Positions 1 to 64,000 of a DNA stretch of 64,000 bases are shown piece after piece. The stretch lies in the NCBI GenBank assembly GCA_021822495.1, contig JAKAQO010000001.1, forward strand, positions 248,001-312,000, in the 5' to 3' direction. This stretch comes from a bacterium (lineage in GTDB: Bacteria > Elusimicrobiota > Elusimicrobia > UBA1565 > UBA9628). Under the pieces are notes generated by a model that did not search any database, was not told the origin of the DNA, and worked only from the letters and a program-made list of their open reading frames with translations. The position numbers were made by a program, and so were the translations under genes. Positions within the stretch are counted from its first letter, which is position 1. The number at the start of each line of letters is the position of its first letter.

Positions 1-1449
1 GGAATTATCTCCGGTTACCATGATGGTCTTAATTCCCATTTTTCTTAAATCGGCAAAACGCGCGCGAATGCCGCCTTTGACGATATCTTTTAAACGGACC
101 ACTCCCAAGACCTTGGGGCCATCGGCGAAAACAAGCGGAGTTTCTCCCTGCCTTGAGATTTTCTCAACGAGCTGCTCAATCTCTGCCGGATAAACTCCAT
201 TTTGAGATTGCACAAAGGTTTTGATTGCTTCCGCCGCGCCTTTGCGAATGACGCGATCTTTGACATTGACGCCGCTCATCCGGGTGCGCGCGCTAAAGGG
301 AATAAAACTCGCTCCTAAGTCCCGCAAATCCCGACTCTTAATTCCGTAACGTTCCTTTGTCAAAACAACAATACTTCTCCCCTCGGGGGTTTCATCCGCC
401 AGGGAAGACAACTGGGCCGCCTCCGCGAGTTCTTGTTCCTTAATCCCCGGAGCCGCGATGAGTTCGGCCGCCTGGCGGTTGCCCAAGGTAATCGTCCCCG
501 TTTTATCTAACAGAAGAATGTCCACATCTCCGGCCGCTTCAACCGCGCGGCCCGAAGTCGCAATGACATTGGCTTGAATCATCCGGTCCATACCCGCGAC
601 CCCAATGGCTGATAACAAACCGCCAATCGTAGTCGGCGCCAAGCAAACAAATAGAGCGATGAGAACCGTAATCGTAACGGGCGCCCCGTGACCGGCCGCG
701 GTCGCGCTGTAAATGGAAAAAGGAAGAAGGGTCGCGCAAACCAGCAGAAAAATAATCGTCAAGGCCGCCAAGAGAATATTGAGAGCGATCTCATTGGGAG
801 TTTTCTGACGCTTGGCGCCTTCGACGAGCGAAATCATCTTGTCTAGGAAGGCTTCGCCCGGGTTAGCGGTAATTTTAATGACGATCCAGTCCGACAAAAC
901 CAAGGTCCCGCCAGTCACCGCGCTCCGGTCGCCTCCGCTTTCCCGGATGACGGGCGCGCTTTCCCCGGTAATCGCGCTCTCATTAACCGAAGCGATTCCC
1001 TCGATCACTTCCCCATCTCCCGGAATAAAATCTCCGGCCTCGGCCAGGACAATATCTCCGGCTCTAAGATCTGACGAAGAAACCATGTTAAAGCCCGAAT
1101 CTTTTTTAGGGGAATTTAATTTCTTTGCCTTCACATCTTTGCGGGTCTTTCTTAAACTCTCAGCCTGAGCCTTTCCGCGACCCTCGGCCATGGCTTCCGC
1201 GAAATTAGCGAACAAAAGCGTAAACCAAAGCCACAAGGAAATTTGAAGAATGAAACCTGAAGGAGCTTCCCCTTTTCCAAAAAGACTTTGAAAAAATAGT
1301 CCAGAGCTCAAGAGAGCGCCCGCAAGAACGCAAAACATAACCGGGTTTCGCATCTGGTTTCTGGGCGATAATTTGAGAAAGGAATCAAGAACAGCCCTTT
1401 TTACCAAGGGCGGATCAAACAAAGGCCTTCCCTGGGATTTCTTTCTCAT
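1..1449 (-). CDS. kdpB: K+-transporting P-type ATPase subunit B (partial, C-terminus beyond window)
   Basis: This is the catalytic ATPase of the KdpFABC high-affinity potassium pump in the inner membrane. Translating the minus strand from the ATG at 1449 gives an open frame of 483 residues that runs off the window edge; the family is usually about 680 residues, so roughly the last 200 are missing. The P-type phosphorylation motif DKTGTIT is seen around residue 315, preceded by hydrophobic segments and an A-domain stretch containing ITGES. The last visible residues are MVTGDN, the conserved start of the hinge region. The start overlaps the kdpA stop as ATGA, indicating translational coupling. 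The family assignment is certain. Confidence 0.97.
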
Positions 1450-3146
1450 ATTCGAACCATTTCTAAATGCTCCGCGAGAGGGCCGAGGGCCAAGGCAGGC
1501 ACAAACGACAAGACTCCAACGATGAGAATTACGGCAATCAAAAGACCCACAAAAAGAGCAGAGGACGTCGACAAGGTTCCCGCGCTGGGAGGAATGACTT
1601 TTTTGCGCGCGAGCGACCCGGCTAAAGCCAAAATGGGAATTTTCATCCAAAACCGGCTTAAAAGCATGACCCATCCGCCCAAAATGTTATAAAAAGGAAC
1701 GTTGGCATTAAGACCCGCAAAAGCGCTTCCGTTATTATTTCCCATCGAGGTGAAAGCGTAGAGAATTTGGCTAAACCCATGCGGCCCGGGGTTAGAGACG
1801 GCGGAAGTCCCGGATGAGAAACTCACCGCAAGCGCGGTTGAGCCCAAGACAATAGCGGGCATGACCAAAATCACGACGGAAGCCATTTGCATTTCAAAAC
1901 TCTCTATTTTTTTCCCCAGATACTCGGGAGTGCGCCCCACCATGAGCCCGGCGACAAAAACCGCGACCAAGACAAAGGCAATCATCCCGTAAAGACCGCA
2001 ACCGACTCCCCCAAAGACGACTTCACCCAACTGCATCATAAAGAGCGTGACAAACCCGCCCAAAGGCATGAAGCTGTCGTGCATGGAATTAACCGAACCG
2101 TTGGAAGTCGCGGTCGTCACTGTTGCCCATAAAGCAGAATTAGCTGCACCGAAGCGAACTTCTTTTCCTTCCATATTCCCCGTTGCCTGATCGACGCCCA
2201 AGGACGCAAAAGCCGGGTTTCCCGCGCGTTCGGAATGAACGGCGACAAACAAAAGAGGGACAAAGATTAAAACCATCGCCGCAAGCAAAGCCCACCCTTG
2301 TTTCGTGTCTCTGATCATAAACCCGAAGGTATAACACAAAGCCGCGGAAATAAGTGGAATGGCGAGCATTTCTAAAAAGTTCGATAGCGGAGTCGGATTT
2401 TCAAAGGGATGGGCGGAATTGGCGTTAAAAAAGCCGCCGCCGTTAGTTCCCAACTGTTTAATCGCGATTTGGGACGCCGCCGGGCCCATGGAGATGAGCT
2501 GCTTTTGGGAATTCTCTAAAGTCTCAATCGAATGATAGGGACTCAAATTTTGAATCACGCCTTGAGAGACCAAAGCCAAGGCCAAAATAAAAGAAAAAGG
2601 AAGCAAAATATAAAGAACGCCGCGCGTCAAATCAACCCAAAAATTTCCCAAAAGCTCCGTCTGTTTGCGGGTAATGCCGCGAATCAAAGCTATAAGAACT
2701 GCTATGCCGGAGGCTGCCGAAACAAAATTCTGCGTGGTCAAGCCCGCCATCTGAGTGAAATAGCTCATCGTCGTCTCGCCGCCATAGGCCTGCCAATTGG
2801 TGTTGGTCATGAAACTAATGGCGGTGTTTAACGCCAAATCAGGAGAGACGCCCGCAAGTTTCTGAGCATTAAGGGGCAAATAAAACTGAAATCTTTGCAA
2901 AGCGTATACAAAGACAAAACCAAAAAAATTAAAAAGAAGAACAGCCGTCGCATAGGACTTCCAATTCATTTCAGAAGAATCGTCAATTCCGCAAAGGCGG
3001 TAAATCGGGCGTTCAAAAAAAGAAGAAATGCGCGGGCCGGGCCATTGTCCCTCAAAAATCTGAGCCATATAAAACCCCAAGGGCTTGACCAAAATAAGAA
3101 GAACCGCGAGATAGACCCCGATTTGAACCCAATCGTTGACGCTCAT
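1446..3146 (-). CDS. kdpA: K+-transporting ATPase subunit A
   Basis: Potassium-binding, channel-like subunit of the Kdp pump, 566 residues, the usual family length. The sequence is strongly hydrophobic with about ten membrane segments. The family's repeated pore motifs are visible, including [11 protein letters not shown] near residue 115, [21 protein letters not shown] near 230, and a late [12 protein letters not shown]. The ATG at 3146 overlaps the kdpF stop (TAATG) and its own TGA overlaps the kdpB ATG, so kdpF-kdpA-kdpB are translated as a coupled unit. No kdpC is seen because the operon runs out of the window; no kdpD or kdpE is in view. Confidence 0.98.
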
Positions 3147-3235
3147 TAAAATAACTCCGGTTTAAATAGGGCCACTAGCATATAAACTAGAAGAAAAAGA
3201 ACAACAAGACCTGCAAGGATATGGCTATAGTTCAT
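3146..3235 (-). CDS. kdpF: K+-transporting ATPase small subunit KdpF
   Basis: A 29-residue single-helix membrane peptide directly upstream of kdpA. Reading the minus strand from the ATG at 3235 gives MNYSHILAGLVVLFLLVYML, then VALFKPELF and a stop. One central hydrophobic helix followed by a (F/I)KPE(L/K)F tail is the hallmark of KdpF, which stabilises the KdpABC complex. The stop overlaps the kdpA start (TAATG) and its ATG overlaps the stop of the preceding small gene. Position, size and tail all agree with KdpF. Confidence 0.9.
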   Translation of the reverse strand: MNYSHILAGLVVLFLLVYMLVALFKPELF

Positions 3236-3330
3236 AGTTTTTTATCCATCAACGCGGAGAAACAGGACACAAGAAGAAAGCAGACCCCAAAGAAAGCAAC
3301 CACGGACAAAAACTCAAGCAACTCCGCCAT
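3232..3330 (-). CDS. 32-residue membrane peptide heading the kdp operon
   Basis: The minus-strand ATG at 3330 is preceded by AAAGAGGT, a good ribosome binding site. The frame encodes 32 residues beginning MAELLEFLSVVAFFGVCFLL and ending MDKKL. It has one transmembrane helix (about residues 8-27) with two cysteines and a charged C-terminus. Its TGA overlaps the kdpF ATG (ATGA), so it is the first gene of a four-cistron coupled series. Small hydrophobic genes of similar design (FF...C near the middle, acidic and basic residues near the end) precede kdpF in other bacteria, but I know no experimentally defined role. Coupling and the ribosome site argue it is real. Confidence 0.7.
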   Translation of the reverse strand: MAELLEFLSVVAFFGVCFLLVSCFSALMDKKL

Positions 3331-3381
3331 ACCTCTTTATCGTAACAGGACCGGGCGTTAAAATTCCATTAACGAAAGTGT

Positions 3382-3397
3382 TATCCTCTATTCAATG
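3382..3397 (+). promoter_or_regulatory. Probable -10 box placing the TauE start at +1 to +2 (leaderless)
   Basis: TATCCT at 3382-3387 inside TGTTATCCT begins 13 bp before the ATG at 3395. No ribosome binding site lies between them. The geometry matches the other leaderless starts in this window, so the transcript probably begins at or next to the start codon. The -35 region is not obvious. Confidence 0.4.
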
Positions 3398-4261
3398 TCC
3401 GTTAAACTTGCATTGTTTGCCGCTTTGGGTCTCTTTGGATCTGGCTTTATTTTTGTTTGGATCAAAGACCTCGTTCAAGGCGAGGAATCCTCCCGATTCA
3501 AGATACCCTCTCTTTCGGAAACGGCCATAGGCTTTGTCACCGATTTTTTTGACACACTGGGAATCGGCTCTTATGCTACGACCACCGCGCTTTTTAAGCT
3601 CGCGAGAATCGTCCCCGATGAAAACATCCCTGGAACCCTCAACGTCGGTCACACTATCCCAACTTTCGCTGAAGCCTTGATTTTTATCGCGATTGTTTCG
3701 GTCGGAGCCAAAACCTTGGTCTTGATGATTGCCGCCTCCGTCCTCGGCGCCTGGTTAGGCTCGGGAATTGTTTCCTCTCTGCCGCGCCGAAAAATTCAAA
3801 TTGGAATGGGAATCGCCCTTTTTGTCGCGGCGGGAATTTTTTTGGCCTCGAACCTCGGCCTTTTTCCAGCTGGCGGAACCTTGGAGGATTTATCCGGAAT
3901 CAGCTTATTTCTCGCCGTTTTCGGAAATTTCATTTTGGGAGCCTTGATGAGCTTGGGAATCGGGCTTTACGCCCCCTGCATGATCTTGGTCAGTCTTCTG
4001 GGAATGAACCCCAAAGCCGCTTTTCCCATCATGATGGGTTCCTGCGCTTTTCTCATGCCGGTCGCCGCCGCGCGCTTTATAAAGGAAAGAAAATACGCTA
4101 AGGCCCCGGCCTTGGGGTTGACCCTGGGCGGAACGCCCGCGGTTTTAATCGCCGCCTATCTCGTCAAATCTCTTCCGCTCAACACCCTTCGCTGGCTGGT
4201 GATCGCGGTCGTTTGCTACACCGCCGTCGCCATGCTCCGCTCAGCCCAACGCGCTCAGTGA
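3395..4261 (+). CDS. TauE/SafE-family membrane permease
   Basis: A 288-residue polytopic membrane protein of the sulfite exporter TauE/SafE family, which moves sulfur-containing or organic anions across the inner membrane. The family signature is visible near residue 46 (GFVTDFFDTLGIGSYATTT), a glycine-rich half repeat, and the internal duplication appears again around residue 200 (ALMSLGIGLYAPCMILVSLLG). About eight hydrophobic segments are present. It is transcribed divergently from the kdp operon and its last 7 bp overlap the convergent lepB. Substrate cannot be inferred; no sulfur genes are next to it. Confidence 0.85.
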   Translation: MSVKLALFAALGLFGSGFIFVWIKDLVQGEESSRFKIPSLSETAIGFVTDFFDTLGIGSYATTTALFKLARIVPDENIPGTLNVGHTIPTFAEALIFIAIVSVGAKTLVLMIAASVLGAWLGSGIVSSLPRRKIQIGMGIALFVAAGIFLASNLGLFPAGGTLEDLSGISLFLAVFGNFILGALMSLGIGLYAPCMILVSLLGMNPKAAFPIMMGSCAFLMPVAAARFIKERKYAKAPALGLTLGGTPAVLIAAYLVKSLPLNTLRWLVIAVVCYTAVAMLRSAQRAQ

Positions 4262-5253
4262 ACCGTTCCCATACGGGACGGCGGCCAATAGATAAACCAG
4301 GCCTTTCCGCGAACGTCTTTCAGCGGAACCGGGCCCCAATAACGGGAATCACAGGAACGGTCGCGGTTATCTCCCATCATGAAATAAGATTTCGGCGGAA
4401 CGATGACAGGGCCGAAGAAATCTCTCTGGACGTCTTGCAAAATCCCATCCAGCTCATGGTTCTGCCACAACTCTTGATACCTCTTGGGGCTTAAGTCAAA
4501 AGCGCGCACTGACTCCGGTTGACGGAGTTCGCCGTCAGCAAAATGGGCGTAGGGCTCGTTTTTCACGGGAATATCGTTGACGATCAGTTGTCCCGCCCTG
4601 ATCTCGATTTTATCTCCCGGAAGGCCGATCACGCGCTTGATGAAATCGCGGTGATATTGCACAGAACCGCAGTGAACGTCGCGGGGGTCCTGGTCGGGAA
4701 AGGAGAAAACCATAATGTCTCCCCTTTTGACCCCGCGGAAATTAAAAACGCGCTTTCCGGTAAAGGGAACTCTCAAACCGTAGACAAATTTATTGACGAA
4801 GAGATGATCGCCGATAAGAAGGGTATTTTCCATGGATCCGGAAGGAATTTTAAAGGCTTGGACGATAAAATACATAATTGTCGCGGCCAAGAGAACTGCC
4901 GAAAAAACCGTCTCCGCCCATTCTGAATCTTCCAAGAGAAAATAGCCTCTCTTGTTTTCCGGTTCGGCTTTTCCGCGAAGAAAGCCGTAGATAAAACCAA
5001 CAATCGCGGCAATAATGCTCGGATAAAGTTCGGAGGTCGCAAAAGCGCGCGGACCAACAAAAACAAATCGAGTGTGTTTCTCTAATGACACCGACAAAAC
5101 CAAAGCCGCCGCCGAAGCGGCCAACGAGCAAAAAAGCCCGTGCCAAAGCCCGCGTCTAAGAGGCGTATTCAAGCCGCCGCTTTTTTTCAGGCTCCGGCTT
5201 TTCCAAGTGTAAAGCCCCATCGCGACTCCGATTAAAAAAAGTCTTCCTTCCAT
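4255..5253 (-). CDS. lepB: Signal peptidase I
   Basis: Type I leader peptidase that removes Sec and Tat signal peptides on the outer face of the inner membrane, 332 residues. Catalytic motifs are clear: Box B PSGSM with Ser140 as nucleophile, Box D KRVIGLPGD with Lys207 as general base, and Box E MGDNRDRSCDSR near residue 300. The N-terminal 130 residues carry several membrane segments, longer than the two found in E. coli LepB, and the loop before Box B is acidic. It starts 2 bp after lepA in a lepA-lepB arrangement known from many bacteria. It presumably processes the many exported proteins encoded nearby. Confidence 0.95.
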   Translation of the reverse strand: MEGRLFLIGVAMGLYTWKSRSLKKSGGLNTPLRRGLWHGLFCSLAASAAALVLSVSLEKHTRFVFVGPRAFATSELYPSIIAAIVGFIYGFLRGKAEPENKRGYFLLEDSEWAETVFSAVLLAATIMYFIVQAFKIPSGSMENTLLIGDHLFVNKFVYGLRVPFTGKRVFNFRGVKRGDIMVFSFPDQDPRDVHCGSVQYHRDFIKRVIGLPGDKIEIRAGQLIVNDIPVKNEPYAHFADGELRQPESVRAFDLSPKRYQELWQNHELDGILQDVQRDFFGPVIVPPKSYFMMGDNRDRSCDSRYWGPVPLKDVRGKAWFIYWPPSRMGTVH

Positions 5254-5255
5254 GT

Positions 5256-7067
5256 TTATCCCCTTTCCGCCGGTTCGTCTATTCTTAAAGCGGCCAGAAA
5301 CGCCTCTTGCGGCACTTCCACTTTTCCCAAGAGTTTCGCTTTTCTCTTTCCTTCTTTTTGTTTCTCAAGCAACTTTCGCTTCCGAGTGATATCCCCGCCG
5401 TAACATTTGGCGAGAACGTCTTTCCTCGATGCCGATTGAGTCTCCCTCGCGATAATGCGGCCGTCAATTTGAGCCTGAATCGCCACCTCGAAATTCTGCC
5501 TTGGAATTAACTCCTTGAGTTTCTCGCATAAGGCTTTCGCCACGCCGTAGGCCTTGTCGCGATGGACAATTTGACTTAAGGCGTCGACCGCCTGGCCATG
5601 AATCAGAATCTCAAGAAAAACCAAATCGGAAGTTCGGTATCCTTCCGGCTGATAATCCAAGGAAGCGTAGCCCTTGGAAATGGATTTCAACCGATCGTAA
5701 AAACTAATTACCATTTCCGACAGCGGCAAGTGATATTCTATCAAAAGCCGTTTGTTCGACAAATATTCGATATTCTTATACTCACCGCGCTTTTCTTTGA
5801 GCAAATTAAGAACGCCTTCCTGATGTTCGACGGGAACAATCATAGTCGCCATGACGTAGGGCTCTTCAACGGATTGAATGATGGACTTATCCGGCCACTG
5901 AGACGGGTTTTCAACCACCTTCCAAGCGCCGTCCTTGATTTGAACGCGGTAGCGAACGTTCGGCGCGGTGATGATGAGAGACAGTCTAAATTCCCGTTCC
6001 AGGCGCTCTTTAAGAATTTCCATATGCAAAAGCCCCAGAAAGCCCAAACGAAAGCCAAAGCCCAAGGCCTGGGACTGCTCGCCCTGGTACTGAAAAGAAC
6101 TGTCCTCTAAATTGAGTTTTTGAAGCGCGCCGGACAAGGCTTGGTAATCCGCGGCATTCACCGGAAAGATGCCGGCGAAGACGACGGGTTTCGCTTCTTG
6201 ATATCCGCTTAAAGGCTTATTTAAGGGCTTCGCCGCCTCCATGATCGTGTCGCCGACCCGAACCTGATGAATGTCCTTGATTCCGCAGATGATATATCCC
6301 ACTTCCCCCGCCGACAAAGTCTCCGCCTTTTGAGGACGCGGCATCAAAAATCCCACTTCCTCGATGACGGCTTCATGCTCCGTCGAAAAAAACCGAATTT
6401 TCATTCCCGCTTTGGCGATTCCATCTCTAAGGCGAACCAGCAAGACAACTCCGCGATAAGAATTAAACGTCGAGTCGAAAATCAAGGCGCAAAGCGGACT
6501 TTCGGGCTTCCCGTCGGGCGGCGGAATTCGGCGGATGATTTCTTTTAAAAGCTCGGGAACGCCCCGGCCTTCTTTGGCGCTGACCGACATTTCCTCTTCC
6601 TCGATTTTAAGAGTCTCCCAAATTTGTTCCAAGGTCGCGTCGAGATCGGCGGAGGGAAGATCAATTTTATTGATGACGGGAATAATTTTAAGACCTAAAG
6701 ATGCGGCAAGGCTTGCATGGGCAATCGTCTGCGCTTCGACCCCTTGGGTGGCGTCAACCAACAAAAGCGCTCCCTCGCACGCCGCTAAAGCCCGCGAAAC
6801 CTCGTAGCTAAAATCCACATGTCCCGGAGTGTCGATGAGGTTTAAAACATATTCTTCTCCCTCAAATTCGTATTTCATGCGGACCGCTTTGGCCTTAATC
6901 GTAATTCCGCGTTCGCGCTCAAGCTCCATGGAATCCATCACCTGGTCGACGTGCCGCATTTTCCGGTCCAAACTTCCCGTTTGTTCCAAGATTCGGTCGG
7001 CCAGGGTGGATTTGCCGTGGTCAATATGCGCGACAATCGAGAAATTGCGAATATGCCGGGGGTCCAT
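5256..7067 (-). CDS. lepA: Elongation factor 4 (back-translocating GTPase)
   Basis: LepA/EF4 is a ribosome-associated GTPase related to EF-G. The 603-residue length is standard. G motifs are intact: AHIDHGKSTL (residues 13-22), DTPGHVDF for G3 and NKIDLPSAD for G4. The C-terminus carries the LepA-specific basic segment (YGGDITRKRKLLEKQKEGK). Its ATG shares one base with the ptsI stop at 7067, placing it in the hpf-to-lepB operon. No unusual features. Confidence 0.98.
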   Translation of the reverse strand: MDPRHIRNFSIVAHIDHGKSTLADRILEQTGSLDRKMRHVDQVMDSMELERERGITIKAKAVRMKYEFEGEEYVLNLIDTPGHVDFSYEVSRALAACEGALLLVDATQGVEAQTIAHASLAASLGLKIIPVINKIDLPSADLDATLEQIWETLKIEEEEMSVSAKEGRGVPELLKEIIRRIPPPDGKPESPLCALIFDSTFNSYRGVVLLVRLRDGIAKAGMKIRFFSTEHEAVIEEVGFLMPRPQKAETLSAGEVGYIICGIKDIHQVRVGDTIMEAAKPLNKPLSGYQEAKPVVFAGIFPVNAADYQALSGALQKLNLEDSSFQYQGEQSQALGFGFRLGFLGLLHMEILKERLEREFRLSLIITAPNVRYRVQIKDGAWKVVENPSQWPDKSIIQSVEEPYVMATMIVPVEHQEGVLNLLKEKRGEYKNIEYLSNKRLLIEYHLPLSEMVISFYDRLKSISKGYASLDYQPEGYRTSDLVFLEILIHGQAVDALSQIVHRDKAYGVAKALCEKLKELIPRQNFEVAIQAQIDGRIIARETQSASRKDVLAKCYGGDITRKRKLLEKQKEGKRKAKLLGKVEVPQEAFLAALRIDEPAERG

Positions 7068-8785
7068 TAATATCCAAAAAGACGGCGCACTTCCTCGGCG
7101 TCCGCAGCCGCCAAGGCCTGAGAAGCGCTGGCGGAAACCGCTTTATAATTGAGAGAGCGAATCACTTCCTTGACTCGCAAGTGCATGCGCATGGGAACGG
7201 AAATTTCTTCCACTCCAAGCCCCACTAAAACGGGAACCGCTTTTAAATCCGCCGCCATTTCTCCGCAAACCCCCACGCGTTTTTTTTGGCTTTGGGCGAC
7301 GTCTACAATCATCTTGATAAATCTTAAAACTGCTGGATGAAACGCGTCATAGAGATGCGCCACATGCTCGTTGATGCGGTCAACCGCGAGAATATACTGA
7401 ATCAAATCATTGGTTCCAATCGAAACAAAATCAAGATGCGGCAAAAATGCGTCAAGCAAAATAGCGGCCGAGGGAATTTCAACCATGATTCCAAGCTCAA
7501 TTTTTCCGGGAATGACGACAGATTCTTTCTCCAGTTCCGCCTTGGCTTGTGCAATAATGCCCTTGACGCTTTGAATTTCCCATAAGGATGACACCATGGG
7601 AATCAAAATCCGGGCGTGGCCGCCCTTGGACGCGGCGCGCAAAATGGCGCGAATCTGGGTCTTAAAAACCTCTTGATGGCGCAAAAAAAGCCGCACGCCT
7701 CGAAGCCCCATGAAGGGATTGGACTCGTCTCGAACCGCCTCAACCCCCAAGACGGCGACGCGGTCCCCTCCTAAATCGGCGGTGCGGAAAACAACCGACT
7801 TAGGTTCCAGAGCTTTAAGCGCGGCGGCATAAATCGCGGATTGCTCTTTTTCAGATGGAGGAGTTGGGCGATTGAGGAACAGATACTCAGTCCGAAACAA
7901 TCCCACCCCGTCAGGATTGAGAGCCGAGATGCCCTTGACGTCTTCCAGGGAATCCAGATTGATTTCAAGGAGAACCTTGCGGCCATCAGCGGTCGCAGCG
8001 GGCAAACCGCGCAAAGATTCCAAGGATTTTTCGGCTAATTTTTCCTTATCCTGAAGATTTTTATACTTGGCGACGACATCCGGCGTCGGATCAATAAAAA
8101 GAAGTCCGTTTTCCCCGTCCACAATCAACATATCCCCGGTCTTGACCCGGCGACTGGCGTCGGACAAGGCGACGACAGCCGGAATGCGAAGGCTTTGCGC
8201 GAGGATAGCGGTATGGCTGGATTTTCCTCCCAAATCGGTCGCGAAACCAAGAACCCTGGTCTCATGAAGACTTAAGGTTTCCGACGGCAAAAGATTGCGC
8301 GCGACTAAAATAGAGCCCTCCGCCGGCGCGGGAACGGGTTTTTTATTTTTTTTGAGAAGATGGGCTAAGAGGCGTTTGGCCACATCCATCAAATCATGTT
8401 TTCTTTCCCTAAAGAAATCGTCATCCATCTTCTCGAACTGCTGGGCCACGAGTTCCACCGACTCTGAAAGCGCGAATTCGGCGTTGACGCCTTCCTTGAT
8501 GATTCGCATGGGGACGTCTTTCGTGATCAAGGTGTCGGTTGAAATCATGCGGTGAGCATGAATAAGTTTGGCGTGTTCGCGGCCTAAAAATTTAAGAACC
8601 TTGGCTTCCGCCGCGTCTAAATCGCGCAAAGTCGCCTTATGCGCTTCTTTAAATCTCTTGACCTCGGCTCTTAAAAGCTGCTTGGGGAGTTCGACGCGAT
8701 TAACAACGACTTCCTCATCTTCCAGAACAAACGCGCTTCCAATCGCAATTCCTCGACTGGCGCCAATTCCCTTAACAATAATCAT
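7067..8785 (-). CDS. ptsI: Phosphoenolpyruvate-protein phosphotransferase (PTS enzyme I)
   Basis: Enzyme I takes phosphate from phosphoenolpyruvate and passes it to HPr. The 572 residues contain the phosphohistidine swivelling domain with the active histidine His191 in GGKSSHTAIL, and the PEP-binding TIM barrel with GLRGVRLFL, the SIGTNDLIQY block and the catalytic cysteine in VGVCGEMAAD. It lies 2 bp after ptsH. No EIIA, EIIB or EIIC permease appears anywhere in the window. With hprK and rapZ next to it, the phosphorelay here more likely serves regulation than sugar import, though permeases could lie elsewhere. Confidence 0.97.
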   Translation of the reverse strand: MIIVKGIGASRGIAIGSAFVLEDEEVVVNRVELPKQLLRAEVKRFKEAHKATLRDLDAAEAKVLKFLGREHAKLIHAHRMISTDTLITKDVPMRIIKEGVNAEFALSESVELVAQQFEKMDDDFFRERKHDLMDVAKRLLAHLLKKNKKPVPAPAEGSILVARNLLPSETLSLHETRVLGFATDLGGKSSHTAILAQSLRIPAVVALSDASRRVKTGDMLIVDGENGLLFIDPTPDVVAKYKNLQDKEKLAEKSLESLRGLPAATADGRKVLLEINLDSLEDVKGISALNPDGVGLFRTEYLFLNRPTPPSEKEQSAIYAAALKALEPKSVVFRTADLGGDRVAVLGVEAVRDESNPFMGLRGVRLFLRHQEVFKTQIRAILRAASKGGHARILIPMVSSLWEIQSVKGIIAQAKAELEKESVVIPGKIELGIMVEIPSAAILLDAFLPHLDFVSIGTNDLIQYILAVDRINEHVAHLYDAFHPAVLRFIKMIVDVAQSQKKRVGVCGEMAADLKAVPVLVGLGVEEISVPMRMHLRVKEVIRSLNYKAVSASASQALAAADAEEVRRLFGY

Positions 8786-8787
8786 AA

Positions 8788-9054
8788 TTACTGCTCCCCG
8801 AATTTTCTTTCAAACAGCGAGCGCAGAGCGTCCAGGGCCGGTCCTTCATCCGGCCCATCGGCGCGGATTTTGAGCTTTGATCCGCATTCCGCGGCCAAAA
8901 GCATGAGCCCCATGACGCTTTTCCCGTTGACCTCAAGGCCGTCTTTCAAAATCGTGATCGCCGCCTTGAATTTTCCCGCCTCTTGGGCGAGCATGGCCGC
9001 AGGCCGCGCGTGCAGCCCGAGGGTATTTGGAATCGTAAATTCTCGCTCGGTCAT
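8788..9054 (-). CDS. ptsH: Phosphocarrier protein HPr
   Basis: An 88-residue HPr. The enzyme I site His15 lies in NTLGLHARPAA, and the regulatory Ser46, the HPr kinase target, lies in NGKSVMGLMLLA. Having both sites intact fits the adjacent hprK. The start overlaps the rapZ stop by 4 bp. HPr-Ser-P formation would report energy status; in Gram-negative bacteria with this gene set the output is usually a regulator rather than CcpA, but no such target is visible here. Confidence 0.97.
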   Translation of the reverse strand: MTEREFTIPNTLGLHARPAAMLAQEAGKFKAAITILKDGLEVNGKSVMGLMLLAAECGSKLKIRADGPDEGPALDALRSLFERKFGEQ

Positions 9055-9992
9055 AAATTGATGTCGCGGTGAAATTCTTGAACGGGATATCCGCTTGTCT
9101 TTAAACGCTGGGCGAGCAGATGCGTGATAGCCACGCTACGGTGCTTGCCGCCGGTGCAGCCAATGGCGATCGTCAAATAAGATTTCCCCTCGCGGATGTA
9201 TTGGGGCAAGAGGTCTTTCGCTAAACGCCAAAAGCCTTCAAGAAACTTCGCGGCGGCAGGTTGCCCCATCACGTATTTTCTCACCTTAGAATCAAGCCCG
9301 GTTTTTTTCTTGAGGCTTTCGACATAATTGGGATTGGGAAGGAAGCGCACGTCGAGCACGATATCGGCGTCGCGGGGAATTCCGTATTTATAGCCGAAGG
9401 AGACGACCGACAAAGTCATCTCTTCCGCGCCTGAAAGTTCTAGGGTTTGGGAAAGAACTTCCTTAAGTTCCCCTAAAGTCAGAGCGCTGGTATCAATCAC
9501 TTTATCGGCGATTTCCTTAATCGGCTCAAGACGGCGCCTTTCTTCGCCTATCGCCTCCGAAATTTTAAGTCCCAGGGGATGGCGGTGCCTAGTTTCGGAA
9601 AAGCGCTGAATAACAATGTCATCGGAGGCGTCCAGGAAGATAATGCGATAATCGATTCCCCTTGGGGGCAGACTTTTGAGAAGACGCGGAAGCCCTTCCA
9701 GATATTTTCCTTCCCGGATGTCGACGCCCAGGGCAACTTTATCGCGGTCACGGCCTTTCGCCAAAAAATCAGCGAAATTGCCCAGAAGAGTCAGCGGCAA
9801 ATTATCCACGCAGAAAAATCCCAAATCCTCAAAAGCCTTGAGCGCCTGGCTTTTTCCGGCGCCGGAAACGCCGGTGATGATAAACACCTTTTGTTTTGAC
9901 CGTGCCCGCGCCGCTGACGCCTCCCCCAAAGCGCGGCGTGGACCCTCGGCCTTTGGCCTTGACCGTGCCCGCGCTTTCTCTGGGGGCTTCAT
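9051..9992 (-). CDS. rapZ: RapZ/YvcJ-family nucleotide-binding protein
   Basis: P-loop protein of the RapZ family; in E. coli RapZ is an adaptor that directs RNase E to the small RNA GlmZ, controlling glucosamine-6-phosphate synthase. Walker A GVSGAGKS is at residues 41-48, followed by the family motif DLGFFCVDNLP, and the conserved C-terminal GCTGGKHRSV is present. The 313-residue protein has about 35 extra N-terminal residues rich in Arg, Lys and Ala compared with typical members, so a later start is possible; however, the called ATG overlaps the hprK stop by 4 bp, supporting it. Whether it acts on RNA here is unknown. Confidence 0.93.
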   Translation of the reverse strand: MKPPEKARARSRPKAEGPRRALGEASAARARSKQKVFIITGVSGAGKSQALKAFEDLGFFCVDNLPLTLLGNFADFLAKGRDRDKVALGVDIREGKYLEGLPRLLKSLPPRGIDYRIIFLDASDDIVIQRFSETRHRHPLGLKISEAIGEERRRLEPIKEIADKVIDTSALTLGELKEVLSQTLELSGAEEMTLSVVSFGYKYGIPRDADIVLDVRFLPNPNYVESLKKKTGLDSKVRKYVMGQPAAAKFLEGFWRLAKDLLPQYIREGKSYLTIAIGCTGGKHRSVAITHLLAQRLKTSGYPVQEFHRDINL

Positions 9993-10939
9993 CTTTTGCC
10001 AGCCTCTCTCATGCGGTCGATCAATTTCTGATTAAAATTCTCTGCCGCATGATAGCCGTTGATTTTAAGTCTTTGATTGAGGGCAGCCACCTCGATGAGA
10101 ACCGCCAGATTCCGGCCGGGCATCACAGGAATGCGGACTAAAGGAATATCAATTCCCAAAAAAGAGACCGTGGCATCGGAAAGGCCCGTTCGGTCTGGAT
10201 ACTCGACTTTTTCCCATGGCAAGAGTTGAACAGCCAGCCTCACCCGCTTATGTTCCAAAATGAGTCCTATCCCGAATAAAAGGCTTACGTCCAAAATGCC
10301 AAGGCCCCGCACTTCCAGATGATTTTTAAGTGGTTCCGGACACATCCCGCGCAAAACCCCGCCTCGCCTATGTTGGAGACGAACCACGTCATCGGCAATC
10401 AAGATATGGCCGCGCTTGAGAAGTTCAAGCGCGCATTCTGATTTTCCCATTCCCGCGCCGCCCTGAATCAAAACCCCCATTCCGTAAATATCCACGAAAA
10501 CCCCATGGACAAGCGCGCTGGGAGAAAGTTCGTATTCCAATTTTTCCCCCAACTCCGACACTAAATCCGCGGTTTTCAAACGCGACTTAAAAAGAGGAAT
10601 ATCTCTCTTATTGCACTCCGCCTTCAATCCCGGGGGAATATCGAGATCATGGGTGAATAGAATGCATGGAATATCTTTTGAGGACAGCATCAACGACAGG
10701 GACTTTTTCAAGGCCTTGGCCCCCGCGTTCATGCAGTAAGCCTGTTCCCCGCGCCCAAAGACCTGGACTCTCTCGGCGCTGAAATGTTCTAAAAAACCAG
10801 TCAAGGCAAGCCCTGGGCGATTGATTTCCGGCACCGTAATCGCGCGATTAAGCCCGCGCTTTCCGGCCACAAGTTCCAAATAAAGGGATTTCGCTTGTTC
10901 CTTAAACAAGCGCTCAACGGTAAGACCTTTCGTAATCAC
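9989..10939 (-). CDS. hprK: HPr kinase/phosphorylase
   Basis: Bifunctional enzyme that phosphorylates HPr on Ser46 using ATP or pyrophosphate and also removes that phosphate. The 316 residues show the N-terminal HprK domain, the catalytic histidine in HGVFVDIYG (His145), Walker A GGAGMGKS at 160-167, the HprK signature VRGLGILDVSLLFG, and the C-terminal PGRNLAVLIEVAALNQRLK block. It overlaps hpf upstream and rapZ downstream by 4 bp each. All residues needed for both activities appear present. Confidence 0.97.
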   Translation of the reverse strand: MITKGLTVERLFKEQAKSLYLELVAGKRGLNRAITVPEINRPGLALTGFLEHFSAERVQVFGRGEQAYCMNAGAKALKKSLSLMLSSKDIPCILFTHDLDIPPGLKAECNKRDIPLFKSRLKTADLVSELGEKLEYELSPSALVHGVFVDIYGMGVLIQGGAGMGKSECALELLKRGHILIADDVVRLQHRRGGVLRGMCPEPLKNHLEVRGLGILDVSLLFGIGLILEHKRVRLAVQLLPWEKVEYPDRTGLSDATVSFLGIDIPLVRIPVMPGRNLAVLIEVAALNQRLKINGYHAAENFNQKLIDRMREAGKR

Positions 10940-11466
10940 TTGCCGGCTGCGCCGGATTTTTTGATGGGGCGGACGATGCGGTAGTCTTCCCCATCAGTCC
11001 GGTATGCGACATGAATTTGATGGGAGTTTTTATCCTGATACAAGAAAAATGGCCGCTCCGATGAGTCCAGGTTGCGAACGGCTTCTTCCGGGGTTAAAAG
11101 CGGCATAACCTGATCGATAAAATCAAATCTCGGCCCCTCAGCGAGCAAAGACGCCACGGCTTCTCCGGTTGGAACTTTATGCTTATTTTTGAGTTTTTCC
11201 TTGAACTTTTTAATCTGGGCGTTCATCTTATCGCCCGCCAAATCCACGGCGGAGTAAAGGTCGGAAGCCGTCGCCAGAGCCCGAAAAGTTTGTCCCGGAG
11301 CGTGCAGAACAAATTCCGCGTTGTGGGATCTTTTCTCGACGGACAAAAAGACCTGCGCCCAAACGATGGAATCAAAATATTTTTGGGTTTTTTCCAGCTT
11401 TTCTTCGACGTATTGCCGAATGGGCGGAGTCACTTTAATTTGCTTGGCGGTAAAATGGATTTCCAT
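10936..11466 (-). CDS. hpf: Ribosome hibernation promoting factor (long form)
   Basis: First gene of the seven-gene minus-strand operon. The 176 residues comprise an N-terminal YfiA/HPF domain (about 1-105, beginning MEIHFTAKQIKVTPPIRQYV) and a C-terminal dimerisation domain (about 115-170, with RPFFLYQDK and DYRIVRP). The long architecture is the type that forms 100S ribosome dimers by itself. A strong ribosome site AAAGGAG precedes the ATG and a consensus promoter lies 29-57 bp upstream. Its place next to hprK and ptsH links ribosome hibernation with carbon or energy sensing. Confidence 0.95.
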   Translation of the reverse strand: MEIHFTAKQIKVTPPIRQYVEEKLEKTQKYFDSIVWAQVFLSVEKRSHNAEFVLHAPGQTFRALATASDLYSAVDLAGDKMNAQIKKFKEKLKNKHKVPTGEAVASLLAEGPRFDFIDQVMPLLTPEEAVRNLDSSERPFFLYQDKNSHQIHVAYRTDGEDYRIVRPIKKSGAAGK

Positions 11467-11494
11467 AAATCTCCTTTAGAGGAACCTCACTAAA

Positions 11495-11523
11495 ATTTAA
11501 GCAGTTTGAAGCGAGAGTGTCAA
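11495..11523 (-). promoter_or_regulatory. Housekeeping promoter of the hpf-hprK-rapZ-ptsHI-lepAB operon
   Basis: On the minus strand, TTGACA (11523-11518) is followed by a 17-bp spacer and TTAAAT (11500-11495). The -35 is a perfect consensus, so this should be a sigma-70-type promoter. Transcription would begin near 11488 and leave a short leader containing AAAGGAG before the hpf ATG at 11466. The -35 box lies only 15 bp from the divergent TAGG element at 11538, so proteins bound there could influence both directions. Confidence 0.8.
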
Positions 11524-11537
11524 TGAGCCCAAGCCTC

Positions 11538-11605
11538 TAGGTCCTTTGCCAAGGCTTTTCTAGGACTTTAGGCCCAATCGCCCCATAAAAGTTTTAAGAT
11601 AGAAT
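11538..11605 (+). promoter_or_regulatory. Tandem TAGG-element promoter, copy 1
   Basis: Two related blocks, TAGGTCCTTTGCC at 11538 and TAGGACTTTAGGCCCA at 11561, start 23 bp apart. A -10 box TAGAAT (11600-11605) starts 39 bp after the second block. The TTG start at 11615 is 15 bp after the start of the -10, so the transcript has almost no leader. The same layout occurs at 15251, 17232, 42859 (minus) and 59423, always ahead of a signal-peptide protein. The second block covers the place of a -35 box, the position expected for an activator site. Confidence 0.75.
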
Positions 11606-11614
11606 AAACCCATC

Positions 11615-12097
11615 TTGAGGAAATTTAAATCTTTTATCGCTGGGAATCTGGCCGCGGTTCTGTTTTTTCAGGCCGCATTGGCCCAGGCCGCCCTGGAAAC
11701 CCTTAAAAGCGCGGAGACGCCTACTCTCCCCGCGATCTCCGTTCAACTCAATATTCCTAATGAAAAGGGGACAGTCCCCTTTAATTTAGAACAGTCTCTC
11801 ATTCTTTCCCCATTTCCCTCGGAAGTAATGAATCGAAAAAAGGGACTGTCCCCTTTTCACCTCGATGAGAAGCCTGTCGTTTACAAGCAAAGTCCGCAAG
11901 CACCCGCTTCAAGAAATTCATTGAACGCGGCTAAAGAATTATCCCTGAAACAAAATCAATCCATCAAAAAAGAAGGTTTTGAACGCTCCGCTTTTCGCTG
12001 GACAAAGTTTTGGTCCGGAGATAAACAAGAAGCGACCACGGACCCGAACGCTTCTTTTCAAAAGAGCTCCACCCGAAGAAAATTTTTATCACTCTAA
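11615..12097 (+). CDS. Exported protein N-terminal segment, possibly frameshifted from the MscS gene
   Basis: A 160-residue frame starting with TTG at 11615. It has a Sec signal peptide (MRKFKSFIAGNLAAVLFFQA followed by ALAQA) and then a low-complexity region. Near residue 40 it carries PAISVQLNIPN, a phrase echoed in the proteins at 42852 (APINVNISIP) and 59496 (PAISIESPVNLNF). Two GGGGAC palindromes are inserted in frame, coding KGTVPF and KGLSPF. The frame ends at 12097, while the next frame (+1) is already open from 11979 and continues into the MscS domains. This may therefore be the front half of one broken or frameshifted gene of about 583 residues. It matches no family I know. Confidence 0.6.
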   Translation: MRKFKSFIAGNLAAVLFFQAALAQAALETLKSAETPTLPAISVQLNIPNEKGTVPFNLEQSLILSPFPSEVMNRKKGLSPFHLDEKPVVYKQSPQAPASRNSLNAAKELSLKQNQSIKKEGFERSAFRWTKFWSGDKQEATTDPNASFQKSSTRRKFLSL

Positions 12098-13364
12098 AAA
12101 GGCAAAAACCGTCTCCCAAGCCGCGGCCCTCACCCTTTTGGTTCCCGCACCGGCCCTAGCCGCAAACCAAGCCCTTCATCCCGCTCACGCCTGGACCCAA
12201 ACTAAGCCGTATGTCATCGGCGCCGGGCTTTTATTTCTAATCTACGGAACCCATCGCGCAATCACCTGGTCTATCCAGAAACTCTCCACTTCGTTTCATT
12301 GGACTCCCAACACCACCGACACCGTGCGCTTTGTCGGTTCGGCCGCGAACTGGCTTTTGGGATTAGGGCTGATTCTTCATTTCGCGGGAGTCTCAACCTC
12401 GGTTCTTTTTGCCACCGGAGGCATCGCCCTGGGACTAGCCATCAACAAAACCCTCTCTAACCTTTTGCGCGCGACAATCTTTGTCATTAACCGCCCCTTC
12501 AATCTTGGCGAGAAAATCCGCATTGACGATAAAATTTATCAGGTGACCGATCTCAAACCTAAATATGTCCAATTGAAATTCATCCAAATAGCCCCCGACG
12601 CCCTAGAACAAGCCGATCCCGGGCCGGAAATCGTCTACTTTACTTATTCCCAGATCAGCAACAAAGCCGTGGAACTTTACAGATCCTATGATCCAGACGA
12701 CAAAATTTCGTTTAAGCCCTTTCTCAAACTGCTCATGGTTCCATTTTGGAAGGCGCTCAAAGAACTTCCTTATTCCTCAGACATCAAAGCCGCGTTTTGG
12801 GGTCTGGGCCTTTTTCTATTCGGAGAAGTCCTGCCCATCTTAAAAGCGCACAAGGGATATCATTTCATCGGCGCGGTTCTTCCCTACACTCAGAGCCTGT
12901 TCGCGCTTTTGGTTTCAAGCGCGATTTCCCGCTCATTGCAGGAATTCATTCCACTCGTCGGAAAATACGCCCATTGGGATGATGAAACCACCGCCCTTTT
13001 TCGCCTCGCCCTTCAACTCGCCGCTAACATCATCGGAATCAGTTTGGCGATTGGCGCCCTGGGGCTTCACATGACGAGCTTGGCCCTGGGCCTTGGAGTC
13101 GGCGCCGCGGCATTTACCCTGGCCTCGAACAATATCCTCGCCAACATCGCCCAAGCCGTTTCTCTGAGATGGCAAAGCCCGTTCAAAATCGGGGATACGA
13201 TTGAAATTGCCGGAAAAACGGGAGAAGTCCTCGAAGTGGGGCTTTTTTACGTCGTTCTTAAGACCGGGAAAAACCAACACACGCTAATTCCTTATTATTT
13301 GCTAGAATATTACGAGCTGATTATTCACCAAAGTCCGCGAGCTTCCGAAAATTCCGAAAGGTAA
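11979..13364 (+). CDS. Mechanosensitive ion channel (MscS-type) with two MscS-like modules
   Basis: A 461-residue frame with two MscS-like units. The first (about residues 115-200) has a Gly/Ala-rich pore-like helix SVLFATGGIALGLAINKTLS and a beta segment NRPFNLGEKIRIDD. The second (about 340-450) has SLALGLGVGAAAFTLASNN and SPFKIGDTIEIAGKTGEV, the better match to the MscS pore and beta domain. The formal start is a TTG at 11979 with AGAAGG only 2 bp before it. The first 35 residues lie out of frame over the upstream gene and look like non-protein, whereas the following KKAKTVSQAAALTLLVPAPA looks like a second exported segment. True translation may come from the upstream frame by a +1 shift near 12080. 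Confidence 0.75.
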   Translation: MNAPLFAGQSFGPEINKKRPRTRTLLFKRAPPEENFYHSKKAKTVSQAAALTLLVPAPALAANQALHPAHAWTQTKPYVIGAGLLFLIYGTHRAITWSIQKLSTSFHWTPNTTDTVRFVGSAANWLLGLGLILHFAGVSTSVLFATGGIALGLAINKTLSNLLRATIFVINRPFNLGEKIRIDDKIYQVTDLKPKYVQLKFIQIAPDALEQADPGPEIVYFTYSQISNKAVELYRSYDPDDKISFKPFLKLLMVPFWKALKELPYSSDIKAAFWGLGLFLFGEVLPILKAHKGYHFIGAVLPYTQSLFALLVSSAISRSLQEFIPLVGKYAHWDDETTALFRLALQLAANIIGISLAIGALGLHMTSLALGLGVGAAAFTLASNNILANIAQAVSLRWQSPFKIGDTIEIAGKTGEVLEVGLFYVVLKTGKNQHTLIPYYLLEYYELIIHQSPRASENSER

Positions 13365-13403
13365 ACGACTGAGTCCGCGTTCAACATCAATCAAAGGGAA
13401 TTC

Positions 13404-15239
13404 ATGACTATTCAACGCAGAGCCGATACGCGCAACATTGCCATCATCGCCCACGTCGATCACGGGAAAACAACCCTGGTCGACTCAATGCTTAAGGAAA
13501 CCGGGCTTTTCACCAAAAAGATGGACGAGCCGCAAGAGCAGGTGCTCGACTCAAACCCCTTGGAGCGCGAAAAAGGAATCACGATTTTAGCCAAAAACAC
13601 CTCGGTCGTCTACCAAGGGATCACGATCAATATCGTTGACACTCCTGGACACGCGGACTTTGGTAGCGAGGTCGAACGCGCCCTCAGCATGGTTGACGGC
13701 TGCATTCTGCTGGCTGACGCGGCCGAGGGTCCGATGCCGCAGACTAGATTTGTCTTAAGAAAAGCTCTTGCCTTGGGGCTTAAATGCGTCGTCGTCATCA
13801 ATAAGATGGACCGCCCGGACGGACGGCCCCAAGACACGGTCAACAAGGTTTTCGATCTCTTCGTCGAGATGGAAGCCTCTGAAGAACAACTTGATTTTCC
13901 CATCATCTACGCCTGCGGAAGGCAAGGCTGGGCCTCGACCGAGATCGATAAAACGGGAACAAATCTCGCGCCTCTTTTTGAAGCCGTCCTCAAGCATATT
14001 CCCGCTCCCGAAGCGGACGAGACCAAGACTCTTCAAATGCAAGTTACCATGCTCGATTATAGTTCTTACATCGGACGCATCGGAATCGGACGCATTCGCA
14101 ACGGGAAAATGGTGAAAAATCAATTGGTCGCGCTCGTTAAAAGCGATGGGAAAATCACGAACGGGAAGTTGACTCGCCTCGAAAAATATTTCGGGCTTGA
14201 ACGCCGCGAGGTCGAGAAAGCCTCGGCCGGGGATATCGTCGCCGTGGCCGGATTCGAGGATATCGACGTGGGAGACACGCTCTCATCCGCTGAATCTCCA
14301 GTCGCTCTCCCTTCCATCCATATCGATGAACCCACCATGGCCATGGAATTCATGGTCAACACCAGTCCTTTGGCGGGACGAGAAGGAAAATTTGTCACCA
14401 GTCGACATATTAAAGAACGGCTACTCAAGGAAGCCGAAACCAACGTCGGCCTCAAAATCGAGGCCTTGGGCGGGGAAGGTCGCTTTCTTGTTTCCGGTCG
14501 CGGGGAACTCCATCTCGCCGTCCTAATTGAGACCATGCGCCGAGAAGGTTATGAGCTCGCGGTTTCCCGCCCCGTCGTGATTGAAAAGCGGGAAGGCGGA
14601 GAAATTCTCGAACCTTACGAACGTTTGATCTTGGACGTCCCCAATCAATTTCAAGGCGCGATCATTGAAACGTTGGGAAAGCGCTCGGCTCAAATGACCC
14701 ATATGCAACCGGAAGGCAACTCCCGCCTGCGGCTTGAGTATATCATCTCCGCCCGAGCTTTGATGGGTCTTAAAAGCGAACTTTTAACCACGACCAAAGG
14801 TCTGGGGCTCATGCACCATTCCTTTGATGGTTACGCGCCCAAGGGCCCTGATCCGGCGCCGCGCCCCAACGGGGTTTTAATTGCCAAAGAAGCGGGCCTC
14901 GTCACCGCCTACGCCCTGGATCATCTCCAGGACCGCGGAGTGTTTTTTACGGCTCCCGGAGTTGAGGTTTACGCGGGCATGATTATCGGGACTAATTCCC
15001 GCTCTAACGATCTCGTCGTCAATCCCTGCAAGGCCAAGGCCTTGAGCAATATGCGGACCAAATCGACCGATGAAAAATCGCAGCTCGAACCTCCCAAAAT
15101 TTTGACCCTGGAGCAGGCTCTTGAGTTTATTGATTCAACCGAACTTCTCGAGGTCACGCCCCAAAGCCTTAGGCTCCGGAAAAAATCCCTCAGCGAAGCC
15201 GAGCGCCGCAGAAGCGGAAAAGAAGAAGCCGCGGCGTAA
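13404..15239 (+). CDS. typA: Ribosome-associated GTPase TypA/BipA
   Basis: A translational GTPase of the EF-G superfamily involved in ribosome assembly and stress growth. The 611-residue length is typical. G1 AHVDHGKTTL lies near residue 17, G3 DTPGHADFGSEVERAL near 75 and G4 NKMDRPDGRP near 130. The TypA-specific C-terminal domain contains RALMGLKSELLTTTKGLG and NMRTKSTDEK. The ATG at 13404 follows AAAGGGAATTC. It sits 39 bp after the MscS gene and has no obvious functional link to the exported proteins on either side. Confidence 0.97.
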   Translation: MTIQRRADTRNIAIIAHVDHGKTTLVDSMLKETGLFTKKMDEPQEQVLDSNPLEREKGITILAKNTSVVYQGITINIVDTPGHADFGSEVERALSMVDGCILLADAAEGPMPQTRFVLRKALALGLKCVVVINKMDRPDGRPQDTVNKVFDLFVEMEASEEQLDFPIIYACGRQGWASTEIDKTGTNLAPLFEAVLKHIPAPEADETKTLQMQVTMLDYSSYIGRIGIGRIRNGKMVKNQLVALVKSDGKITNGKLTRLEKYFGLERREVEKASAGDIVAVAGFEDIDVGDTLSSAESPVALPSIHIDEPTMAMEFMVNTSPLAGREGKFVTSRHIKERLLKEAETNVGLKIEALGGEGRFLVSGRGELHLAVLIETMRREGYELAVSRPVVIEKREGGEILEPYERLILDVPNQFQGAIIETLGKRSAQMTHMQPEGNSRLRLEYIISARALMGLKSELLTTTKGLGLMHHSFDGYAPKGPDPAPRPNGVLIAKEAGLVTAYALDHLQDRGVFFTAPGVEVYAGMIIGTNSRSNDLVVNPCKAKALSNMRTKSTDEKSQLEPPKILTLEQALEFIDSTELLEVTPQSLRLRKKSLSEAERRRSGKEEAAA

Positions 15240-15250
15240 AAGCGCGGAAT

Positions 15251-15318
15251 TAGGTCTTTTTCCGGACATCATTTAGGACTTTTGGCCCATGTCCTTGGAA
15301 AAAAAATCATGTTAGAAT
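15251..15318 (+). promoter_or_regulatory. Tandem TAGG-element promoter, copy 2
   Basis: TAGGTCTTTTTCCGG at 15251 and TAGGACTTTTGGCCCA at 15274 start 23 bp apart. The -10 box TAGAAT (15313-15318) starts 39 bp after the second block, and the ATG at 15327 follows 14 bp after the start of the -10. This geometry decides the start of the downstream gene: in-frame start codons at 15282 and 15309 lie before the predicted transcription start. The element begins 12 bp after the typA stop. Confidence 0.75.
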
Positions 15319-15326
15319 GCTTCAAG

Positions 15327-16175
15327 ATGAAGCAATCATTGCTCGCTTATATTTTGGCGGCGGGGTTATGTCTTTCTACGTCTCTCTCAAAAGCCGAAGA
15401 GAGTCGTGACTCCTTCGCCGGCTTTAACTTCGACCGAATGGAAAGCTCGCTCGTTTTTCCCAATTTCTCACAAGCCCTCAAATTTTCGCCTGCGCCCGTT
15501 CCCGTTGGGCTCGCGCGAACTTCTGAAATCGTTCCCCCGGGGCTCTGGAATACTCTTAAGGCTCCGGATGAGACTTCCCTTGAGATCATCGAGGCCAGTT
15601 TTCCTCAATGGGATATCTCCTCCATCCGCGAAGTTCCTTTTAAAGCGGCCGACGCGATGATCGCCAAGGGCGTTGAGCAAAAAATGAGCGCACTGGATTT
15701 TTTCACCAATTCCGCGTGGCAAGGCCCCCACTCCTATTATTTATCCCAAGAGACGTTGTCGAAGGTCATGGCCAAATATAATCTTCACACGCTCGTTCCC
15801 GCCGGCGGCCAAAGCGTCGATGGATTACCCTTCCACATGCAGATGGCGCTGTTGGGGAACGGCCAAATCGTGATGTTCATGGACCAGGACGGCTTTAATT
15901 TCACGAACTCCGACTACGCTTTCTTTCAATATAATGGACATCCGTTTACCTTCGGCGCGGACCGGGTCATCACTCAGAAAATCATGGGACCCGGCGATTT
16001 GAGGATATCCGGCCTGCGCGTAAACGTCACCGTCAACTCTTTCATTCACCCAAGCCTTCCAATCGTTGAGGCGAGAAAAATTTCCAAGACCAAGCAACAT
16101 GTTGAGACGAGTCTGGGCGGAGGCGACGCGCCGCTTTATCCGATGGCCTTGCGCGCGGCGAAGGAAAATCTATAA
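15327..16175 (+). CDS. Exported protein of unknown function
   Basis: A 282-residue protein with a clear Sec signal peptide (MKQSLLAYILAAGLCLSTSL then SKA) cleaved near residue 23. I chose the ATG at 15327 because the hydrophobic core follows it directly and the promoter geometry puts transcription start there. The mature part has about 75 residues rich in Pro and Ser, then a globular region. It includes SALDFFTNSAWQGPHSYYLS, an aromatic, Asn-rich stretch around 165-210, and ISGLRVNVTVNSFIHPSLP near 235. No catalytic motif or known family is recognised. It is likely periplasmic or surface-exposed and co-regulated with the other TAGG-element genes. Confidence 0.7.
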   Translation: MKQSLLAYILAAGLCLSTSLSKAEESRDSFAGFNFDRMESSLVFPNFSQALKFSPAPVPVGLARTSEIVPPGLWNTLKAPDETSLEIIEASFPQWDISSIREVPFKAADAMIAKGVEQKMSALDFFTNSAWQGPHSYYLSQETLSKVMAKYNLHTLVPAGGQSVDGLPFHMQMALLGNGQIVMFMDQDGFNFTNSDYAFFQYNGHPFTFGADRVITQKIMGPGDLRISGLRVNVTVNSFIHPSLPIVEARKISKTKQHVETSLGGGDAPLYPMALRAAKENL

Positions 16176-16186
16176 GCTCCCCGAGC

Positions 16187-16223
16187 TATGCTATGATAGA
16201 GAGAAGGTTTAGAGGAATATAAA
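16187..16223 (+). promoter_or_regulatory. Promoter -10 and ribosome site before the 16224 gene
   Basis: TATGAT at about 16191-16196 is a fair -10 box. AGAGGA lies 8-13 bp before the ATG at 16224 and serves as a ribosome binding site. Unlike the TAGG-element genes, this gene has an ordinary leader. Confidence 0.4.
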
Positions 16224-16616
16224 ATGAAAACGTTCAAAATTCAAATTTTCATTCTCGCCGTTATTGGCTTGACGTTTTTCGGCGCGGCCTTGCGGGCGGA
16301 AGACAGCATTGAATCTCAGTCCGCGAAATCCGGAAAAATGTTCAACTTAATCCTGGCTCGCGGCGGCCCCATTGGTGGTTTTCCCGGCGGCATGGGTCCC
16401 GGCGGCATTCAAAACCTTAAAAAGAAAAAAACCTCAAATAAAAAATCCAATATTTCGGACGATTACGGCGTTCATTGCGAAAGATCCGTGGATGTCATTA
16501 TGCCGGGATGCCGAGACAAAAAACATCGAAATCAAAAACCCGCCCCTCAACACGCGAGTCCTTCATCCCATGATGTCAAACCCGAAATCATTATCATCAA
16601 AGGCGGGAAAAAATGA
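16224..16616 (+). CDS. Small exported Gly/Lys-rich protein
   Basis: A 130-residue protein with a signal peptide (MKTFKIQIFILAVIGLTFFG followed by AALRA). The mature part has a glycine-rich patch (GGPIGGFPGGMGPGG near residues 47-61), then Lys-rich and His/Pro-rich tails. Two cysteines (CERSVDVIMPGC, near residues 85-96) could form a disulfide after export. It overlaps the following ankyrin gene by 4 bp (ATGA), so the two are co-translated. No family recognised. Confidence 0.65.
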   Translation: MKTFKIQIFILAVIGLTFFGAALRAEDSIESQSAKSGKMFNLILARGGPIGGFPGGMGPGGIQNLKKKKTSNKKSNISDDYGVHCERSVDVIMPGCRDKKHRNQKPAPQHASPSSHDVKPEIIIIKGGKK

Positions 16617-17191
16617 AAAAAATATCTTTACTTTTGGGAATCCTCGTTTTTGCGGCGGCTCAAGCGCCGCTCAAAGCCCAAGATTTTGAAGCGCGGTTGA
16701 ATGCGGGAACTGAGATGGTCTTAGGCTCTCCCGCTCTTAAAAAAATAAATTCCGACGCCAAAGCCTCAAACGCCGAAAGCGCCGATTATAAGGCCCTTAT
16801 GACGGCCGCCTGCGTTAAAAATGACGCGACCGGAGTCGCCAAGATTCTCAACGCCATGCCCAAGGGCGCTGTCAATCATATTTACAATAATCTCGCCGGA
16901 CATCACGGGGCCGGAGTTATTTGGTGCGCGGTGGGATTTCAAAATACGGTCATGGTCAAAGTGATGCTTGAACACGGAGCGAAACTCGACGGTAAAAGCG
17001 CGACCGGCTGGACCTTGGCCATGGAAGCGGCAGCGACGGGAAATGACGTCATCGTCGGCATGCTCCACGCTCACGGGGCTAATTTCTGCGCGAAAAACAA
17101 AGACGGCCAAACCGCGGCGGACATGGCCAAATCCTACGGATTCCCCAAAATCGCCCAAGAAATCAATTCCTGGACAATATCCTGCCGGTAA
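16613..17191 (+). CDS. Exported ankyrin-repeat protein
   Basis: A 192-residue protein with a Sec signal peptide (MKKISLLLGILVFAAAQAPL then KAQ). After a 30-residue linker it carries about three or four ankyrin repeats: ALMTAACVKNDATGVAKIL (near 60), GAGVIWCAVGFQNTVMVKVM (near 98), a clear repeat GWTLAMEAAATGNDVIVGML (near 130) and KDGQTAADMAKSYGFPKIAQ (near 165). Ankyrin repeats mediate protein binding. Exported ankyrin proteins are sometimes immunity or effector proteins, but nothing here shows a partner other than the coupled Gly-rich gene. A palindrome followed by a T run just after the stop probably ends transcription. Confidence 0.8.
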   Translation: MKKISLLLGILVFAAAQAPLKAQDFEARLNAGTEMVLGSPALKKINSDAKASNAESADYKALMTAACVKNDATGVAKILNAMPKGAVNHIYNNLAGHHGAGVIWCAVGFQNTVMVKVMLEHGAKLDGKSATGWTLAMEAAATGNDVIVGMLHAHGANFCAKNKDGQTAADMAKSYGFPKIAQEINSWTISCR

Positions 17192-17196
17192 AAGGT

Positions 17197-17220
17197 AAAA
17201 GGGGACTGTCCCCTTTTTTT
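17197..17220. terminator. GGGGAC palindrome with T run, probable terminator
   Basis: AAAAGGGGACTGTCCCCTTT followed by four more T bases forms a stem with a 3-base loop and an uninterrupted U tail, placed 5 bp after the ankyrin gene stop. It is one copy of a dispersed palindrome (also at 11763, 11836, 26404, 26449 and 36069). Here it fits a Rho-independent terminator on the plus strand and separates the upstream operon from the next TAGG promoter. Confidence 0.65.
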
Positions 17221-17231
17221 CTTTGTCTTTC

Positions 17232-17298
17232 TAGGCCTTTTTTCGCGTCCCATCTAGGTCTTTAGGCCCAGGTCTTGATTCCGGTTTCCTGTTAGTAT
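17232..17298 (+). promoter_or_regulatory. Tandem TAGG-element promoter, copy 3
   Basis: TAGGCCTTTTTTCGC at 17232 and TAGGTCTTTAGGCCCA at 17255 start 23 bp apart. The -10 box TAGTAT (17293-17298) starts 38 bp after the second block and 12 bp before the ATG at 17305. Transcription should start at the A of the ATG, giving a leaderless mRNA. Confidence 0.75.
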
Positions 17299-17304
17299 AT
17301 ATCA

Positions 17305-19974
17305 ATGATAAAAAATTATCGCCGACGTCAAAAAGCGGGATTCTTTATCGGGGCTTGCTTCCTGTTGACTCCCTGGGCCCACGCGCAAATCCTTTCTTTA
17401 AAGGATACACAGGCGATTAAAGCCTGTCAAATAACCCTAAAAACCTTTAAGACGCTTTCTTTCTCCCGGCAAAAAGAGATTTTATCCGGAAATTGCGATC
17501 ACCCAACGACGTTTTTGATGAGAAAAACCGCCAACAACAATCCCCCGCAAGAAAATGGTCTTGAGAAATCTTCCAACCATATTCACGACCTTCTGCAAAG
17601 AGCGAAGACAAGTTTTGGCGCTCATTCATCGGATGAAAACATCGCCGTTTCCGGCCTTTCGGGAAAAACAGAAAGACTCATTTCTCCGGTTGCGGTTCAA
17701 ACCCATTTTTCACAACTTTCCTCGGCCTCAACCCCTCTCAATCCAAACTCGCCCTCTTCACCCAACGCTCAACCTCCAGCGCAAAAGCCCGGTAAACCCG
17801 CAAAACCAGCCACAAAGCCTGCGGCTAAAAAACCCCGGTTTATTCCGATTCCCGGAAGCGATTGGGAAAAAGCGGCTAATGGGGACGTCAGCCCTGAAGA
17901 CGATCCCGGCTACGAAAGCGAAATTACTTTTAATGATCAGCTGATGAACCAAGATAATCAAGTCGGAGATACCAGCAAAGCCTGCCGCAAGCTCGATCTG
18001 CATGGAGCCGGAGCCTATTGGATAGGAGATTTGGGAATATCAGGCTCCATCCATCGCGCGATACTCGCTCTCCCTTACGCCAATGGACGCCTCGCGGTCT
18101 TGGATTCTTATACGCCGGCGCCTGAATATCATTACGGCTTTGTTCCCACCAGTATCAGCGGAGCGCCGCTCACCTTGACCTTGGGCATGAATACCAGTCT
18201 CAACACGACCGTCATTCGCCCGCTTCCGCTGAACCAGGCCAGCGCCTGCAACAGTCTCCTGCGCATCTTTAATCCGCTTGACGCTAAAACCGTTTTTCCT
18301 CTCAACGCTAAACGCATCGAGAAAATGGAAATCGGCGAAATCTGGAAGTTGCCGGTTCAAATTCAAATCGCGGCCGGCCCGGGCCTTACCCCGATTTTCG
18401 GCCCCGCCATCATCGGGCTTAACCTCCTCTACTCCCAAACGGGCGGCTATGGCCTCACCTTAAGACGCCTAGATAAAACCCATCTGCGGGTCCGGCTTAG
18501 ATTTAACCACGCCAAACTTTTGAGCGCTTCGGGACAAACCCTTTTCAGCATGGCCGGCCCCATGTTGTCGGTGATATTTTCGCAAGAAGTGCCCGTCGTG
18601 GGAGATTCTTTGGGCGGCAGAAACGTCGGGCAAGGGCTCAGCCAACTCTGGATTACGCAGCTCATCAATTACACGACCACCAAACTTGGAGTGTCCATCT
18701 CCTGGAGCGGAGAAAACCAGGCCTTGATTGAATTTATCCTCAACCCCGAAGATCACAAGCAAATGCTGGAGCTTCAAAAACTCGCGACCGGCGGCAGATT
18801 CGGAACTCTTTCAACGCTTATGAAAATGTATACGGACTCGGCGAAAAACTCATTTAAGCTGACGGAAAAATCCGTGATTAAAAACGCCCGTCAAAACAGC
18901 TTGCGCCTGAAAAGCCCGGTCAATTTCCTCGGAACCCAGGAATCGGTGGGCATCAGCCGCTCGGTTAATTTCACGATTCCGATTATCTTTAATTTTTCAG
19001 CCCAATCCTCTCATGATCATCAGCAAATGAAAATACTCGATCCCTCCGGAGGAGCTTTCAAGGTTAGCGGAACCTTCAAAGCCTTTGACGCCTCTCATGG
19101 AAATCAACATGGAGAATTACAACTCCCTTATTTCGGCTCTCTCTTTGAACAAGACTCCCAGGAAGGAGTTTCGACTTTCCTCTATTACGACAAGAAAGGA
19201 CGCGTGTCCTCGCCGGTCATTCTCTACACCCAAAACGCGGGACTGACCAGAAACAGCAAAGCCCCTTTGCGCTTAACCGAACTTGCCCGTTCTTTTTTCC
19301 CAAGCTATGGGGATAAGAAATTGGCTCTTCCCTTGGGCGGCCTCATTCCCAAAGGAGAGAAGGACGCCTACAAAGGCGGTTCCTCGGCCATGACCGTCGT
19401 TTTGGATCATAATGCGATCTCTGACATTAAGCGCGCATCCAAAGACCTCATCTTCAAATCCTATTTAAACGCCCAAAAAAATCGACGGGAGCTTTTATTA
19501 ATCGCCTCCAGAGCCGTAAAGAGGCATACCACTCCCGAAGCCCTCATTGACAGAGAAATTCGCGGTCTCTATCCTCCCGGAAAGCCAAGCCCTGAGAAAA
19601 CCCGCCTTATTTCGCATCTTCATGCCGAAAAAGATCAATTCGAGCAAATGAGAGATTTAGTCGCGGAATTGCCTTATTTGGGAAATCCTCACAAAAAACC
19701 GCATATCACTCCTGATGAAGAAACGCAAAATATCCGCAATTTCATAACGGGAAAAAGCAAAAATGGTTTGGCTTATGGAAATTTGATGAAAGTCATCGTG
19801 CGCCTCATTAAACCCAAGCACTTAGCCGTGGAATTTGTCTTAAGCGCCAAAAGAAAAGGCGGCAAAAGAGACCAGACGCGCCTCTATTTGAACCATAAAC
19901 TCGTGGAAAACCCTCTCATCAAGAGATGGAGTTTGGCCGCCTCCCGGTATCTTGTCCTTCAAACCACCGATTAA
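17305..19974 (+). CDS. Large exported protein of unknown function
   Basis: An 889-residue protein with a signal peptide (RRRQKAGFFIGACFLLTPWA then HAQ). Residues about 150-178 form a Pro/Lys/Ala-rich linker (PAQKPGKPAKPATKPAAKKP). The rest looks globular and rich in beta-type alternation, with SKACRKLDLHGAGAYWIGDL near 225 and a hydrophobic glycine-rich patch near 430. The C-terminal third contains charged helical stretches. Four scattered cysteines occur in the N-terminal 330 residues. I recognise no family and no catalytic motif; a cell-surface or outer-membrane-associated role is a guess from export, size and the linker. The leaderless start at 17305 is supported by the promoter spacing. 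Confidence 0.75.
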   Translation: MIKNYRRRQKAGFFIGACFLLTPWAHAQILSLKDTQAIKACQITLKTFKTLSFSRQKEILSGNCDHPTTFLMRKTANNNPPQENGLEKSSNHIHDLLQRAKTSFGAHSSDENIAVSGLSGKTERLISPVAVQTHFSQLSSASTPLNPNSPSSPNAQPPAQKPGKPAKPATKPAAKKPRFIPIPGSDWEKAANGDVSPEDDPGYESEITFNDQLMNQDNQVGDTSKACRKLDLHGAGAYWIGDLGISGSIHRAILALPYANGRLAVLDSYTPAPEYHYGFVPTSISGAPLTLTLGMNTSLNTTVIRPLPLNQASACNSLLRIFNPLDAKTVFPLNAKRIEKMEIGEIWKLPVQIQIAAGPGLTPIFGPAIIGLNLLYSQTGGYGLTLRRLDKTHLRVRLRFNHAKLLSASGQTLFSMAGPMLSVIFSQEVPVVGDSLGGRNVGQGLSQLWITQLINYTTTKLGVSISWSGENQALIEFILNPEDHKQMLELQKLATGGRFGTLSTLMKMYTDSAKNSFKLTEKSVIKNARQNSLRLKSPVNFLGTQESVGISRSVNFTIPIIFNFSAQSSHDHQQMKILDPSGGAFKVSGTFKAFDASHGNQHGELQLPYFGSLFEQDSQEGVSTFLYYDKKGRVSSPVILYTQNAGLTRNSKAPLRLTELARSFFPSYGDKKLALPLGGLIPKGEKDAYKGGSSAMTVVLDHNAISDIKRASKDLIFKSYLNAQKNRRELLLIASRAVKRHTTPEALIDREIRGLYPPGKPSPEKTRLISHLHAEKDQFEQMRDLVAELPYLGNPHKKPHITPDEETQNIRNFITGKSKNGLAYGNLMKVIVRLIKPKHLAVEFVLSAKRKGGKRDQTRLYLNHKLVENPLIKRWSLAASRYLVLQTTD

Positions 19975-20002
19975 AAATCGGACAAGCCAACGGCTGAGAT
20001 GT

Positions 20003-20008
20003 TATAAT
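20003..20008 (+). promoter_or_regulatory. -10 box for the aminotransferase gene
   Basis: TGTTATAAT contains a perfect TATAAT at 20003-20008. The predicted start near 20015 leaves a leader of about 50 bases ending in AAAGGAG before the ATG at 20065. This shows the genome also uses conventional leaders with ribosome sites. Confidence 0.6.
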
Positions 20009-20064
20009 GGAATTGGGGCGCAATGATTCCCAACCCGGAACCTTGGCCCTAAAGGAGATTTCTC

Positions 20065-21219
20065 ATGATTCCCATTTTTGGCGTCGCCGCGGAATATAAA
20101 AAAATTCGCAAAGACTTAAGAAAAGCCGCTCTTGAGGTTCTCGATTCCGGACATTATATTCTCGGTCCACACACAAGCGCGTTTGAACAGGAGTTCGCTT
20201 CCCTTATGGAAGCCAAGCACGCCATCAGCCTTTCTTCCGGAACTGACGCCCTGGAAGTCGCCTTAAGAGCTTTGGGAGTCGGCCCGGGAGATGAGGTGAT
20301 TGTTCCGACATTTACCTTTGTCGCGACCGCCGCCGCCGTTTCTATCGTTGGCGCAACGCCGGTTTTTTGCGATGTAGACGCAAAAACTTTAAATATCGGC
20401 GCGAAAGAAATAGAAGCCGTTCTCACCCACAAGACTAAAGCCATTATCCCGGTTCATCTTTACGGCTCTCCGGCCAACATGACGGAAATTATGGAGTTAG
20501 CCCATCGCCGCAACCTCTTTGTTGTCGAAGACTGCGCCCAGGCCCATTTGGCCCGCTGGCAGGGAAAACCCGTCGGATCTTTCGGCCACATCGCGGCTTT
20601 CAGCTTTTATCCCTCTAAAAATCTAGGGGCTTTGGGCGACGCCGGAGCGGTGACCACCAACGACTCCGCCCTAGCCAATATTTGTCTGGAAACAAGAAAC
20701 GCCGGGCGCGGCCTCACGGGGCCCACCTACGAATACGCGCGAGTGGCCGGCAACAGCCGCATGGCGGAAATTCAGGCGGCTTTTTTGCGCGTCAAACTCA
20801 AAGGGCTTAAGGAAAGAACGGATCAAAGAATCGAAGTCGCTAAATTTTACGAGAAAAAATTCTCAAAGCTTCCGTTAATCTTGCCGCCCGTCGGGGACGG
20901 CATAACGCAACCCGTGTTTCACCTCTACGTTATCCGAACTGAAAAAAGAGACGAACTCGCGAGTCATCTTAAAGAAGCGGGGGTGTCCTGCGGGGTTTAT
21001 TATCCCCTCCCGCTTCATAGACAAAAATGCTATCAACACCTTAATCTCAACCCGGCAGCGTTCCCAAACGCCGAGAAAGCCTCTCAAACAGTCTTAGCCC
21101 TTCCCATGCACCCATTTCTTTCTAAAAAGGAAATGGCACAAGTGGCACAAGCCGTGACTTCTTTTTTCAAAGGCTCGCGCTCAAAGCTCAATCAAGAAAG
21201 TCTATCCGTCGCCTCATAA
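20065..21219 (+). CDS. DegT/DnrJ/EryC1/StrS-family sugar aminotransferase
   Basis: PLP-dependent aminotransferase acting on nucleotide-linked keto sugars, 384 residues. The PLP lysine is Lys185 in FYPSKNLGALGDAG. Other family motifs are SSGTDALEVALRALG (58-72), DEVIVPTFTFVATA, VEDCAQAHLA (155-164) and GNSRMAEIQAAFL. The C-terminal small domain contains FHLYVIRTEKRDEL. It is followed after 6 bp by a glycosyltransferase, pointing to a surface glycan. The exact sugar cannot be read from sequence; the family includes 3-amino and 4-amino sugar enzymes. The last 15 residues (SRSKLNQESLSVAS) look like an unstructured tail. Confidence 0.9.
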   Translation: MIPIFGVAAEYKKIRKDLRKAALEVLDSGHYILGPHTSAFEQEFASLMEAKHAISLSSGTDALEVALRALGVGPGDEVIVPTFTFVATAAAVSIVGATPVFCDVDAKTLNIGAKEIEAVLTHKTKAIIPVHLYGSPANMTEIMELAHRRNLFVVEDCAQAHLARWQGKPVGSFGHIAAFSFYPSKNLGALGDAGAVTTNDSALANICLETRNAGRGLTGPTYEYARVAGNSRMAEIQAAFLRVKLKGLKERTDQRIEVAKFYEKKFSKLPLILPPVGDGITQPVFHLYVIRTEKRDELASHLKEAGVSCGVYYPLPLHRQKCYQHLNLNPAAFPNAEKASQTVLALPMHPFLSKKEMAQVAQAVTSFFKGSRSKLNQESLSVAS

Positions 21220-21225
21220 CCAATA

Positions 21226-22323
21226 ATGCCCCGACGCCTTCTCTTGGTCTCAACTTCGACAACCCGGGGAGGCGCGGAAAAAATAATCTACACCCTGGCG
21301 ACTTATCTCAACCGCGAAAAATTTGAAATCGCGGGACTTGTGAGCGTCAAATCTCTGGGAGCTTATGGACCTCTGCTTCAAAAAGAAAATATTCCTGTTC
21401 ACAGCCTTGAAATGGAGCCCCTGAGGTTTTTTTCAGCCGCGGCTCATCTAAAAAAAATTATTAATGAAAAACGCCCTGACATCGTTTTGGCCTTTATGTA
21501 TCAAGCTCTTGAGCTTTGTCGAATCGTAAAACTCATCTCCCCCGCGCCCTTCAAACTCATTTCTTCTCACCGCGTCAACCCGCGCACCCGTTCCTTTGCG
21601 ACTTTGCTGATAGACCAAATGCTTAAGACTCAAGATGATCTCACCATCGCAGAATGCAGGGCTTCCGCCTCTTTTTTGATCGAGCATCAAGGATATCCGG
21701 CAAACAAGGTTCAAGTCATTCATAACGGAATCGCAATTCCCACATTTCAAGCAGAGAAATCCGCTTTGAGAAAAGAACTCGGCATCTCTGAGGGCTCCTT
21801 TTTAATTGGAACGGCCGGGCGCCTTCATAAGCAAAAAAATCACGCCGCTCTCGTTGACGCCGTCGCAATTCTCAAAGATAGAAAAAACCTCTCCTGCGTG
21901 ATCCTCGGCGAAGGTCCGGAACGCTCGGCGCTGGAACGTCAAATTGAAAAACTCGATCTCAAAGACCGCGTCTTTTTATTGGGCGAAAAAGAAAACGCCG
22001 CCTCCTTTTTGCCAGCCCTAGACGCCTTTATTCTTTCTTCAGACTGGGAAGGATTTCCCTCCGTCATTTTAGAAGCGATGGCGTCAAAAACACCGGTCAT
22101 TGCGACCAATGTAGACGGAATCTCTGAAATTATCGAGAATGAAATCAACGGCTTTCTCGTTGTTCCTAATGATGCCGAGGCTTTAGCCCGTAAAATCGCC
22201 GAACTCGCCGACGCTCCGGATGATTTAAGACATCGTCTCATCCAAAACGCTTATCAAACCACGCTCGAACAATTTCCTTTATCAAAAATGATAGCGGCCT
22301 ATGAGAAAATTCTTTTAGAGTAG
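21226..22323 (+). CDS. Family 4 glycosyltransferase
   Basis: A GT-B glycosyltransferase of 365 residues in the GT4 family. The N-terminal domain opens with LLLVSTSTTRGGAEKIIYTL, the acceptor-side motif. The C-terminal donor domain has GTAGRLHKQKNHAALVDAV near 197 and ILSSDWEGFPSVILEAMASK near 265 with the family's E-x7-E acidic pair, then NEINGFLV. It starts 6 bp after the aminotransferase and is probably co-transcribed with it. Likely substrates are a nucleotide sugar and a growing surface polysaccharide or glycolipid. Confidence 0.9.
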   Translation: MPRRLLLVSTSTTRGGAEKIIYTLATYLNREKFEIAGLVSVKSLGAYGPLLQKENIPVHSLEMEPLRFFSAAAHLKKIINEKRPDIVLAFMYQALELCRIVKLISPAPFKLISSHRVNPRTRSFATLLIDQMLKTQDDLTIAECRASASFLIEHQGYPANKVQVIHNGIAIPTFQAEKSALRKELGISEGSFLIGTAGRLHKQKNHAALVDAVAILKDRKNLSCVILGEGPERSALERQIEKLDLKDRVFLLGEKENAASFLPALDAFILSSDWEGFPSVILEAMASKTPVIATNVDGISEIIENEINGFLVVPNDAEALARKIAELADAPDDLRHRLIQNAYQTTLEQFPLSKMIAAYEKILLE

Positions 22324-22335
22324 GGCCGCTTTAGT

Positions 22336-22351
22336 TATAATAATCTTAATG
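22336..22351 (+). promoter_or_regulatory. Consensus -10 giving a leaderless carboxylase start
   Basis: TATAAT at 22336-22341 lies 13 bp before the ATG at 22349, with TTTTAG at -35 distance. No ribosome site lies between the -10 and the ATG. Transcription should start within a base or two of the start codon. Confidence 0.6.
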
Positions 22352-23953
22352 ACCTCACAAACCGACTCTCCGCTGGAAGAGGGCCAAAAGCCCCGTCAAA
22401 CGCCGCCTGCGGTCTTAAAGCTCAAGACCCTCATTCAAAAAGCGGAAGCGGGCGGAGGCCCCGAGCGCGTCCAGGCGCAAAAAGCCCGCGGAAAGTTCAC
22501 AGCCAGAGAACGCATTCATTATTTGCTCGATGAGGGGAGTTTTCAGGAAACCGATCTTTTGGTCCGCACCCGGGCCGCTGATTTTGGCCTCAAGGACAAG
22601 GACATTCCCGCCGACGGCGTGATTACCGGATTTGGAACCATCGGCGGAAGAGAAGTGGCGGTTTATTCGCAGGATTTCACTGTTTTAGGGGGCTCTTTGG
22701 GGCTCGCCCATGCCGCCAAAATCGTCAAAATAATGGACATGGCAATGTCCAGCCGCGTGCCCGTTATCGGGATACTCGACTCCGGCGGCGCCCGCATTCA
22801 GGAAGGGGTTGATTCCCTGGACGGCTATGCCCAAATCTTTTACCGAAATACGATGGCCTCAGGCGTTATCCCTCAAATCTCGGTCATTCTCGGCCCTTGC
22901 GCCGGGGGCGCGGTCTATTCCCCGGCTTTGACTGATTTTGTTTTCATGGTTGAGGGAATCAGCCACATGTTTGTCACCGGGCCTGATGTCGTCAAAGCGG
23001 CGACGGGAGAAGAAATCTCTTTTGAGGCCTTGGGCGGAAGCTCCGTACACGCCGCCAAATCCGGGGTCTGCCATTTTGTCGCGAAATCAGAACCCGATTG
23101 CTTTAGGCAAGCTCGCGAGCTCTTGTCGTATCTTCCCCAAAACCGCTGGGAACGCCCGCCCCGCATTGCCAATCCTGACCCGGTTCGCAGAAAAACGCCG
23201 CTTTTGGAAACTCTCTGCAATCTTGACCCTAAAAAGCCCTACCGCGTTCATCACATTCTTTGGCAAATCGCTGATGAACATAAGTTTTTTGAGGTTCAAG
23301 AGTCCTATGCCCGAAACGTCATCACCGGCTTTATTCGCCTAGGGGGAGACGTGGTCGGGGTCATTGCCAACAACCCCGGGCATTTCGCCGGGGCCTTGGA
23401 CATCAACGCCTCGGATAAATCCGCGCGCTTCATCCGTTTTCTCAATTCCTTTAATATTCCCATTCTCACTCTGGTCGACGTCCCCGGGTACTGGCCCGGC
23501 CTCGATCAAGAGCACGGCGGAATCATCCGGCACGGAGCGAAAATTCTCCACGCCTATAGCGAAGCGACCGTTCCAAAAATTTCGGTCATTCTTAGAAAAG
23601 CCTACGGCGGGGCCTATATCGCGATGAGTTCCAAATATCTCAAGAGCGATTTTAATTTCGCTTTCCCGTGCGCCGAGATCGCGGTCATGGGACCGCAGGG
23701 GGCGATTGAAATTCTCTTTTCGAAAGAACTCTCCGCCGCAAAAACCGAAGAAGAAAAAAAATCCCTGCGCGAAAAACTAATCAAGGATTATTCCGAAAAA
23801 TTCGCCTCGCCCTACCCCGCCGCGGCGTCGGGCTCCATTGATGAAGTCATCGAACCCGCGGATTTGCGTCTTAAAATCATCCGCGCTTTAAGACTTCTCA
23901 AAAACAAACGTCTACCAGGACAACACTTGATTTCACGAAACATCCCGCTTTAA
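22349..23953 (+). CDS. Acyl-CoA carboxylase beta subunit (propionyl-CoA carboxylase or methylmalonyl-CoA decarboxylase type)
   Basis: Carboxyltransferase of the PccB/MmdA family, 534 residues with two crotonase-fold halves. The N-half has KARGKFTARERIHYLLDEGSF and GILDSGGARIQEGVDSL with the oxyanion glycines. The C-half has LVDVPGYWPGLDQEHGG and the second oxyanion loop RKAYGGAYIAMSSK. It transfers carboxybiotin to an acyl-CoA or the reverse. No biotin carboxylase, biotin carrier or decarboxylase membrane subunit is nearby, so carboxylation and Na+-pumping decarboxylation cannot be told apart. Its stop overlaps the following response-regulator start (TAATG). Confidence 0.92.
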   Translation: MTSQTDSPLEEGQKPRQTPPAVLKLKTLIQKAEAGGGPERVQAQKARGKFTARERIHYLLDEGSFQETDLLVRTRAADFGLKDKDIPADGVITGFGTIGGREVAVYSQDFTVLGGSLGLAHAAKIVKIMDMAMSSRVPVIGILDSGGARIQEGVDSLDGYAQIFYRNTMASGVIPQISVILGPCAGGAVYSPALTDFVFMVEGISHMFVTGPDVVKAATGEEISFEALGGSSVHAAKSGVCHFVAKSEPDCFRQARELLSYLPQNRWERPPRIANPDPVRRKTPLLETLCNLDPKKPYRVHHILWQIADEHKFFEVQESYARNVITGFIRLGGDVVGVIANNPGHFAGALDINASDKSARFIRFLNSFNIPILTLVDVPGYWPGLDQEHGGIIRHGAKILHAYSEATVPKISVILRKAYGGAYIAMSSKYLKSDFNFAFPCAEIAVMGPQGAIEILFSKELSAAKTEEEKKSLREKLIKDYSEKFASPYPAAASGSIDEVIEPADLRLKIIRALRLLKNKRLPGQHLISRNIPL

Positions 23954-24639
23954 TGGAACGCGCCCAAATACTCGTCGTCGAGGATACGCCGTCAACCGCA
24001 AGCCTCATCTCCCATATCCTCAAGGAAAAAAACTTGGGCGTCAAACTGGTTTCTTCATTGAAAAGCGCGCGCAGCGAACTTTCAAGCGTCACCTTTGATC
24101 TCCTCATTCTTGACCGCGGCTTGCCGGACGGAGACGGGCTTGATTTCGTCAAGGAACTCCGAACTTCAAAAAAAATGGAGACCATCCCTATTTTAATTCT
24201 GACGGCGCAAAATGAGCTTAACGAACGCGTTTTGGGTCTTAACGAAGGCGCCGACGATTATCTCGGGAAACCTTTCAATACCCAGGAACTGGGCGCACGC
24301 ATTGACGCTCTTCTGAGGCGATGCGGATACAAGCCGGAATTGACGGAAGTCTCCCTGGAAGATATAAAGCTCAATCTTTCGGCGCGAAAGGCCACTCGCG
24401 CCGGAAAAGCCGTGCCTTTAAGCGAAAGAGAATTCGATCTTCTTTGGTTTCTCGCCGAGAGGAAAAATATCGCGCTCAGCCGAGAATTGATTCTCCAGCG
24501 CGTCTGGGGTTATTCCCCGGGGCTTGATATCAGCACCAAGGTCGTGGATGTGACGATTTCCCACTTAAAAGAAAAACTGGGAAAAGCGGCTGATAAAGTC
24601 ATTCCCATTCGAGGAATTGGATATCGTCTTGAGGATTAA
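23953..24639 (+). CDS. OmpR/PhoB-family response regulator
   Basis: A 228-residue DNA-binding regulator. The receiver domain (about 5-120) has the acidic pair in VVEDT, phosphoacceptor Asp54 in LILDRGLPDG and the conserved Lys in YLGKPFN. The C-terminal winged helix (about 135-226) has LSEREFDLLWFLAERKN, HLKEKLGKAADKV and the closing GIGYRLE. No histidine kinase is adjacent, so the sensor is elsewhere. It is translationally coupled to the carboxylase gene, which is unusual for a metabolic gene. It runs up to the convergent DUF192 gene, leaving 2 bp between stops. Confidence 0.93.
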   Translation: MERAQILVVEDTPSTASLISHILKEKNLGVKLVSSLKSARSELSSVTFDLLILDRGLPDGDGLDFVKELRTSKKMETIPILILTAQNELNERVLGLNEGADDYLGKPFNTQELGARIDALLRRCGYKPELTEVSLEDIKLNLSARKATRAGKAVPLSEREFDLLWFLAERKNIALSRELILQRVWGYSPGLDISTKVVDVTISHLKEKLGKAADKVIPIRGIGYRLED

Positions 24640-24641
24640 AG

Positions 24642-25124
24642 TTATTCTCGCGGTATTTTGACTTTAAATTTTAAAGTCTGCCCCACCGCCAAATGATCTC
24701 TCTTGGCCGCCCCGGCGGGTAATTCCAGAACGTATTGGCCTTGACCGCCAACCCTGGCGACATCGGCATCAGTCGTCTTAGGTGTTGAGGCCGCGACGTT
24801 CGGATACAAAGCGGTGATTTTCTTATCCCAACCGATATAGACCATATCCAAATTGACCCAGGTATTTTTCATCCAAAACTCGAAATACCCCTCTTTAGGG
24901 AAAACGAAAAGCATCCCGTAATCTTTAGGAAGCTTTTTCCTAAACATCAGCCCCTCTTCCCGTTCTTTCGGCGTATCGGCGATATCGGCCTTAATCTTGG
25001 CGCCCGAAGAGGACGCGATGACGACATGGTGAGAGGCATGAAATGTTTTCCCGGTCTTGGCCCAAACAGAGGCTTTTGCGCAACAGACTAAGCCCAAAAT
25101 TATAAAAGTCTTTTTCAATCTCAA
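24642..25124 (-). CDS. Exported DUF192-family protein
   Basis: A DUF192 domain protein of about 160 residues. The family core is seen as EREEGLMFRKKLPKDYGMLF, FEFWMKNTWVNLDMVYI and QYVLELPAG. I placed the start at TTG 25124, where AAGAGG lies 8 bp upstream and the sequence continues as a signal peptide (MRLKKTFIILGLVCCAKASVWA). The frame is open about 300 bp farther, but that part has no protein-like character and runs antisense to the next gene. Cys near the signal peptide could allow lipidation, but the lipobox is poor. Function of the family is unknown; it is found in secreted and archaeal proteins. Confidence 0.8.
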   Translation of the reverse strand: MRLKKTFIILGLVCCAKASVWAKTGKTFHASHHVVIASSSGAKIKADIADTPKEREEGLMFRKKLPKDYGMLFVFPKEGYFEFWMKNTWVNLDMVYIGWDKKITALYPNVAASTPKTTDADVARVGGQGQYVLELPAGAAKRDHLAVGQTLKFKVKIPRE

Positions 25125-25165
25125 ACTCGTTTTCCTCTTGAGATATATCTTATTAAACAAATTGG

Positions 25166-25171
25166 TATACT
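25166..25171 (+). promoter_or_regulatory. -10 box for the Lrp-type ligand-binding gene
   Basis: TATACT at 25166-25171 precedes the ATG at 25195 by 29 bp, with GGGAGGG as ribosome site in the short leader. The region is divergent with the DUF192 gene. Confidence 0.5.
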
Positions 25172-25194
25172 GACAAAAGACAAAGGGAGGGTTT

Positions 25195-25428
25195 ATGGTT
25201 ACGGGACTTGTTTTGGTCAGATTGATGGCGGGAAAAGAAAAATCGGCGCTCAGCCAAATCAAGGCGATCAAGGGCGTCGCGCATGTCACGGCCGTTTTCG
25301 GGAGATGGGATTTAGTCTTAGACGTTGAAACGGAAGATATCGTCACTTTATCAAATGTCGTCGTCCGCGGAATTCGCTCCACCCCCGGGGTTCTCTCAAC
25401 GGAAAGTTTGGTCACAACCGCCATTTAG
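25195..25428 (+). CDS. Stand-alone Lrp/AsnC ligand-binding (RAM) domain protein
   Basis: A 77-residue protein consisting only of the RAM/ACT-like domain of Lrp/AsnC regulators. The sequence opens VTGLVLVRLMAGKEKSALSQ and continues with VAHVTAVFGRWDLVLDVE, matching the beta-alpha-beta-beta-alpha-beta order; there is no helix-turn-helix. Such proteins oligomerise and bind amino acids, and can modulate full-length Lrp partners. A strong GGGAGGG ribosome site precedes the ATG. It lies 10 bp upstream of the dipeptide transporter ATPase gene, so an amino-acid-sensing role in peptide use is a reasonable inference. Confidence 0.88.
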   Translation: MVTGLVLVRLMAGKEKSALSQIKAIKGVAHVTAVFGRWDLVLDVETEDIVTLSNVVVRGIRSTPGVLSTESLVTTAI

Positions 25429-25438
25429 CCGAGGCTGG

Positions 25439-26443
25439 ATGCCCCCCATTCTTTCCATCTCCAATCTCAAGGTCCGCTTTTCAACCGATTCCGGCACGAT
25501 TGGGGCCGTTGAAAACCTAAACTATTCTCTCAACGCGAATCAAACCCTGGCCATCGTCGGGGAATCCGGATCCGGGAAAAGCGTCCATGCGCTTTCCATT
25601 CTCCGGCTTCTGCCGCCCCCGCCCCAATGCCTAGTTGAGGGAGAAATTTTATTTCACGACAAAAATCTTTTAAATCTCCCGCTCAAGGAAATGCGCAAAA
25701 TCCGGGGAGACCGCATCGCGATGATTTTCCAAGAACCGATGACTTCCTTAAACCCGGTTTTAACCATCGGAGAACAGATCGCCGAGCCCTTGATGATTCA
25801 CAAGGGAAAAACGCGCTCAGACGCCCTCAATGAGGCGGCGCGGCTTTTAGACCGCGTGGGAATTCCCGACGCAAAAAGCCGTCTCAAGAATTATCCTCAT
25901 CAATTTTCCGGCGGAATGCGCCAGCGCGCGATGATCGCGATGGCTTTAAGCTGCAACCCCGAAATTTTAATCGCTGATGAGCCAACCACCGCCTTGGATG
26001 TCACCATTCAAGCTCAAATTCTCGAACTCATCAAGGAACTCCAAAAGGAGTTTCACATGGCGGTGATTCTAATCACCCACAACATCGGCATCGTCGCCGA
26101 CATGGCGGATCAAATGATTGTGATGTATGCGGGGCGGGCTGTTGAAACGGCTCCCATGAATTCTCTTTTTAACCATCCTTCCCATCCCTACACCCAGGGA
26201 CTTTTAAGCGCGATTCCGTCTCTTGATTCCAAAAAAAATCGCCTTGAGTCTATTCCTGGTCGCCCCCCGGATTTAAAAAATAAGCCCCAGGGATGTCCTT
26301 TTTCTCCGCGCTGCCCTAAGGTTCAAGCCCAATGCAGGGAAAACGACCCGCCCTTTTTTGACCTTGGAGATGCTCACAAAGCCAACTGCTGGCTCATGGA
26401 AGAGTTAGGGACAGTCCCCAATTCTCAAGGAGAAAAAGTATGA
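25439..26443 (+). CDS. dppD: Peptide ABC transporter ATP-binding protein, DppD/OppD type
   Basis: ATPase subunit of a peptide/nickel-type ABC importer, 334 residues from the ATG at 25439, chosen because GAGG lies just upstream and the domain begins at once ([18 protein letters not shown]). Motifs: Walker A GESGSGKS, signature [12 protein letters not shown], Walker [14 protein letters not shown], and the C-terminal oligopeptide domain with the four-cysteine iron-sulfur-like motif ([14 protein letters not shown] plus a later Cys). A GGGACAGTCCCC palindrome is inserted in the last codons (ELGTVPNSQ). Its stop overlaps the dppF start. Confidence 0.95.
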
Positions 26444-26470
26444 CAGAAGTTAGAGACAGTCCCCAATTTC
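26404..26470. repeat. Pair of direct GTTAGRGACAGTCCCCAATT repeats at the dppD-dppF junction
   Basis: GTTAGGGACAGTCCCCAATT at 26404 and GTTAGAGACAGTCCCCAATT at 26449 differ by one base and start 45 bp apart. One lies in the last codons of dppD and the other in the first codons of dppF, in frame in both. They belong to the dispersed GGGGAC palindrome family. The pair brackets the dppF ribosome site and the ATGA overlap. Confidence 0.8.
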
Positions 26471-27453
26471 CTCCTATTCTTGAAGTCAAAAATATCCGGA
26501 AATTTTTCTCATCCAAAGCGGGAATCTTTGGAAGCCCTAAAACCGTCCGCGCTCTCGACGGGATTTCTCTCTCGGTTCAAAGAGGAAAGACGCTGGGAAT
26601 CGTGGGAGAATCCGGATGCGGGAAAACGACCCTGGGCAGAATTCTCGCGGCGCTTGAAACTCCAACGGAGGGGCAAATTTTCTACGAAGGCCGCGAAATC
26701 CAGAGCCTTAAGGGCCGGGAACTAAAAAAATTCAGGAAAGAAGTTCAAATCATCTTCCAAGACCCCTACGCAAGCCTCGATCCGAGAATGACGATTTTCG
26801 AAATTTTAAGCGAACCCTTTATTATTCACGGAGAATGGGACTCCGCCGAAACTCCTAAACGTTTATTGAAGCTCGCTTCAACCTGTGGAATCTCCCAGAG
26901 CCATTTTTCCCGCTACCCGCACGAATTTTCGGGCGGACAAAGACAAAGAGTGGGAATCGCCCGAGCCTTGGCCTTAAACCCGAAACTTGTCATCTGCGAT
27001 GAACCGGTGAGCGCACTGGATGTTTCCATTCAGGCTCAAATTCTCAATCTGCTCAAGGACCTCCAGGAAGAAATGGGACTCACCTATGTTTTCATCTCGC
27101 ATGATTTTTCGGTCGTCCGGCATCTCTGCGATGAAATCGCGGTCATGTATTTAGGCCGCGTTGTCGAGTCCGCCAAGGCCGACGAAATTTTTTCAAACTC
27201 CCAGCATCCATACACCGAAGCCCTTTTGTCGGCCATCCCTCTGACCGACCCCGAAAAACAAAAATCGCGAAAGCGCATCATCCTCTCAGGAGATATTCCA
27301 AGCCCGCTCAACCCTCCCGCCGGATGTCCGTTTCATCCCCGTTGCCGTTATACCGAAAACTCGTGTCGCGAAAATGTGCCCGCTCTTTCAGAAATCTCTT
27401 CTAACCATTTGATTTCTTGCCCCGTTCGCCCGCTCGCAAAAGTTCCTTCATAA
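26440..27453 (+). CDS. dppF: Peptide ABC transporter ATP-binding protein, DppF/OppF type
   Basis: Second ATPase of the peptide importer, 337 residues. Walker A GESGCGKTTLGR is near 62, Q-loop QIIFQDPYASLDPRM near 105, signature FSGGQRQRVGIARAL near 165, Walker B VICDEPVSALDVS and the oligopeptide C-terminal domain with PAGCPFHPRCRYTENSC. The ATG overlaps the dppD stop by 4 bp and follows AAGGAG. Residues 5-9 (RDSPQ) come from an inserted palindrome. It heterodimerises with DppD under two permeases, but only one permease gene (33725) is in the window. Confidence 0.95.
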   Translation: MTEVRDSPQFPPILEVKNIRKFFSSKAGIFGSPKTVRALDGISLSVQRGKTLGIVGESGCGKTTLGRILAALETPTEGQIFYEGREIQSLKGRELKKFRKEVQIIFQDPYASLDPRMTIFEILSEPFIIHGEWDSAETPKRLLKLASTCGISQSHFSRYPHEFSGGQRQRVGIARALALNPKLVICDEPVSALDVSIQAQILNLLKDLQEEMGLTYVFISHDFSVVRHLCDEIAVMYLGRVVESAKADEIFSNSQHPYTEALLSAIPLTDPEKQKSRKRIILSGDIPSPLNPPAGCPFHPRCRYTENSCRENVPALSEISSNHLISCPVRPLAKVPS

Positions 27454-27455
27454 GA

Positions 27456-27470
27456 TATAATTTCACAATG
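27456..27470 (+). promoter_or_regulatory. Consensus -10 giving a leaderless POT-transporter start
   Basis: TATAAT at 27456-27461 begins 12 bp before the ATG at 27468. Nothing resembling a ribosome site is present. Transcription should begin at the ATG itself. The -10 sits just after the dppF stop. Confidence 0.55.
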
Positions 27471-28901
27471 GATGAATTAGGAACCGCTCCCGCCGCCCAC
27501 GCCGTTCAGCCAACAGAACACTCGCATAAAAAACCGGGCGAGTGGTTTGGGCACCCCAAAGGCCTTTACGTTCTTTTCTTTACCGAAATGTGGGAACGGT
27601 TTTCTTATTACGGAATGCGCGCGCTATTGGTTCTCTACATGGTCAAGATTTTGATCTTGGACGCCAATAAAGGGATGACCATTTTTGGATACAACTCCGT
27701 CCGACATTTCGTTCAGTGGTCGGTCGGCCTTTTTGGCGTTCACAACCCCCTCTCAGTCCAAGCCCTGGCTTCTCAAATTTACGGCCTCTATACCGGCTTT
27801 GTTTATTTCACTCCCTTTTTTGGCGGAATCCTGGCCGACCGGGTTTTCGGCCAGAGAAAATCGGTCTATATCGGCGGAATTTTGATGAGCATCGGGCACT
27901 TCCTGATGGCCAGCGAGCGCTTTTTCTTCTTCGCGCTTTTCTTTTTAATCCTGGGAAACGGCTGCTTTAAGCCGAACATCTCAACCCAGGTCGGTAATTT
28001 ATATCCCGAGGGCGACCCCCGCCGCGATTCGGCTTTTACCATTTTCTACATGGGAATTAATCTGGGAGCCTTTTTTTCTCCCTTGGTCTGTGGAACCCTT
28101 GGACAACTGGTCGGATGGGATTGGGGTTTTGGCGCGGCGGGAGTCGGCATGGTCTCTGGACTTTTGATCTACCATTTCGGACGGCATCTCCTGCCGGAAG
28201 ACCGCATGATGAAAAAATCCGATGGCGCCGAGGCCGCGGAACCTCAAAAAATAACTTCCCAGGAGTGGAAAGCGATTGCGTCTTTAATTTTTCTCTGCAT
28301 CGTCAACATCGTTTTCTGGGCCGTTTACGAACAGCAAGGAAACACGATGCAGCTTTGGGCGGATCAAAACACGAGATGGAATTTCTTCGGCTTCACTTTT
28401 CCTTCCAGCTGGTATCAGTCCTTTAACCCGATTTTCATTTTTCTCTTCGCCCCATTTTTGGATAAATTCTGGGAATGGCAGGACAGCCACGGCGGAGAAC
28501 CCACGACCGTCAACAAGATGGGCATCGGTTGCGTTTTACTTGGGCTTTCCTTTGTCGTCATGATTTTCGCCTCAAAACTCGTCGGCCCCGCCCAGCGCGG
28601 AAGCCTTTTGTGGCTGGTTTCAAGTTCCGCCATTCTCACCGTGGGCGAGCTTTATTTGTCTCCGATCGGGTTATCTCTCGTCACCAAGGTCTCTCCGGCC
28701 CGCATGGTTTCGATGATGATGGGAATGTGGTTTCTCTCGAGCTTTTTCGGCGATTACCTCTCCGGGTTTATCGGCGGCTTTTACGGAACGATGACGAAAG
28801 AAACTTTTTTCGCCTTGATGACCGGGCTTGGCATTGGCGCCGGACTTATATTCTTTGCCGCCAATCAACCCCTTAAAAAAATATTAGAACATGAGGTTTA
28901 A
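27468..28901 (+). CDS. POT-family proton-dependent peptide transporter
   Basis: A proton-coupled di-/tripeptide symporter of the major facilitator superfamily, 477 residues from the ATG at 27468. POT signatures are visible: FFTEMWERFSYYGMRALLVL near residue 38 (the E-x-x-E-R motif that couples protons), FTPFFGGILADRVFGQR near 115 and the PTR2 signature FTIFYMGINLGAFFSPLVCG near 190. About 14 membrane segments are present. The start is set by the -10 box 12 bp upstream. With the ABC ATPases before it and the S10 peptidase after it, this forms a peptide uptake and breakdown block. Confidence 0.95.
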   Translation: MDELGTAPAAHAVQPTEHSHKKPGEWFGHPKGLYVLFFTEMWERFSYYGMRALLVLYMVKILILDANKGMTIFGYNSVRHFVQWSVGLFGVHNPLSVQALASQIYGLYTGFVYFTPFFGGILADRVFGQRKSVYIGGILMSIGHFLMASERFFFFALFFLILGNGCFKPNISTQVGNLYPEGDPRRDSAFTIFYMGINLGAFFSPLVCGTLGQLVGWDWGFGAAGVGMVSGLLIYHFGRHLLPEDRMMKKSDGAEAAEPQKITSQEWKAIASLIFLCIVNIVFWAVYEQQGNTMQLWADQNTRWNFFGFTFPSSWYQSFNPIFIFLFAPFLDKFWEWQDSHGGEPTTVNKMGIGCVLLGLSFVVMIFASKLVGPAQRGSLLWLVSSSAILTVGELYLSPIGLSLVTKVSPARMVSMMMGMWFLSSFFGDYLSGFIGGFYGTMTKETFFALMTGLGIGAGLIFFAANQPLKKILEHEV

Positions 28902-28902
28902 T

Positions 28903-30507
28903 ATGACAAAAAAAATTCTGGTTCTTCTCCTGACCGCAACTCTTCTTAATTCTCCCGCTTTTGCCGCGAAAAAAGACAAAAAGAAGGGAGAAAAGCCCTC
29001 TCCAGAGGCCGTTCCGACGATCGGTTTTTTTAAGCCCACCCAAAAAATCACGACCGGTTCCGTGACCATCGGAAAGAAACGCATTGATTATGAAGCCGTA
29101 GCCGGAACGCTGGTCGTTCATCCCAAGGGCTATGACGACGTTCTTCCGCCCACGGGTTCAAAAGCCCTCAAGGATGAAACCAAAAATCCCCAAGCCGAAG
29201 CCTCGATTTTCTATGTCGCCTACTTTAAAAAGGGCGAAAAGCCAAACGCTCGCCCCATCACTTTCCTTTATAACGGCGGGCCCGGATCCTCAAGCGTCTG
29301 GCTTCACATGGGAGCCTTTGGCCCCAAAAGAGTCGTAACTTTGGACGACACGCATACCCCCGCGGCGCCCTACTCTTTAATCGACAATCGCTACAGTCTC
29401 TTAGACGTAAGCGATCTGGTTTTCATTGACGCCCCCGGAACCGGGTTTAGCCGCATCGCCGGAAAAGACGCGGCCAAGGCTTTTTGGGGCGTGGACCAGG
29501 ACGCGCACGCCTTCGCGGAATTTATCAAGCAGTTTTTGTCCAAATACGGGCGCTGGAATTCCCCTAAATATCTCTTTGGAGAAAGCTACGGCACCACGCG
29601 CTCAGCCGTCTTAGTGGATGAACTTGAAAATGACGAGGCCATTGATTTTAACGGAGTCATTCTTCTTTCTCAAATTCTCAATTTTGACCTGAGCATTGAC
29701 GGCCCGGAATCCAACCCCTCGGTTGACCTTCCCTATGAACTCGCTCTCCCCACTTATGCGGCGACAGCCTGGTTTCACCACAAAATTCCCAATCAGCCGA
29801 AAAGTTTGGACGCGTTAATTAAAGAAGTCGAAAAATTCTCGATGACCGAATACGCCCAGGCATTGACCAGGGGCTTGACGCTGAGTTCCAAGGAAAAAGA
29901 CGCCATCGCCGGGCAGTTGCATAACTATACCGGTCTTCCCGTTTCCTATATCAAAAAGGCTAATCTCCGGATTGACGGCGGGGAATTTGAGAAAAATTTA
30001 GAAGACGCCGAAGGCATGACGACCGGACGCTTGGATACGCGCTTTTCCGGCCCCACCTTGGACCCTTTAAGCAAGGAGGCCAGCTACGACCCGCAAAGCG
30101 CGGCCATTAGCTCCGCCTACGTTTCAGTCTTTAACGATTATGTCCGCAAAACCCTTCAATACGGGAAAAATAAAATCTTTAAGCCGGAGATCGACATTCC
30201 GCATTGGGATTTTACCCATAACGGCAATCCCAACACGACTAACGTCATGCCGGACTTGGCGGATGCCATGAAGCAAAACCCTAATCTCAAGATTCTCCTC
30301 AACGCCGGCTATTTTGACTTGGCGACGCCCTTCTACGAAGGGGTTTACGAAATGCGCCATCTTCAGATTCCCCGAAAACTTTTCTCAAACATCGCCTTTC
30401 ATTTCTATCAATCCGGGCACATGGTCTACGCTCATGAGCCGTCTTTAAAGGACCTCCATCAAACCGTGGCCGATTTTATCCGAAAGACGGATAATCTCAA
30501 GCCGTAA
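28903..30507 (+). CDS. Exported serine carboxypeptidase (peptidase family S10)
   Basis: A serine carboxypeptidase of 534 residues with a signal peptide (MTKKILVLLLTATLLNSPAF then AAK). The S10 fold is shown by FLYNGGPGSSSVW near 122-134 (oxyanion hole), the nucleophile Ser228 in FGESYGTTR, the acid Asp in NAGYFDLATPF near 475 and the catalytic His in QSGHMVYAH near 507. It removes C-terminal residues from peptides outside the cytoplasm. The ATG at 28903 begins one base after the POT stop and has GAGG upstream, so it is co-expressed with the transporter that would import its products. Confidence 0.93.
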   Translation: MTKKILVLLLTATLLNSPAFAAKKDKKKGEKPSPEAVPTIGFFKPTQKITTGSVTIGKKRIDYEAVAGTLVVHPKGYDDVLPPTGSKALKDETKNPQAEASIFYVAYFKKGEKPNARPITFLYNGGPGSSSVWLHMGAFGPKRVVTLDDTHTPAAPYSLIDNRYSLLDVSDLVFIDAPGTGFSRIAGKDAAKAFWGVDQDAHAFAEFIKQFLSKYGRWNSPKYLFGESYGTTRSAVLVDELENDEAIDFNGVILLSQILNFDLSIDGPESNPSVDLPYELALPTYAATAWFHHKIPNQPKSLDALIKEVEKFSMTEYAQALTRGLTLSSKEKDAIAGQLHNYTGLPVSYIKKANLRIDGGEFEKNLEDAEGMTTGRLDTRFSGPTLDPLSKEASYDPQSAAISSAYVSVFNDYVRKTLQYGKNKIFKPEIDIPHWDFTHNGNPNTTNVMPDLADAMKQNPNLKILLNAGYFDLATPFYEGVYEMRHLQIPRKLFSNIAFHFYQSGHMVYAHEPSLKDLHQTVADFIRKTDNLKP

Positions 30508-30590
30508 CATAGGCTCGCGCCGTCAAATCGCGCGCGCAAGTTCTCTTTCCGTCTGGGTCTTTTGCCGGAAATTCCATAGCCCTTTGGCCC

Positions 30591-31079
30591 CGTGTCAACT
30601 CATTTGAAAATGTTACCGAACAGGTCATAGGCCGTTTCATCGGAGGATCTCCCTGCTTTGAGCCCATCACCCGATCCAACGGCGTTTGCGGCTTGTCAAA
30701 AACTCGCCTCGTCTTCGAACCTCGCCTGACTGTCTTAATCAGCCTGACGGAAGGCATGAATAAATTCTCAAACAGCCTCAACTCGTTTCTATAGAGATCG
30801 TTTAAGGCTTCAACGACTTCCGCAGTGTCATAGCGCACCCATTCCACACCTCACAGAACTCACCAAGAATCTCACCTTTTTCTTTCTTCCCTATCGCCTT
30901 GTGATACCGAACATACATCTCCTTCATATATTCCCATCTCCCATTTGGACTCATCAAAATGACCTCCCGATCCCCGCTGGAGACATTCAGGAATGATCAT
31001 ACCATCCTCTTTTTTCGGTAACATTTTGTATGAGGCGACCGTCCCTCCTTCGGTAACTTTAGCATGAGGCGATGCGTCC
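30591..31079 (-). mobile_element. Remnant of an insertion sequence with terminal repeats
   Basis: Inverted ends bracket a deleted transposase. On the plus strand the right end is CTCATTTGAAAATGTTACCGAA (30599-30620). At the other end TTCGGTAACATTTTGTATGAG (31014-31034) is its near-perfect inverse; 14 bases around TTCGGTAACATTTT are identical. A second, diverged copy of the outer end, TTCGGTAACTTTAGCATGAG, follows at 31049, in tandem with the first. The element is about 0.45 kb, far too short for a working copy, and the transposase has lost its centre, so it is immobile. Confidence 0.75.
30640..30954 (-). pseudogene. Transposase/integrase pseudogene with internal deletion
   Basis: Two parts of one transposase are joined out of frame. 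From the ATG at 30954 the minus strand encodes an N-terminus (MSPNGRWEYMKEMYVRYHKA, then GEILGEFCEV). From about 30845 a different frame gives the C-terminal tail (VRYDTAEVVEALNDLYRNEL, RLFENLFMPSVRLIKTVRRG, then FDKPQTPLDRV). These are the start and end typical of DDE integrase-type transposases in which the tail follows the catalytic core by several hundred residues. The entire DDE core is missing and the junction is frameshifted, so the gene is dead. The family name is recalled from the sequence pattern, not from a search. Confidence 0.75.
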
Positions 31080-31313
31080 ACTGTTTTTTCGGCCCAGAAT
31101 TTGATACCTTTTCATTGCGATTCTTCCTCCTTGGTGCGTCTTTTTCTCGACTCACTGTTGCCAAGTCGGGATGAATCGCCTCAACTTTTTTCAACTAGAC
31201 TAGGGACATGATCTTCCAAATGTTTGCACTGAAGTTCCCCGTTGCAGCAATATATCGGTCTGTGAAAAATACTCAGACGAGTAGGACATTAAAAAGAATT
31301 AAAGGATGATTCC
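31080..31313. other. Intergenic stretch with no recognised feature
   Basis: Between the insertion remnant and the next small gene I see no convincing reading frame. AAAGGATG before the ATG at 31314 is the only functional-looking site. The base composition is more A+T-rich than the surrounding genes, in line with imported or decaying DNA. Confidence 0.5.
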
Positions 31314-31592
31314 ATGAACTGTTCCTGTAGCCGACACGTCCCGATCAAGAGCGTAATTTTTCATGGCAAATACGTCTGTCCGTGCGGTCAGGTGACTCGA
31401 CCCCGCCTCAGTCGCATGATACTCGTTGCCGCGTTCATAATAATTGGATGGACAACGGATCGAATCGCGATTCTTTTCCACTTTGGAAAAGTTGCGGAAT
31501 TCATGATTGGCCTTGCGGGAACGGTTGGAATAGCCCTGCTATTCAATACAATCGGTGTTCTCTTCTTTATGCCCGGACAGAAAGAACGATAA
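31314..31592 (+). CDS. Small membrane protein with N-terminal Cys pairs
   Basis: A 92-residue frame with an AAAGGATG ribosome site. The N-terminus has two CxC pairs (NCSCSRHVPIK and VCPCGQVTR), resembling a small zinc ribbon, followed by two membrane helices (about residues 36-55 and 62-85). No family recognised. Codon use is less G+C-rich than in neighbouring operons, and it lies between two transposon-derived elements, so recent arrival is possible. Confidence 0.5.
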   Translation: MNCSCSRHVPIKSVIFHGKYVCPCGQVTRPRLSRMILVAAFIIIGWTTDRIAILFHFGKVAEFMIGLAGTVGIALLFNTIGVLFFMPGQKER

Positions 31593-31613
31593 TAATGGAC
31601 TCGCGATTAGGAT

Positions 31614-31748
31614 CCGTGACAAGATAATATGGACAAATTCGGCGGCACGCTTTCTCGAAGACAGAGTATACAGGGATGGGGAAGCTCATCTTTGGCCAAT
31701 TTCTGCATTCCTGAGGAGCGAAACGAAAGCGTGCCGAATTGTCACGGA
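31614..31748. repeat. MITE-like element with long inverted ends
   Basis: The right end, read on the minus strand, is CCGTGACAATTCGGCACGCT followed by TTCG. The left end contains the same sequence with a small insertion after CCGTGAC and two extra G bases (AAATTCGGCGGCACGCTTTC). About 70 bp of noncoding DNA lies between. Paired ends of about 24 bp around a short non-coding core is the structure of a miniature inverted-repeat transposable element. It could also fold as a long hairpin if transcribed. Confidence 0.55.
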
Positions 31749-31754
31749 GGCTAA

Positions 31755-31889
31755 ATGGGCGTCTGGGGCGGGAGAATTTGGTATCCGGGACATTTAACTC
31801 CAACGGGACATGAATACGCCTTTGGCCTTGCCTTATTGGGACTCCTTCTTTTTCTTTGGATTTGGATCCTCAAGGCCTTTCGAGAATAG
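31755..31889 (+). CDS. 44-residue membrane peptide
   Basis: The ATG at 31755 is preceded by a strong GGAGG site 4 bp upstream. The frame encodes 44 residues: a Trp/Gly-rich N-terminus (MGVWGGRIWYPGHLTPTGHE), one membrane helix (about residues 22-39, AFGLALLGLLLFLWIWIL) and a basic end KAFRE. The ribosome site is supplied by the edge of the MITE-like repeat. It ends 30 bp before the DppA start. No family recognised. Confidence 0.55.
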   Translation: MGVWGGRIWYPGHLTPTGHEYAFGLALLGLLLFLWIWILKAFRE

Positions 31890-31906
31890 AACTTAAGCGA
31901 AAATGG

Positions 31907-31922
31907 CATAATGGGGAAAATG
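31907..31922 (+). promoter_or_regulatory. -10 box deciding the DppA start
   Basis: CATAAT (31907-31912) begins 13 bp before the ATG at 31920. The earlier in-frame ATG at 31911 lies inside this box and would not be transcribed. This is the same leaderless spacing as elsewhere in the window. Confidence 0.45.
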
Positions 31923-33728
31923 TCCGCGCATGATTTAAAAAGAAAACTCTGTCTTCTCCTGCCGCTTCTCGCCTTCACTAGTTGCCGCTCTAAAACGCCG
32001 TCTCAAGCGGCCTTCGATCCCACAACCTACACTTATTTAACAAGCGCGGGAACCGACAGCCTCGACCCCGCCTGGGCTTATGACACGGCCAGTGGCATGG
32101 TCATCCTCAATATTTACGAGCCCTTGTTTTTCTTTCACGGCTCTTCCGTTAAAAAACTCGACCCCTTGATCGCAACCCAGGTCCCCTCCCGCCAAAACGG
32201 GCTGATTTCAAAAGACGGGCGCGTCTATACGATTCCCATTCGTCAGGGAGTTTTATTCCAAGACGGGACCCCGATGACGCCCGAAGACGTCCGTTATTCT
32301 ATTCTGCGCTTCATGCTTTTTGACCGGGACGGCGGGCCTTCGGGCCTTCTTTTACAACCTCTTTTAGGAGTCCCCAGCACTCGTGATGATAACGGGAAAT
32401 TGATTCCCGGAATCGGCAAAAAAGCCTTTCGAGCGGTACGCGTTGAGGGAAACAATCTCATCTTAAGTTTGCCAAGACCCTATGCTCCGCTTCTGTCTAT
32501 TCTCGCCACCTGGGCCCCGGTCGTCTCGGAAAAATGGTCTGCCGAGCGCGGCGCCTGGGACGGAAGCCTTAAAACCTGGAAGAAATTCAATAACCCTAAA
32601 AAACAAGATTCTCCTTTCTTTGAAAAAGCCAACGGGACCGGCGCCTTTTATCTCGGGAGATGGGACCGCAAAACCCATGAGATGCTTCTCAGTCGGAACG
32701 ATCATTATTGGAGAAAACCCTCTAGGCTTAAACGGATTGTCATTCGCGGAATTAGCGAATTTGAGACAGACAAACTTCTTTTAGAGTCAGGCCGCGCCGA
32801 TTCAATACGCGCAAGCCGCGAGCATTTATCCCAACTGGAAAAAATTCCTGGAATCCGCATTATCTCCGCTCCGGACATGGGAACCAACCCTTCCGCGTTT
32901 TTTACCTTCCACATCAGCACAACAGCCAATCCCTTTATCGGTTCTGGGAAACTAGACGGAGAGGGCATTCCGCCGGACTTTTTTTCTCATAAGAATATCC
33001 GCAAGGCCTTCGCCTATAGTTTTGACTATCAGGGATATATTAGAGACATCGAAGGGGGACAGGGCTTTCAGCCCACGGGTTGCATTCCCAACGGAATGTT
33101 GGGGCACAATCCCAATCAAAAAACCTATCATTTTGATTTAAAGAAAGCCAAAGATTATTTTAAAAAGGCCATGGGCGGAAAAATTTGGAAAAAAGGATTT
33201 CGCTTTACAATGGAATACCAAGCCGCTTCCGGGCCTTCCATGGCGGTCGCCCATATTTTTCAGCACAATATCGAAAGTTTAAACCCTAGATTCCGCCTGG
33301 ATTTAAGACCCATGGATTGGCCGGCCTTCTTAGACGCCCTTAATTCCGCCCGCCTTCCCATTTTTCCCATCGGCTGGATTGCGGATTATCCCGACCCCGA
33401 TGATTTCGCGTTTCCCTTAATGGATTCAAAAGGCGATTATCCCTTCGCCCAAGGCTATAAGAACCCAGTGGTGGATCGATTGATTGCTAAAGCCGCCCGA
33501 GAACTCAATCCCGAAAAACGCAAGAAACTTTATTGGGAAATTCAAAAAATTGAATATGAAGACGTTCCTCATATTCTCATTGTTGAACCGTCCGAAATTC
33601 GCGTTCAGCGCGATTGGGTCAAAGGATGGGTCTACAATCCCATTTTTCCGGATTCCCCTTCGGGCACCTATTTTTATTCAATTTATAAAGAACTCCCGAA
33701 AAATAAAAATCTAACGGCAAAAAAATGA
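31920..33728 (+). CDS. dppA: Peptide ABC transporter substrate-binding lipoprotein
   Basis: Family 5 extracellular solute-binding protein, about 602 residues. The N-terminus is a lipoprotein signal (CLLLPLLAFTSC) with the lipidated Cys22, so the protein is anchored at the membrane surface. Family features are TSAGTDSLDPAWAYDTASGM near 40, TPEDVRYSILRFM near 123 and a C-terminal domain with PIGWIADYPDPDDFAF near 480. An ATG nine bases earlier is also in frame but overlaps the likely -10 box. It captures peptides for the permease encoded next. The dppB gene overlaps its stop by 4 bp. Confidence 0.92.
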   Translation: MSAHDLKRKLCLLLPLLAFTSCRSKTPSQAAFDPTTYTYLTSAGTDSLDPAWAYDTASGMVILNIYEPLFFFHGSSVKKLDPLIATQVPSRQNGLISKDGRVYTIPIRQGVLFQDGTPMTPEDVRYSILRFMLFDRDGGPSGLLLQPLLGVPSTRDDNGKLIPGIGKKAFRAVRVEGNNLILSLPRPYAPLLSILATWAPVVSEKWSAERGAWDGSLKTWKKFNNPKKQDSPFFEKANGTGAFYLGRWDRKTHEMLLSRNDHYWRKPSRLKRIVIRGISEFETDKLLLESGRADSIRASREHLSQLEKIPGIRIISAPDMGTNPSAFFTFHISTTANPFIGSGKLDGEGIPPDFFSHKNIRKAFAYSFDYQGYIRDIEGGQGFQPTGCIPNGMLGHNPNQKTYHFDLKKAKDYFKKAMGGKIWKKGFRFTMEYQAASGPSMAVAHIFQHNIESLNPRFRLDLRPMDWPAFLDALNSARLPIFPIGWIADYPDPDDFAFPLMDSKGDYPFAQGYKNPVVDRLIAKAARELNPEKRKKLYWEIQKIEYEDVPHILIVEPSEIRVQRDWVKGWVYNPIFPDSPSGTYFYSIYKELPKNKNLTAKK

Positions 33729-34756
33729 TCAAATTTATCCTCAAACGCCTCATGATGCTCCCCCTGGTCATGCTCGGGGTCACCGCACTTTTATTTACCA
33801 TCCTGCAATTTTTGTCTCCCGATATGCGGGCCGCCCTCTACATTAAAGATCCCCGGCAGATGTCTCACTTAAACGAAATTATCCAGGAATACGGGCTTAA
33901 TAAGCCAATGCCGGTTCAATACGCCATTTGGCTTAAAGGGGTTCTCCACGGAGATCTGGGGTATAGCGAAACAGCCAAGATGCCGGTCTTAAACGCCATT
34001 CAGGCCTTTTTTCCCGCGACAGCGGAACTGGCCATCGCGGCTTTTTTCCCAACCCTCATTCTGGGCGTTTTATTTGGAGTTCTATCGGCGGTTTATAAAG
34101 ACAGTTGGTTTGACCAACTGATGCGCTTTGTCGCGATTACCGGATACTCTCTCCCCAGTTTTGTCTTCGGGCTTTTTCTCCTCATGATTTTATACGGCGA
34201 ATTTCATCTTTTCCCGCCGGGACGCTATTCCATTAACGTGGATATCCTGGTTCACTCTTCTTCTTTTCATCATTACACCGGGCTTTTAAGCCTTGACGCC
34301 CTTCTCAACGGACAATGGGACGCTTTCTTAAATATCGTCAAACACCTGGTCTTGCCCGCCACGACCTTGATCTATATTGAAATTGCCCTGATTTTGCGAA
34401 TCACCCGCTCCTCCATGCTTGAGGAGATGGGAAAAGATTATGTCCGCACCGCCCGCGCCAAGGGCTTAGACGAAAAAACCGTCATTCTCAAGCACGCCCT
34501 TAAAAACGCCTTGATTCCCGTCATCACCTTGTCGAGCCTTCTCTTTGTCGGGCTTTTGGGCGGAGTCGTCATTACCGAAACCGTTTTTGATTACCCCGGA
34601 ATCGGGCATTGGGGGGTGGTCGCGGCGCAACAGCTGGATGTGCCCGGAGTTTTGGGCTCGACCTTGCTCGCCGCTCTTTTGTTTGTGCTGGCTAATCTCG
34701 TTTCCGACATTCTCTATGCCGTGGTGGACCCGCGAATGAGAACGGGAAATCAATAA
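33725..34756 (+). CDS. dppB: Peptide ABC transporter permease, DppB/OppB type
   Basis: Inner-membrane permease of the BPD-transport family, 343 residues, six hydrophobic segments. The start MIKFILKRLMMLPLVMLGVT is typical for DppB. The EAA loop that docks the ATPase is MGKDYVRTARAKGLDEKTVI near 237, followed by HALKNALIPVITL. The ATGA overlap couples it to dppA. A DppC-type partner permease would normally follow but the next gene is unrelated and on the other strand, so the transporter encoded here is incomplete unless DppC is elsewhere. Confidence 0.93.
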   Translation: MIKFILKRLMMLPLVMLGVTALLFTILQFLSPDMRAALYIKDPRQMSHLNEIIQEYGLNKPMPVQYAIWLKGVLHGDLGYSETAKMPVLNAIQAFFPATAELAIAAFFPTLILGVLFGVLSAVYKDSWFDQLMRFVAITGYSLPSFVFGLFLLMILYGEFHLFPPGRYSINVDILVHSSSFHHYTGLLSLDALLNGQWDAFLNIVKHLVLPATTLIYIEIALILRITRSSMLEEMGKDYVRTARAKGLDEKTVILKHALKNALIPVITLSSLLFVGLLGGVVITETVFDYPGIGHWGVVAAQQLDVPGVLGSTLLAALLFVLANLVSDILYAVVDPRMRTGNQ

Positions 34757-34758
34757 GT

Positions 34759-35022
34759 TTAAGCCTTCTTGGACATCGCGCGGAACAAATCGTGAAGAAA
34801 TTCTTGCGCGTTGGGCGCTCCGTGATAAGCCGCGGCCTCTTCGGGAGTTTTTTCAAGGGTGAGAAAGCATCCGGCGCAAAAAGAAATTCCGTGGCGGTCT
34901 AAAACCGGTAAAATCTCCGGGTGGCGGCAAATGAGATCAAAAAGCTGAATTTTTGCGATATTTTTTTGCGGCCTGTTTTTCTTGAGCCTCTTTAAAGCGG
35001 GCTTGCGTTTTCTTTTTTCCAT
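34759..35022 (-). CDS. DUF1858 redox-disulfide domain protein
   Basis: An 87-residue protein ending in a DUF1858 domain, the helical domain associated with hybrid-cluster (prismane) proteins. The domain (about 24-85) contains FDLICRHPEILPVLDRHGIS then FCAGCFLTLEKTPEEAA; the CAGC pair is the proposed redox disulfide. The first 22 residues are very basic (KRKRKPALKRLKKNRPQK). It overlaps the end of the 3-hydroxyacyl-CoA dehydrogenase gene by 31 bp. Partner and function are unknown. Confidence 0.85.
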   Translation of the reverse strand: MEKRKRKPALKRLKKNRPQKNIAKIQLFDLICRHPEILPVLDRHGISFCAGCFLTLEKTPEEAAAYHGAPNAQEFLHDLFRAMSKKA

Positions 35023-36068
35023 TCAAAAGGCCCCCGAGGGAAATTCATCGCCAGCCTAATCGCCAGATCAATATCTTCCTGGCTTGCGATTTTTTCTTTA
35101 AACGCGAGTTCCGCTTCCCCAATCAGCGCCTGGGCGATCTTGTTCCAGGATTTTTCGGCGGTAACATTGGCTGTCCCCCTCATCTCCAAGGCCATGGGGT
35201 TGACCGCGATGATTTTTCCCGATTCATAAATATAAAACCCGCGACCGGATTTTTTTCCCAGTTGTTTCAAGGCGACCAAACGCTCTTGAATCGGCTGCGG
35301 TTGAAATCGGGCAGGCCGCCCCAAGGCTTCATAAATACTTTTGGTAATTGAGAGATTCACATCCAGGCCGATTAAATCCATCAGTTCAAACGGCCCCATC
35401 GGGACACGTCCGATTTCTCTCGCCACTCTGTCAATTTCAAGCAGCTCCGCGCCGGACAAGACCTCGCGCTGGGACTCCAGATAATAGGGCCTCATGACAC
35501 GGTTGACGATAAAACCCGGGGTGTCTTGGACCGAAACCGCCCGTCTTTTAAGCCCTTCCTCGATAAAATCTTTCGCCGTTTTAAAAACCTCTTCTTGGGT
35601 TTGAGGCGCGCGAATCATCTCGACCAGCTTCATCGCGACCGGAGGGTTAAAGAAATGAAGCCCCAAGAATCGCCCCGGGGTTTTAAGCCCTTGACCGACA
35701 TTGGAAACCAAAAAAGACGAGGTGTTGGTGGCCCAAATCGCTTGAGGACAAACTTTTTCGATTTCAGATAAAATTTTGACCTTGACGGGCAAATCCTCGA
35801 TGATGGCCTCAATGATTAGATCACAGGAAGAGAGTTCACCCAGGCTCTTGGCATAAACGATATTTTGATTTCCCCACTCCGCTCTTTCTTGAGAAATGCG
35901 ATTTTTGGCGGCGGCGTTTAACAGTCCCTCCCTGATTCGGCCCGCGCCCGCGCATAAGGATTCCGGGAAAACATCCCATAAGGCGACCGGAAATTCATTT
36001 TGCAGGCACAACTGGGCGATACCCGCGCCCATGGTCCCCGCGCCAAGAATTCCAACTCGTTCAATCAT
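34992..36068 (-). CDS. 3-hydroxyacyl-CoA dehydrogenase
   Basis: NAD-dependent 3-hydroxyacyl-CoA dehydrogenase, 358 residues from the ATG at 36068. The Rossmann motif is VGILGAGTMGAGIAQLC at the N-terminus. Catalytic residues follow the family pattern: Ser in NTSSFLVS and His in GLHFFNPP (near 140), then PGFIVNRVM and the C-terminal GPFELMDLIGLD. The frame is open another 36 codons upstream, but that part includes a GGGGAC palindrome and antisense of the next gene, so I start at MIERVG. No clear ribosome site precedes it. It oxidises hydroxyacyl-CoA produced by the hydratases in this cluster. Confidence 0.9.
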   Translation of the reverse strand: MIERVGILGAGTMGAGIAQLCLQNEFPVALWDVFPESLCAGAGRIREGLLNAAAKNRISQERAEWGNQNIVYAKSLGELSSCDLIIEAIIEDLPVKVKILSEIEKVCPQAIWATNTSSFLVSNVGQGLKTPGRFLGLHFFNPPVAMKLVEMIRAPQTQEEVFKTAKDFIEEGLKRRAVSVQDTPGFIVNRVMRPYYLESQREVLSGAELLEIDRVAREIGRVPMGPFELMDLIGLDVNLSITKSIYEALGRPARFQPQPIQERLVALKQLGKKSGRGFYIYESGKIIAVNPMALEMRGTANVTAEKSWNKIAQALIGEAELAFKEKIASQEDIDLAIRLAMNFPRGPFEWKKENASPL

Positions 36069-36092
36069 AAAAAAAGGGACAGTCCCCTTTTT
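36069..36092. repeat. GGGACAGTCCCC palindrome between two genes
   Basis: AAAAAGGGACAGTCCCCTTT with flanking A and T runs fills nearly the whole gap between the PaaA-like and hydroxyacyl-CoA dehydrogenase genes, both on the minus strand. The U-rich side could act as a partial terminator or attenuator on either strand. It lies directly against the dehydrogenase start and occupies the place of its ribosome site. Confidence 0.7.
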
Positions 36093-36094
36093 AT

Positions 36095-36922
36095 CTATCC
36101 GGGAATAAAGGGCTCTTCCGTCATCTTGGAAATTTCCGGCTTCCAATCGGGAACCTTGAGCCCAAATTGGGCGCATTTGTTTTTAACATCGGCGGCGAAA
36201 GATTGACGAACCTCGTCATTATCCCGTTTTTTGAGCCCCAGCTTGCGGTAAATTTTATTTTTAGGAGATTCCGCCCGACCGAAAATATTCATCGTTCGCG
36301 GATACCATTTATCGAGGGCCTTTTGGAGTTCATCGTGGGTCTTATCGTCTTTGGCCAATTTCTCGGTCCACTGATCCCCGTGCGCCATGTGCATTCCTTC
36401 TTCCTTAAAGATTCCGTCCATGACGTCGCACCAGGGCTTATAGGATGAATCCATCGCGTCTTCCAGTTGATGCCCGGCTCCCCGGTCCATGCAGAAATTA
36501 AACATGATGAAGTCATACCAGGTCTCAATCGGATAATAAAAGATATTGACCCGCTTATCCTCGGCCACGCGCTTGGTTCCGATGTCGTCGTCTTGGACGC
36601 GCAGATTAAAATTGTGGCTTTGGTAATAATCATCCACGTTAATTCCCATTCCTTCTAAAAGACGGTACATCACCCGCGCATGGCGCACTTCATCTTTAAC
36701 GATTTGGGCGACTTGCAAAGTCTCTTTAATATCCGGTGATTTCGCGATCCACGGAACGTATCCAAAAGCCCCGGCAAGCTCCGAGTCGGCCTGCATCATC
36801 ATGAGATGAGTCAAATTTTCTCGATATTCATCCGTCATTTCATCCAGCGTTTCAATCTTTTTTCCCGACGCAATCTTGGCTTGCAATTTTTCTTCTTTAA
36901 CGCGCTCCGGTTCTTTGGACAT
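36095..36922 (-). CDS. PaaA-like di-iron oxygenase subunit
   Basis: A 275-residue member of the PaaA family, the catalytic subunit of phenylacetyl-CoA epoxidase (ferritin-like carboxylate-bridged di-iron fold). Putative iron ligands match the family order: Glu48 in QADSELAG, Glu78 and His81 in KDEVRHARVMY, an acidic residue near 153 in GAGHQLEDAM, and Glu174/His178 in FKEEGMHMAHG. The tail NDEVRQSFAADVKNKCAQFG aligns with the PaaA C-terminus. The partners PaaB, PaaC, PaaD and PaaE are absent. It sits among two enoyl-CoA hydratases, a dehydrogenase and an aldehyde dehydrogenase, as in phenylacetate catabolism. Its substrate is uncertain; an orphan oxidase of this family may have a different role. 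Confidence 0.8.
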   Translation of the reverse strand: MSKEPERVKEEKLQAKIASGKKIETLDEMTDEYRENLTHLMMMQADSELAGAFGYVPWIAKSPDIKETLQVAQIVKDEVRHARVMYRLLEGMGINVDDYYQSHNFNLRVQDDDIGTKRVAEDKRVNIFYYPIETWYDFIMFNFCMDRGAGHQLEDAMDSSYKPWCDVMDGIFKEEGMHMAHGDQWTEKLAKDDKTHDELQKALDKWYPRTMNIFGRAESPKNKIYRKLGLKKRDNDEVRQSFAADVKNKCAQFGLKVPDWKPEISKMTEEPFIPG

Positions 36923-36936
36923 AAGGCCTCCAGAAA

Positions 36937-37740
36937 CTATTTTCCTTTAAAATTAGGCTTTCGCTTTTCTAAAAATGCCGTAACGCCTTCCGCGTGATCT
37001 TCCGTTTTTCCCAAAATCTCCTGCAACTGGGCTTCATACTCCATCTGGGTTTCTAAATCATTTTCCAGGGAGCGGTTCAAAGCTCGTTTGGTCAACGCGA
37101 CCGATAAAGGCGGGGCGCTTAAAATTTCTTTCGCCAAATCCCAAGCCGCCGGCCCGACTTCTTCGGGACTCGCCAAACGATTGACCCAGCCGAATCGAAA
37201 CGCATCTTCGGCCGTTATGGGTTTGGCCGTCCAGGCGTATTCCAGGGCTAAAGAGAGTCCCAGAAAACGAGGCATAAAATAAGTCATGCCGGAATCCGGA
37301 ACCAATCCCACGCGGGAAAAGGCGTTGATAAATTTCGCATCGCGGCTCGCGACCTTAATATCGGTAGACAAAATCAAACTCGCCCCCGCTCCGGCGGCGA
37401 GACCGTTAATCGCTCCAATCACCGGTTTTTCAAGCTTGCGAATTTGAGAAATTAAAGGATTAAAATGGCGGCGCAGTTCATCCCCCAGGGAAAAAGGAGC
37501 CTCCGCCTGCCGCTCTTTCAAATCTCCCAAATCGGCTCCGGCGCAAAAGGCTCGCCCAGCGGCGGTTAAAATCACGCAACGAATTTCTGGAGTTTTCTCC
37601 GCTTTTTTAAGGGCTTCTGAAATGCCTTTGAGCATTTCCAGGGTCAGCGAGTTGAGAACCTCCGGACGGTTTAAGGTCAAGGTCATGACCCCGCCTTCCA
37701 TCTGAATCAACAGGGGTTGAGACTCGGCGATTCGGGTCAT
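36937..37740 (-). CDS. Enoyl-CoA hydratase/isomerase, PaaG-like
   Basis: A 267-residue crotonase-fold enzyme. Oxyanion-hole motifs are AFCAGADLGDL near 65 and GLAAGAGASLIL near 115. At the position of the second hydratase glutamate it has FSRVGLVPDSGMTY, with Asp in place of Glu, as in PaaG, the isomerase that opens the ring-epoxide to an oxepin. This supports a phenylacetate-type pathway with the adjacent PaaA-like gene. The C-terminus AFLEKRKPNFKG is family-typical. It shares one base with the next hydratase gene. Confidence 0.88.
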   Translation of the reverse strand: MTRIAESQPLLIQMEGGVMTLTLNRPEVLNSLTLEMLKGISEALKKAEKTPEIRCVILTAAGRAFCAGADLGDLKERQAEAPFSLGDELRRHFNPLISQIRKLEKPVIGAINGLAAGAGASLILSTDIKVASRDAKFINAFSRVGLVPDSGMTYFMPRFLGLSLALEYAWTAKPITAEDAFRFGWVNRLASPEEVGPAAWDLAKEILSAPPLSVALTKRALNRSLENDLETQMEYEAQLQEILGKTEDHAEGVTAFLEKRKPNFKGK

Positions 37741-38531
37741 TATTTGCCTCTAAATTTTGGTTTACGCTTTTCAATAAACGCCTTCATTCCTTCTTTTTGA
37801 TCCTCGCTGTCAAATAAATCGTAAAAAAGCTCGCGCTCCAGTTTCAAGGCCTTGGGGTGATCGGGATAATCAGGGCTTAATGCCGAGAGAACTGATTTTT
37901 TAATCGCCATGACCGCCAAGGGCGGCATTGCGGCAATCTCTCGAGCCCATTTCATCGCTTCATCCAAAAATGATTCCGCAGGAACTACGCGGTTAATGAT
38001 TCCAAGTTCAAGCGCTTCGCGGGCCGATATTTTTTTACCCGTCCAGAGAATCTCTAAAGCCTTTGCGCGGCCTAAAAGCCGGGCTAGTCGCACGGTTCCG
38101 CCCGCGCCCGGCATAACCCCAATTAAGATTTCAGGCTGACCTAAAACCGCGGTCTCAGATGCGATTCTTAAATCGCAGGCCAAGGCGAGTTCCAAACCGC
38201 CGCCCAAGGCGTATCCGCTGATGGCGGCAATGGTTGGCTTGGGGAAAGTGGAAACTTTATCCCAACGAGACAAATGCGGGTCCAAGCGCATTTCTTTTGA
38301 GCTTAAGCCTTCCATTTCCGATATATCGGCCCCGGCAGCGAAAGCTTTTTGAGAACCCGACAAAACGACCGCGCGCACGGCGGAATCAGCCGCGCAATCA
38401 TCCATAGCTTTTTCCAATTCATCCATCAAAGGATGACTCAAGGCATTGAGCGCTTCCGGACGGTTGAGCGTAATGAGCCCGACCGCGCCTTTCTTTTCAA
38501 AAATGACGGAGGGCTTCGTATCCAAGATCAA
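37740..38531 (-). CDS. Enoyl-CoA hydratase, crotonase type
   Basis: A 263-residue crotonase. It has AFAAGADISEMEGLSSKEM near 67, the oxyanion loop GYALGGGLELALACDLRIAS near 105 with the first catalytic Glu, and the second catalytic Glu in GQPEILIGVMPGAGGTVRLA near 137. Both acids are present, so hydration of trans-2-enoyl-CoA is expected. In a phenylacetate pathway it would play the PaaF part; in fatty-acid or butyrate metabolism it would be Crt. The start overlaps the aldehyde dehydrogenase stop by 4 bp. Confidence 0.9.
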   Translation of the reverse strand: MILDTKPSVIFEKKGAVGLITLNRPEALNALSHPLMDELEKAMDDCAADSAVRAVVLSGSQKAFAAGADISEMEGLSSKEMRLDPHLSRWDKVSTFPKPTIAAISGYALGGGLELALACDLRIASETAVLGQPEILIGVMPGAGGTVRLARLLGRAKALEILWTGKKISAREALELGIINRVVPAESFLDEAMKWAREIAAMPPLAVMAIKKSVLSALSPDYPDHPKALKLERELFYDLFDSEDQKEGMKAFIEKRKPKFRGK

Positions 38532-40033
38532 TTAAGGTCCACCCACACGCTCTTAAGCTGGGTATAGGATTCAATCGCGTATTGGCTTTTTTCGCGGCCG
38601 TATCCGCTTTGTTTAAAGCCGCCCCAGGGCGCGGCGGCGTCCACAAAGTGATAGCAGTTGATCCACACCGTTCCCGCCTGAATTTTCTGGGCCATTTGAT
38701 GGGCTTTTTTGACGTCTTTGGTCCACACCGCAGCCACGAGTCCGTAGGGGCTGGCATTGGCCCGGGAAACGACCTCATCCACTGAATCAAAGGGCATGAC
38801 GGATGCGACCGGTCCAAAAATTTCTTCCCGCGCAATCTTCATGGAATCGCCCACGTCCGAAAACACCGTGGGCTTAACGAAATATCCGGGCCCTGACGCG
38901 GCTTCTCCTCCGGCCAAAAGTTTGGCGCCCTCTTTTTTTCCGGATTCGATATAGGACAGAACTCGATTTCTTTGCTCTTCGGAAACGAGCGGCCCCATCT
39001 GGGTTTTGGGATCAAGTCCCGGCCCTTGACGGACGGTTTTGGCGCGCTCGGCCAAAATCTGGACCATTTCCTCGTATTTTGATTTCTCGACGAAAATTCT
39101 GGATCCCGCCGAGCAACATTGTCCTTGATTATAAAAAACTCCCATGAACATTCCCTTGGCGGCGGCTTCCAAATCGGCGTCGGCAAAGACGATATTGGGA
39201 GATTTTCCGCCCAATTCCAAAGTCACCCGCTTGAGGTTTCCCGCCGAGGCTTTAAGAATCTCGCGCCCCACCTCTGTTGAGCCTGTAAAGGTAATTTTAT
39301 CCACGCCCGAATGGGCGGCTAAAGCGGCTCCGGCCGTCGGGCCAAAACCCGGAATAATATTGACGACTCCTTCCGGAAGCCCGGCTTCAAGCAAAAGCTC
39401 TCCTAAGCGCAAGGCCGACAAAGGCGTTTGCTCGGCGGGTTTTAAGACGACCGCGTTTCCGCAAGCTAATGCGGGAGCAAGACGCTCAACCGCCATGAGA
39501 AGAGGAAAATTCCACGGGATGATCGCGCCAATAACCCCAACGGGCTCGCGAACAGTGTAATGCAAAAACTTGGCCCCGGGATAATACGGGACAGACACCG
39601 GAATCGTTTCCCCGTGAATTTTCGTCGGCCAACCGGCGAAATAACGCCAAAGACCGATGGTCAGGGGCAAATCTCCGTTTTTGGCTTCGCGAATGGTTTT
39701 GCCATTATTTAAGGTTTCCAGTTGCGCAAGCTCTTCCGAATGGGCCTCGACCAGATCGGCGATTTTGTTGAGGACTCTTTCTCTCTCCGCTGGGCTCATC
39801 TTGGACCACGGTCCCTCCAAGGCCTTGCGCGCGGCGGAAACGGCCGCGTCCACATCTTTTGAATCCGCCTCGGACACGGAAGCCAAAACTTCGCCCGTCG
39901 CCGGATTATGGGTCTTAAAAACTTTTCCGGATGCAGATTCAGCCCAGCGTCCGCCGATGAGAAGAGGATGACTTTTCTTTGATAAGAATTTTTGCAGATT
40001 CGGATGGATTTCCAAAGCGGCGGCAATAGGCAT
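38528..40033 (-). CDS. NAD(P)-dependent aldehyde dehydrogenase
   Basis: First gene of the acyl-CoA cluster, 501 residues, ALDH superfamily of the betaine/aromatic aldehyde type. Cofactor-binding and catalytic motifs are PWNFPLLMAVERLAPALACG near 172, TGSTEVGREI near 250, TLELGGKSPNIVFADADLE with the general-base Glu, and the catalytic Cys in FYNQGQCCSAGSR. It lacks the MaoC-type hydratase domain that makes PaaZ bifunctional. The substrate is probably an aldehyde generated or drained by the cluster, but cannot be specified. Confidence 0.93.
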   Translation of the reverse strand: MPIAAALEIHPNLQKFLSKKSHPLLIGGRWAESASGKVFKTHNPATGEVLASVSEADSKDVDAAVSAARKALEGPWSKMSPAERERVLNKIADLVEAHSEELAQLETLNNGKTIREAKNGDLPLTIGLWRYFAGWPTKIHGETIPVSVPYYPGAKFLHYTVREPVGVIGAIIPWNFPLLMAVERLAPALACGNAVVLKPAEQTPLSALRLGELLLEAGLPEGVVNIIPGFGPTAGAALAAHSGVDKITFTGSTEVGREILKASAGNLKRVTLELGGKSPNIVFADADLEAAAKGMFMGVFYNQGQCCSAGSRIFVEKSKYEEMVQILAERAKTVRQGPGLDPKTQMGPLVSEEQRNRVLSYIESGKKEGAKLLAGGEAASGPGYFVKPTVFSDVGDSMKIAREEIFGPVASVMPFDSVDEVVSRANASPYGLVAAVWTKDVKKAHQMAQKIQAGTVWINCYHFVDAAAPWGGFKQSGYGREKSQYAIESYTQLKSVWVDLN

Positions 40034-40047
40034 AAAAACCTCCTGAA

Positions 40048-40806
40048 TTAGGGTTTAGCGGCTAGAGCTTTGTCTAAAACTTCGGGAATGTAGAGAATTC
40101 TTTGGCAACTTTCGCAAAAAACGAAATTTTTAAGTTTCGTGACCTCAATCACCATTTGGGGAGCGAGATTCATCCGACAGGCGCCGCAAACCGCCCCTCC
40201 ATCGGATTTCTTGATCGCCTTTGAAACTGGATCGCGCTTCCCGCGGGAACGGACATGATCGTAAATTTTATGGATATCCTCGGGAATAGGCTCCGCTAAA
40301 TTCTTGCGCTCGGCCAGCAAGGTCTCTTTTTTCGCTTTAACGGCCGCAAGATCGGATTCTTTTTCGGCGATTTGAGCCAAAAAGGCTTTTTCCTCTACTC
40401 CAAAATCAGCCGTCGCCTTTTTAAACTCCTGTTGGGCGCCGTCAATTTGTTCCATGAATTCCAAAATTTTAGTCTCAATATCGCCGACTTCCGATTTCGC
40501 GCGGTCAATCTCCACTTGGAGGGCTTTAAAAGCTTCGTTGGTCTTGACGGTATTGAGTTCGCCGGAATGCTTGCGAATGGCCTCTTCTTTTTGAGCAAGC
40601 TCCAACTCCCGCTCTTTTTTCTTTTTCTCGAAATCCTGAACCTGAGCCTTGGCCTGGGAAGCCTTTTGGCGGGCGGCTTCGATTTTGTTTTTTAAATCCG
40701 CGATGAATGCGGGAATATCCGCCAGGGATTTATCGACGGCGTCAATGGCCTGATCGTGGGCCTGAAGTTCAATAAGGCGTCGAATATGCTCCGCGTTGAG
40801 GGCCAT
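40048..40806 (-). CDS. Coiled-coil protein with C4 zinc ribbon (CT398-like)
   Basis: A 252-residue protein with a long coiled-coil hairpin (about residues 30-185, heptad-rich in Glu, Lys and Ala) and a C-terminal four-cysteine zinc ribbon (CGACRMNLAP near 208 and CESCQRIL near 229). This is the architecture of the CT398/YbgI-associated zinc-ribbon family, implicated in other bacteria in flagellar or sigma-54 interactions, but no such genes are nearby. The position just upstream of the aldehyde dehydrogenase operon is probably incidental. Confidence 0.85.
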   Translation of the reverse strand: MALNAEHIRRLIELQAHDQAIDAVDKSLADIPAFIADLKNKIEAARQKASQAKAQVQDFEKKKKERELELAQKEEAIRKHSGELNTVKTNEAFKALQVEIDRAKSEVGDIETKILEFMEQIDGAQQEFKKATADFGVEEKAFLAQIAEKESDLAAVKAKKETLLAERKNLAEPIPEDIHKIYDHVRSRGKRDPVSKAIKKSDGGAVCGACRMNLAPQMVIEVTKLKNFVFCESCQRILYIPEVLDKALAAKP

Positions 40807-40826
40807 CGAATTTATTATAGCTAATT

Positions 40827-41189
40827 TTAATCGGCCTGTTTTGAGCGCGGACGCGAAGAATCCGCACGGTAAAGAATCACCTGGACTTTTTCCATCGTCA
40901 CCAAGCCTTCACGAACCATCTCGTCAAGCTTGGGCAATATCTGATTAATTTTTTCCTCCGTATCAACAATCTCAATAACGATGGGAAGGTCATAGGAGAG
41001 TTCGAGCATCTTGGCGGTGTGAACATGGGCTTTGCACCCGAAACCCATCATGCCTCTTAAAACCGTGGCGCCGGCCATTTTGAGCGCCTTCGCCTCGTTG
41101 ATAATGGCTTCATGAAGGGGGTGCCCCTGCCACTGGTCCTGCTCGCCGACGAATATCCTCAACAGTTTTTGTTCGCCCTCAAGTTTCAT
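40827..41189 (-). CDS. DUF190 PII-like protein
   Basis: A 120-residue DUF190 protein with the PII-like ferredoxin fold. Characteristic stretches are LLRIFVGEQDQWQGHPLHEA, then KALKMAGATVLRGMMGFG and LPIVIEIVDTEEKINQ. DUF190 genes are often paired with FluC fluoride channels and this one follows it by 14 bp, so it should be under the same fluoride riboswitch. Its ligand is not known; a regulatory contact with the channel is the usual hypothesis. Confidence 0.92.
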   Translation of the reverse strand: MKLEGEQKLLRIFVGEQDQWQGHPLHEAIINEAKALKMAGATVLRGMMGFGCKAHVHTAKMLELSYDLPIVIEIVDTEEKINQILPKLDEMVREGLVTMEKVQVILYRADSSRPRSKQAD

Positions 41190-41203
41190 TGCATCCTCCC
41201 AAT

Positions 41204-41578
41204 TTATACCATCGTTCCGATCAAAACCCCAATGCGGTAAAAGACGAGCCCGGCCCCCAAGTTCCCAATTAAATTGGCTCCCGCCCGCATCATTTCGCCG
41301 TTATCGGCCAGATTTGAGGTTTCAAGGATCCAAGTTGAGAATGTGGAATATGCGCCGCAAAAACCCGTCATGAGAAGAAGTCGCGCATTCGGCCTTAAGG
41401 CCCCGCGAGACGTCATACCGGCTAAAACGCCCACGATGAGACACGCCGTTAGATTGACGACCCAGGTTCCATAAGGAAAGCCTGTTCCAGTAAATTCCGG
41501 AACCCAGGTCGAAACGAGGTAGCGAAGAAAGGTTCCTAAAATTCCCCCTACCGAAAGAATCAGCCACTTATTATTCAT
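41204..41578 (-). CDS. crcB: Fluoride channel FluC/CrcB
   Basis: Dual-topology fluoride exporter of 124 residues with four membrane helices. Signature motifs: GGILGTFLRYLVSTW at the N-terminus, GTWVVNLTACLIVG near 38 with the channel Asn, and GFCGAYSTFSTWILE near 71, containing the phenylalanine box and the Na+ site region. I start at ATG 41578 because AGGAG lies upstream and the longer frame would read through the fluoride riboswitch. A single crcB gene means a homodimeric channel. Confidence 0.96.
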   Translation of the reverse strand: MNNKWLILSVGGILGTFLRYLVSTWVPEFTGTGFPYGTWVVNLTACLIVGVLAGMTSRGALRPNARLLLMTGFCGAYSTFSTWILETSNLADNGEMMRAGANLIGNLGAGLVFYRIGVLIGTMV

Positions 41579-41605
41579 CAGAATAATCTCCTGATTAAGT
41601 TTTTT

Positions 41606-41661
41606 GGTAGGAGTTATCATCCTCGGAGAGACCAAGGCTTTTAGGCGAACCCCATCGCCTG
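41606..41661 (-). ncRNA. Fluoride riboswitch (crcB motif)
   Basis: On the minus strand the leader of crcB reads GGCGATGGGGTTCGCC, a linker, a second paired region around GCCTTGGTCTCTCCGAGG, and then GATGATAACTCCTACC. The 5' GGCGATGG...CGCC stem-loop and the 3' ATGANNACTCCTACC block match the fluoride riboswitch consensus, including the pseudoknot-forming segments. It begins about 10 bp after the stop of the upstream gene and ends 28 bp before the crcB ATG, so ligand binding could expose or hide the AGGAG site or control termination. Fluoride switches expression on. Confidence 0.95.
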
Positions 41662-41670
41662 TGGTTTATT

Positions 41671-42852
41671 CTACAAAACTTCAAAAGTCCCGTCGGCTTT
41701 TTTGACGAAGACCTTATGATCCTGACGGGCGAAGACTTCAATCCGGTCTAACGCTAAAGGGTATTTTGCAATCGGAGATTTATCCCGGTAAGGAGAGTCA
41801 ATTTTATCCCCCACTGGAATGGATTGCCACCAATGAATCGCGTCTAATATTTCCTCAACGGGAACCGTCTCATGGTCGGTTAAATTAAGGACCGCTGTTC
41901 CCCACCCAAGGCCGTGGCGCTCAGCGTGCTTGTAAATCTGAGAATTGGCTTTGTTAAGAAACAAAGGAAATCCCTTGAGCGAATGAACCGTTTTCATCTC
42001 CGCCATGCGCCCGTCTAAAACCAAATCCGGAGTTGATTGTTCCCTCACCCCGCCCTCAATTAAAACCACCTGCAACTGATTTACGCCAGATTTCAGAAGA
42101 GATTCCAGCAGAACCCTTTCATGCGGCAACAAATCCGGCAGAATTTCAACCAGGGCTGGCGAATGGGATACATCCACCGTAATAATATCTCCGCCGTTCC
42201 CTCCAGGATAATGATAAACCTTAAGCGACTGGATCTTCCCATTCCCAAAAGCGACCGCCAACTGCTCGCGGAAATGTTCAAGGGCCGCGTTGGTGTTGGG
42301 AATAGCGCGGGCCACCTCTCCCGCGTTTTGAACATGAATAATAGTCGGAGGGCCGCGAGCCAGAAGAGAACGGTTTTTTCCATCGTTTCCACCGCTAAAG
42401 CCCGCCCCATCCCAGGCCGACGAAAATCCTTGAAGCGAACCGTTATTTAATAATTTTTTCGCGAAATATTTAAGCCGCAGGAGTGTTTTTGAATGGATTT
42501 GGGAATATTGGTTTTGTTGGCCGGATGAATAAGACCAAATCCTCGGAGCGGTAAAATTTTCAGCCGCAAGCGGCTTAAAATGATCCAGAAGCCCAACACT
42601 CTTAACCGGAGCGAGAATCGGATTTTTTTGCAAAAGAACGTCTTCGCTGGAAAGAATTTCCTGCCGAGGACTCAAGACCGCATCTTGTTCAAGAACCGCG
42701 CTGTTTAGATTTTGATCTTCATTATTAACGGAAGGAATCGAAATATTGACATTGATGGGGGCCAGCGTCTGGGGTTGAGAAGCATCCTCCGCGCGGTCAA
42801 GCGCATGAGAACTCAAGCTCACAAGTCTCAGTAAAAGAAGGAGCTTAATCAT
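41671..42852 (-). CDS. Exported protein with C-terminal PD-(D/E)XK-like nuclease motif
   Basis: A 393-residue protein with a short hydrophobic signal-like N-terminus (MIKLLLLLRLVSLSSHA). Next comes a low-complexity region with APINVNISIPSV near 31, similar to the N-terminal phrases of the 11615 and 59496 proteins. The C-terminal domain (about 185-345) contains VVLIEGGVREQSTPDLVLDG and then GRMAEMKTVHS: Asp276, Asp280, then Glu285-Met-Lys287. Asp followed by ExK after a beta hairpin is the core of PD-(D/E)XK nucleases and of several contact-dependent-inhibition toxins. No immunity gene is evident immediately downstream; the next feature is the fluoride riboswitch. Nuclease activity is inferred only. 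Confidence 0.65.
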   Translation of the reverse strand: MIKLLLLLRLVSLSSHALDRAEDASQPQTLAPINVNISIPSVNNEDQNLNSAVLEQDAVLSPRQEILSSEDVLLQKNPILAPVKSVGLLDHFKPLAAENFTAPRIWSYSSGQQNQYSQIHSKTLLRLKYFAKKLLNNGSLQGFSSAWDGAGFSGGNDGKNRSLLARGPPTIIHVQNAGEVARAIPNTNAALEHFREQLAVAFGNGKIQSLKVYHYPGGNGGDIITVDVSHSPALVEILPDLLPHERVLLESLLKSGVNQLQVVLIEGGVREQSTPDLVLDGRMAEMKTVHSLKGFPLFLNKANSQIYKHAERHGLGWGTAVLNLTDHETVPVEEILDAIHWWQSIPVGDKIDSPYRDKSPIAKYPLALDRIEVFARQDHKVFVKKADGTFEVL

Positions 42853-42858
42853 ATTCTC

Positions 42859-42926
42859 ATGATAGGACAAAAAGGCCCCTCGCGATAGGGCCAAAAGGCC
42901 TAGGGCGTTCTGGGCCTTTCGGCCCA
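42859..42926 (-). promoter_or_regulatory. Tandem TAGG-element promoter, copy 4 (three blocks)
   Basis: On the minus strand the blocks are TGGGCCGAAAGGCCCA (from 42926), TAGGCCTTTTGGCCCT (from 42902) and a weaker GGGGCCTTTTTGTCC (from about 42879), spaced 24 and 23 bp. The -10 box TATCAT (42864-42859) starts 38 bp after the TAGG block, and the ATG at 42852 is 12 bp farther. The first block is a perfect hairpin-forming palindrome. The spacing matches the four plus-strand copies. Confidence 0.75.
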
Positions 42927-42937
42927 GACCCGCCCTG

Positions 42938-43144
42938 CTAAATCAGAAATTTTCCCTTATCTGCCACGGCCGGGTGAGGAAAAGCCCTGTTGAAAGAGAG
43001 GCTTGCGGCATTGAGAAACGCAATATGTTCCTCGGGGGTCAAACGGGCGGAAAGCGCATTTGCCCTCATCCTCGCGAAATCCGCGCGGCGTTCGGACGAT
43101 GCCGCCTCATCGAGAAATCCCCGTTTTTCTTCCTCGCTAAACAT
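42938..43144 (-). CDS. Small hypothetical protein coupled to the 43137 gene
   Basis: A 68-residue charged, helical protein (MFSEEEKRGFLDEAASSERR, later RLTPEEHIAFLNAASLSFNR). It overlaps the upstream small gene by 8 bp, so the two are a coupled pair. No domain recognised. Its place beside a truncated nucleotidyltransferase-like gene resembles toxin-antitoxin organisation, but there is no direct evidence for that. Confidence 0.55.
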   Translation of the reverse strand: MFSEEEKRGFLDEAASSERRADFARMRANALSARLTPEEHIAFLNAASLSFNRAFPHPAVADKGKFLI

Positions 43145-43391
43145 GGAATTCTTCCTTAAGCCGCCGGTAATCGGCCTCTTTTTGAAGGAGTTTGTAATAC
43201 TCCTCTATTCGCGTCCAATCGAGACGTTTTAGGTTCGCCTTAATTAAAGTTCTTATATCAACAGCGTCTTGTTCGCGGCTGCCGGGATCGGAATTACAAA
43301 GGGCCTGAAGCTTAAGACCTATAATATCCTCGGGCCGAGCCACCTTGATGCTTTCTCCAAAAAGGGAAAACTCGACGGCATCTCTAATCAT
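43137..43391 (-). CDS. Truncated nucleotidyltransferase-like protein (AbiEii-type C-terminal part)
   Basis: An 84-residue frame that resembles the C-terminal third of small MNT/AbiEii-type nucleotidyltransferases: SLFGESIKVARPEDIIGLKL then QALCNSDPGSREQDAVDIRT. The usual N-terminal GGxxxxxxxxxxTxDxD catalytic part is missing. The 145 bp upstream contain a -10-like TATACT but no reading frame that supplies it. It is probably a decayed gene whose tail remains open, or a stand-alone accessory domain. It is translationally coupled to the next small gene. Confidence 0.6.
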   Translation of the reverse strand: MIRDAVEFSLFGESIKVARPEDIIGLKLQALCNSDPGSREQDAVDIRTLIKANLKRLDWTRIEEYYKLLQKEADYRRLKEEFHV

Positions 43392-43535
43392 GCGGAGGCT
43401 GAGGGGTCTAAAGGCGTGAATAAAATCAACATAGCCAAAAACCGGGAAAACATTTCCTTGATATTGCGAAACGTTATCGCTGAAAAATATCCTCTTTACA
43501 GTATAACAGATAAATTCTCCGCCGGAAGAAACGAT

Positions 43536-44693
43536 CTAGGAAGACCATAACATTTCATAGAGCCTTTCCTGGGCGAAAACCATGCCGTGAATGTCAAACT
43601 CAGGGCCGATGGATTGGGTGGCGTTCCGCCCCAGGCGGCGGCGCAAATCGGTATCTTTCAGAAGGGCGATGACTCGCGCGGCGAGAAGCGAAACGTCTCC
43701 TTGAGGAACGCAAAATCCATTTTCGTCGTCTTTAATCAAATCAGAAATTCCGTCGGTCGCGTAAACGGCGGAAGGCGCGCCGCTTTTCATCGCCTCCACC
43801 AAGGATCTCGGCAAGCCTTCCCAAAGGGAAGTGAGGACAAAAACATCAGAGATAGAAATCCATTCCGCCGCGTCTTTTCGCCAACCCGGGAAACGCATTC
43901 GCTCAAAAACTCCCAATTCCCGGGCTTTTTCTTCAACCGCGTCCCGCAAAGGCCCTTCGCCAATAAACAAAAACTGGGCGCGCGGAATTTCCCGGAGAAC
44001 TTTTGAAGCCATCAAGACAAAATCCAGCGGATTTTTCTGGGGCTTTAAATTGCCGATAGAAAGAACCAATGGCGCATTCGTCTCAAAGCCCATTTCTCTC
44101 TTTTTAATCTCTGGATCGGACACGGAAGCGGGAAAGCGAGATAAATCCACGCCTGAGCGAATCAAGTGAAATTTCGATTCCGGGCCGATGCCGTTTTTTA
44201 AGGCGTAATTCCAATTTGAACGCGAGACAAAAATAAGCGCCCGGCTTAGACCCGCGCAAAGGCGCTCAAGAAACACGTAAATTTTTTTGACAACGGAGTT
44301 TTGGAAATCGTTAAAGCCGAAACCATGATAGGTATGGACGACAACTTTAATTCCGGCCGCCCAAGCGGCCAGGCGCCCCAAGATTCCGGCTTTGGAGCTG
44401 TGAGTATGAACGATATCCGGCTTTTCTTTTTTAAAGAAAAGCCAAAGCGAAAACAAGGCGGCTAAATCCGCAAAAGGACTAACTTCTCGGCGCAGAAAAG
44501 AAAAAAAGACGATTCGGTAAAACCCTTTCTCTGAATTTTCCTGGGCTTCATTGTCAAGCTCGCCGCCTTTTCCGCAAGCCAAAACCGCCTCATATTTTTC
44601 CGGGTTGAGATTTCTCGCCGTCCATAAAGTATTTTGCTGGGCCCCCCCGAAATCAAGGCGCGTAATGAGGTGAATGACCTTGAGTCGCTTCAT
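43536..44693 (-). CDS. Family 4 glycosyltransferase
   Basis: A GT-B enzyme of 385 residues. The N-terminal domain begins KVIHLITRLDFGGAQQNTLW, with KPDIVHTHSSKAGILGRLAA near 93 and VVVHTYHGFGFNDFQN near 117. The donor-binding domain has LVLSIGNLKPQKNPLDFVLM near 215 and VFVLTSLWEGLPRSLVEAMK near 285 with the acidic pair. It overlaps the endonuclease gene by 4 bp. The VHTHSSKAGILGR motif is frequent in enzymes that build exopolysaccharide or O-antigen. No other glycan genes adjoin it. Confidence 0.9.
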   Translation of the reverse strand: MKRLKVIHLITRLDFGGAQQNTLWTARNLNPEKYEAVLACGKGGELDNEAQENSEKGFYRIVFFSFLRREVSPFADLAALFSLWLFFKKEKPDIVHTHSSKAGILGRLAAWAAGIKVVVHTYHGFGFNDFQNSVVKKIYVFLERLCAGLSRALIFVSRSNWNYALKNGIGPESKFHLIRSGVDLSRFPASVSDPEIKKREMGFETNAPLVLSIGNLKPQKNPLDFVLMASKVLREIPRAQFLFIGEGPLRDAVEEKARELGVFERMRFPGWRKDAAEWISISDVFVLTSLWEGLPRSLVEAMKSGAPSAVYATDGISDLIKDDENGFCVPQGDVSLLAARVIALLKDTDLRRRLGRNATQSIGPEFDIHGMVFAQERLYEMLWSS

Positions 44694-45343
44694 CGATCTC
44701 CTCGCGTTTTAAGCCCGTGGGCGCAAAAGCCCAGGACCGGGCATCCCGCGCAAACGGGACTTGCGCGGCAATGATTCTTGGCCAAGGCGACCAGAAGTGC
44801 GTGAAACTCCGCGTAGAGAAAACTCTTTCTCGAAAGACTTGCCTCGAAAAATTCTTGAAGACGCGAGTATTCGGGGTTTTTCATCCAGCCCATCCTGCGG
44901 CTGATGCGCGAGGTGTAGGCGTCAATGACAAAGACCGGGCGCCGGGCCGCGTAAAGGAGAATGGAATCAGCCGTCTCAGGGCCAATACCCCATAAGCCCA
45001 AGAGTTCTCCCCGAACCTTCTCCAGCGGGCCGGAAAGCCAATCCTTAAGCGAGCCCCCGCGACTCAGAGCAGCCTCGACGAAAATCTTGATTTTCCGGCT
45101 TTTCTGGCGGAAATAACCGGAAGAGCGAATCAAGGATTGAAGCTTACGGGGAGAGATTTTGATTAATTTTTCCAAATCCAAAATCCGGGCGGCCTTAAGA
45201 CGCATAAGAGCCTTGCAGACATTTTCCCAATTCGTGTTTTGAGTCAGAATGGCGCCCAAACAAATTTCCAAGCATTCTTTCTCGCTTAAACTTCCCCAAA
45301 ATCCCGGGCGATAGATTGGGCTCCGTCCATTTGCTGGAGTCAC
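44690..45343 (-). CDS. Endonuclease III-related DNA glycosylase (HhH-GPD, iron-sulfur)
   Basis: Base-excision glycosylase of the HhH-GPD superfamily, 217 residues from the GTG at 45343. The hairpin is LLGLWGIGPETADSIL with catalytic Asp141 in FVIDAYTSRI. The lyase lysine of endonuclease III is replaced by Glu123, so it is probably a monofunctional glycosylase. An iron-sulfur loop closes the domain (C-x5-C-x2-C-x5-C). The frame remains open upstream and encodes IYRTLLNSYGPQGWWP, which is typical family sequence; a CTG at 45418 overlapping the regulator stop as CTGA would include it, giving 242 residues. The true start is probably there. Confidence 0.88.
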   Translation of the reverse strand: MTPANGRSPIYRPGFWGSLSEKECLEICLGAILTQNTNWENVCKALMRLKAARILDLEKLIKISPRKLQSLIRSSGYFRQKSRKIKIFVEAALSRGGSLKDWLSGPLEKVRGELLGLWGIGPETADSILLYAARRPVFVIDAYTSRISRRMGWMKNPEYSRLQEFFEASLSRKSFLYAEFHALLVALAKNHCRASPVCAGCPVLGFCAHGLKTRGDR

Positions 45344-45414
45344 CGGCCACCAACCTTGAGGGCCGTAAGAATTTAAGAGGGTTCTATAGATAAGCGCCGG
45401 AGAATTTTTCGGGT

Positions 45415-45789
45415 TCAGCTCTTTGTTCCTAAAACCTTTTCGATTTTCTTAAAGAGGCGCTGGGAGTCGAATGGCTTAATCAGGTAATCGTCCGCCCCGC
45501 TGGCAAAAGCCGACTCCACGTCTCCCATGCGCCCCAAGGCCGTCGTCATGACGATTTTAATTTCCTTGGTCGCCGGATCTTTTTTAAGAATTTGACAGAC
45601 GTCAAAACCGCCCATCTTAGGTAAAATTACGTCCAAAAGAATGAGTTGGGGCTTTTCTCGCCTGGCTGCGGCCACTCCCTCGGCTCCGTCCATGGCCGCA
45701 ACAACCCCATACCCCTTGGCCGCAAGCAAGGCTTTCAAACTTTCCAGAATTGTCGGATCGTCTTCAACAACCAATATTTTAATGGCCAT
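45415..45789 (-). CDS. Single-domain response regulator (CheY-like)
   Basis: A 124-residue receiver domain with no output domain. The acidic pair is in VVEDDP, phosphoacceptor Asp53 in LILLDVILPKMGG, the Thr switch in VMTTALG and Lys in YLIKPFD. It overlaps the kinase-like gene upstream by 11 bp, so they form a pair. Without an output domain it must act by protein contact or in a phosphorelay. Confidence 0.93.
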   Translation of the reverse strand: MAIKILVVEDDPTILESLKALLAAKGYGVVAAMDGAEGVAAARREKPQLILLDVILPKMGGFDVCQILKKDPATKEIKIVMTTALGRMGDVESAFASGADDYLIKPFDSQRLFKKIEKVLGTKS

Positions 45790-46561
45790 GAGGGGCCTCC
45801 ACTTTGGGCAAGCGCAAAGTTAAAGATAATTCGCCGCCCGAGTTTAATTGCGCGATCATGTCCGCGCCCTGAGACTGCATGAGATGACGCGCAAAACCAA
45901 GCCCGAACCCGGTTGACTGCATCATGGGGCTATGCGCCAGTTGCGCGGGATAAAATAAGTCCAAACTCTTTTCCAACTCTTGAGGAGTCATCGGATTAAT
46001 AACAAATCGAAAACCTATATCAATCCAAACGCCGTTGACGGCCGCGCTCAAACGCAAAGGACCTTCCTTGCGGAATTTTCTAGCGTAAAATAAAAGGCTT
46101 GATAAAACGCGAATAACCCTATCCGGATCCACCAACACTTCCGGCAGATTATCTGGAATGGAATTTTCAACCAAGATGCTGGATTGTTCCAGACCTCTTT
46201 TAATCGAGAGTATGGCTTCCGAAGCGATCTCATGAACCTTGGACGGTTGCAGGCGCAAAGATAAATCATCGCCCATTTCCAAATGAACAAAATCCCGCAA
46301 ATCCCCGACAAGAAAAGCCAAACGAACCGTTTGCTCATTCATGATTTCCAACCAGGATTTTTGGTCCGCGGTCAAATCTCCGAAAATGCCTTCCAAAAAA
46401 TTGAGCGTCGTTAAACGCAAGGCCGTCGCCGGAGTATTCATCTCATGTCCGGCAAAAGCCAGGAACCGGGAAATTTTATGCCGCGTTCTTCGGTGAATCA
46501 ATAACCCAGCAACGACCGCGAAAAAAGCTCCCAGAACCGTCCCCGCCAAGAAATAGATCAT
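45779..46561 (-). CDS. Histidine-kinase-like protein with degenerate ATP site
   Basis: A 260-residue membrane-anchored protein: one N-terminal helix (about 3-23), a HisKA dimerisation helix with the phosphoacceptor His39 in FLAFAGHEMNTPATALRL, and an HATPase-like domain (about 135-250). The catalytic domain is abnormal. The N box reads RVLSSLLFYARKF, with Ser and Tyr where Asn is needed for Mg-ATP. The G1 box DxGxG is absent, and only G2-like TGFGLGFA remains. It may be a pseudokinase or a phosphotransfer scaffold. It overlaps the gamma carbonic anhydrase gene by 4 bp and the receiver gene by 11 bp. Confidence 0.8.
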   Translation of the reverse strand: MIYFLAGTVLGAFFAVVAGLLIHRRTRHKISRFLAFAGHEMNTPATALRLTTLNFLEGIFGDLTADQKSWLEIMNEQTVRLAFLVGDLRDFVHLEMGDDLSLRLQPSKVHEIASEAILSIKRGLEQSSILVENSIPDNLPEVLVDPDRVIRVLSSLLFYARKFRKEGPLRLSAAVNGVWIDIGFRFVINPMTPQELEKSLDLFYPAQLAHSPMMQSTGFGLGFARHLMQSQGADMIAQLNSGGELSLTLRLPKVEAPHGH

Positions 46562-47079
46562 CGAGAAATCGCCTTTTTTGAATTTTGATGTTTTTGAGCC
46601 AGCTCCAGGTAATTGTCGCGGCTTTGTTTTAAAAACTTGATTTCATCATCTTTGAGAGGCCTTGCGATTTTAGCCGGAAGGCCCATGACCAAGTGCCTCG
46701 GCGGAACGCGAAACCCCTTGGGGATCAAGGCACCCGCGGCAATAACGCATTCACGGCCAATCTCAGCCTCCATCACAATCGCCCCCATGCCAATAAGGCA
46801 AAGATCCCCAATAACGGCTCCATGAATAATCGCGCCGTGGCCCACCGTCACGCCGCAACCAATTCGCGTGGGGTATTCTTCCCGCCCGTGAACGATGACT
46901 CCGTCTTGAAGATTGGAGGCTTCCCCAATTTCAATCGGACACACATCCGCGCGAACAACGGAATAAGGCCAGAGAGAAACCCTGGGGCCGATCAAAGCGC
47001 GGCCAATCACTTCCGCCGTTTCATGAACAAAGGCTGTTTTGTGAATCTTCGGTTTGTCTTTTAGAAGAGCTCGAATCAT
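46558..47079 (-). CDS. Gamma carbonic anhydrase family protein
   Basis: A left-handed beta-helix hexapeptide-repeat protein of 173 residues in the gamma carbonic anhydrase/YrdA family. Zinc ligands are in place: His64 (VIVHG), His81 (VGHG) and His86 (IIHG), with the usual 5-residue spacing of the last two. The repeats (IGxxxxI type) run to about residue 140, followed by a C-terminal helix. Many members lack measurable carbonic anhydrase activity, so zinc binding is better supported than the reaction. It is the first gene of a run through the kinase-like protein, receiver and endonuclease. Confidence 0.9.
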   Translation of the reverse strand: MIRALLKDKPKIHKTAFVHETAEVIGRALIGPRVSLWPYSVVRADVCPIEIGEASNLQDGVIVHGREEYPTRIGCGVTVGHGAIIHGAVIGDLCLIGMGAIVMEAEIGRECVIAAGALIPKGFRVPPRHLVMGLPAKIARPLKDDEIKFLKQSRDNYLELAQKHQNSKKAISR

Positions 47080-47135
47080 AGGTCCTCTGTTGATTATGAT
47101 AAAATCAAATCAGTATAGGCAAGCTCTTCAATTTC

Positions 47136-48734
47136 ATGGACCACGCGGAATTTGATTTTATCGTCGTTGGTAGCGGCATCGCTGGTCTTCTCAGCGCCCA
47201 CAAGCTCTCGGCCCTGGGGCGCACCGCTATTCTGACCAAGAAAGAAGCGGTCGAATCCAATACCAATTACGCGCAAGGGGGAATCGCTGCCGTCACAAGC
47301 CAAATCGACAGCTTTCAGCGCCATATCTCAGACACCCTCATCGCCGGGGCGGGTCTTTGCGACGAAAAAATAGTCGCAATGACCATCCAGGACGCTCCCG
47401 CGAGAATCAAAGAGCTTCAGGAAATTGGGGTTCGTTTCTCTCAAAAAAAGGGAACCGTTGATTTGGGGCTTGAAGCCGGCCATTCCGAAAGGCGCATTCT
47501 TCACGCCGGAGATATTACCGGTCATGAAATAGAACGGGCGCTCCTTCGCGCTTGTCAAAAAAATCCGCGCATTGATATTTTTGAAAATGAAATCGGCATT
47601 GATTTGATTCTCGATAAAAACGGCCATTGCCGCGGTCTCTATTCTTTGAGCCGGAAAAATGGAAAAATTCGCGCATTCTCGGCCAAGGCCGTCATTTTGG
47701 CGACCGGAGGAGCCGGAAAGGTCTACCTGGTCACGACCAACCCGGACATCGCCACCGGAGATGGAATGGCCATGGCCTACCGGGCGGGGGCCACTCTCGC
47801 GAATATGGAATTTGTCCAGTTTCATCCGACCTGCCTCTATCACCCGCAAGCAAAATCTTTTCTTTTATCTGAAGCGCTAAGAGGCGAAGGCGGAAAACTG
47901 ATTTTAAAAAACGGGCAAGCCTTCATGAAAAAACACGACCCGCGGGCGGAGCTGGCCCCCCGGGACATCGTCGCCCGCGCCGTGGATTACGAACTCAAAA
48001 AATCGGGAGAACCCTGCGTTTATCTGGACATGACGCACAAGTCAAAAAAATTTCTGTCCCAGCGCTTCCCCAATATCGACCGCACGCTGAGAGAATATGG
48101 AATCGATATGTCCAAGACCCCGATTCCCGTCGTCCCCGCCGCTCACTTTTTCTGCGGAGGAGTCAAGGTTGACTCCGACTCCAGAACCGACATCCCCGGC
48201 TTATTCGCCGTTGGGGAAAACTCACAAACCGGCCTTCACGGCGCAAACCGCTTGGCTTCTAATTCTCTTTTGGAGGGTTGCGTTTTCGCCCATCGCCTTT
48301 TTCATCATATTAAAGACGATGACTCAATCCACCGCTTAAAGCCGTTTACGCCCAAAAGCTGGAACCCAGGAAAAGCCAAGGCCTTGGATGAGGCCGTCGT
48401 CATCACGCAAAACTGGGATGAAATTCGGCGTCTCATGTGGAACTACGTCGGAATCGTTCGCACAACCAAGAGACTTGAGCGCGCGTTAAGGAGAATGAAG
48501 CTCCTCAACGCGGAGATTAATCATTATTATTGGAACTTTTTTCTGACCCCGGATTTAATTGAACTACGAAACTTAGCGGATGTGGCCAGCGCCGTTATTT
48601 TGTCCGCTCTCCAAAGAAAAGAAAGCCGCGGACTTCATTACACGCTGGATTATCCCAAACCCGTTCCGGCCCAAAAGCATGATACCCTCATGAATAAAAA
48701 AATGGCATTAAGGCTTTTCGAACGGTTTAGTTAA
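47136..48734 (+). CDS. nadB: L-aspartate oxidase
   Basis: Flavoprotein that oxidises L-aspartate to iminoaspartate, the first step of de novo NAD synthesis; 532 residues. FAD motif FIVVGSGIAGLLSAHKLSAL is at 8-27, the TNYAQGGIAAV motif near 45 is diagnostic, and LHGANRLASNSLLEGCVFA lies near 370. Succinate-dehydrogenase flavoproteins are excluded by the TNYAQGG block and the absence of partner subunits. In anaerobes the electron acceptor would be fumarate or another compound. nadA and nadC are not in the window. A divergent start faces the gamma carbonic anhydrase gene. Confidence 0.95.
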   Translation: MDHAEFDFIVVGSGIAGLLSAHKLSALGRTAILTKKEAVESNTNYAQGGIAAVTSQIDSFQRHISDTLIAGAGLCDEKIVAMTIQDAPARIKELQEIGVRFSQKKGTVDLGLEAGHSERRILHAGDITGHEIERALLRACQKNPRIDIFENEIGIDLILDKNGHCRGLYSLSRKNGKIRAFSAKAVILATGGAGKVYLVTTNPDIATGDGMAMAYRAGATLANMEFVQFHPTCLYHPQAKSFLLSEALRGEGGKLILKNGQAFMKKHDPRAELAPRDIVARAVDYELKKSGEPCVYLDMTHKSKKFLSQRFPNIDRTLREYGIDMSKTPIPVVPAAHFFCGGVKVDSDSRTDIPGLFAVGENSQTGLHGANRLASNSLLEGCVFAHRLFHHIKDDDSIHRLKPFTPKSWNPGKAKALDEAVVITQNWDEIRRLMWNYVGIVRTTKRLERALRRMKLLNAEINHYYWNFFLTPDLIELRNLADVASAVILSALQRKESRGLHYTLDYPKPVPAQKHDTLMNKKMALRLFERFS

Positions 48735-48771
48735 AATGGACCGAATGAAACGTTTTTTTGATATTTTTTAA

Positions 48772-48800
48772 TTGCGTGAACCGCAGGGACATGTTATAAT
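48772..48800 (+). promoter_or_regulatory. Consensus promoter of the three-way-junction RNA
   Basis: TTGCGT (48772-48777), a 17-bp spacer and a perfect TATAAT (48795-48800). The predicted transcription start at 48807 is exactly the first base of the outer RNA stem. This coincidence strongly supports a designed RNA transcript. Confidence 0.8.
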
Positions 48801-48806
48801 ATAATT

Positions 48807-48884
48807 GTAGCTGAGAGGGTCGCCTTATTTGCGACTCGTCGCGCGCGAATAAATCCGTGCGCGCTCGGCTGCCTTTTTATTTTC
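48807..48884 (+). ncRNA. Structured RNA upstream of a DUF3800 gene (DUF3800-type motif candidate)
   Basis: The RNA folds into a three-way junction. P1 pairs GTAGCTGAG (48807-48815) with CTCGGCTGC (48864-48872), nine pairs with two G-U wobbles. P2 pairs GGGTCGC (48817-48823) with GCGACTC (48831-48837). P3 pairs GCGCGCG (48841-48847) with CGTGCGC (48856-48862). The two loops are A/T-rich and complementary: TTATT (48825-48829) can kiss AATAA (48848-48852). A U-rich tract CTTTTTATTTTC follows P1, as in a terminator. The next ATG, of a DUF3800 gene, is at 48892. Published surveys list several DUF3800 RNA motifs in exactly this position; function is unknown. Confidence 0.75.
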
Positions 48885-48891
48885 TCGCCGT

Positions 48892-49629
48892 ATGTATATT
48901 CTCTATCTGGACGAGTCGGGAAATCCCTCTGGCTGGAATAAAGGACAGCGCAATCTTGTATTGGGAGGCGTAGCCGTTTTTGAAGGAGAAATACGAAAAA
49001 TTACTAGTTCCGTGGATGCCCTCCAAAACAAATATTTCCCAGGAATACCTATTCCACTTGAGTTTCACTCCAGCGAAATTTTTTCTGGAAAGAACGCTTT
49101 CCGCGCCTTGCCTTATGATGATCGTAAATCTATTCTTAAGGATTTAGCCTCTGTTTTAACATCTAATTCCATAACGACATTCGCTACTGGCATCCACATA
49201 AGTCAGGTCCATTCGCCCGATCAAGCCCTCCAAGACGTTTTCGGAGATGTTTGCACGCGTTTTAATACCATGTTATTGCGGCACCACCATGCCGATAAGC
49301 CCCAGAAAGGACTGCTGATTATTGATAAATCTCAATATTCCGAAAAACTCTTCCAAGATATGATTAGTTTCCGAAAATCAGGAACAAAGCACGCCGCGTA
49401 TTTGGGAAACATCGTAGACATCCCTTATTTCACGGATTCCCACAGAACGCGGATCATGCAACTGGCCGATTTCGTGGCCTGGACATTTTTTCGCTGTTTG
49501 GAGCATGGAGACGGATCATTTCTAACCTCAATTCTTTCTTGTTTCGATCGCGGAGACTCCCAGGCCAATCTCTCCGATGGCCTTAAACACATGACGGTGG
49601 AACCTTGCTCCTGTCCGGCAAGGCACTAA
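48892..49629 (+). CDS. DUF3800 domain protein
   Basis: A 245-residue DUF3800 protein, thought to have an RNase H-like fold. The opening [13 protein letters not shown] places Asp7 and Glu8 as likely metal ligands. [17 protein letters not shown] near 140 and the C-terminal [13 protein letters not shown] with a conserved Asp complete the expected acidic set. No ribosome site precedes the ATG; instead the structured RNA ends 8 bp upstream. The gene lies 13 bp before uvrA. It is more A+T-rich than nadB and uvrA beside it, which hints at independent acquisition as an RNA-protein module. Confidence 0.85.
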
Positions 49630-49642
49630 ACGGATCGAAAAA

Positions 49643-52501
49643 ATGGACCGAATCATTATCCGAGGCGCAAGGCAGCACAACCTTAAAAACATTTCTCTCG
49701 AACTTCCAAAAAACAAGCTCGTCGTCATCACCGGGCTTTCGGGCTCAGGAAAGTCCTCTCTCGCTTTCGACACCCTCTACGCCGAGGGACAACGACGCTA
49801 TGTTGAAAGCCTTTCGGCTTATGCGAGGCAATTTCTGGAACTCATGGAGAAACCCGATGTGGATTTAATCGAGGGCTTGTCCCCGGCGATTGCCATCGAA
49901 CAAAGAAACCCGTCTCATAATCCGCGCTCGACCGTCGCGACCACGACCGAAATTTACGATTATCTGCGCCTGTTATTTGCCCGTATTGGACGCCCGCATT
50001 GCCCAAAATGCAAGCGTCCGGTTAAAAAACAATCTCCCCAAGCCATTACTCAGGAAACTCTAAATTTATTTCCCGGACAATCCGTCTCCATCTGGTCTCC
50101 CCTAGTCATGGGCCGTACCGGGACCTACGAGGAACTTTTCAATCGCCTGAAACGCTCGGGGTATGTCAAGGTCCGGATAGACGGAAAAATTTCGGAGCTC
50201 GATTCGACCCCCAAACTCAGTCGTTACGCCAAACACGTCATCGAACTGTTCATTGATACGGTTGACGCCGTTCAGGAAGAAAAAAACCGGCTTTTCGAAT
50301 CCCTAGAAACCGCGCTCAAAGAATCCCGGGGGCTGGTCCGAATCGAACCCTCAAAAAAAGCGGCTCAAGGGGTTTTAATGAGCGAACATAATGCCTGCCC
50401 GGAATGCGGGCTGAGTCTTCCGGAACTCGAACCGCGGCTCTTCTCCTTTAATTCTCCTTATGGGGCTTGTCCCTCTTGCGACGGAATTGGACAAAAAACG
50501 GAGGTTGACCCTGATTTAGTGATTCCCGATCCCTCTCTTTCCATTCAAGACGGCGCCATTGTCGCCTGGGATGACCCGGTCACCACCCGAACCAACCGCT
50601 GGAAAAAATCCTGGTCCGGGTATTATACGGAAATTCTGGAAACCATTTGCCGCCAACATGGAATTAACCCGAGAACGCCTTGGTCGGAACTTTCACAAAA
50701 ACACAAGGAAATCATTCTTTACGGCGGCGGACATTACCGGCCTCATTGGGCGAAAAACGATCAAGAGTATGAAGGGATTATTCCTAATCTTGAACGCCGG
50801 TATAAAGAAACCGAATCGGAATTTGTCAAAAGCGCCATAGTCGAGCGCTTCATGCGAAAAGGAGAATGCCCTGATTGCCATGGGGCCCGTCTTAAACCCG
50901 AAGCCCTGGCGGTTTTAGTCGGCGGCAAAAATATTCGCGAAGTCACCGCCCTTTCCATTTCCCAGGCTTACGCCTTCGTTCAGAATCTCGATTTAACCGC
51001 GACCGAAAAAACCATCGCCAAGATGATCCTTAAGGAAATACTCTCGCGGCTAGAATTTTTAACCAACGTCGGGCTCGATTATCTAACATTGGACCGCGCG
51101 TCTGAAACCTTGGCCGGAGGAGAAGCGCAGAGAATTCATCTAGCTACTCAAATTGGTTCGGGGCTCAGCGGAGTTCTCTATGTTCTTGACGAACCTTCCA
51201 TCGGCCTTCACCCGCGAGATAACACCCGGCTTCTCTCGACTTTAAAGCGCCTTCGCGACATTGGAAACACCTTGATCGTCGTCGAACATGACGAAGAAAC
51301 GATGCTTAACGCCGACTGGATCGTCGATCTCGGGCCGGGAGCGGGCATTCACGGAGGCCAAATTATCGCGCAAGGAACGCCTAAACAGATTTTGGCCTCG
51401 AAGACTTCTCTGACCGGGGCCTATCTGAGGGGAGACAAAAAACCTCTTCAAAAGCGCGCCTTGCGGCGTCCAAGCGCGAGACAATTTATATCCATCCTAG
51501 GCGCGAAACAATTTAATCTTAAGAATATCGACGTCAAAATTCCTCTCGGCCTTTTCGTCTCGGTGACAGGAGTCTCGGGATCGGGAAAGTCAACCTTGGT
51601 TCATGAAATTCTTTACAAAGCTCTCGCTCGAAAATTTTACGCCTCCAAGGACGCGCCGGGAGTCCACCGAAGCCTGACAGGAGTGGAAAACATAGACAAA
51701 GTGATTGTCGTCGATCAATCCCCCATCGGCCGAACTCCGCGCTCAAACCCGGCCACCTATACCGGACTTTGGTCTCCGATTCGGGAAATATTCTCTCAGT
51801 TGCCGCAGTCGCGGGCAAGGGGTTATAAACCGGGGCGTTTTTCTTTTAATGTGAAGGGCGGGCGATGCGAAAATTGTTCCGGAGACGGCTCCCTTCAAAT
51901 CTCGATGCAATTTTTGCCCGATGTTTACGTACCTTGCGAGGAATGTCGGGGAGCGCGCTTTAACGAGGAAACCCTTTCCATCCGCTATAAAGGAAAAAAT
52001 ATCGCCGAGGTCTTGGCCATGAGCGTTGAAGAAGCCCGAACGTTTTTTGAAAACCATCCCCTCTTGTCTCGAATCCTAAAAACCATCGAGGACGTGGGCC
52101 TTGGATACATCACGCTTGGGCAAGCCGCGACCACTCTCTCTGGAGGAGAAGCCCAGAGAGTCAAACTTGCCGCCGAACTGGGACGTCGAGACACCGGTAA
52201 AACCCTCTATATTTTGGATGAGCCCACAACCGGGCTTCATTTCGCCGACGTAGATAAACTCATCAACGTCCTTCACCGGCTTGTCGATCATGGAAACACG
52301 GTCCTGGTCATTGAGCATAATCTTGACGTGATTCGCAATTCCGACTGGATTATTGATTTGGGTCCGGAAGGGGGATCTGGAGGTGGACGTTTAATCGCGG
52401 AAGGAACGCCTCAAGACATCACCCAGAATTCTCATTCACACACCGGGCAATATCTTGAAATTAATCCAGCAACCTGTTACACTAATTCCAGGAGCTCCTA
52501 A
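49643..52501 (+). CDS. uvrA: Excinuclease ABC subunit A
   Basis: DNA damage recognition ATPase of nucleotide excision repair, 952 residues. Two ABC modules are complete: Walker [17 protein letters not shown] near 31 and [16 protein letters not shown] near 642, with signatures [16 protein letters not shown] and [16 protein letters not shown]. Zinc modules are visible as [18 protein letters not shown]...CPSC and CENCSGDG...CEECRG. Length and order are standard. uvrB and uvrC are not in the window. The downstream Pro-rich gene starts at the base after its stop. Confidence 0.98.
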
Positions 52502-53152
52502 ATGAGCGGCGAAAAGAATTCTGAAGAAGAGTCAAAAGCGGAAGAACTCAATAAAAAAAATCGGTTTATTCTTATTGGCGGCATCGCTCTTTTGATTTTG
52601 CCTCTTTTAATTATTCTTATCTCAAAGCTCACGGCTCTTCATGGAACCCAAACATCCCAAATGAATGGGAGTATGTTTTACGCGCGCACGGTAAAAGTCG
52701 GAGACAAATTGACTCCCGCTCCAACCCCAGCGCCCTCCAATGTCGCCCCTAGCCTAACCCCTCCGGTCTCAAATCAAAGCTCGCTTAATCTGGTTGTCGG
52801 AGATAAAAGTCCGCAAGCCCCTCCACCGCCAAGGAGAAAAGTTAAAAAAGTATTCAAGAGAACCACTAAACCTAAATCCTTGGCTCAGGTAAGACCCCAC
52901 AAACCCGCAAAAACGGTTCAACCTTTTTCTGTTCCTCAGCTAAAACCCAGTCCGTTTGGAAACCCCGCGGCTCAAGGTGGAAGCCCTATTCCATCTGTCG
53001 GCGGAGGAGCCCAACCTCCTAACGCCGGGCAAATGATTCAAAACATTATGAAAGGTATGCCCCAAGGACAAAGCATCCCGCCAAACGTTCAGCAAATGAT
53101 TCAGCAGTCCGGCGGCGCGCCCGCCGTTCCGGCCCCAACGGGACAACAGTAA
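52502..53152 (+). CDS. Pro-rich single-pass membrane protein
   Basis: A 216-residue protein with an acidic cytoplasmic N-terminus, one membrane helix (about residues 22-42, FILIGGIALLILPLLIILIS) and a long Pro/Ala/Gln/Lys-rich exterior (TPAPTPAPSNVAPS, KSPQAPPPPRRKVKKVFKRT, later GGGAQPPNAGQMIQNIMKGM). The layout resembles TonB- or cell-wall-spanning linkers, but no TonB C-terminal domain is present. It begins at the base after the uvrA stop with AGGAG inside the end of uvrA. The last 52 bp overlap the convergent GT87 gene. Confidence 0.65.
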   Translation: MSGEKNSEEESKAEELNKKNRFILIGGIALLILPLLIILISKLTALHGTQTSQMNGSMFYARTVKVGDKLTPAPTPAPSNVAPSLTPPVSNQSSLNLVVGDKSPQAPPPPRRKVKKVFKRTTKPKSLAQVRPHKPAKTVQPFSVPQLKPSPFGNPAAQGGSPIPSVGGGAQPPNAGQMIQNIMKGMPQGQSIPPNVQQMIQQSGGAPAVPAPTGQQ

Positions 53153-54303
53153 TTAGGGTTTTTCAAACAAACCGTATAAGCCGCCCAAACCAGCAAAACG
53201 GCATAGAGGTTAAAGTAAGCCAAAAAGAACGCGGCCGGAATACCATGGAGGACCGCGCGCCTGTCTAAAAAGCAACAGATAAGAATTGGAACCTGCCAAG
53301 CCAACCTTATAGACTTAAGAATGTAAAGCGTGGGAATCAGCATGAGAATATAGCTGTAATTTTTAAAACGCGGCATGGACAAGGCGTAAAGCGCGCAAAA
53401 CCAAAATATAACCTTAAGCGGCATCGCGGGATCCGCCGCCCAATATGGGCGTATTTTTTTAACATAGGTCCAAAGGCTCAAGCCTCCCAAAATCCCGATG
53501 AAACCGGAAGTCAGAACCGTCGCGAAAGTCGCCGCACGCGCAAGGTTTCCGGGCCACTCAAGTTGGGAGAGCTGAACAAAGAACGCGAAGGAGGATGGAT
53601 TGATAGCTCCGACCTCATACCACCAACTCCCCTGGCCGGCGCGCAAGATTTTGAAGAAAGAATCCATCAAATGAGGGTAGAAAATAAAATTAAGACCAAA
53701 AATCGCCATGAAAGAGACCAGGGAAACAAAAAAGGCGCTCCAACGCGGTTTTTTCCATACCAGAAGCAATGCGAGGAAAATAAGCGGAGTCAGTTTTGCC
53801 TGCGCCGCCAAGGCGACGCATAATCCAAATAAAAATGGCCGATCCGCCAAAAGAAACGCAAATCCAGACCATAAAAAAAGTTGCTCAAACCCTGAGATAT
53901 TTCCCGCTCCAATATCAATCAAGAACGGGTTTCCGTAGGCCAACGCGAAGAAAATTAGTTCAAAAACGCTGAAAGATATATTAAAAAAATAACGTTTCCA
54001 TAAGAGGATAAGGCCCGCGACGACTGACAATTTGAGAAACACCCATAAATATTGAGCGGTCACTGGAGAAAACGCCAAAAGCGGAGCCCCCAGAGTTTTT
54101 AAGACGATCGGAGAGTAAAGGCAAGGCATTTGCGAGGAGGCGTCGTAGGGATTGCCCCCGCGAGCTAAAATTTGTTCACAGGAAAAATAAAGTTTAAAAT
54201 CTCCCTGATGAAATGTCGGCGGGTAAAAAGACTTCCAGGTTTCAAAAAGAAGCAGAGCAATCAAGGAAGCCTTAATTGCTCTGGCGATTATCTTTTTGTC
54301 CAA
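53101..54303 (-). CDS. GT87-family membrane mannosyltransferase-like protein
   Basis: A polytopic membrane protein of about 400 residues, GT87/DUF2029 type: polyprenyl-phosphate-sugar-dependent glycosyltransferases. The first luminal loop has FHQGDFKLYFSCEQILARGG then NPYDASSQMPCLYSPIVL, the family's acidic DxxxY and NPY motif. About ten helices follow, ending with the typical RFKNYSYILMLIPTLYIL near 335. I start at TTG 54303, just after the sucD stop; a TTG at 54348 inside sucD is also in frame. It extends a glycolipid or protein glycan on the outer side of the membrane. Confidence 0.8.
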   Translation of the reverse strand: MDKKIIARAIKASLIALLLFETWKSFYPPTFHQGDFKLYFSCEQILARGGNPYDASSQMPCLYSPIVLKTLGAPLLAFSPVTAQYLWVFLKLSVVAGLILLWKRYFFNISFSVFELIFFALAYGNPFLIDIGAGNISGFEQLFLWSGFAFLLADRPFLFGLCVALAAQAKLTPLIFLALLLVWKKPRWSAFFVSLVSFMAIFGLNFIFYPHLMDSFFKILRAGQGSWWYEVGAINPSSFAFFVQLSQLEWPGNLARAATFATVLTSGFIGILGGLSLWTYVKKIRPYWAADPAMPLKVIFWFCALYALSMPRFKNYSYILMLIPTLYILKSIRLAWQVPILICCFLDRRAVLHGIPAAFFLAYFNLYAVLLVWAAYTVCLKNPNYCCPVGAGTAGAPPDC

Positions 54304-54304
54304 C

Positions 54305-55192
54305 CTAAACCGCGACGGGCTTGAAATTTTTAGCGACGGTTGCGCCAATTTCGCTTAAATTCTCGATGACAATTGCGCCCGCGTTTTTCAAGGCCTCGAT
54401 TTTAGAGGCATGGGTGCCGGAAGAACCCTCCACAATGGCCCCGGCATGCCCCATTCGCCGTCCCGGAGGCGCGCTTTTTCCGGCAATGAAAATAAAGAGA
54501 GGCTTTTTCATATGAGCTTTGTAAAAAGCCGCCGCGTCTTCTTCGGCGGACCCGCCGATTTCCCCGATCATGACAATGGCTTCCGTTTTTGGATCACGCT
54601 CGAATAAATCTAAAATATCCACGAAATTCGACCCTGGGATCGGATCGCCTCCGATACCGACGACGGTTGATTGCCCCAATCCTTTTTGAGTGAGTTGGTG
54701 CACCGCTTCGTAAGTCAAGGTTCCCGAACGGGAGATAATTCCAATGGGCCCTTTTTTATGAATATAGCCCGGCATGATGCCCGCCTTGGATTCTTCCGGC
54801 GTAATGACCCCGGGACAATTAGGGCCGATAAGTCTCGCCTGAGGAGCGTAAATTTTTAAGAATTGTTTGGCTTTTGCCATATCTAAAACGGGAATTCCCT
54901 CAGTAATACAGATAATGAGGGAAATGCCGGCTTTTCCCGCCTCCATGACGGAATCAGCGGCGGCGGGCGCGGGAACAAAAATCAGAGAGACGTTCGCTCC
55001 GGTTTTTTTCACCGCTTCTTCAACCGTATTGAAAACCGGACGGTCCAAATGGGTCGTCCCGCCACGACCAGGAGTGACTCCGCCCACTATTTGAGAGCCG
55101 TATTCCAGACATTTTTGCGCGTGAAAAGAGCCCGCCGATCCGGTAAAACCTTGAACGATGATGCGCGAATCCTTATTTAATAAAATACTCAT
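54305..55192 (-). CDS. sucD: Succinyl-CoA synthetase alpha subunit
   Basis: Alpha subunit of succinate-CoA ligase, 295 residues. The phosphohistidine is His249 in [18 protein letters not shown]. The CoA-binding N-terminus has [14 protein letters not shown] and the middle [20 protein letters not shown]. With SucC it converts succinyl-CoA to succinate and makes ATP or GTP. It lies 67 bp after sucC with its own AGGAG. The arrangement korA-korB-sucC-sucD gives a complete path from 2-oxoglutarate to succinate with substrate-level phosphorylation. Confidence 0.97.
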
Positions 55193-55259
55193 TAGTCCTT
55201 CTCCTCACAAGATTTTAAGGACGGGACAATGCCCTCCTTGTATTTCATAGAAATGGGCA

Positions 55260-56426
55260 TTAGATTTTTCCTGCCGCGGCTTGGACGCTTTTCTGCGCGG
55301 CATCCCAGAGACTAGAGGCCGTCATTAAGCGAGTTCCCGAACGGTCCAAAATTTCCCGGCCCTTATCGGAATTAGTTCCCTCCAGACGAACCACCAAGGG
55401 AACTTTCAGCTTCATTTTTTTAAGCGCGGCCAAGATGCCTTCGGCGATCATATCGCAACGCACAATGCCGCCAAAGATATTGACCAGGATCGTTTTAACC
55501 TTCGGGTCCTTGAGAATAATTTTAAAAGCCCGCTCGACCCGCTCTTGATTGGCGGCGCCCCCCACGTCCAAGAAATTCGCCGGACTGCCCCCGGCCAAGG
55601 CGATGGTGTCCATCGTCCCCATGGCAAGCCCCGCGCCATTGACCATGCAACCGATATTCCCGTCCAAACCGACATAGGAAATATCATGTTTTTTGGCTTC
55701 TTTTTCCGCAGGAGAGGATTCAATGTCGTCTCTTGAGGCAAAATCCTCGTGACGAAACAAAGCGTTGTCGTCGGTCACGATTTTAGCGTCCAAAGCCACA
55801 AATCCCTTCGGAGTCAAAACCAACGGGTTGACCTCGAGTAAACTCATGTCTTTATTGATGAAAAGTTTGACCAAGGCCGTCGCCACTTTCGTAAAAGAGG
55901 AAATATACTCCGCTGGAATTCCCAATTCAAAAGCCAAGGCCCGCGCCGCGAAAGGCAAAAGCCCAAACACCGGATCAACGGGCTTTTTGATAATCGCTTC
56001 CGGATGGTCTTCGGCCAGGGTCTCAATTTCCATTCCGCCTTGAGAAGAAGCGATTAAAACGGGAGAACCGATTTTTCTGTCAATGGCAACAGAAAAATAA
56101 AATTCTTTTTCTATTTTAACGCCTTGTTCGATCAAAACCTGATCGACCTTGAGCGTTTGGCCATGGGTTTGATGCGTCGCCATTTTCATTCCCACCATCG
56201 CCTTGGCAAAAGCTCGGGCTTCTACCGGGGTTTTCGCGAGTTTAACGCCGCCGGCTTTCCCGCGGCCGCCGGCTAAAACCTGGGCCTTCAAAACCCACGG
56301 CCCCTTCTTAAGACGTTTGAGAATGGAATTAATTTGCGCCGGCTTATCAATGACGCCTCCAAACTCCGGGAGCGGAACCTGAACCTCTCTCAAAATATTT
56401 TTTCCTTCGTATTCCAATAATTTCAT
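55260..56426 (-). CDS. sucC: Succinyl-CoA synthetase beta subunit
   Basis: Beta subunit with an ATP-grasp domain, 388 residues. It has VLKAQVLAGGRGKAGGVKLA near 46, the metal-binding SLLEVNPLVLTPKG near 200 and NGAGLAMGTMDTIALAGGSP near 262, followed by TILVNIFGGIVRCD. Nucleotide preference cannot be read reliably. It begins 16 bp after korB in the same operon. Confidence 0.97.
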   Translation of the reverse strand: MKLLEYEGKNILREVQVPLPEFGGVIDKPAQINSILKRLKKGPWVLKAQVLAGGRGKAGGVKLAKTPVEARAFAKAMVGMKMATHQTHGQTLKVDQVLIEQGVKIEKEFYFSVAIDRKIGSPVLIASSQGGMEIETLAEDHPEAIIKKPVDPVFGLLPFAARALAFELGIPAEYISSFTKVATALVKLFINKDMSLLEVNPLVLTPKGFVALDAKIVTDDNALFRHEDFASRDDIESSPAEKEAKKHDISYVGLDGNIGCMVNGAGLAMGTMDTIALAGGSPANFLDVGGAANQERVERAFKIILKDPKVKTILVNIFGGIVRCDMIAEGILAALKKMKLKVPLVVRLEGTNSDKGREILDRSGTRLMTASSLWDAAQKSVQAAAGKI

Positions 56427-56442
56427 GGTTTCCTCTTTCTCT

Positions 56443-57480
56443 CTATGCCGCCACGGTCCACGTCTCGGACCCTTTAAGCAACTTTTCTAAATCTACGGAA
56501 GACGATTTTTTCGCCTCGGAAATTTGGCCCTCCATCATCTCATGAAGAACAGGCCGAGAAACATTGCGAAACACTCCTTGGGGAACCGGGAAATTCGGCC
56601 GTTCCATGTGAGACAACAGATAGGCCAAGGGAGCCGAGGTCTCATCATGGACCAAAATATCGGCGGGTATTTTGCCCGGCTCAAATTCGACCACCTCCAG
56701 ATTCCAATTCTTAAGCCGAATGCCTTTGTTTTTGTTTTTTCCAAACACCAAGGGCTTCCCGTGCTCTAAAACCAAATTCGTCTCGCTTTGAAGACTTTTA
56801 TCCGAGACTTCCGCCCACGCCCCGTCATTAAAGACGATGCAGTTCTGGAGAATCTCAATTAAGGCGGAACCCTTATGCTTGGCGGCCTTATCTAAAACCA
56901 AAGACAAGGCATTAAGATCCGTATCCACGGCCCGCGCCACAAACGTGGCTTCAGAGGCAAGGGCGACCGCAATCGGGTTCAGCGGATAATCAATCGAACC
57001 GTAAGGAGTTGATTTCGTCTTTTTCCCAATTTCAGAAGTCGGAGACAATTGCCCCTTGGTCAAGCCGTAAATGCGGTTGTTAAACAGGAGAATTTTAATA
57101 TCGGCGTTGCGTCTTAGGGCATGAATGAGATGGTTTCCCCCAATCGAAAGTCCGTCGCCATCGCCGGTGACGACCCAAACCATAAGGTCAGGCCGAGCGC
57201 ATTTAAGCCCGGTCGCCAAGGTTGGCGCGCGTCCGTGTATTGAATGAAATCCATAGGTGTTCATGTAATAAGGAAACCGGGACGAACACCCAATTCCCGA
57301 AACAAAGACGATTTTCTCGCGCGGAATGCCCAAGCTTGGCATGAGTTTTTGAACCGTGGCCAAAATAGCGAAGTCTCCGCAGCCGGGACACCAACGCACC
57401 ATCTGATCGGAAACAAAGTCCTTGCGGGATAAAACCGGTCCCGAAGCCGGAAGATTTTCAATTTCCTTTTCGTTTTCCAT
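56443..57480 (-). CDS. korB: 2-oxoacid:ferredoxin oxidoreductase beta subunit
   Basis: Thiamine-diphosphate and iron-sulfur subunit of a 2-oxoglutarate-type ferredoxin oxidoreductase, 345 residues. It has MVRWCPGCGDFAILATVQ near 28, GRAPTLATGLKCARPDLMVW then VVTGDGDGLSIGGNHLIHAL with the TPP motif GDGD, and NNRIYGLTKGQLSPTSEIGK. The next gene pair, sucCD, suggests 2-oxoglutarate as substrate, since its product succinyl-CoA feeds directly on. Electrons pass to ferredoxin, consistent with anaerobic metabolism. Confidence 0.95.
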   Translation of the reverse strand: MENEKEIENLPASGPVLSRKDFVSDQMVRWCPGCGDFAILATVQKLMPSLGIPREKIVFVSGIGCSSRFPYYMNTYGFHSIHGRAPTLATGLKCARPDLMVWVVTGDGDGLSIGGNHLIHALRRNADIKILLFNNRIYGLTKGQLSPTSEIGKKTKSTPYGSIDYPLNPIAVALASEATFVARAVDTDLNALSLVLDKAAKHKGSALIEILQNCIVFNDGAWAEVSDKSLQSETNLVLEHGKPLVFGKNKNKGIRLKNWNLEVVEFEPGKIPADILVHDETSAPLAYLLSHMERPNFPVPQGVFRNVSRPVLHEMMEGQISEAKKSSSVDLEKLLKGSETWTVAA

Positions 57481-59349
57481 TTATGATCCCCTTAAAACGC
57501 TCTCGACAAAGTTTTCGATTTCCGCGATTTTAAACGGTTGCCCTTTAACCTTATTCAACCCAATCGCCGGAATAGCGAATTTAGCGCGAATGACCTTGAG
57601 AAGTTGCCCCAAATTCATCTCCGCGACTACAATTTTTTCAAAACCCGCCAGCAAATCTCCCAAATCAGAGGGAAGCGGATTTAGATAGCGTAAATGAATC
57701 GCCGACACCGGTTCTTTTCTCGCCTGTAAATTCTTAACGGCCGCGGAAATAGCGCCGTAAGTGCTTCCCCATCCAATGACCAGAACTTTTCCCTTAGGGG
57801 AACCGAGAACCTGGGTCGGAGGAATTTCCTGGCTGATTTTATTTACCTTGGCCGCCCGCAAACGAACCATCTTCTCGTGGTTCTCCGGATCATAACTGAC
57901 ATTGCCGGTCACTTCTTGTTTTTCAATTCCCCCGATTCGATGCTCATAACCCGCAAGGCCTGGAGCGGCCCAAGGGCGAGCCAAGGTTTTCTCATCTCTG
58001 AGATAAGGTTTAAATTGGTCCTTGGCCGGAAGAGACGCCATCACGAATTTTTTGATATCGGAGACGCTCGGGATTTTCCACGGCTCGGAACCGTTGGCAA
58101 GATATCCATCCGTTAAAAGAAAGACGGGGGTCATATATTTAATGGCGATGCGACAAGCCTCTATGGTCGCGTCAAAACAGTCCGAGGGGGTTGAAGCCGC
58201 AATGACCGGGACCGGGCTTTCGCCGTTTCGGCCGTAAAGGCACTGCAAAAGATCCGCCTGTTCGGTCTTGGTTGGAAGGCCGGTCGAGGGACCGCCGCGC
58301 TGAACGTCTAAAATCACAACCGGAAGTTCCGTCATGACCGCCAGCCCAATCGCCTCGGATTTAAGAGCGACTCCCGGGCCGCTGGTTCCCGTCACCGCCA
58401 AGCGCCCACCGAAGGACGCGCCAATGGCGGAGCCGATAGCGGCAATCTCATCTTCCGCCTGAAAGGTTTTAACTCCAAAAGCCTTGTGCTTGGAAAGTTC
58501 ATGTAGAACGTCGGAAGCCGGGGTAATCGGATAAGAACCGTACCACAATTCCAATCCCGAAGCCTGGGATGCCGCGATAAAACCCAAGGCCGTCGCCTCA
58601 TTTCCAGTAATGTTGCGATAAAGCCCCGGAGCCAAGGACGCTTTTCTCACTCGGTAGTGGAACCCAAATATCTCGGCTGTCTCGGCATAGGAGTTTCCAG
58701 CGAGAAGGGCTTTTTTATTCGCTTCCACTAATAAAGGAACCTTTTTAAATTTAGATTCAATCCACTTTAGCGTCCCTTCCATCGGGCGATCGTAAAGCCA
58801 ATACATCATTCCCAGGGCAAAAAAGTTTTTGCAGCGCTCCACCTGAACCTTGGTTAAGGCCAGACCGCTTAAGGCGTTTCCGGTCATCCTGGATAAGTCA
58901 ACCTTAATTACGCGAAAATCCGATAAGGAACCGTCTTCAAGAGGGTTTTTCTCGTAGCTAACCTTCGTTAAATTCTGCGCGGTAAAGGAATCCACGTTCG
59001 CAATCAAAATTCCGCCCTTTTTCAGATCTTTGACGTTCGCTTTCAAAGCGGCCGGGTTCATCGCCACCAAAACGTCGGGGGCATCCCCGGGGGTCAACAC
59101 TTCTCTGGAACTAAAATGAATCTGATATCCCGAAACGCCCGGGAGCGTTCCAACAGGAGCGCGAATTTCCGCGGGATAATCCGGCAAGGTCGATAAATCG
59201 TTTCCCGCGAGAGCGGTTGAGGTCGTAAATTGCATACCCGTCAATTGAATTCCATCCCCTGAATCGCCCGCAAAGCGAATCGTCACCGATTCGAGTTCCT
59301 CCACGGGGCTGGTCTGGGTTTGGGGCGCGTCTTTAGATTGAATGGTCAT
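57481..59349 (-). CDS. korA: 2-oxoacid:ferredoxin oxidoreductase alpha subunit (gamma-alpha fusion)
   Basis: First gene of the kor-suc operon, 622 residues. The N-terminal 190 residues are the gamma domain (TIRFAGDSGDGIQLTGMQF, then APVGTLPGVSGYQIHFSSRE), fused to the alpha (pyrimidine-binding) domain. The latter contains GNEATALGFIAASQASGLEL, YGSYPITPASDVLHELSKH and VLDVQRGGPSTGLPTKTEQA. The gamma-alpha fusion is the common two-subunit form. The YPITP motif is typical. The gene abuts korB. Confidence 0.95.
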   Translation of the reverse strand: MTIQSKDAPQTQTSPVEELESVTIRFAGDSGDGIQLTGMQFTTSTALAGNDLSTLPDYPAEIRAPVGTLPGVSGYQIHFSSREVLTPGDAPDVLVAMNPAALKANVKDLKKGGILIANVDSFTAQNLTKVSYEKNPLEDGSLSDFRVIKVDLSRMTGNALSGLALTKVQVERCKNFFALGMMYWLYDRPMEGTLKWIESKFKKVPLLVEANKKALLAGNSYAETAEIFGFHYRVRKASLAPGLYRNITGNEATALGFIAASQASGLELWYGSYPITPASDVLHELSKHKAFGVKTFQAEDEIAAIGSAIGASFGGRLAVTGTSGPGVALKSEAIGLAVMTELPVVILDVQRGGPSTGLPTKTEQADLLQCLYGRNGESPVPVIAASTPSDCFDATIEACRIAIKYMTPVFLLTDGYLANGSEPWKIPSVSDIKKFVMASLPAKDQFKPYLRDEKTLARPWAAPGLAGYEHRIGGIEKQEVTGNVSYDPENHEKMVRLRAAKVNKISQEIPPTQVLGSPKGKVLVIGWGSTYGAISAAVKNLQARKEPVSAIHLRYLNPLPSDLGDLLAGFEKIVVAEMNLGQLLKVIRAKFAIPAIGLNKVKGQPFKIAEIENFVESVLRGS

Positions 59350-59422
59350 TGAAATTCACCTATCTTTATAAATGTCAGTCTTTATCCATACTATAACTCT
59401 TTTTCCCGCCACTTTGAAATAT

Positions 59423-59489
59423 TAGGTCCTTTGCCGGAGTCCGTCTGGGCCTTTAGGCCCATACACAAAGGCCCCGGGAATGTTACAAC
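59423..59489 (+). promoter_or_regulatory. Tandem TAGG-element promoter, copy 5
   Basis: TAGGTCCTTTGCCGGA at 59423 and TGGGCCTTTAGGCCCA at 59446 start 23 bp apart; the second is a perfect palindromic hairpin. The -10-like TACAAC (59484-59489, in TGTTACAAC) starts 38 bp after the second block and 12 bp before the ATG at 59496. The -10 is the weakest of the five, which would make an activator more necessary. The region is divergent with korA. Confidence 0.75.
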
Positions 59490-59495
59490 AACTTT

Positions 59496-61127
59496 ATGAA
59501 CCCACAAAAACCCCAATCCCTGAAAAATAGAACAATCTTCTTGCTCGGTTCGTTCTTCCTCTCATTTGGACTAATCGCCGGGAAAGCTCAAGGCGAAGCC
59601 ATTCGCTCCCCGGAGTCTGTTCCTCAAGAGATTCCGGCTATTTCCATTGAATCTCCCGTAAATCTTAATTTTTCAAACCCGCTGGAAACTTCTCTTAATC
59701 CCGATACCCCTCTTGACCCCTCTCTAAACTTAATAAGGAAAGATTTGATTGCGCCCCAAATCGAAGAGAAAGCGCCTACTCAAAAGCCTTTGGTCAAGAA
59801 ATTTCCTAAGACTATCAAGGATTCCGCGAAGAAGATTTCTCACCAAACAAAGAAGATTTTTGGCGCCGCCTCTCTCCGCTTTTCGCCCAACCAAGACTCA
59901 AAACAGCCGGAAGACCTCTCCGCTTCTCCTTTATTTGACGGGGGTGTTGCCCGCCACGACCAAGAAGCGCGATTGCCTAAGGCCGCTGAAGAGAAATCGT
60001 CTTTTATCATCAACGACGACGGCGTTCGGATTTCTGGAAAAGCGGCGGAATATTACCGGGAAGTGCATCGCCTCGTTGATCAATACCAAGGGAAAATGGA
60101 TCTCAGCGAAAGTTTGGGGGTCATGGACGATTCCTATGCGGACGTTTGGGCCAAAATTAAGATTATCAACCATGTGGCGCCTCAAGAACCTCTGGAAAAC
60201 ATCAATGAACACATGGATGAAACTTTAACCTGGGTTGACGCTCTGACCCGCATCAATGGACAGAGAACCGCGATCTACACCCACCGGGTTTTTTTCCATC
60301 CCTCGCCCAACCCAAAATCGGAAATCGAAGAAGGAATCCGCCGCGTATCCGGTTACTTAAAGGAAGTCGAAACGGAATTTAAAAAAGGCGGAACGGCGGA
60401 ACGGCAATTGGGCCCCATCGATCGGGTCGTTTTGGGTTTTGACACGCGCGGATACCAAGAAATCAAGAATTTCTTAAAGTCACAGGAAGAGAGCCTCAAC
60501 AAATCTTACGGAAACCGTTTCCGCTTTGTTTATTTGGACGACATCGCCTCAATTCCACAAAACGCGGAAGAGATGCGCAAAGCCTTGAATGAATTGACCG
60601 CCCATTATGACAAGGATTCACTGCAAAAAATTTCAGAAGGAGTCATCTATAGCCGCTACACCGGGCTTCTTTTGGAGCTTAAGACGCTCGAACACTACTA
60701 CAAAGAAAATTACCAAATACTCCAAAGCGGGCACGAACTCTTTGATCCCGAAGGCCGTTATATCACGGAAATTGACGCTCTCGTTAAAAGCCCGGAAGGA
60801 ACAACCTATCTCGTGGAGGCCAAATCCTCTCGCGTTCTTCTAACCAAGGAACGCGTTCTGGAAGGAAAAGTTCTTTACAAACTCGAAACCTACAAAAAAA
60901 ATCAAGCTCTCATTGAAAAAGAAACCGGAGCGCCTCTCAATGTCGTCTTCGCGATGGACCTCGGAATCTCTCAAGACGGAGGAAGAAGCCACGGCAAACA
61001 AGCCGAAAGAATCCGCCGACAAAAAGAGTTGATGGAGTTTCTTAAACAGCAGGCCCCCGTTTTAAGCCGCCGCTACGGCTTTCCCGTCTCATTCCTTTTC
61101 ATTGACGGCGGCCCCAGCGCTCGCTAA
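59496..61127 (+). CDS. Exported protein with C-terminal PD-(D/E)XK-like nuclease motif
   Basis: A 543-residue protein. The signal peptide (TIFLLGSFFLSFGLIAGKAQ) ends near residue 33. Residues 46-130 are low-complexity: PAISIESPVNLNFSNPLETS, then Lys-rich KFPKTIKDSAKKISHQTKKI. A helical region (about 180-385) follows. The C-terminal domain has an internal Glu-rich helix (GLLLELKTLEHYYKENYQIL), then ITEIDALVKSPEGTTYLVEA and KSS: Asp427, Glu441 and Lys443, the ID...ExK core of PD-(D/E)XK nucleases (Holliday-junction resolvase/restriction-like). It shares promoter type and N-terminal phrase with the 42852 protein. The gene overlaps the convergent SpoIID-like gene by 4 bp. Confidence 0.7.
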   Translation: MNPQKPQSLKNRTIFLLGSFFLSFGLIAGKAQGEAIRSPESVPQEIPAISIESPVNLNFSNPLETSLNPDTPLDPSLNLIRKDLIAPQIEEKAPTQKPLVKKFPKTIKDSAKKISHQTKKIFGAASLRFSPNQDSKQPEDLSASPLFDGGVARHDQEARLPKAAEEKSSFIINDDGVRISGKAAEYYREVHRLVDQYQGKMDLSESLGVMDDSYADVWAKIKIINHVAPQEPLENINEHMDETLTWVDALTRINGQRTAIYTHRVFFHPSPNPKSEIEEGIRRVSGYLKEVETEFKKGGTAERQLGPIDRVVLGFDTRGYQEIKNFLKSQEESLNKSYGNRFRFVYLDDIASIPQNAEEMRKALNELTAHYDKDSLQKISEGVIYSRYTGLLLELKTLEHYYKENYQILQSGHELFDPEGRYITEIDALVKSPEGTTYLVEAKSSRVLLTKERVLEGKVLYKLETYKKNQALIEKETGAPLNVVFAMDLGISQDGGRSHGKQAERIRRQKELMEFLKQQAPVLSRRYGFPVSFLFIDGGPSAR

Positions 61128-63391
61128 TTTTTTGATGGGGAAGACGCTGGAACTTTTTTCTTAATCTTTTTCTTGACGGCTTTGCGTTTTTTCCAATTCT
61201 TATTCTTTGAACGTTTTTTCCCGCGGAGAGGTTTTTTCTCCGGAATTTGAACGCGTTTCTTAATGGAAGGAGAACCATAAGCTCTCTGAATCTGGTAATG
61301 GGGGAAATATTGGGCGAGAATCGCGCGCCAATCTCGGCCCAGACTCGCTTGGCCCAAGGCTCCGTTTTTGCAAAGCCCAAGACCGCTCCCAGTTCCCGCT
61401 CCCCACAGAATAAAAAATTGGACAAATCTTCCGTCCTTGACGGGGGTTACTGTGAAAAGACTCGAACGCAATGAATGAGGAGACAACGCTTTTTGAATTT
61501 GAGAAAATCCCTCGGCCGTCCACCTTCCCTTGGCTCCGATCACGGTCATCTGCAAAACCCGGCCGGTTTTCGAGCGACGATCAATTCGAATGCGCTTAAT
61601 TTTTCCAATATCCTCAAAGGCTTGAATTCTTTGCCGGATGAAATCCGCTGGAATAATTCTCACCCAACGGGAAAAAGTTTGTTTGACCGCCGCGGCATTT
61701 GAAAAGAGACTGTCGGGCGGAAAACCGTGAATCCAACGTTCCAAATCTGCCGGAGAAGCGGGGGCAATGAGCGCAGTCGGCGCATCCGCGACCGAAGTCA
61801 AGTGTTTAAGCGTCGGATCCGGATAATCAGAGCCGTCTTCGGTAAACCCTCCGCAATCCTCGTTCCACTCAACCTTGGCTACGCGCCCGTTGTAAGACAA
61901 GACCTCCCCCAATGTTTCCTGAACGCCCTTGGTCGCCCGGCTCATTTCAGAAGTGACCCCGCGATAACTCTGACAAGTGGAAGAGTCGCAGATATCGGTT
62001 TTCTCCAAATTAGGCCGCCCTAAACTTTTATACCACAAGGCCGTCGTGCGAGCGACCACCGCTTCAGCCTCCTGGGCCGCCATCGGGCTTTGCCCGCCCA
62101 TAGCGCGGCCGACCACTCCATAGAGATAATCCTCAACCCCGGTTTCATTGACCAACTTAAACCCGCGGGGATTGGGAAAGACTTCAACCATACCGCGTAA
62201 TTCACGGTCCCCGGAATCAAATCCGATCGTATTTGAGAAATGAGCGCTTTTGAGAAGAATCGAACCCAAAGAACCGGAAGAAGGAATAATTTTAAACGGT
62301 TCCTTACTTGTATATTCGATATTGTCCTCGGTATCGCGAACCTCGATGAGCCCGTTTTCTGATTCAAAAGAAATCTGCCATTGATTATAGGGCGCAATAT
62401 TATCGCGAATGACTTCGCCGTTGTGGGACACGATTTTAAACGAACGGTTGGTCATAAAATAGACTCTCGTCATGGTATGCGGCCGCCCTTTTTCTCCGCA
62501 AAAAAGCGCGACTCGAATGGTGGGGCTGGAAACATCTTCTTCCGTTGAAACATCCCCCGACAAAAAAGGACGGGATATCCGCCTTTCCGGAAGAATTTGG
62601 CTTGGCGGCTCCGCCAGATATTTCTGTATGGACTTGAGAATTTTAGCGAAAAAGACATTTCCTGGGTCCAAAGCCGAAAGATGATGATAAAGAATCCAAG
62701 CGTCTTTGTTTTCCCCAATTTTAAATTCCAGCCGGGCCAAATCAACCATGGCTTCAAAATTAAAAAGGTCCAGGCTCACGCTTTGATTAAAGGCGGCTAA
62801 TGCCGCTTCCGGGTTTCCTAGGCGCAATTCCGTCCCCCCGGTCTTGTCATAAGCGACCGATAGAGTATACGGACTTTTAGTCAGACAAAGTCCGAAAGGC
62901 TTCACGGCCAACTTTGGGTGTCCATCCAAATTTTCCGCAACCCCCATTCCCAAATAGGCCTCCGCCTGTTGGGCCGAATTTAAGGAATATTTCAGCGCTT
63001 GAGAAAAAGCCGCCTTCGCTTCCCGATAATTTCCCGCGGAGAGATACCCCCAGCCTTCCTGATTGAAAACAAACCCATCCGCGTCGGAGTTTAAAGAAGC
63101 TCTCAGCCAATGGGCCAAAGCCTCATCATTACGGCCCAAATCCCGGTCTAAAATCGCCAGATTCTCATCCGGGCGATCAACACCGGAACCCATCACTTCC
63201 AAATAACGGTAAGAATTTTTAGCGTCTTTAAAGCGACCTTCAAGAAACGCTTGATAGCCTTCCTTGCGGACGCCTTCAACTTCCGAGTCAATGCGGGTTT
63301 GGACGGTTTGGGTGGACGCGCTCGGAGTTTTTGCCAAGACGGAGGAATGCGCGAATAATAACGCCGCCCACAAAAACCAAGATCGGCTCAT
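61124..63391 (-). CDS. TPR and SpoIID/LytB-domain exported protein
   Basis: A 755-residue protein with a signal peptide (WFLWAALLFAHSSVLA). TPR-like helices cover about residues 40-250 (GWGYLSAGNYREAKAAFSQA, GNPEAALAAFNQSVSLDLFN). A SpoIID/LytB domain follows at about 375-560 (GMVEVFPNPRGFKLVNETGV, AEAVVARTTALWYKSLGRP, CQSYRGVTSEMSRATKGVQE, then EWNEDCGGFTEDG). SpoIID is a lytic transglycosylase cutting denuded peptidoglycan. Its catalytic Glu (normally E-M) appears here as Ala430 in VVGRAMGG, so activity is doubtful. The last 45 residues are extremely Lys/Arg-rich. It probably binds or remodels the cell wall in a non-sporulating bacterium. Confidence 0.82.
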   Translation of the reverse strand: MSRSWFLWAALLFAHSSVLAKTPSASTQTVQTRIDSEVEGVRKEGYQAFLEGRFKDAKNSYRYLEVMGSGVDRPDENLAILDRDLGRNDEALAHWLRASLNSDADGFVFNQEGWGYLSAGNYREAKAAFSQALKYSLNSAQQAEAYLGMGVAENLDGHPKLAVKPFGLCLTKSPYTLSVAYDKTGGTELRLGNPEAALAAFNQSVSLDLFNFEAMVDLARLEFKIGENKDAWILYHHLSALDPGNVFFAKILKSIQKYLAEPPSQILPERRISRPFLSGDVSTEEDVSSPTIRVALFCGEKGRPHTMTRVYFMTNRSFKIVSHNGEVIRDNIAPYNQWQISFESENGLIEVRDTEDNIEYTSKEPFKIIPSSGSLGSILLKSAHFSNTIGFDSGDRELRGMVEVFPNPRGFKLVNETGVEDYLYGVVGRAMGGQSPMAAQEAEAVVARTTALWYKSLGRPNLEKTDICDSSTCQSYRGVTSEMSRATKGVQETLGEVLSYNGRVAKVEWNEDCGGFTEDGSDYPDPTLKHLTSVADAPTALIAPASPADLERWIHGFPPDSLFSNAAAVKQTFSRWVRIIPADFIRQRIQAFEDIGKIKRIRIDRRSKTGRVLQMTVIGAKGRWTAEGFSQIQKALSPHSLRSSLFTVTPVKDGRFVQFFILWGAGTGSGLGLCKNGALGQASLGRDWRAILAQYFPHYQIQRAYGSPSIKKRVQIPEKKPLRGKKRSKNKNWKKRKAVKKKIKKKVPASSPSKN

Positions 63392-63395
63392 CGGT

Positions 63396-63887
63396 CTAGG
63401 GACTGCTGATCCTCAGCACGATTCGATTCGCGATATTGGGCAGGGATTGCGCGCGCTGAACCATCTCTTGAATGTCTTGAACCAGATACCAGGCTTCGAT
63501 TTTATACTCCGCTTCCCGCATATGTTGGTGGGCAAGCAAGGCCTTATCATGCAAGGCCTTGACATCCCGGTTAAGCCGTTCACAAACTCTCATCAAAGAC
63601 TGCGCGGCCTTGACCGAAGATTCATCGTAGACGGCGACGCGCTCAATCGCTCCCACCTGATTGGGCACGGCAGCGACATCAAAGCCAAAACGCCTTATTT
63701 CCTGGCGGAAATGCTGAAGGTCGGAACCAAACATCATATCGGGATTTTTATGACCATTTTTGACGCTCGCGGAAATTCTCTGGGCGCGGAAAAGAAGTTC
63801 TTCTAAGCGCGCGCTTTGGACGGAAACGCGATCGCAAAGAATGCCCAGGCTCCCTTCCACCTGCCGCAAAGCGCGATCTGTTTCCAT
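63396..63887 (-). CDS. Coiled-coil hypothetical protein
   Basis: A 163-residue, mostly helical protein without signal peptide or membrane segment (METDRALRQVEGSLGILCDR, QEIRRFGFDVAAVPNQVGAI, LVQDIQEMVQRAQSLPNIAN). No domain recognised. It lies 4 bp before the SpoIID-like gene and 10 bp after the upstream Pro-rich gene, so the three form an operon and it may work at the envelope with them. Confidence 0.65.
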   Translation of the reverse strand: METDRALRQVEGSLGILCDRVSVQSARLEELLFRAQRISASVKNGHKNPDMMFGSDLQHFRQEIRRFGFDVAAVPNQVGAIERVAVYDESSVKAAQSLMRVCERLNRDVKALHDKALLAHQHMREAEYKIEAWYLVQDIQEMVQRAQSLPNIANRIVLRISSP

Positions 63888-63897
63888 GGGTTCAACC

Positions 63898-64000
63898 TCA
63901 AGGTTTAAGCAACTGATCCAACTCTTGATTCTGGTTTTGTCCAGATGTTGGCGCCGCTTGCGGCTGAGCCGCGGGAGAAGAGCTTGGAGCCGGCAACGGC
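63898..64000 (-). CDS. C-terminus of a Pro/Ala/Gln-rich protein (partial)
   Basis: The minus strand is open from the window edge to a TGA at 63900-63898. The visible 33 residues are PLPAPSSSPAAQPQAAPTSG followed by QNQNQELDQLLKP. The Pro/Ala/Gln composition resembles the tail of the 52502 protein. The rest of the gene lies beyond the window. Confidence 0.6.
   Translation of the reverse strand, partial: PLPAPSSSPAAQPQAAPTSGQNQNQELDQLLKP

What the first reader, a model, noticed from the sequence alone, without database searches (positions are those of the whole stretch)
11538..59489. An apparent regulon of exported proteins under a tandem TAGGNCYTTNGGCCCA promoter element
Five promoters (11538, 15251, 17232, 42859 on minus, 59423) carry two or three copies of a 16-bp block starting 23-24 bp apart. 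A -10 box lies 38, 39 or 38 bp after the TAGG of the proximal block (second of three in the minus-strand copy), and the start codon 12-15 bp after that -10. Every gene downstream has a Sec signal peptide or signal-like N-terminus and no family I recognise except the MscS channel reached from 11615. The blocks cover the -35 region and no good -35 is seen, the geometry of an activator-dependent promoter. I know no described regulator with this site.
Basis: partly seen in the sequence, partly recalled or inferred. Interest (0 to 1): 0.88.

Follow-up and report, generated by a model that had tools for sequence, protein, structure and literature searches.

The report
Class-wide promoter switch for exported proteins
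The repeated DNA block is a real regulatory site that sits at an exact distance before the start of dozens of genes for exported proteins throughout one class of Elusimicrobiota bacteria, and it looks like the docking site of a DosR-like response regulator that these bacteria share.

Summary
Confirmed and extended. The five tandem-block promoters exist at the stated places. In the window's genome and its genus the blocks recur tens of times, outside genes, with rigid geometry: partner block 23 bp upstream (80 of 85 direct pairs) or inverted at 25 bp (19 of 24), a TATAAT-like box at +38, and an ATG exactly at +50 in a third of sites. That puts block centres at -42.5 and -65.5 and makes those mRNAs leaderless. 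An exact block-plus-(-10) pattern hits 57 of 149 phylum genomes and never its reversed control. Downstream genes are mostly exported (70 of 80 against 111 of 352 background; 14 of 15 in a gut relative). One promoter is conserved across six genera while its spacers diverged. The claim that no described regulator fits is not supported: the block has no conflict with the stringent mycobacterial DosR consensus, and the class carries a conserved NarL/FixJ response regulator whose recognition helix keeps DosR's KTVKN. All 57 element-bearing genomes have a homologue and all 81 genomes without one lack the element, though this is confounded by phylogeny. Binding, phosphorylation, start sites and signal are untested. 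Side finding: regulon proteins often share a signal-peptide leader with an FDG motif, fused to unrelated domains.

The parts
11538..11553 (+). distal block of promoter 1 (TAGGTCCTTTGCCAAG)
11561..11576 (+). proximal block of promoter 1 (TAGGACTTTAGGCCCA)
11600..11605 (+). -10-like box TAGAAT of promoter 1
11615..13364 (+). gene 1: signal peptide plus MscS-type channel; split over ORFs 11615-12097 and 11979-13364 (frame change near 12057-12085 relative to an intact relative)
15251..15266 (+). distal block of promoter 2
15274..15289 (+). proximal block of promoter 2 (TAGGACTTTTGGCCCA)
15313..15318 (+). -10-like box TAGAAT of promoter 2
15327..16175 (+). gene 2: 282-aa protein with signal peptide, no Pfam family
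17232..17247 (+). distal block of promoter 3
17255..17270 (+). proximal block of promoter 3 (TAGGTCTTTAGGCCCA)
17293..17298 (+). -10-like box TAGTAT of promoter 3
17305..19974 (+). gene 3: 889-aa exported protein, ATG at +50 (predicted leaderless); element also upstream of its homologues in three relatives
42911..42926 (-). inverted distal block of promoter 4
42887..42902 (-). proximal block of promoter 4 (TAGGCCTTTTGGCCCT on the minus strand)
42859..42864 (-). -10-like box TATCAT of promoter 4
41671..42852 (-). gene 4: 393-aa protein with signal-like N-terminus, ATG at +50 (predicted leaderless)
59423..59438 (+). distal block of promoter 5 (TAGGTCCTTTGCCGGA)
59446..59461 (+). proximal block of promoter 5 (TGGGCCTTTAGGCCCA)
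59484..59489 (+). -10-like box TACAAC of promoter 5
59496..61127 (+). gene 5: 543-aa exported protein, ATG at +50 (predicted leaderless); leader (residues 1-167) modelled at very low confidence with an FDG motif, then a folded domain of about 375 aa

Best explanation
Each 16-bp pseudo-palindrome (TRGGNCYTTNGRCCCW) is the operator of a dimer of a NarL/FixJ-family response regulator, RR1 (outside the window, at G000:C4:82821-83561). Two dimers bind at centres -42.5 and -65.5, or to an inverted partner block 25 bp away, sometimes shared by divergent promoters. They recruit sigma-70-type RNA polymerase to promoters with a poor -35 and a -10 box 38 bp downstream of the block start. Transcription starts at +50, which in about a third of promoters is the A of the start codon (leaderless mRNA). 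The regulon is mostly exported and envelope proteins and is conserved across class Elusimicrobia. Shown: the element, its geometry, conservation, the enrichment and the co-occurrence with RR1. Inferred: that RR1 is the binder, that it activates, that phosphorylation switches it, and where transcription starts.
For: Rigid geometry over 109 paired sites: direct spacing 23 bp in 80 of 85, inverted 25 bp in 19 of 24, TATAAT-like hexamer at +38 in 72 of 109, ATG at +50 in 34 of 109 (tests). Exact block+(-10) pattern in 57 of 149 phylum genomes, reversed control zero in every genome. Composite promoter conserved upstream of the same OMP-like gene in six genera: blocks 77-80% identical, -10 78%, spacers about 30%. 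Exported-gene enrichment. DosR-like consensus with no conflict (PMC6448022, PMC2275270). RR1 is NarL family, PDB matches VraR (1.6e-39) and DevR/DosR (6e-33), KTVKN shared with DosR in the alignment, and K-T-[VI]-K-N conserved in the RR1/RR2 homologues read. 57 of 68 genomes with an RR1 homologue have the element, 0 of 81 without. G003, 97% complete, has RR1 as its only GerE protein and 33 sites. DevR target promoters likewise use paired primary and secondary boxes, the proximal one overlapping the -35, and shared divergent promoters (PMC3029386).
Against: No binding, expression or 5'-end data. RR1 and the element are both largely confined to one class, so co-occurrence is confounded by descent; only four same-class genomes with no RR1 match (plus one with a 38% match) were informative. 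RR1's own promoter has no element in the window's genus. KTVKN is not unique: Listeria DegU uses the equivalent K-K-N residues (PMC9263151). No HisKA_3 kinase was found in G000, so the usual partner kinase type is missing. Other transcription factor families were not screened. About nine genomes with a good RR1 orthologue have no exact site.
Confidence: 0.66

Rival explanations
1. The element is an activator-dependent promoter of exported-protein genes, but the binder is a different, unidentified transcription factor of class Elusimicrobia (or the RR1 paralogue RR2), not RR1.
For: The geometry and enrichment do not depend on who binds. Co-occurrence with RR1 is confounded by phylogeny. Other HTH families were not screened.
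Against: DosR-like site logic plus a DosR-like recognition helix in a regulator that tracks the element. RR2 was not found in G003, which has 33 sites.
Confidence: 0.22
2. The blocks are part of the recognition sequence of an alternative sigma factor rather than an activator site.
For: Fixed distance to the -10 box and absence of a consensus -35.
Against: The -10 is TATAAT-like. The block ends 22 bp before the -10, too far for an ordinary -35 contact. The second block is equally conserved and can be inverted with a different spacing, which a sigma factor would not need.
Confidence: 0.03
3. The blocks are a dispersed mobile repeat (REP/MITE-like), or hairpin or terminator debris between genes, without regulatory function.
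For: Many near-identical intergenic copies; the block is pseudo-palindromic.
Against: Flanks and the inter-block spacer are not conserved, only blocks and -10. Rigid spacing to the -10 and start codon. Same promoter kept at orthologues in six genera. It lies upstream of the predicted start, so it would not be transcribed from this promoter.
Confidence: 0.02
4. The blocks are repressor operators (of RR1 or another factor) rather than activator sites.
For: Position alone cannot exclude repression; the proximal block abuts the -35 region.
Against: Centres at -42.5 and -65.5 upstream of a promoter lacking a good -35 fit class II activation, as in DevR target promoters (PMC3029386).
Confidence: 0.07

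Closest known systems
DosR/DevR regulon of Mycobacterium tuberculosis (NarL/FixJ response regulator; DosR boxes)
   Same: Palindromic GGGAC-TTNNG-NCCC-type operator; two or more boxes per promoter with the proximal one over the -35; shared divergent promoters; a regulon of about 50 genes; NarL-family regulator with KTVKN recognition helix.
   Different: Different phylum; box degenerate at the first G and the A (TRGGNC); distal block has its own sequence; targets are exported proteins rather than a dormancy set; no HisKA_3 (DosS/DosT-type) kinase found in G000; no evidence of hypoxia signalling.
VraR/LiaR cell-envelope-stress response regulators
   Same: Best PDB sequence match of RR1 is VraR; envelope-directed regulon.
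   Different: VraR has KTVKTH in the recognition helix where RR1 has KTVKNH; the operator resembles DosR's; no LiaF/LiaS-like neighbour was seen beside RR1 (not searched genome-wide).
DegU (NarL family)
   Same: Recognition helix K-K-N residues equivalent to RR1's (PMC9263151); secretion-related regulons are known for the family (own knowledge).
   Different: Operators of DegU are AT-rich (own knowledge), unlike TRGGNC...GRCCC.

Membership tests
NarL/FixJ response regulators (for RR1) | receiver domain with acidic pair, phospho-acceptor Asp and Lys | tested here: met
   DD in VRVIIADDQ, D in VILLDIKLP, K in GYLSK, aligned to VraR, DevR and NarL
NarL/FixJ response regulators (for RR1) | C-terminal GerE (PF00196) helix-turn-helix | tested here: met
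   70.4 bits, cut-off 23.5
DosR-type regulon | operator matches the DosR consensus | tested here: met
   0 conflicts with GGGACTTNNGNCCCT; shuffled consensuses with at most 1 conflict 0.6%
DosR-type regulon | multiple closely packed boxes, proximal one overlapping the -35 | tested here: met
   geometry; DevR described in PMC3029386
DosR-type regulon | DNA contacts by Lys-Lys-Asn of the recognition helix | tested here: inconclusive
   KT[VI]KN present in the RR1/RR2 homologues, but shared with DegU
DosR-type regulon | HisKA_3 sensor kinase partner (DosS/DosT type) | tested here: not met
   no PF07730 match in G000
DosR-type regulon | regulator binds the boxes and activates after phosphorylation | not testable with these tools
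   needs EMSA/footprinting and a mutant
DosR-type regulon | autoregulation of the regulator gene | tested here: not met
   no block upstream of RR1 in the g1 genomes; a block near RR1 in only three other-genus loci
Leaderless promoters | transcription start coincides with the start codon | tested here: inconclusive
   -10 to ATG distance fits in 34-37 of 109 sites; starts not mapped

The most novel reading that the evidence does not exclude
Class Elusimicrobia run much of an exported proteome through one DosR-like response regulator without a HisKA_3 kinase, using leaderless mRNAs, and part of that proteome carries a previously undescribed exported leader (signal peptide, low-confidence presumably disordered stretch, basic helix, [FLI]FDG motif) joined to unrelated domains, acting as a sorting, anchoring or processing tag.
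Probability: 0.25. Interest if true: 0.82.

Novelty: new variant of a known kind. Interest (0 to 1): 0.66.

Why it matters
It would be a transcriptional circuit reconstructed for most of a bacterial class with very few cultivated members, linking a conserved regulator to a defined exported-protein set. It predicts transcription start sites to the base, predicts leaderless translation in this class, and gives many uncharacterised exported proteins a shared regulatory context. If G071 is the cultivated Elusimicrobium minutum, it can be tested directly. It also suggests that DosR-type operator logic lies far outside Actinobacteria with a different target set.

Tried and rejected
RR1 autoregulation: no block in the window's genus. 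HisKA_3 partner kinase: none in G000. RR2 as necessary regulator: not found in G003, which has one of the largest site sets. RNA hairpin or terminator reading: the block lies upstream of the -10. Sigma-factor reading: rejected on geometry. Mobile-repeat reading: rejected on flank divergence and orthologous conservation. Literature on Elusimicrobia promoter motifs or such a regulon: nothing found in the library; two literature searches failed on their terms. Fold search of the 543-aa protein: no match at E<=1e-3; weak nuclease-like hits and an ExD...ExK pattern suggest a PD-(D/E)XK-like core, not established. The 889-aa protein gives only a moderate-confidence strand-rich model, not searched further.

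Full report
WHAT WAS CHECKED. The proximal blocks match TAGGNCYTTNGGCCCA with 0 or 1 mismatch. The upstream blocks follow a related but distinct consensus, TAGGTCYTTTGCCGGA. At the minus-strand promoter the partner is an inverted block. The window lies in a 2.2-Mb genome (G000, contig C4). Relatives of a window protein fetched by name include Elusimicrobia MAGs.

MORE THAN CHANCE. In G000 the single block (up to 2 mismatches) occurs 97 times against 55 for the reversed pattern. The two-block pattern occurs 22 times against 0. The exact block plus -10 pattern occurs 26 times against 0. In the stretches fetched around hits, only 1 of 25 exact block+(-10) sites falls inside an ORF of 100 aa or more, although such ORFs cover 94% of a 464-kb sample made of twenty 20-kb stretches picked by hand plus the window.

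GEOMETRY. Among 139 non-redundant sites in the fetched stretches of G000-G004 and family relatives, 109 have a partner block. These are not independent, since some are orthologous and all were fetched because they match. Direct pairs are 23 bp apart in 80 of 85; inverted pairs 25 bp apart in 19 of 24. A hexamer with at least 4 of 6 matches to TATAAT sits at +38 in 72 of 109; every other offset from 20 to 59 gives at most 26. An ATG starts exactly at +50 in 34 sites (37 with GTG); every other offset from 40 to 69 gives at most 11 (tests). With the -10 at +38 to +43, +50 is where transcription should start, so those mRNAs are predicted to be leaderless and the block centres lie at -42.5 and -65.5. 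Sites with later start codons have leaders, some with Shine-Dalgarno-like stretches. Some pairs are back to back; in L025 start codons lie at +50 on one strand and +51 on the other.

CONSERVATION. Homologues of the 889-aa protein in three other assemblies carry the element upstream. The promoter of an OMP-like gene is recognisable in six genera: blocks 77-80% identical, -10 region 78%, spacers about 30%. A sequence-only model of the composite promoter finds 33 sites at E<=1e-3 in G000 and in G003, 10 in G020, and up to 10 in small-genome relatives of family f7. Sites of the window's genus and of a few relatives trained the model; no f7 sequence did. In G071, a single 1,643,562-bp contig which I believe from memory to be Elusimicrobium minutum Pei191, 14 of 15 exact sites precede genes with a signal-like N-terminus.

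WHAT IS DOWNSTREAM. By a simple hydrophobicity rule, 70 of 80 regulated ORFs have a signal-like N-terminus against 111 of 352 background ORFs (Fisher p about 1e-20; the rule is permissive and related genes are counted separately). Recognised domains include MscS, M1 aminopeptidase, GH15, AAA, lysine-decarboxylase/LOG family, Rce1-like protease, subtilase and PLD. A few targets are not exported: a receiver-domain protein (also under the element in G035, a different family), a PAS-GGDEF-like protein, and a protein with an SEC-C-like end (the last two named from sequence by eye).

WHO BINDS. The block has no conflict with the stringent DosR consensus GGGACTTNNGNCCCT (PMC6448022) over 11 comparable positions; shuffled versions reach at most one conflict in 0.6%. 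The DosR motif is palindromic and DevR promoters carry paired boxes with the proximal one over the -35 (PMC2275270, PMC3029386). G000 has two GerE-domain response regulators. RR1 (247 aa, C4:82821-83561) is closest in the PDB to VraR and DevR/DosR; K-T-V/I-K-N of the recognition helix is kept in the RR1/RR2 homologues read. A homologue at E<=1e-40 occurs in 68 of 149 phylum genomes. All 57 genomes with the exact pattern are among them, and none of the 81 without a homologue has the pattern (test). Two of the 68 are only 37-38% identical and have no sites. G003 has only RR1 and still 33 sites. These facts make RR1 the leading candidate but do not prove it: the co-distribution follows phylogeny, other regulator families were not screened, KTVKN occurs in DegU too, and the usual HisKA_3 kinase is absent from G000.

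MECHANISM. Most likely, phosphorylated RR1 dimers bind the proximal and distal blocks cooperatively and act as a class II activator on promoters with a weak -35. Shown: sequence, geometry, conservation, enrichment, co-occurrence. Inferred: binder, activation, phosphorylation, start site. The signal is unknown.

LIMITS. No expression data. G000 is 94.7% complete. Gene calls are ORF-based. The background sample was chosen by hand without reference to the hits but not by a random generator.

Noticed in passing
59496-61127 in the window; L010-L048, L093-L132: Many regulon proteins share an exported leader of about 130-180 aa (signal peptide, low-complexity stretch, basic helix, then [FLI]FD[GHRN]) before unrelated C-terminal domains: 28 of 80 regulated ORFs have the motif in the first 240 residues against 5 of 352 background ORFs. 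In the model of the 543-aa protein residues 1-167 have very low confidence, with one predicted helix at 105-125.
   Followed up: partly
11615-13364: The MscS-type gene is split over two overlapping frames near 12057-12085 relative to an intact 592-aa relative (L095): frameshift mutation or assembly error.
   Followed up: partly
59496-61127: The folded domain of this exported protein family has invariant ExD...ExK residues and weak nuclease-like fold hits; possibly a secreted PD-(D/E)XK-type protein.
   Followed up: partly
L028:3104-3628 and L152: A stand-alone receiver-domain protein lies under the element in both G000 and G035 (different families), suggesting a conserved regulatory member of the regulon.
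   Followed up: no
L154, L161, L166: Blocks (0-2 mismatches) lie near the RR1 gene in three other-genus loci, with at least one block on the opposite strand in each; function unclear.
   Followed up: no
G000 genome: No HisKA_3 (PF07730) kinase although two NarL-type response regulators are present.
   Followed up: no

Follow-up and report, generated by a model that had tools for sequence, protein, structure and literature searches.

A probable small-RNA gene of the DUF3800-VI family in front of a predicted RNase H-fold nuclease gene

Background

The DUF3800 RNAs form a sizeable group of structured RNAs for which, to our knowledge, no purpose is known. DUF3800-VI was reportedly first described by Weinberg in 2017 in a set of 224 candidate RNAs. 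Rfam gives this family (RF02915) the type "Cis-reg", while its label for DUF3800-V, IX and X is that of a small-RNA gene, which the data presented below also fit for VI. Families V (RF02964) and IX (RF02968) resemble VI in that a compact RNA with a U tract lies beside a DUF3800 gene, but in the loci analysed here they are convergent with it (tail to tail) rather than upstream. Some Cas12a2 and type VI CRISPR loci have a DUF3800 protein attached (PMC10910872, PMC12669027), and an RNase H fold has already been reported from the model of a CRISPR-linked member (PMC10910872).

Two groups of described systems share the layout of DUF3800-VI. In RCd22 of Clostridioides difficile, two abiF motifs are followed by a terminator with read-through into abiF, a layout established by RACE (PMC12373285). 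Like DUF3800-VI, AbiF-RCd22 combines a promoter, motif copies, a Rho-independent terminator and a nuclease gene reached by read-through, and also occurs in phages (PMC12373285). However its protein is of the Abi_2/HEPN type and its RNA is different, and toxicity and neutralisation have been demonstrated there whereas for DUF3800-VI they are predictions. The type III toxin-antitoxin systems ToxIN, CptIN and TenpIN similarly carry an RNA gene, a terminator and a nuclease gene on the same strand, and their antitoxins form tandem RNA units in some loci (PMC5086642). DUF3800-VI differs from them by a three-way junction instead of a pseudoknot, by a predicted RNase HII-like instead of a ToxN fold, and by having usually one RNA unit.

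Results and discussion

Promoter, fold and ends of the RNA

The window, i.e. the whole stretch of 64,000 nucleotides analysed, carries on its forward strand a promoter with an extended -10 (TGTTATAAT, 48772-48800). The -10 TATAAT (48795-48800) is extended by TGT and separated by a spacer of 17 nt from the -35 TTGCGT (48772-48777). The initial annotation described this as a consensus promoter; the coordinates that it gives for promoter, RNA and gene are correct, as is the spacer, but the -35 is weak, agreeing with TTGACA at only 3 of 6 positions. The seventh base past the -10, G48807, opens the outer stem and is the likely start, as the annotation had proposed, and the same phase is found in the family.

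The RNA (48807-48872, +) folds as a three-way junction, supported by the Rfam model, folding and the family alignment. P1 (48807-48815/48864-48872, 9 bp) is followed by A48816, P2 (48817-48823/48831-48837, 7 bp) by GU (48838-48839), and P3 (48840-48847/48856-48863, 8 bp) completes the junction. Its folding energy of -37.1 kcal/mol is reached by none of 200 shuffles, which average -23.6 (z -4.43). Directly 3' of P1 lies a U tract (CTTTTTATTTT; C-TTTTT-A-TTTT at 48873-48883) which, together with the junction, makes a terminator-like end also seen as a pattern in the family. From the start and the U tract the predicted transcript is ~77 nt long, in line with the three-stemmed, U-ending RNA of about 78 bases originally suggested. 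Comparison with the covariance models (cmscan) confirmed the suspected membership in the DUF3800 RNAs: RF02915 scores 39.7 bits (gathering score 35; E 1e-4 for the whole window), and structure and position agree with this assignment. The start codon of the DUF3800 gene (48892) lies 20 nt 3' of the RNA, which is present as a single, non-tandem copy, and no Shine-Dalgarno sequence precedes it.

Two loops of the window copy are complementary over 6 nt, as had been noticed initially. This is not a family feature: no other of the 86 members shows the 6-nt complementarity, and the mean complementary run between loops is 2.52 in the family against 2.51 after re-dealing the loops. The complementarity is thus peculiar to the window copy, conserved mutual pairing is lacking, and the idea of kissing loops was dropped. 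The fold is a nested three-way junction with no pseudoknot.

Conservation of the RNA-gene pair

Homologous structures were found upstream of related DUF3800 genes, the lack of which would have refuted the initial annotation: in 85 tabulated loci, from many bacterial phyla, an archaeon, phages and plasmids, the gene has the RNA in front of it. This layout, with its promoter, terminator, tandem-copy and lesion patterns, is what is new here, although part of it may already be contained in the original description of DUF3800 RNAs (Weinberg 2017). Relatives detected by tblastn lie on small enterobacterial plasmids, on Agrobacterium and Burkholderia plasmids and in Pseudomonas phages; cmscan placed DUF3800-VI just upstream of the gene in L065-L070 and L072, L065 being slightly below the cutoff. 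Searches of genome and viral contigs with single proteins retrieved no relatives and an alignment query was needed. It yielded 80 loci, whose titles include Bathyarchaeota, Chloroflexi, cyanobacteria, Bacteroidetes, Acidobacteria, proteobacteria and others, and 8 viral contigs.

A covariance model was built in two rounds (R1, then R2). R2 identified 86 RNAs in ~79 of 98 sources, all located 5' of the gene on the gene's strand, and found no match at E<=1 elsewhere in 646 kb on either strand. Most of these RNAs were in the training set and their scores are therefore not independent; the position and the absence of stray matches remain informative. With filters off, the remaining loci mostly have their best match at the same place, several being too weak to count alone. 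For L134, L118 and L127 the RNA was recognised by folding or by eye, and the RNA of L090 has almost lost P3. Over 83 distinct alignment rows, pairing holds in 97% of cells, and double changes occur at 18 of 20 pairs. The covariation score is 0.711; shuffles give 0.326 and slid partners no more than 0.165, the alignment having been fitted to the model and being somewhat favourable. The junction letters A and G-Y (A, GY) are conserved, and loops are similar within lineages. A gammaproteobacterial variant carries an extra hairpin on the 5' side (GGUUGGAAACAAUC-like; L109, L118, L127, L130, L154).

Two further sets of candidates were rejected. Three extra R2 matches in the phylum (27-30 bits) are attributed to chance because no DUF3800 gene is close to them and they resemble LemA-type coding sequence. 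In viral contigs, a degenerate DNA pattern of the RNA gave 43 matches, none with a DUF3800 ORF recognised by a small HMM, and these were also considered fortuitous.

Signals of an independent transcription unit

The spacing observed in the window recurs in the family. In the 72 loci from outside the Bacteroidota, -10-like hexamers (at least 5 of 6 positions) lie 7 and 8 nt 5' of P1 in 13 and 19 loci (32/72), while distant positions mostly have 0-2 loci each. Two-hexamer promoters occur in 29 of the 72 against 1.4 expected from mononucleotide shuffles, the loci being mutually related so that these and the following counts are not independent events. The Bacteroidota carry TAnnTTTG 5-7 nt 5' of P1 in 11 of 13 cases. 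The distance from the RNA end to the start codon on the same strand is 7-84 nt in 84 of 85 loci (544 nt in L110). P1 runs into a U tract in 47 loci, 32 have a terminator hairpin, and 74 have at least one of the two; five more loci, missed by the length rule of the script, have TTTTTTT joined directly to ATG. At least 79 of 85 loci thus show the sequence pattern of a U tract or terminator between RNA and start codon, often touching the ATG. Where TTTTTTT abuts the ATG, no room is left for another promoter between RNA and gene. In Proteobacteria, a separate terminator hairpin and a ribosome site follow the RNA. In seven loci a single promoter precedes two tandem RNA copies, which are about 56-84 nt apart.

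P1 and its U tract resemble an ordinary promoter-proximal terminator. It is barely credible that the element is nothing more, since it has three covarying helices, the conserved A and GY, tandem copies and extra terminators downstream. An autoregulatory leader or attenuator, as the Rfam type would have it, deserves more attention: the RNA would only control the DUF3800 mRNA, with the protein or a ligand changing read-through of the terminator. The shared strand, the short distance to the start codon and the U tract at that codon agree with a leader. The tandem copies behind one promoter, as well as the separate terminator hairpin and ribosome site in Proteobacteria, do not, and no alternative antiterminator was noticed in a non-systematic inspection.

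The other DUF3800 genes bear on the same question. There are four in this 2.2-Mb genome, and two of the other three face a convergent RNA encoded on the opposite strand. At L003, a DUF3800-IX RNA is convergent with the gene and overlaps its end. At L005, a promoter and a three-way-junction RNA are convergent with the gene, the RNA ending at its stop codon; it has no Rfam match and is also found in five further genomes (L166-L170), i.e. in six genomes of the phylum. More distant relatives have convergent DUF3800-V RNAs, and no partner RNA was noticed for the fourth gene (L002). An RNA that converges on the 3' end of a gene cannot be its leader, and partners of DUF3800 genes therefore need not be part of the mRNA. 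Because of the phase-locked promoter, the terminator before the gene, the tandem copies and these convergent RNAs, we consider a leader doubtful, and the DUF3800-VI RNA very probably is an independent small-RNA gene. The obvious reading of its signals is that the small RNA would be produced in surplus, transcription only rarely continuing into the nuclease gene.

Several observations concern the convergent type. The L005 RNA (L005:1292-1400, genome C4 near 175.6 kb), with its own promoter and U tract, is apparently undescribed; the unit sits at the beginning of an hsdR-like gene, whose start is imperfectly repeated over ~45 bp (L005:1201-1250 and about 2066-2115). RNA-like sequences (GTAAGTCCTT...GGGGTTCC) with no Rfam match are convergent with DUF3800 genes in L171, L174 and L183. 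In L178:119-3611, DUF3800-V RNAs recur four times in roughly 1-kb steps, one of them scoring slightly below the gathering threshold, which suggests a tandem array of DUF3800-RNA units. A truncated tRNA-like sequence lies upstream of the L002 gene (L002:1261-1310), with a tyrosine-recombinase-like ORF near the gene.

The DUF3800 protein

The gene (48892-49629, +) encodes a DUF3800 protein of 245 aa (PF12686, 62.5 bits). A sequence search of solved structures gave no match for it. An AlphaFold model built from 62 relatives has a mean pLDDT of 95.3, and its top fold matches are RNase HII/H2/HIII (Foldseek E 3e-4 to 5e-4 for the best three). By VIA, the model aligns with RNase HII/H2 over 166 residues (Z 11.7, rmsd 3.5), whereas the matches to Argonaute and RNase HI have a Z of about 7; ToxN is missing from the list of matches headed by RNase HII/H2, an absence which is no proof. 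The RNase H-fold enzyme anticipated by the initial annotation is therefore also what the structure model indicates. Y5, D7, G10, H59, Q190 and D193 are invariant in the 62 aligned relatives and D145 is present in 57. D7, H59, D193 (62/62) and D145 (57) form a putative active-site-like set, and the conserved D7-E8, D145 and D193 are candidate counterparts of the RNase HII DEDD set. DUF3800-VI proteins are thus predicted to be RNA- or DNA-cutting enzymes with a type 2 RNase H fold. They match the PADLOC candidates PDC-M04A and PDC-S51 weakly.

An RNase-H-type fold beside a structured RNA in a small mobile unit could evoke a nuclease guided by RNA, as in CRISPR or OMEGA systems. None of the 86 aligned RNAs shows a variable stretch suitable as a guide, the transcript seems to begin with the outer stem and to finish in the U tract, the loops are alike within lineages, and Cas12 and Argonaute fall well behind RNase HII/H2 among the fold matches. 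Such a function is highly improbable. Of the guided, regulated or inhibited nuclease units initially envisaged, the inhibited or regulated versions are the best supported.

Possible restraint of the nuclease by the RNA

We see about an even chance that the RNA binds and restrains the DUF3800 nuclease, the two forming an RNA-nuclease module. The family assignment, structure and conserved position of the RNA, its promoter and terminator signals and the predicted protein fold are computed; from these we infer transcript ends, read-through, binding, inhibition, toxicity and trigger as follows. Transcription would begin with the outer stem's first base and in most cases end at the U tract before the DUF3800 ATG, as the strongly conserved signals suggest. 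The nuclease would be made only by occasional read-through, so that the RNA would be in large excess over the protein. The folded RNA would bind the RNase HII-like enzyme directly and keep it inactive until it is lost or displaced, for example by a phage disturbing transcription. By analogy with AbiF-RCd22 and ToxIN, the free enzyme would then cut nucleic acid. The module would act like a type III toxin-antitoxin or abortive infection system, its RNA being a three-way junction rather than a pseudoknot and its enzyme having an RNase H rather than a ToxN or HEPN fold.

Restraint is supported by the RNA preceding the gene in 85 loci, the promoter phase, terminators, tandem copies, covariation, gene lesions, conserved residues and convergent partners. 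An activating RNA or an autoregulating, protein-bound leader would show many of these genomic features. Against restraint, most chromosomal neighbours are housekeeping rather than defence genes (105 ORFs, mostly housekeeping, with no control set), which led us to abandon the idea of a defence island, and the window RNA is single. If restraint is correct, a set of Rfam families would correspond to RNA partners of RNase-H-fold nucleases, and DUF3800-VI would be the second case, after AbiF, of an orphan RNA motif restraining a nuclease. It would also indicate the likely biochemistry of the DUF3800 proteins found at Cas12a2 and type VI CRISPR loci (PMC10910872, PMC12669027).

The RNA might instead be a cofactor or scaffold, a stable part of the RNP needed for nuclease activity or substrate choice and not a variable guide. 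The conserved junction letters are consistent with this, as is the close pairing of RNA type and protein subfamily: 11 loci of other DUF3800 subfamilies gave no convincing R2 match and the RNA type therefore follows the subfamily. However the read-through coupling, which would keep the nuclease low, better fits restraint. Gene lesions point weakly in the same direction. Among about 82 loci, at least eight genes are damaged while the RNA is intact: a single in-frame stop is the only defect of the gene in each of L087, L107, L128 and L136; L077 has a TGA, L078 (L078/L009) a frameshift, plasmid L074 an ISSen4 insertion and L073 an annotated truncation. No intact gene in the whole set clearly lacks the RNA. 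The asymmetry is supportive but not statistically decisive, since the RNA is a roughly tenfold smaller target and MAG errors are possible; the E. coli plasmid set used for RNA loss, with 13 records, is too small. We therefore regard a cofactor role as unlikely.

Insertion between nadB and uvrA

The unit of the window (~0.9 kb) lies between nadB and uvrA. In four congeneric genomes uvrA directly follows nadB, and the unit is therefore an insertion into a site that is empty in those genomes. It is bordered by a 14-bp direct repeat (AAAATGGACCGAAT; left copy 48733-48746, right copy 49640-49653, both +), the right copy being at the start codon of uvrA. Direct flanking repeats of 14-95 bp reach the 99th percentile of mismatched-flank controls in 12 of 83 loci, some of which are weak or possibly correspond to shared terminators (L077) or plasmid repeats. 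The RNA-DUF3800 unit holds no recombinase or transposase. That the RNP is itself a selfish mobile unit, the nuclease and its bound RNA taking part in their own insertion or retention, appears very unlikely.

Direct repeats of flanking DNA also border the units at L143, L150, L115 and L091. Elsewhere in the window, a fluoride riboswitch was identified at 41601-41668 (-) with 47.1 bits.
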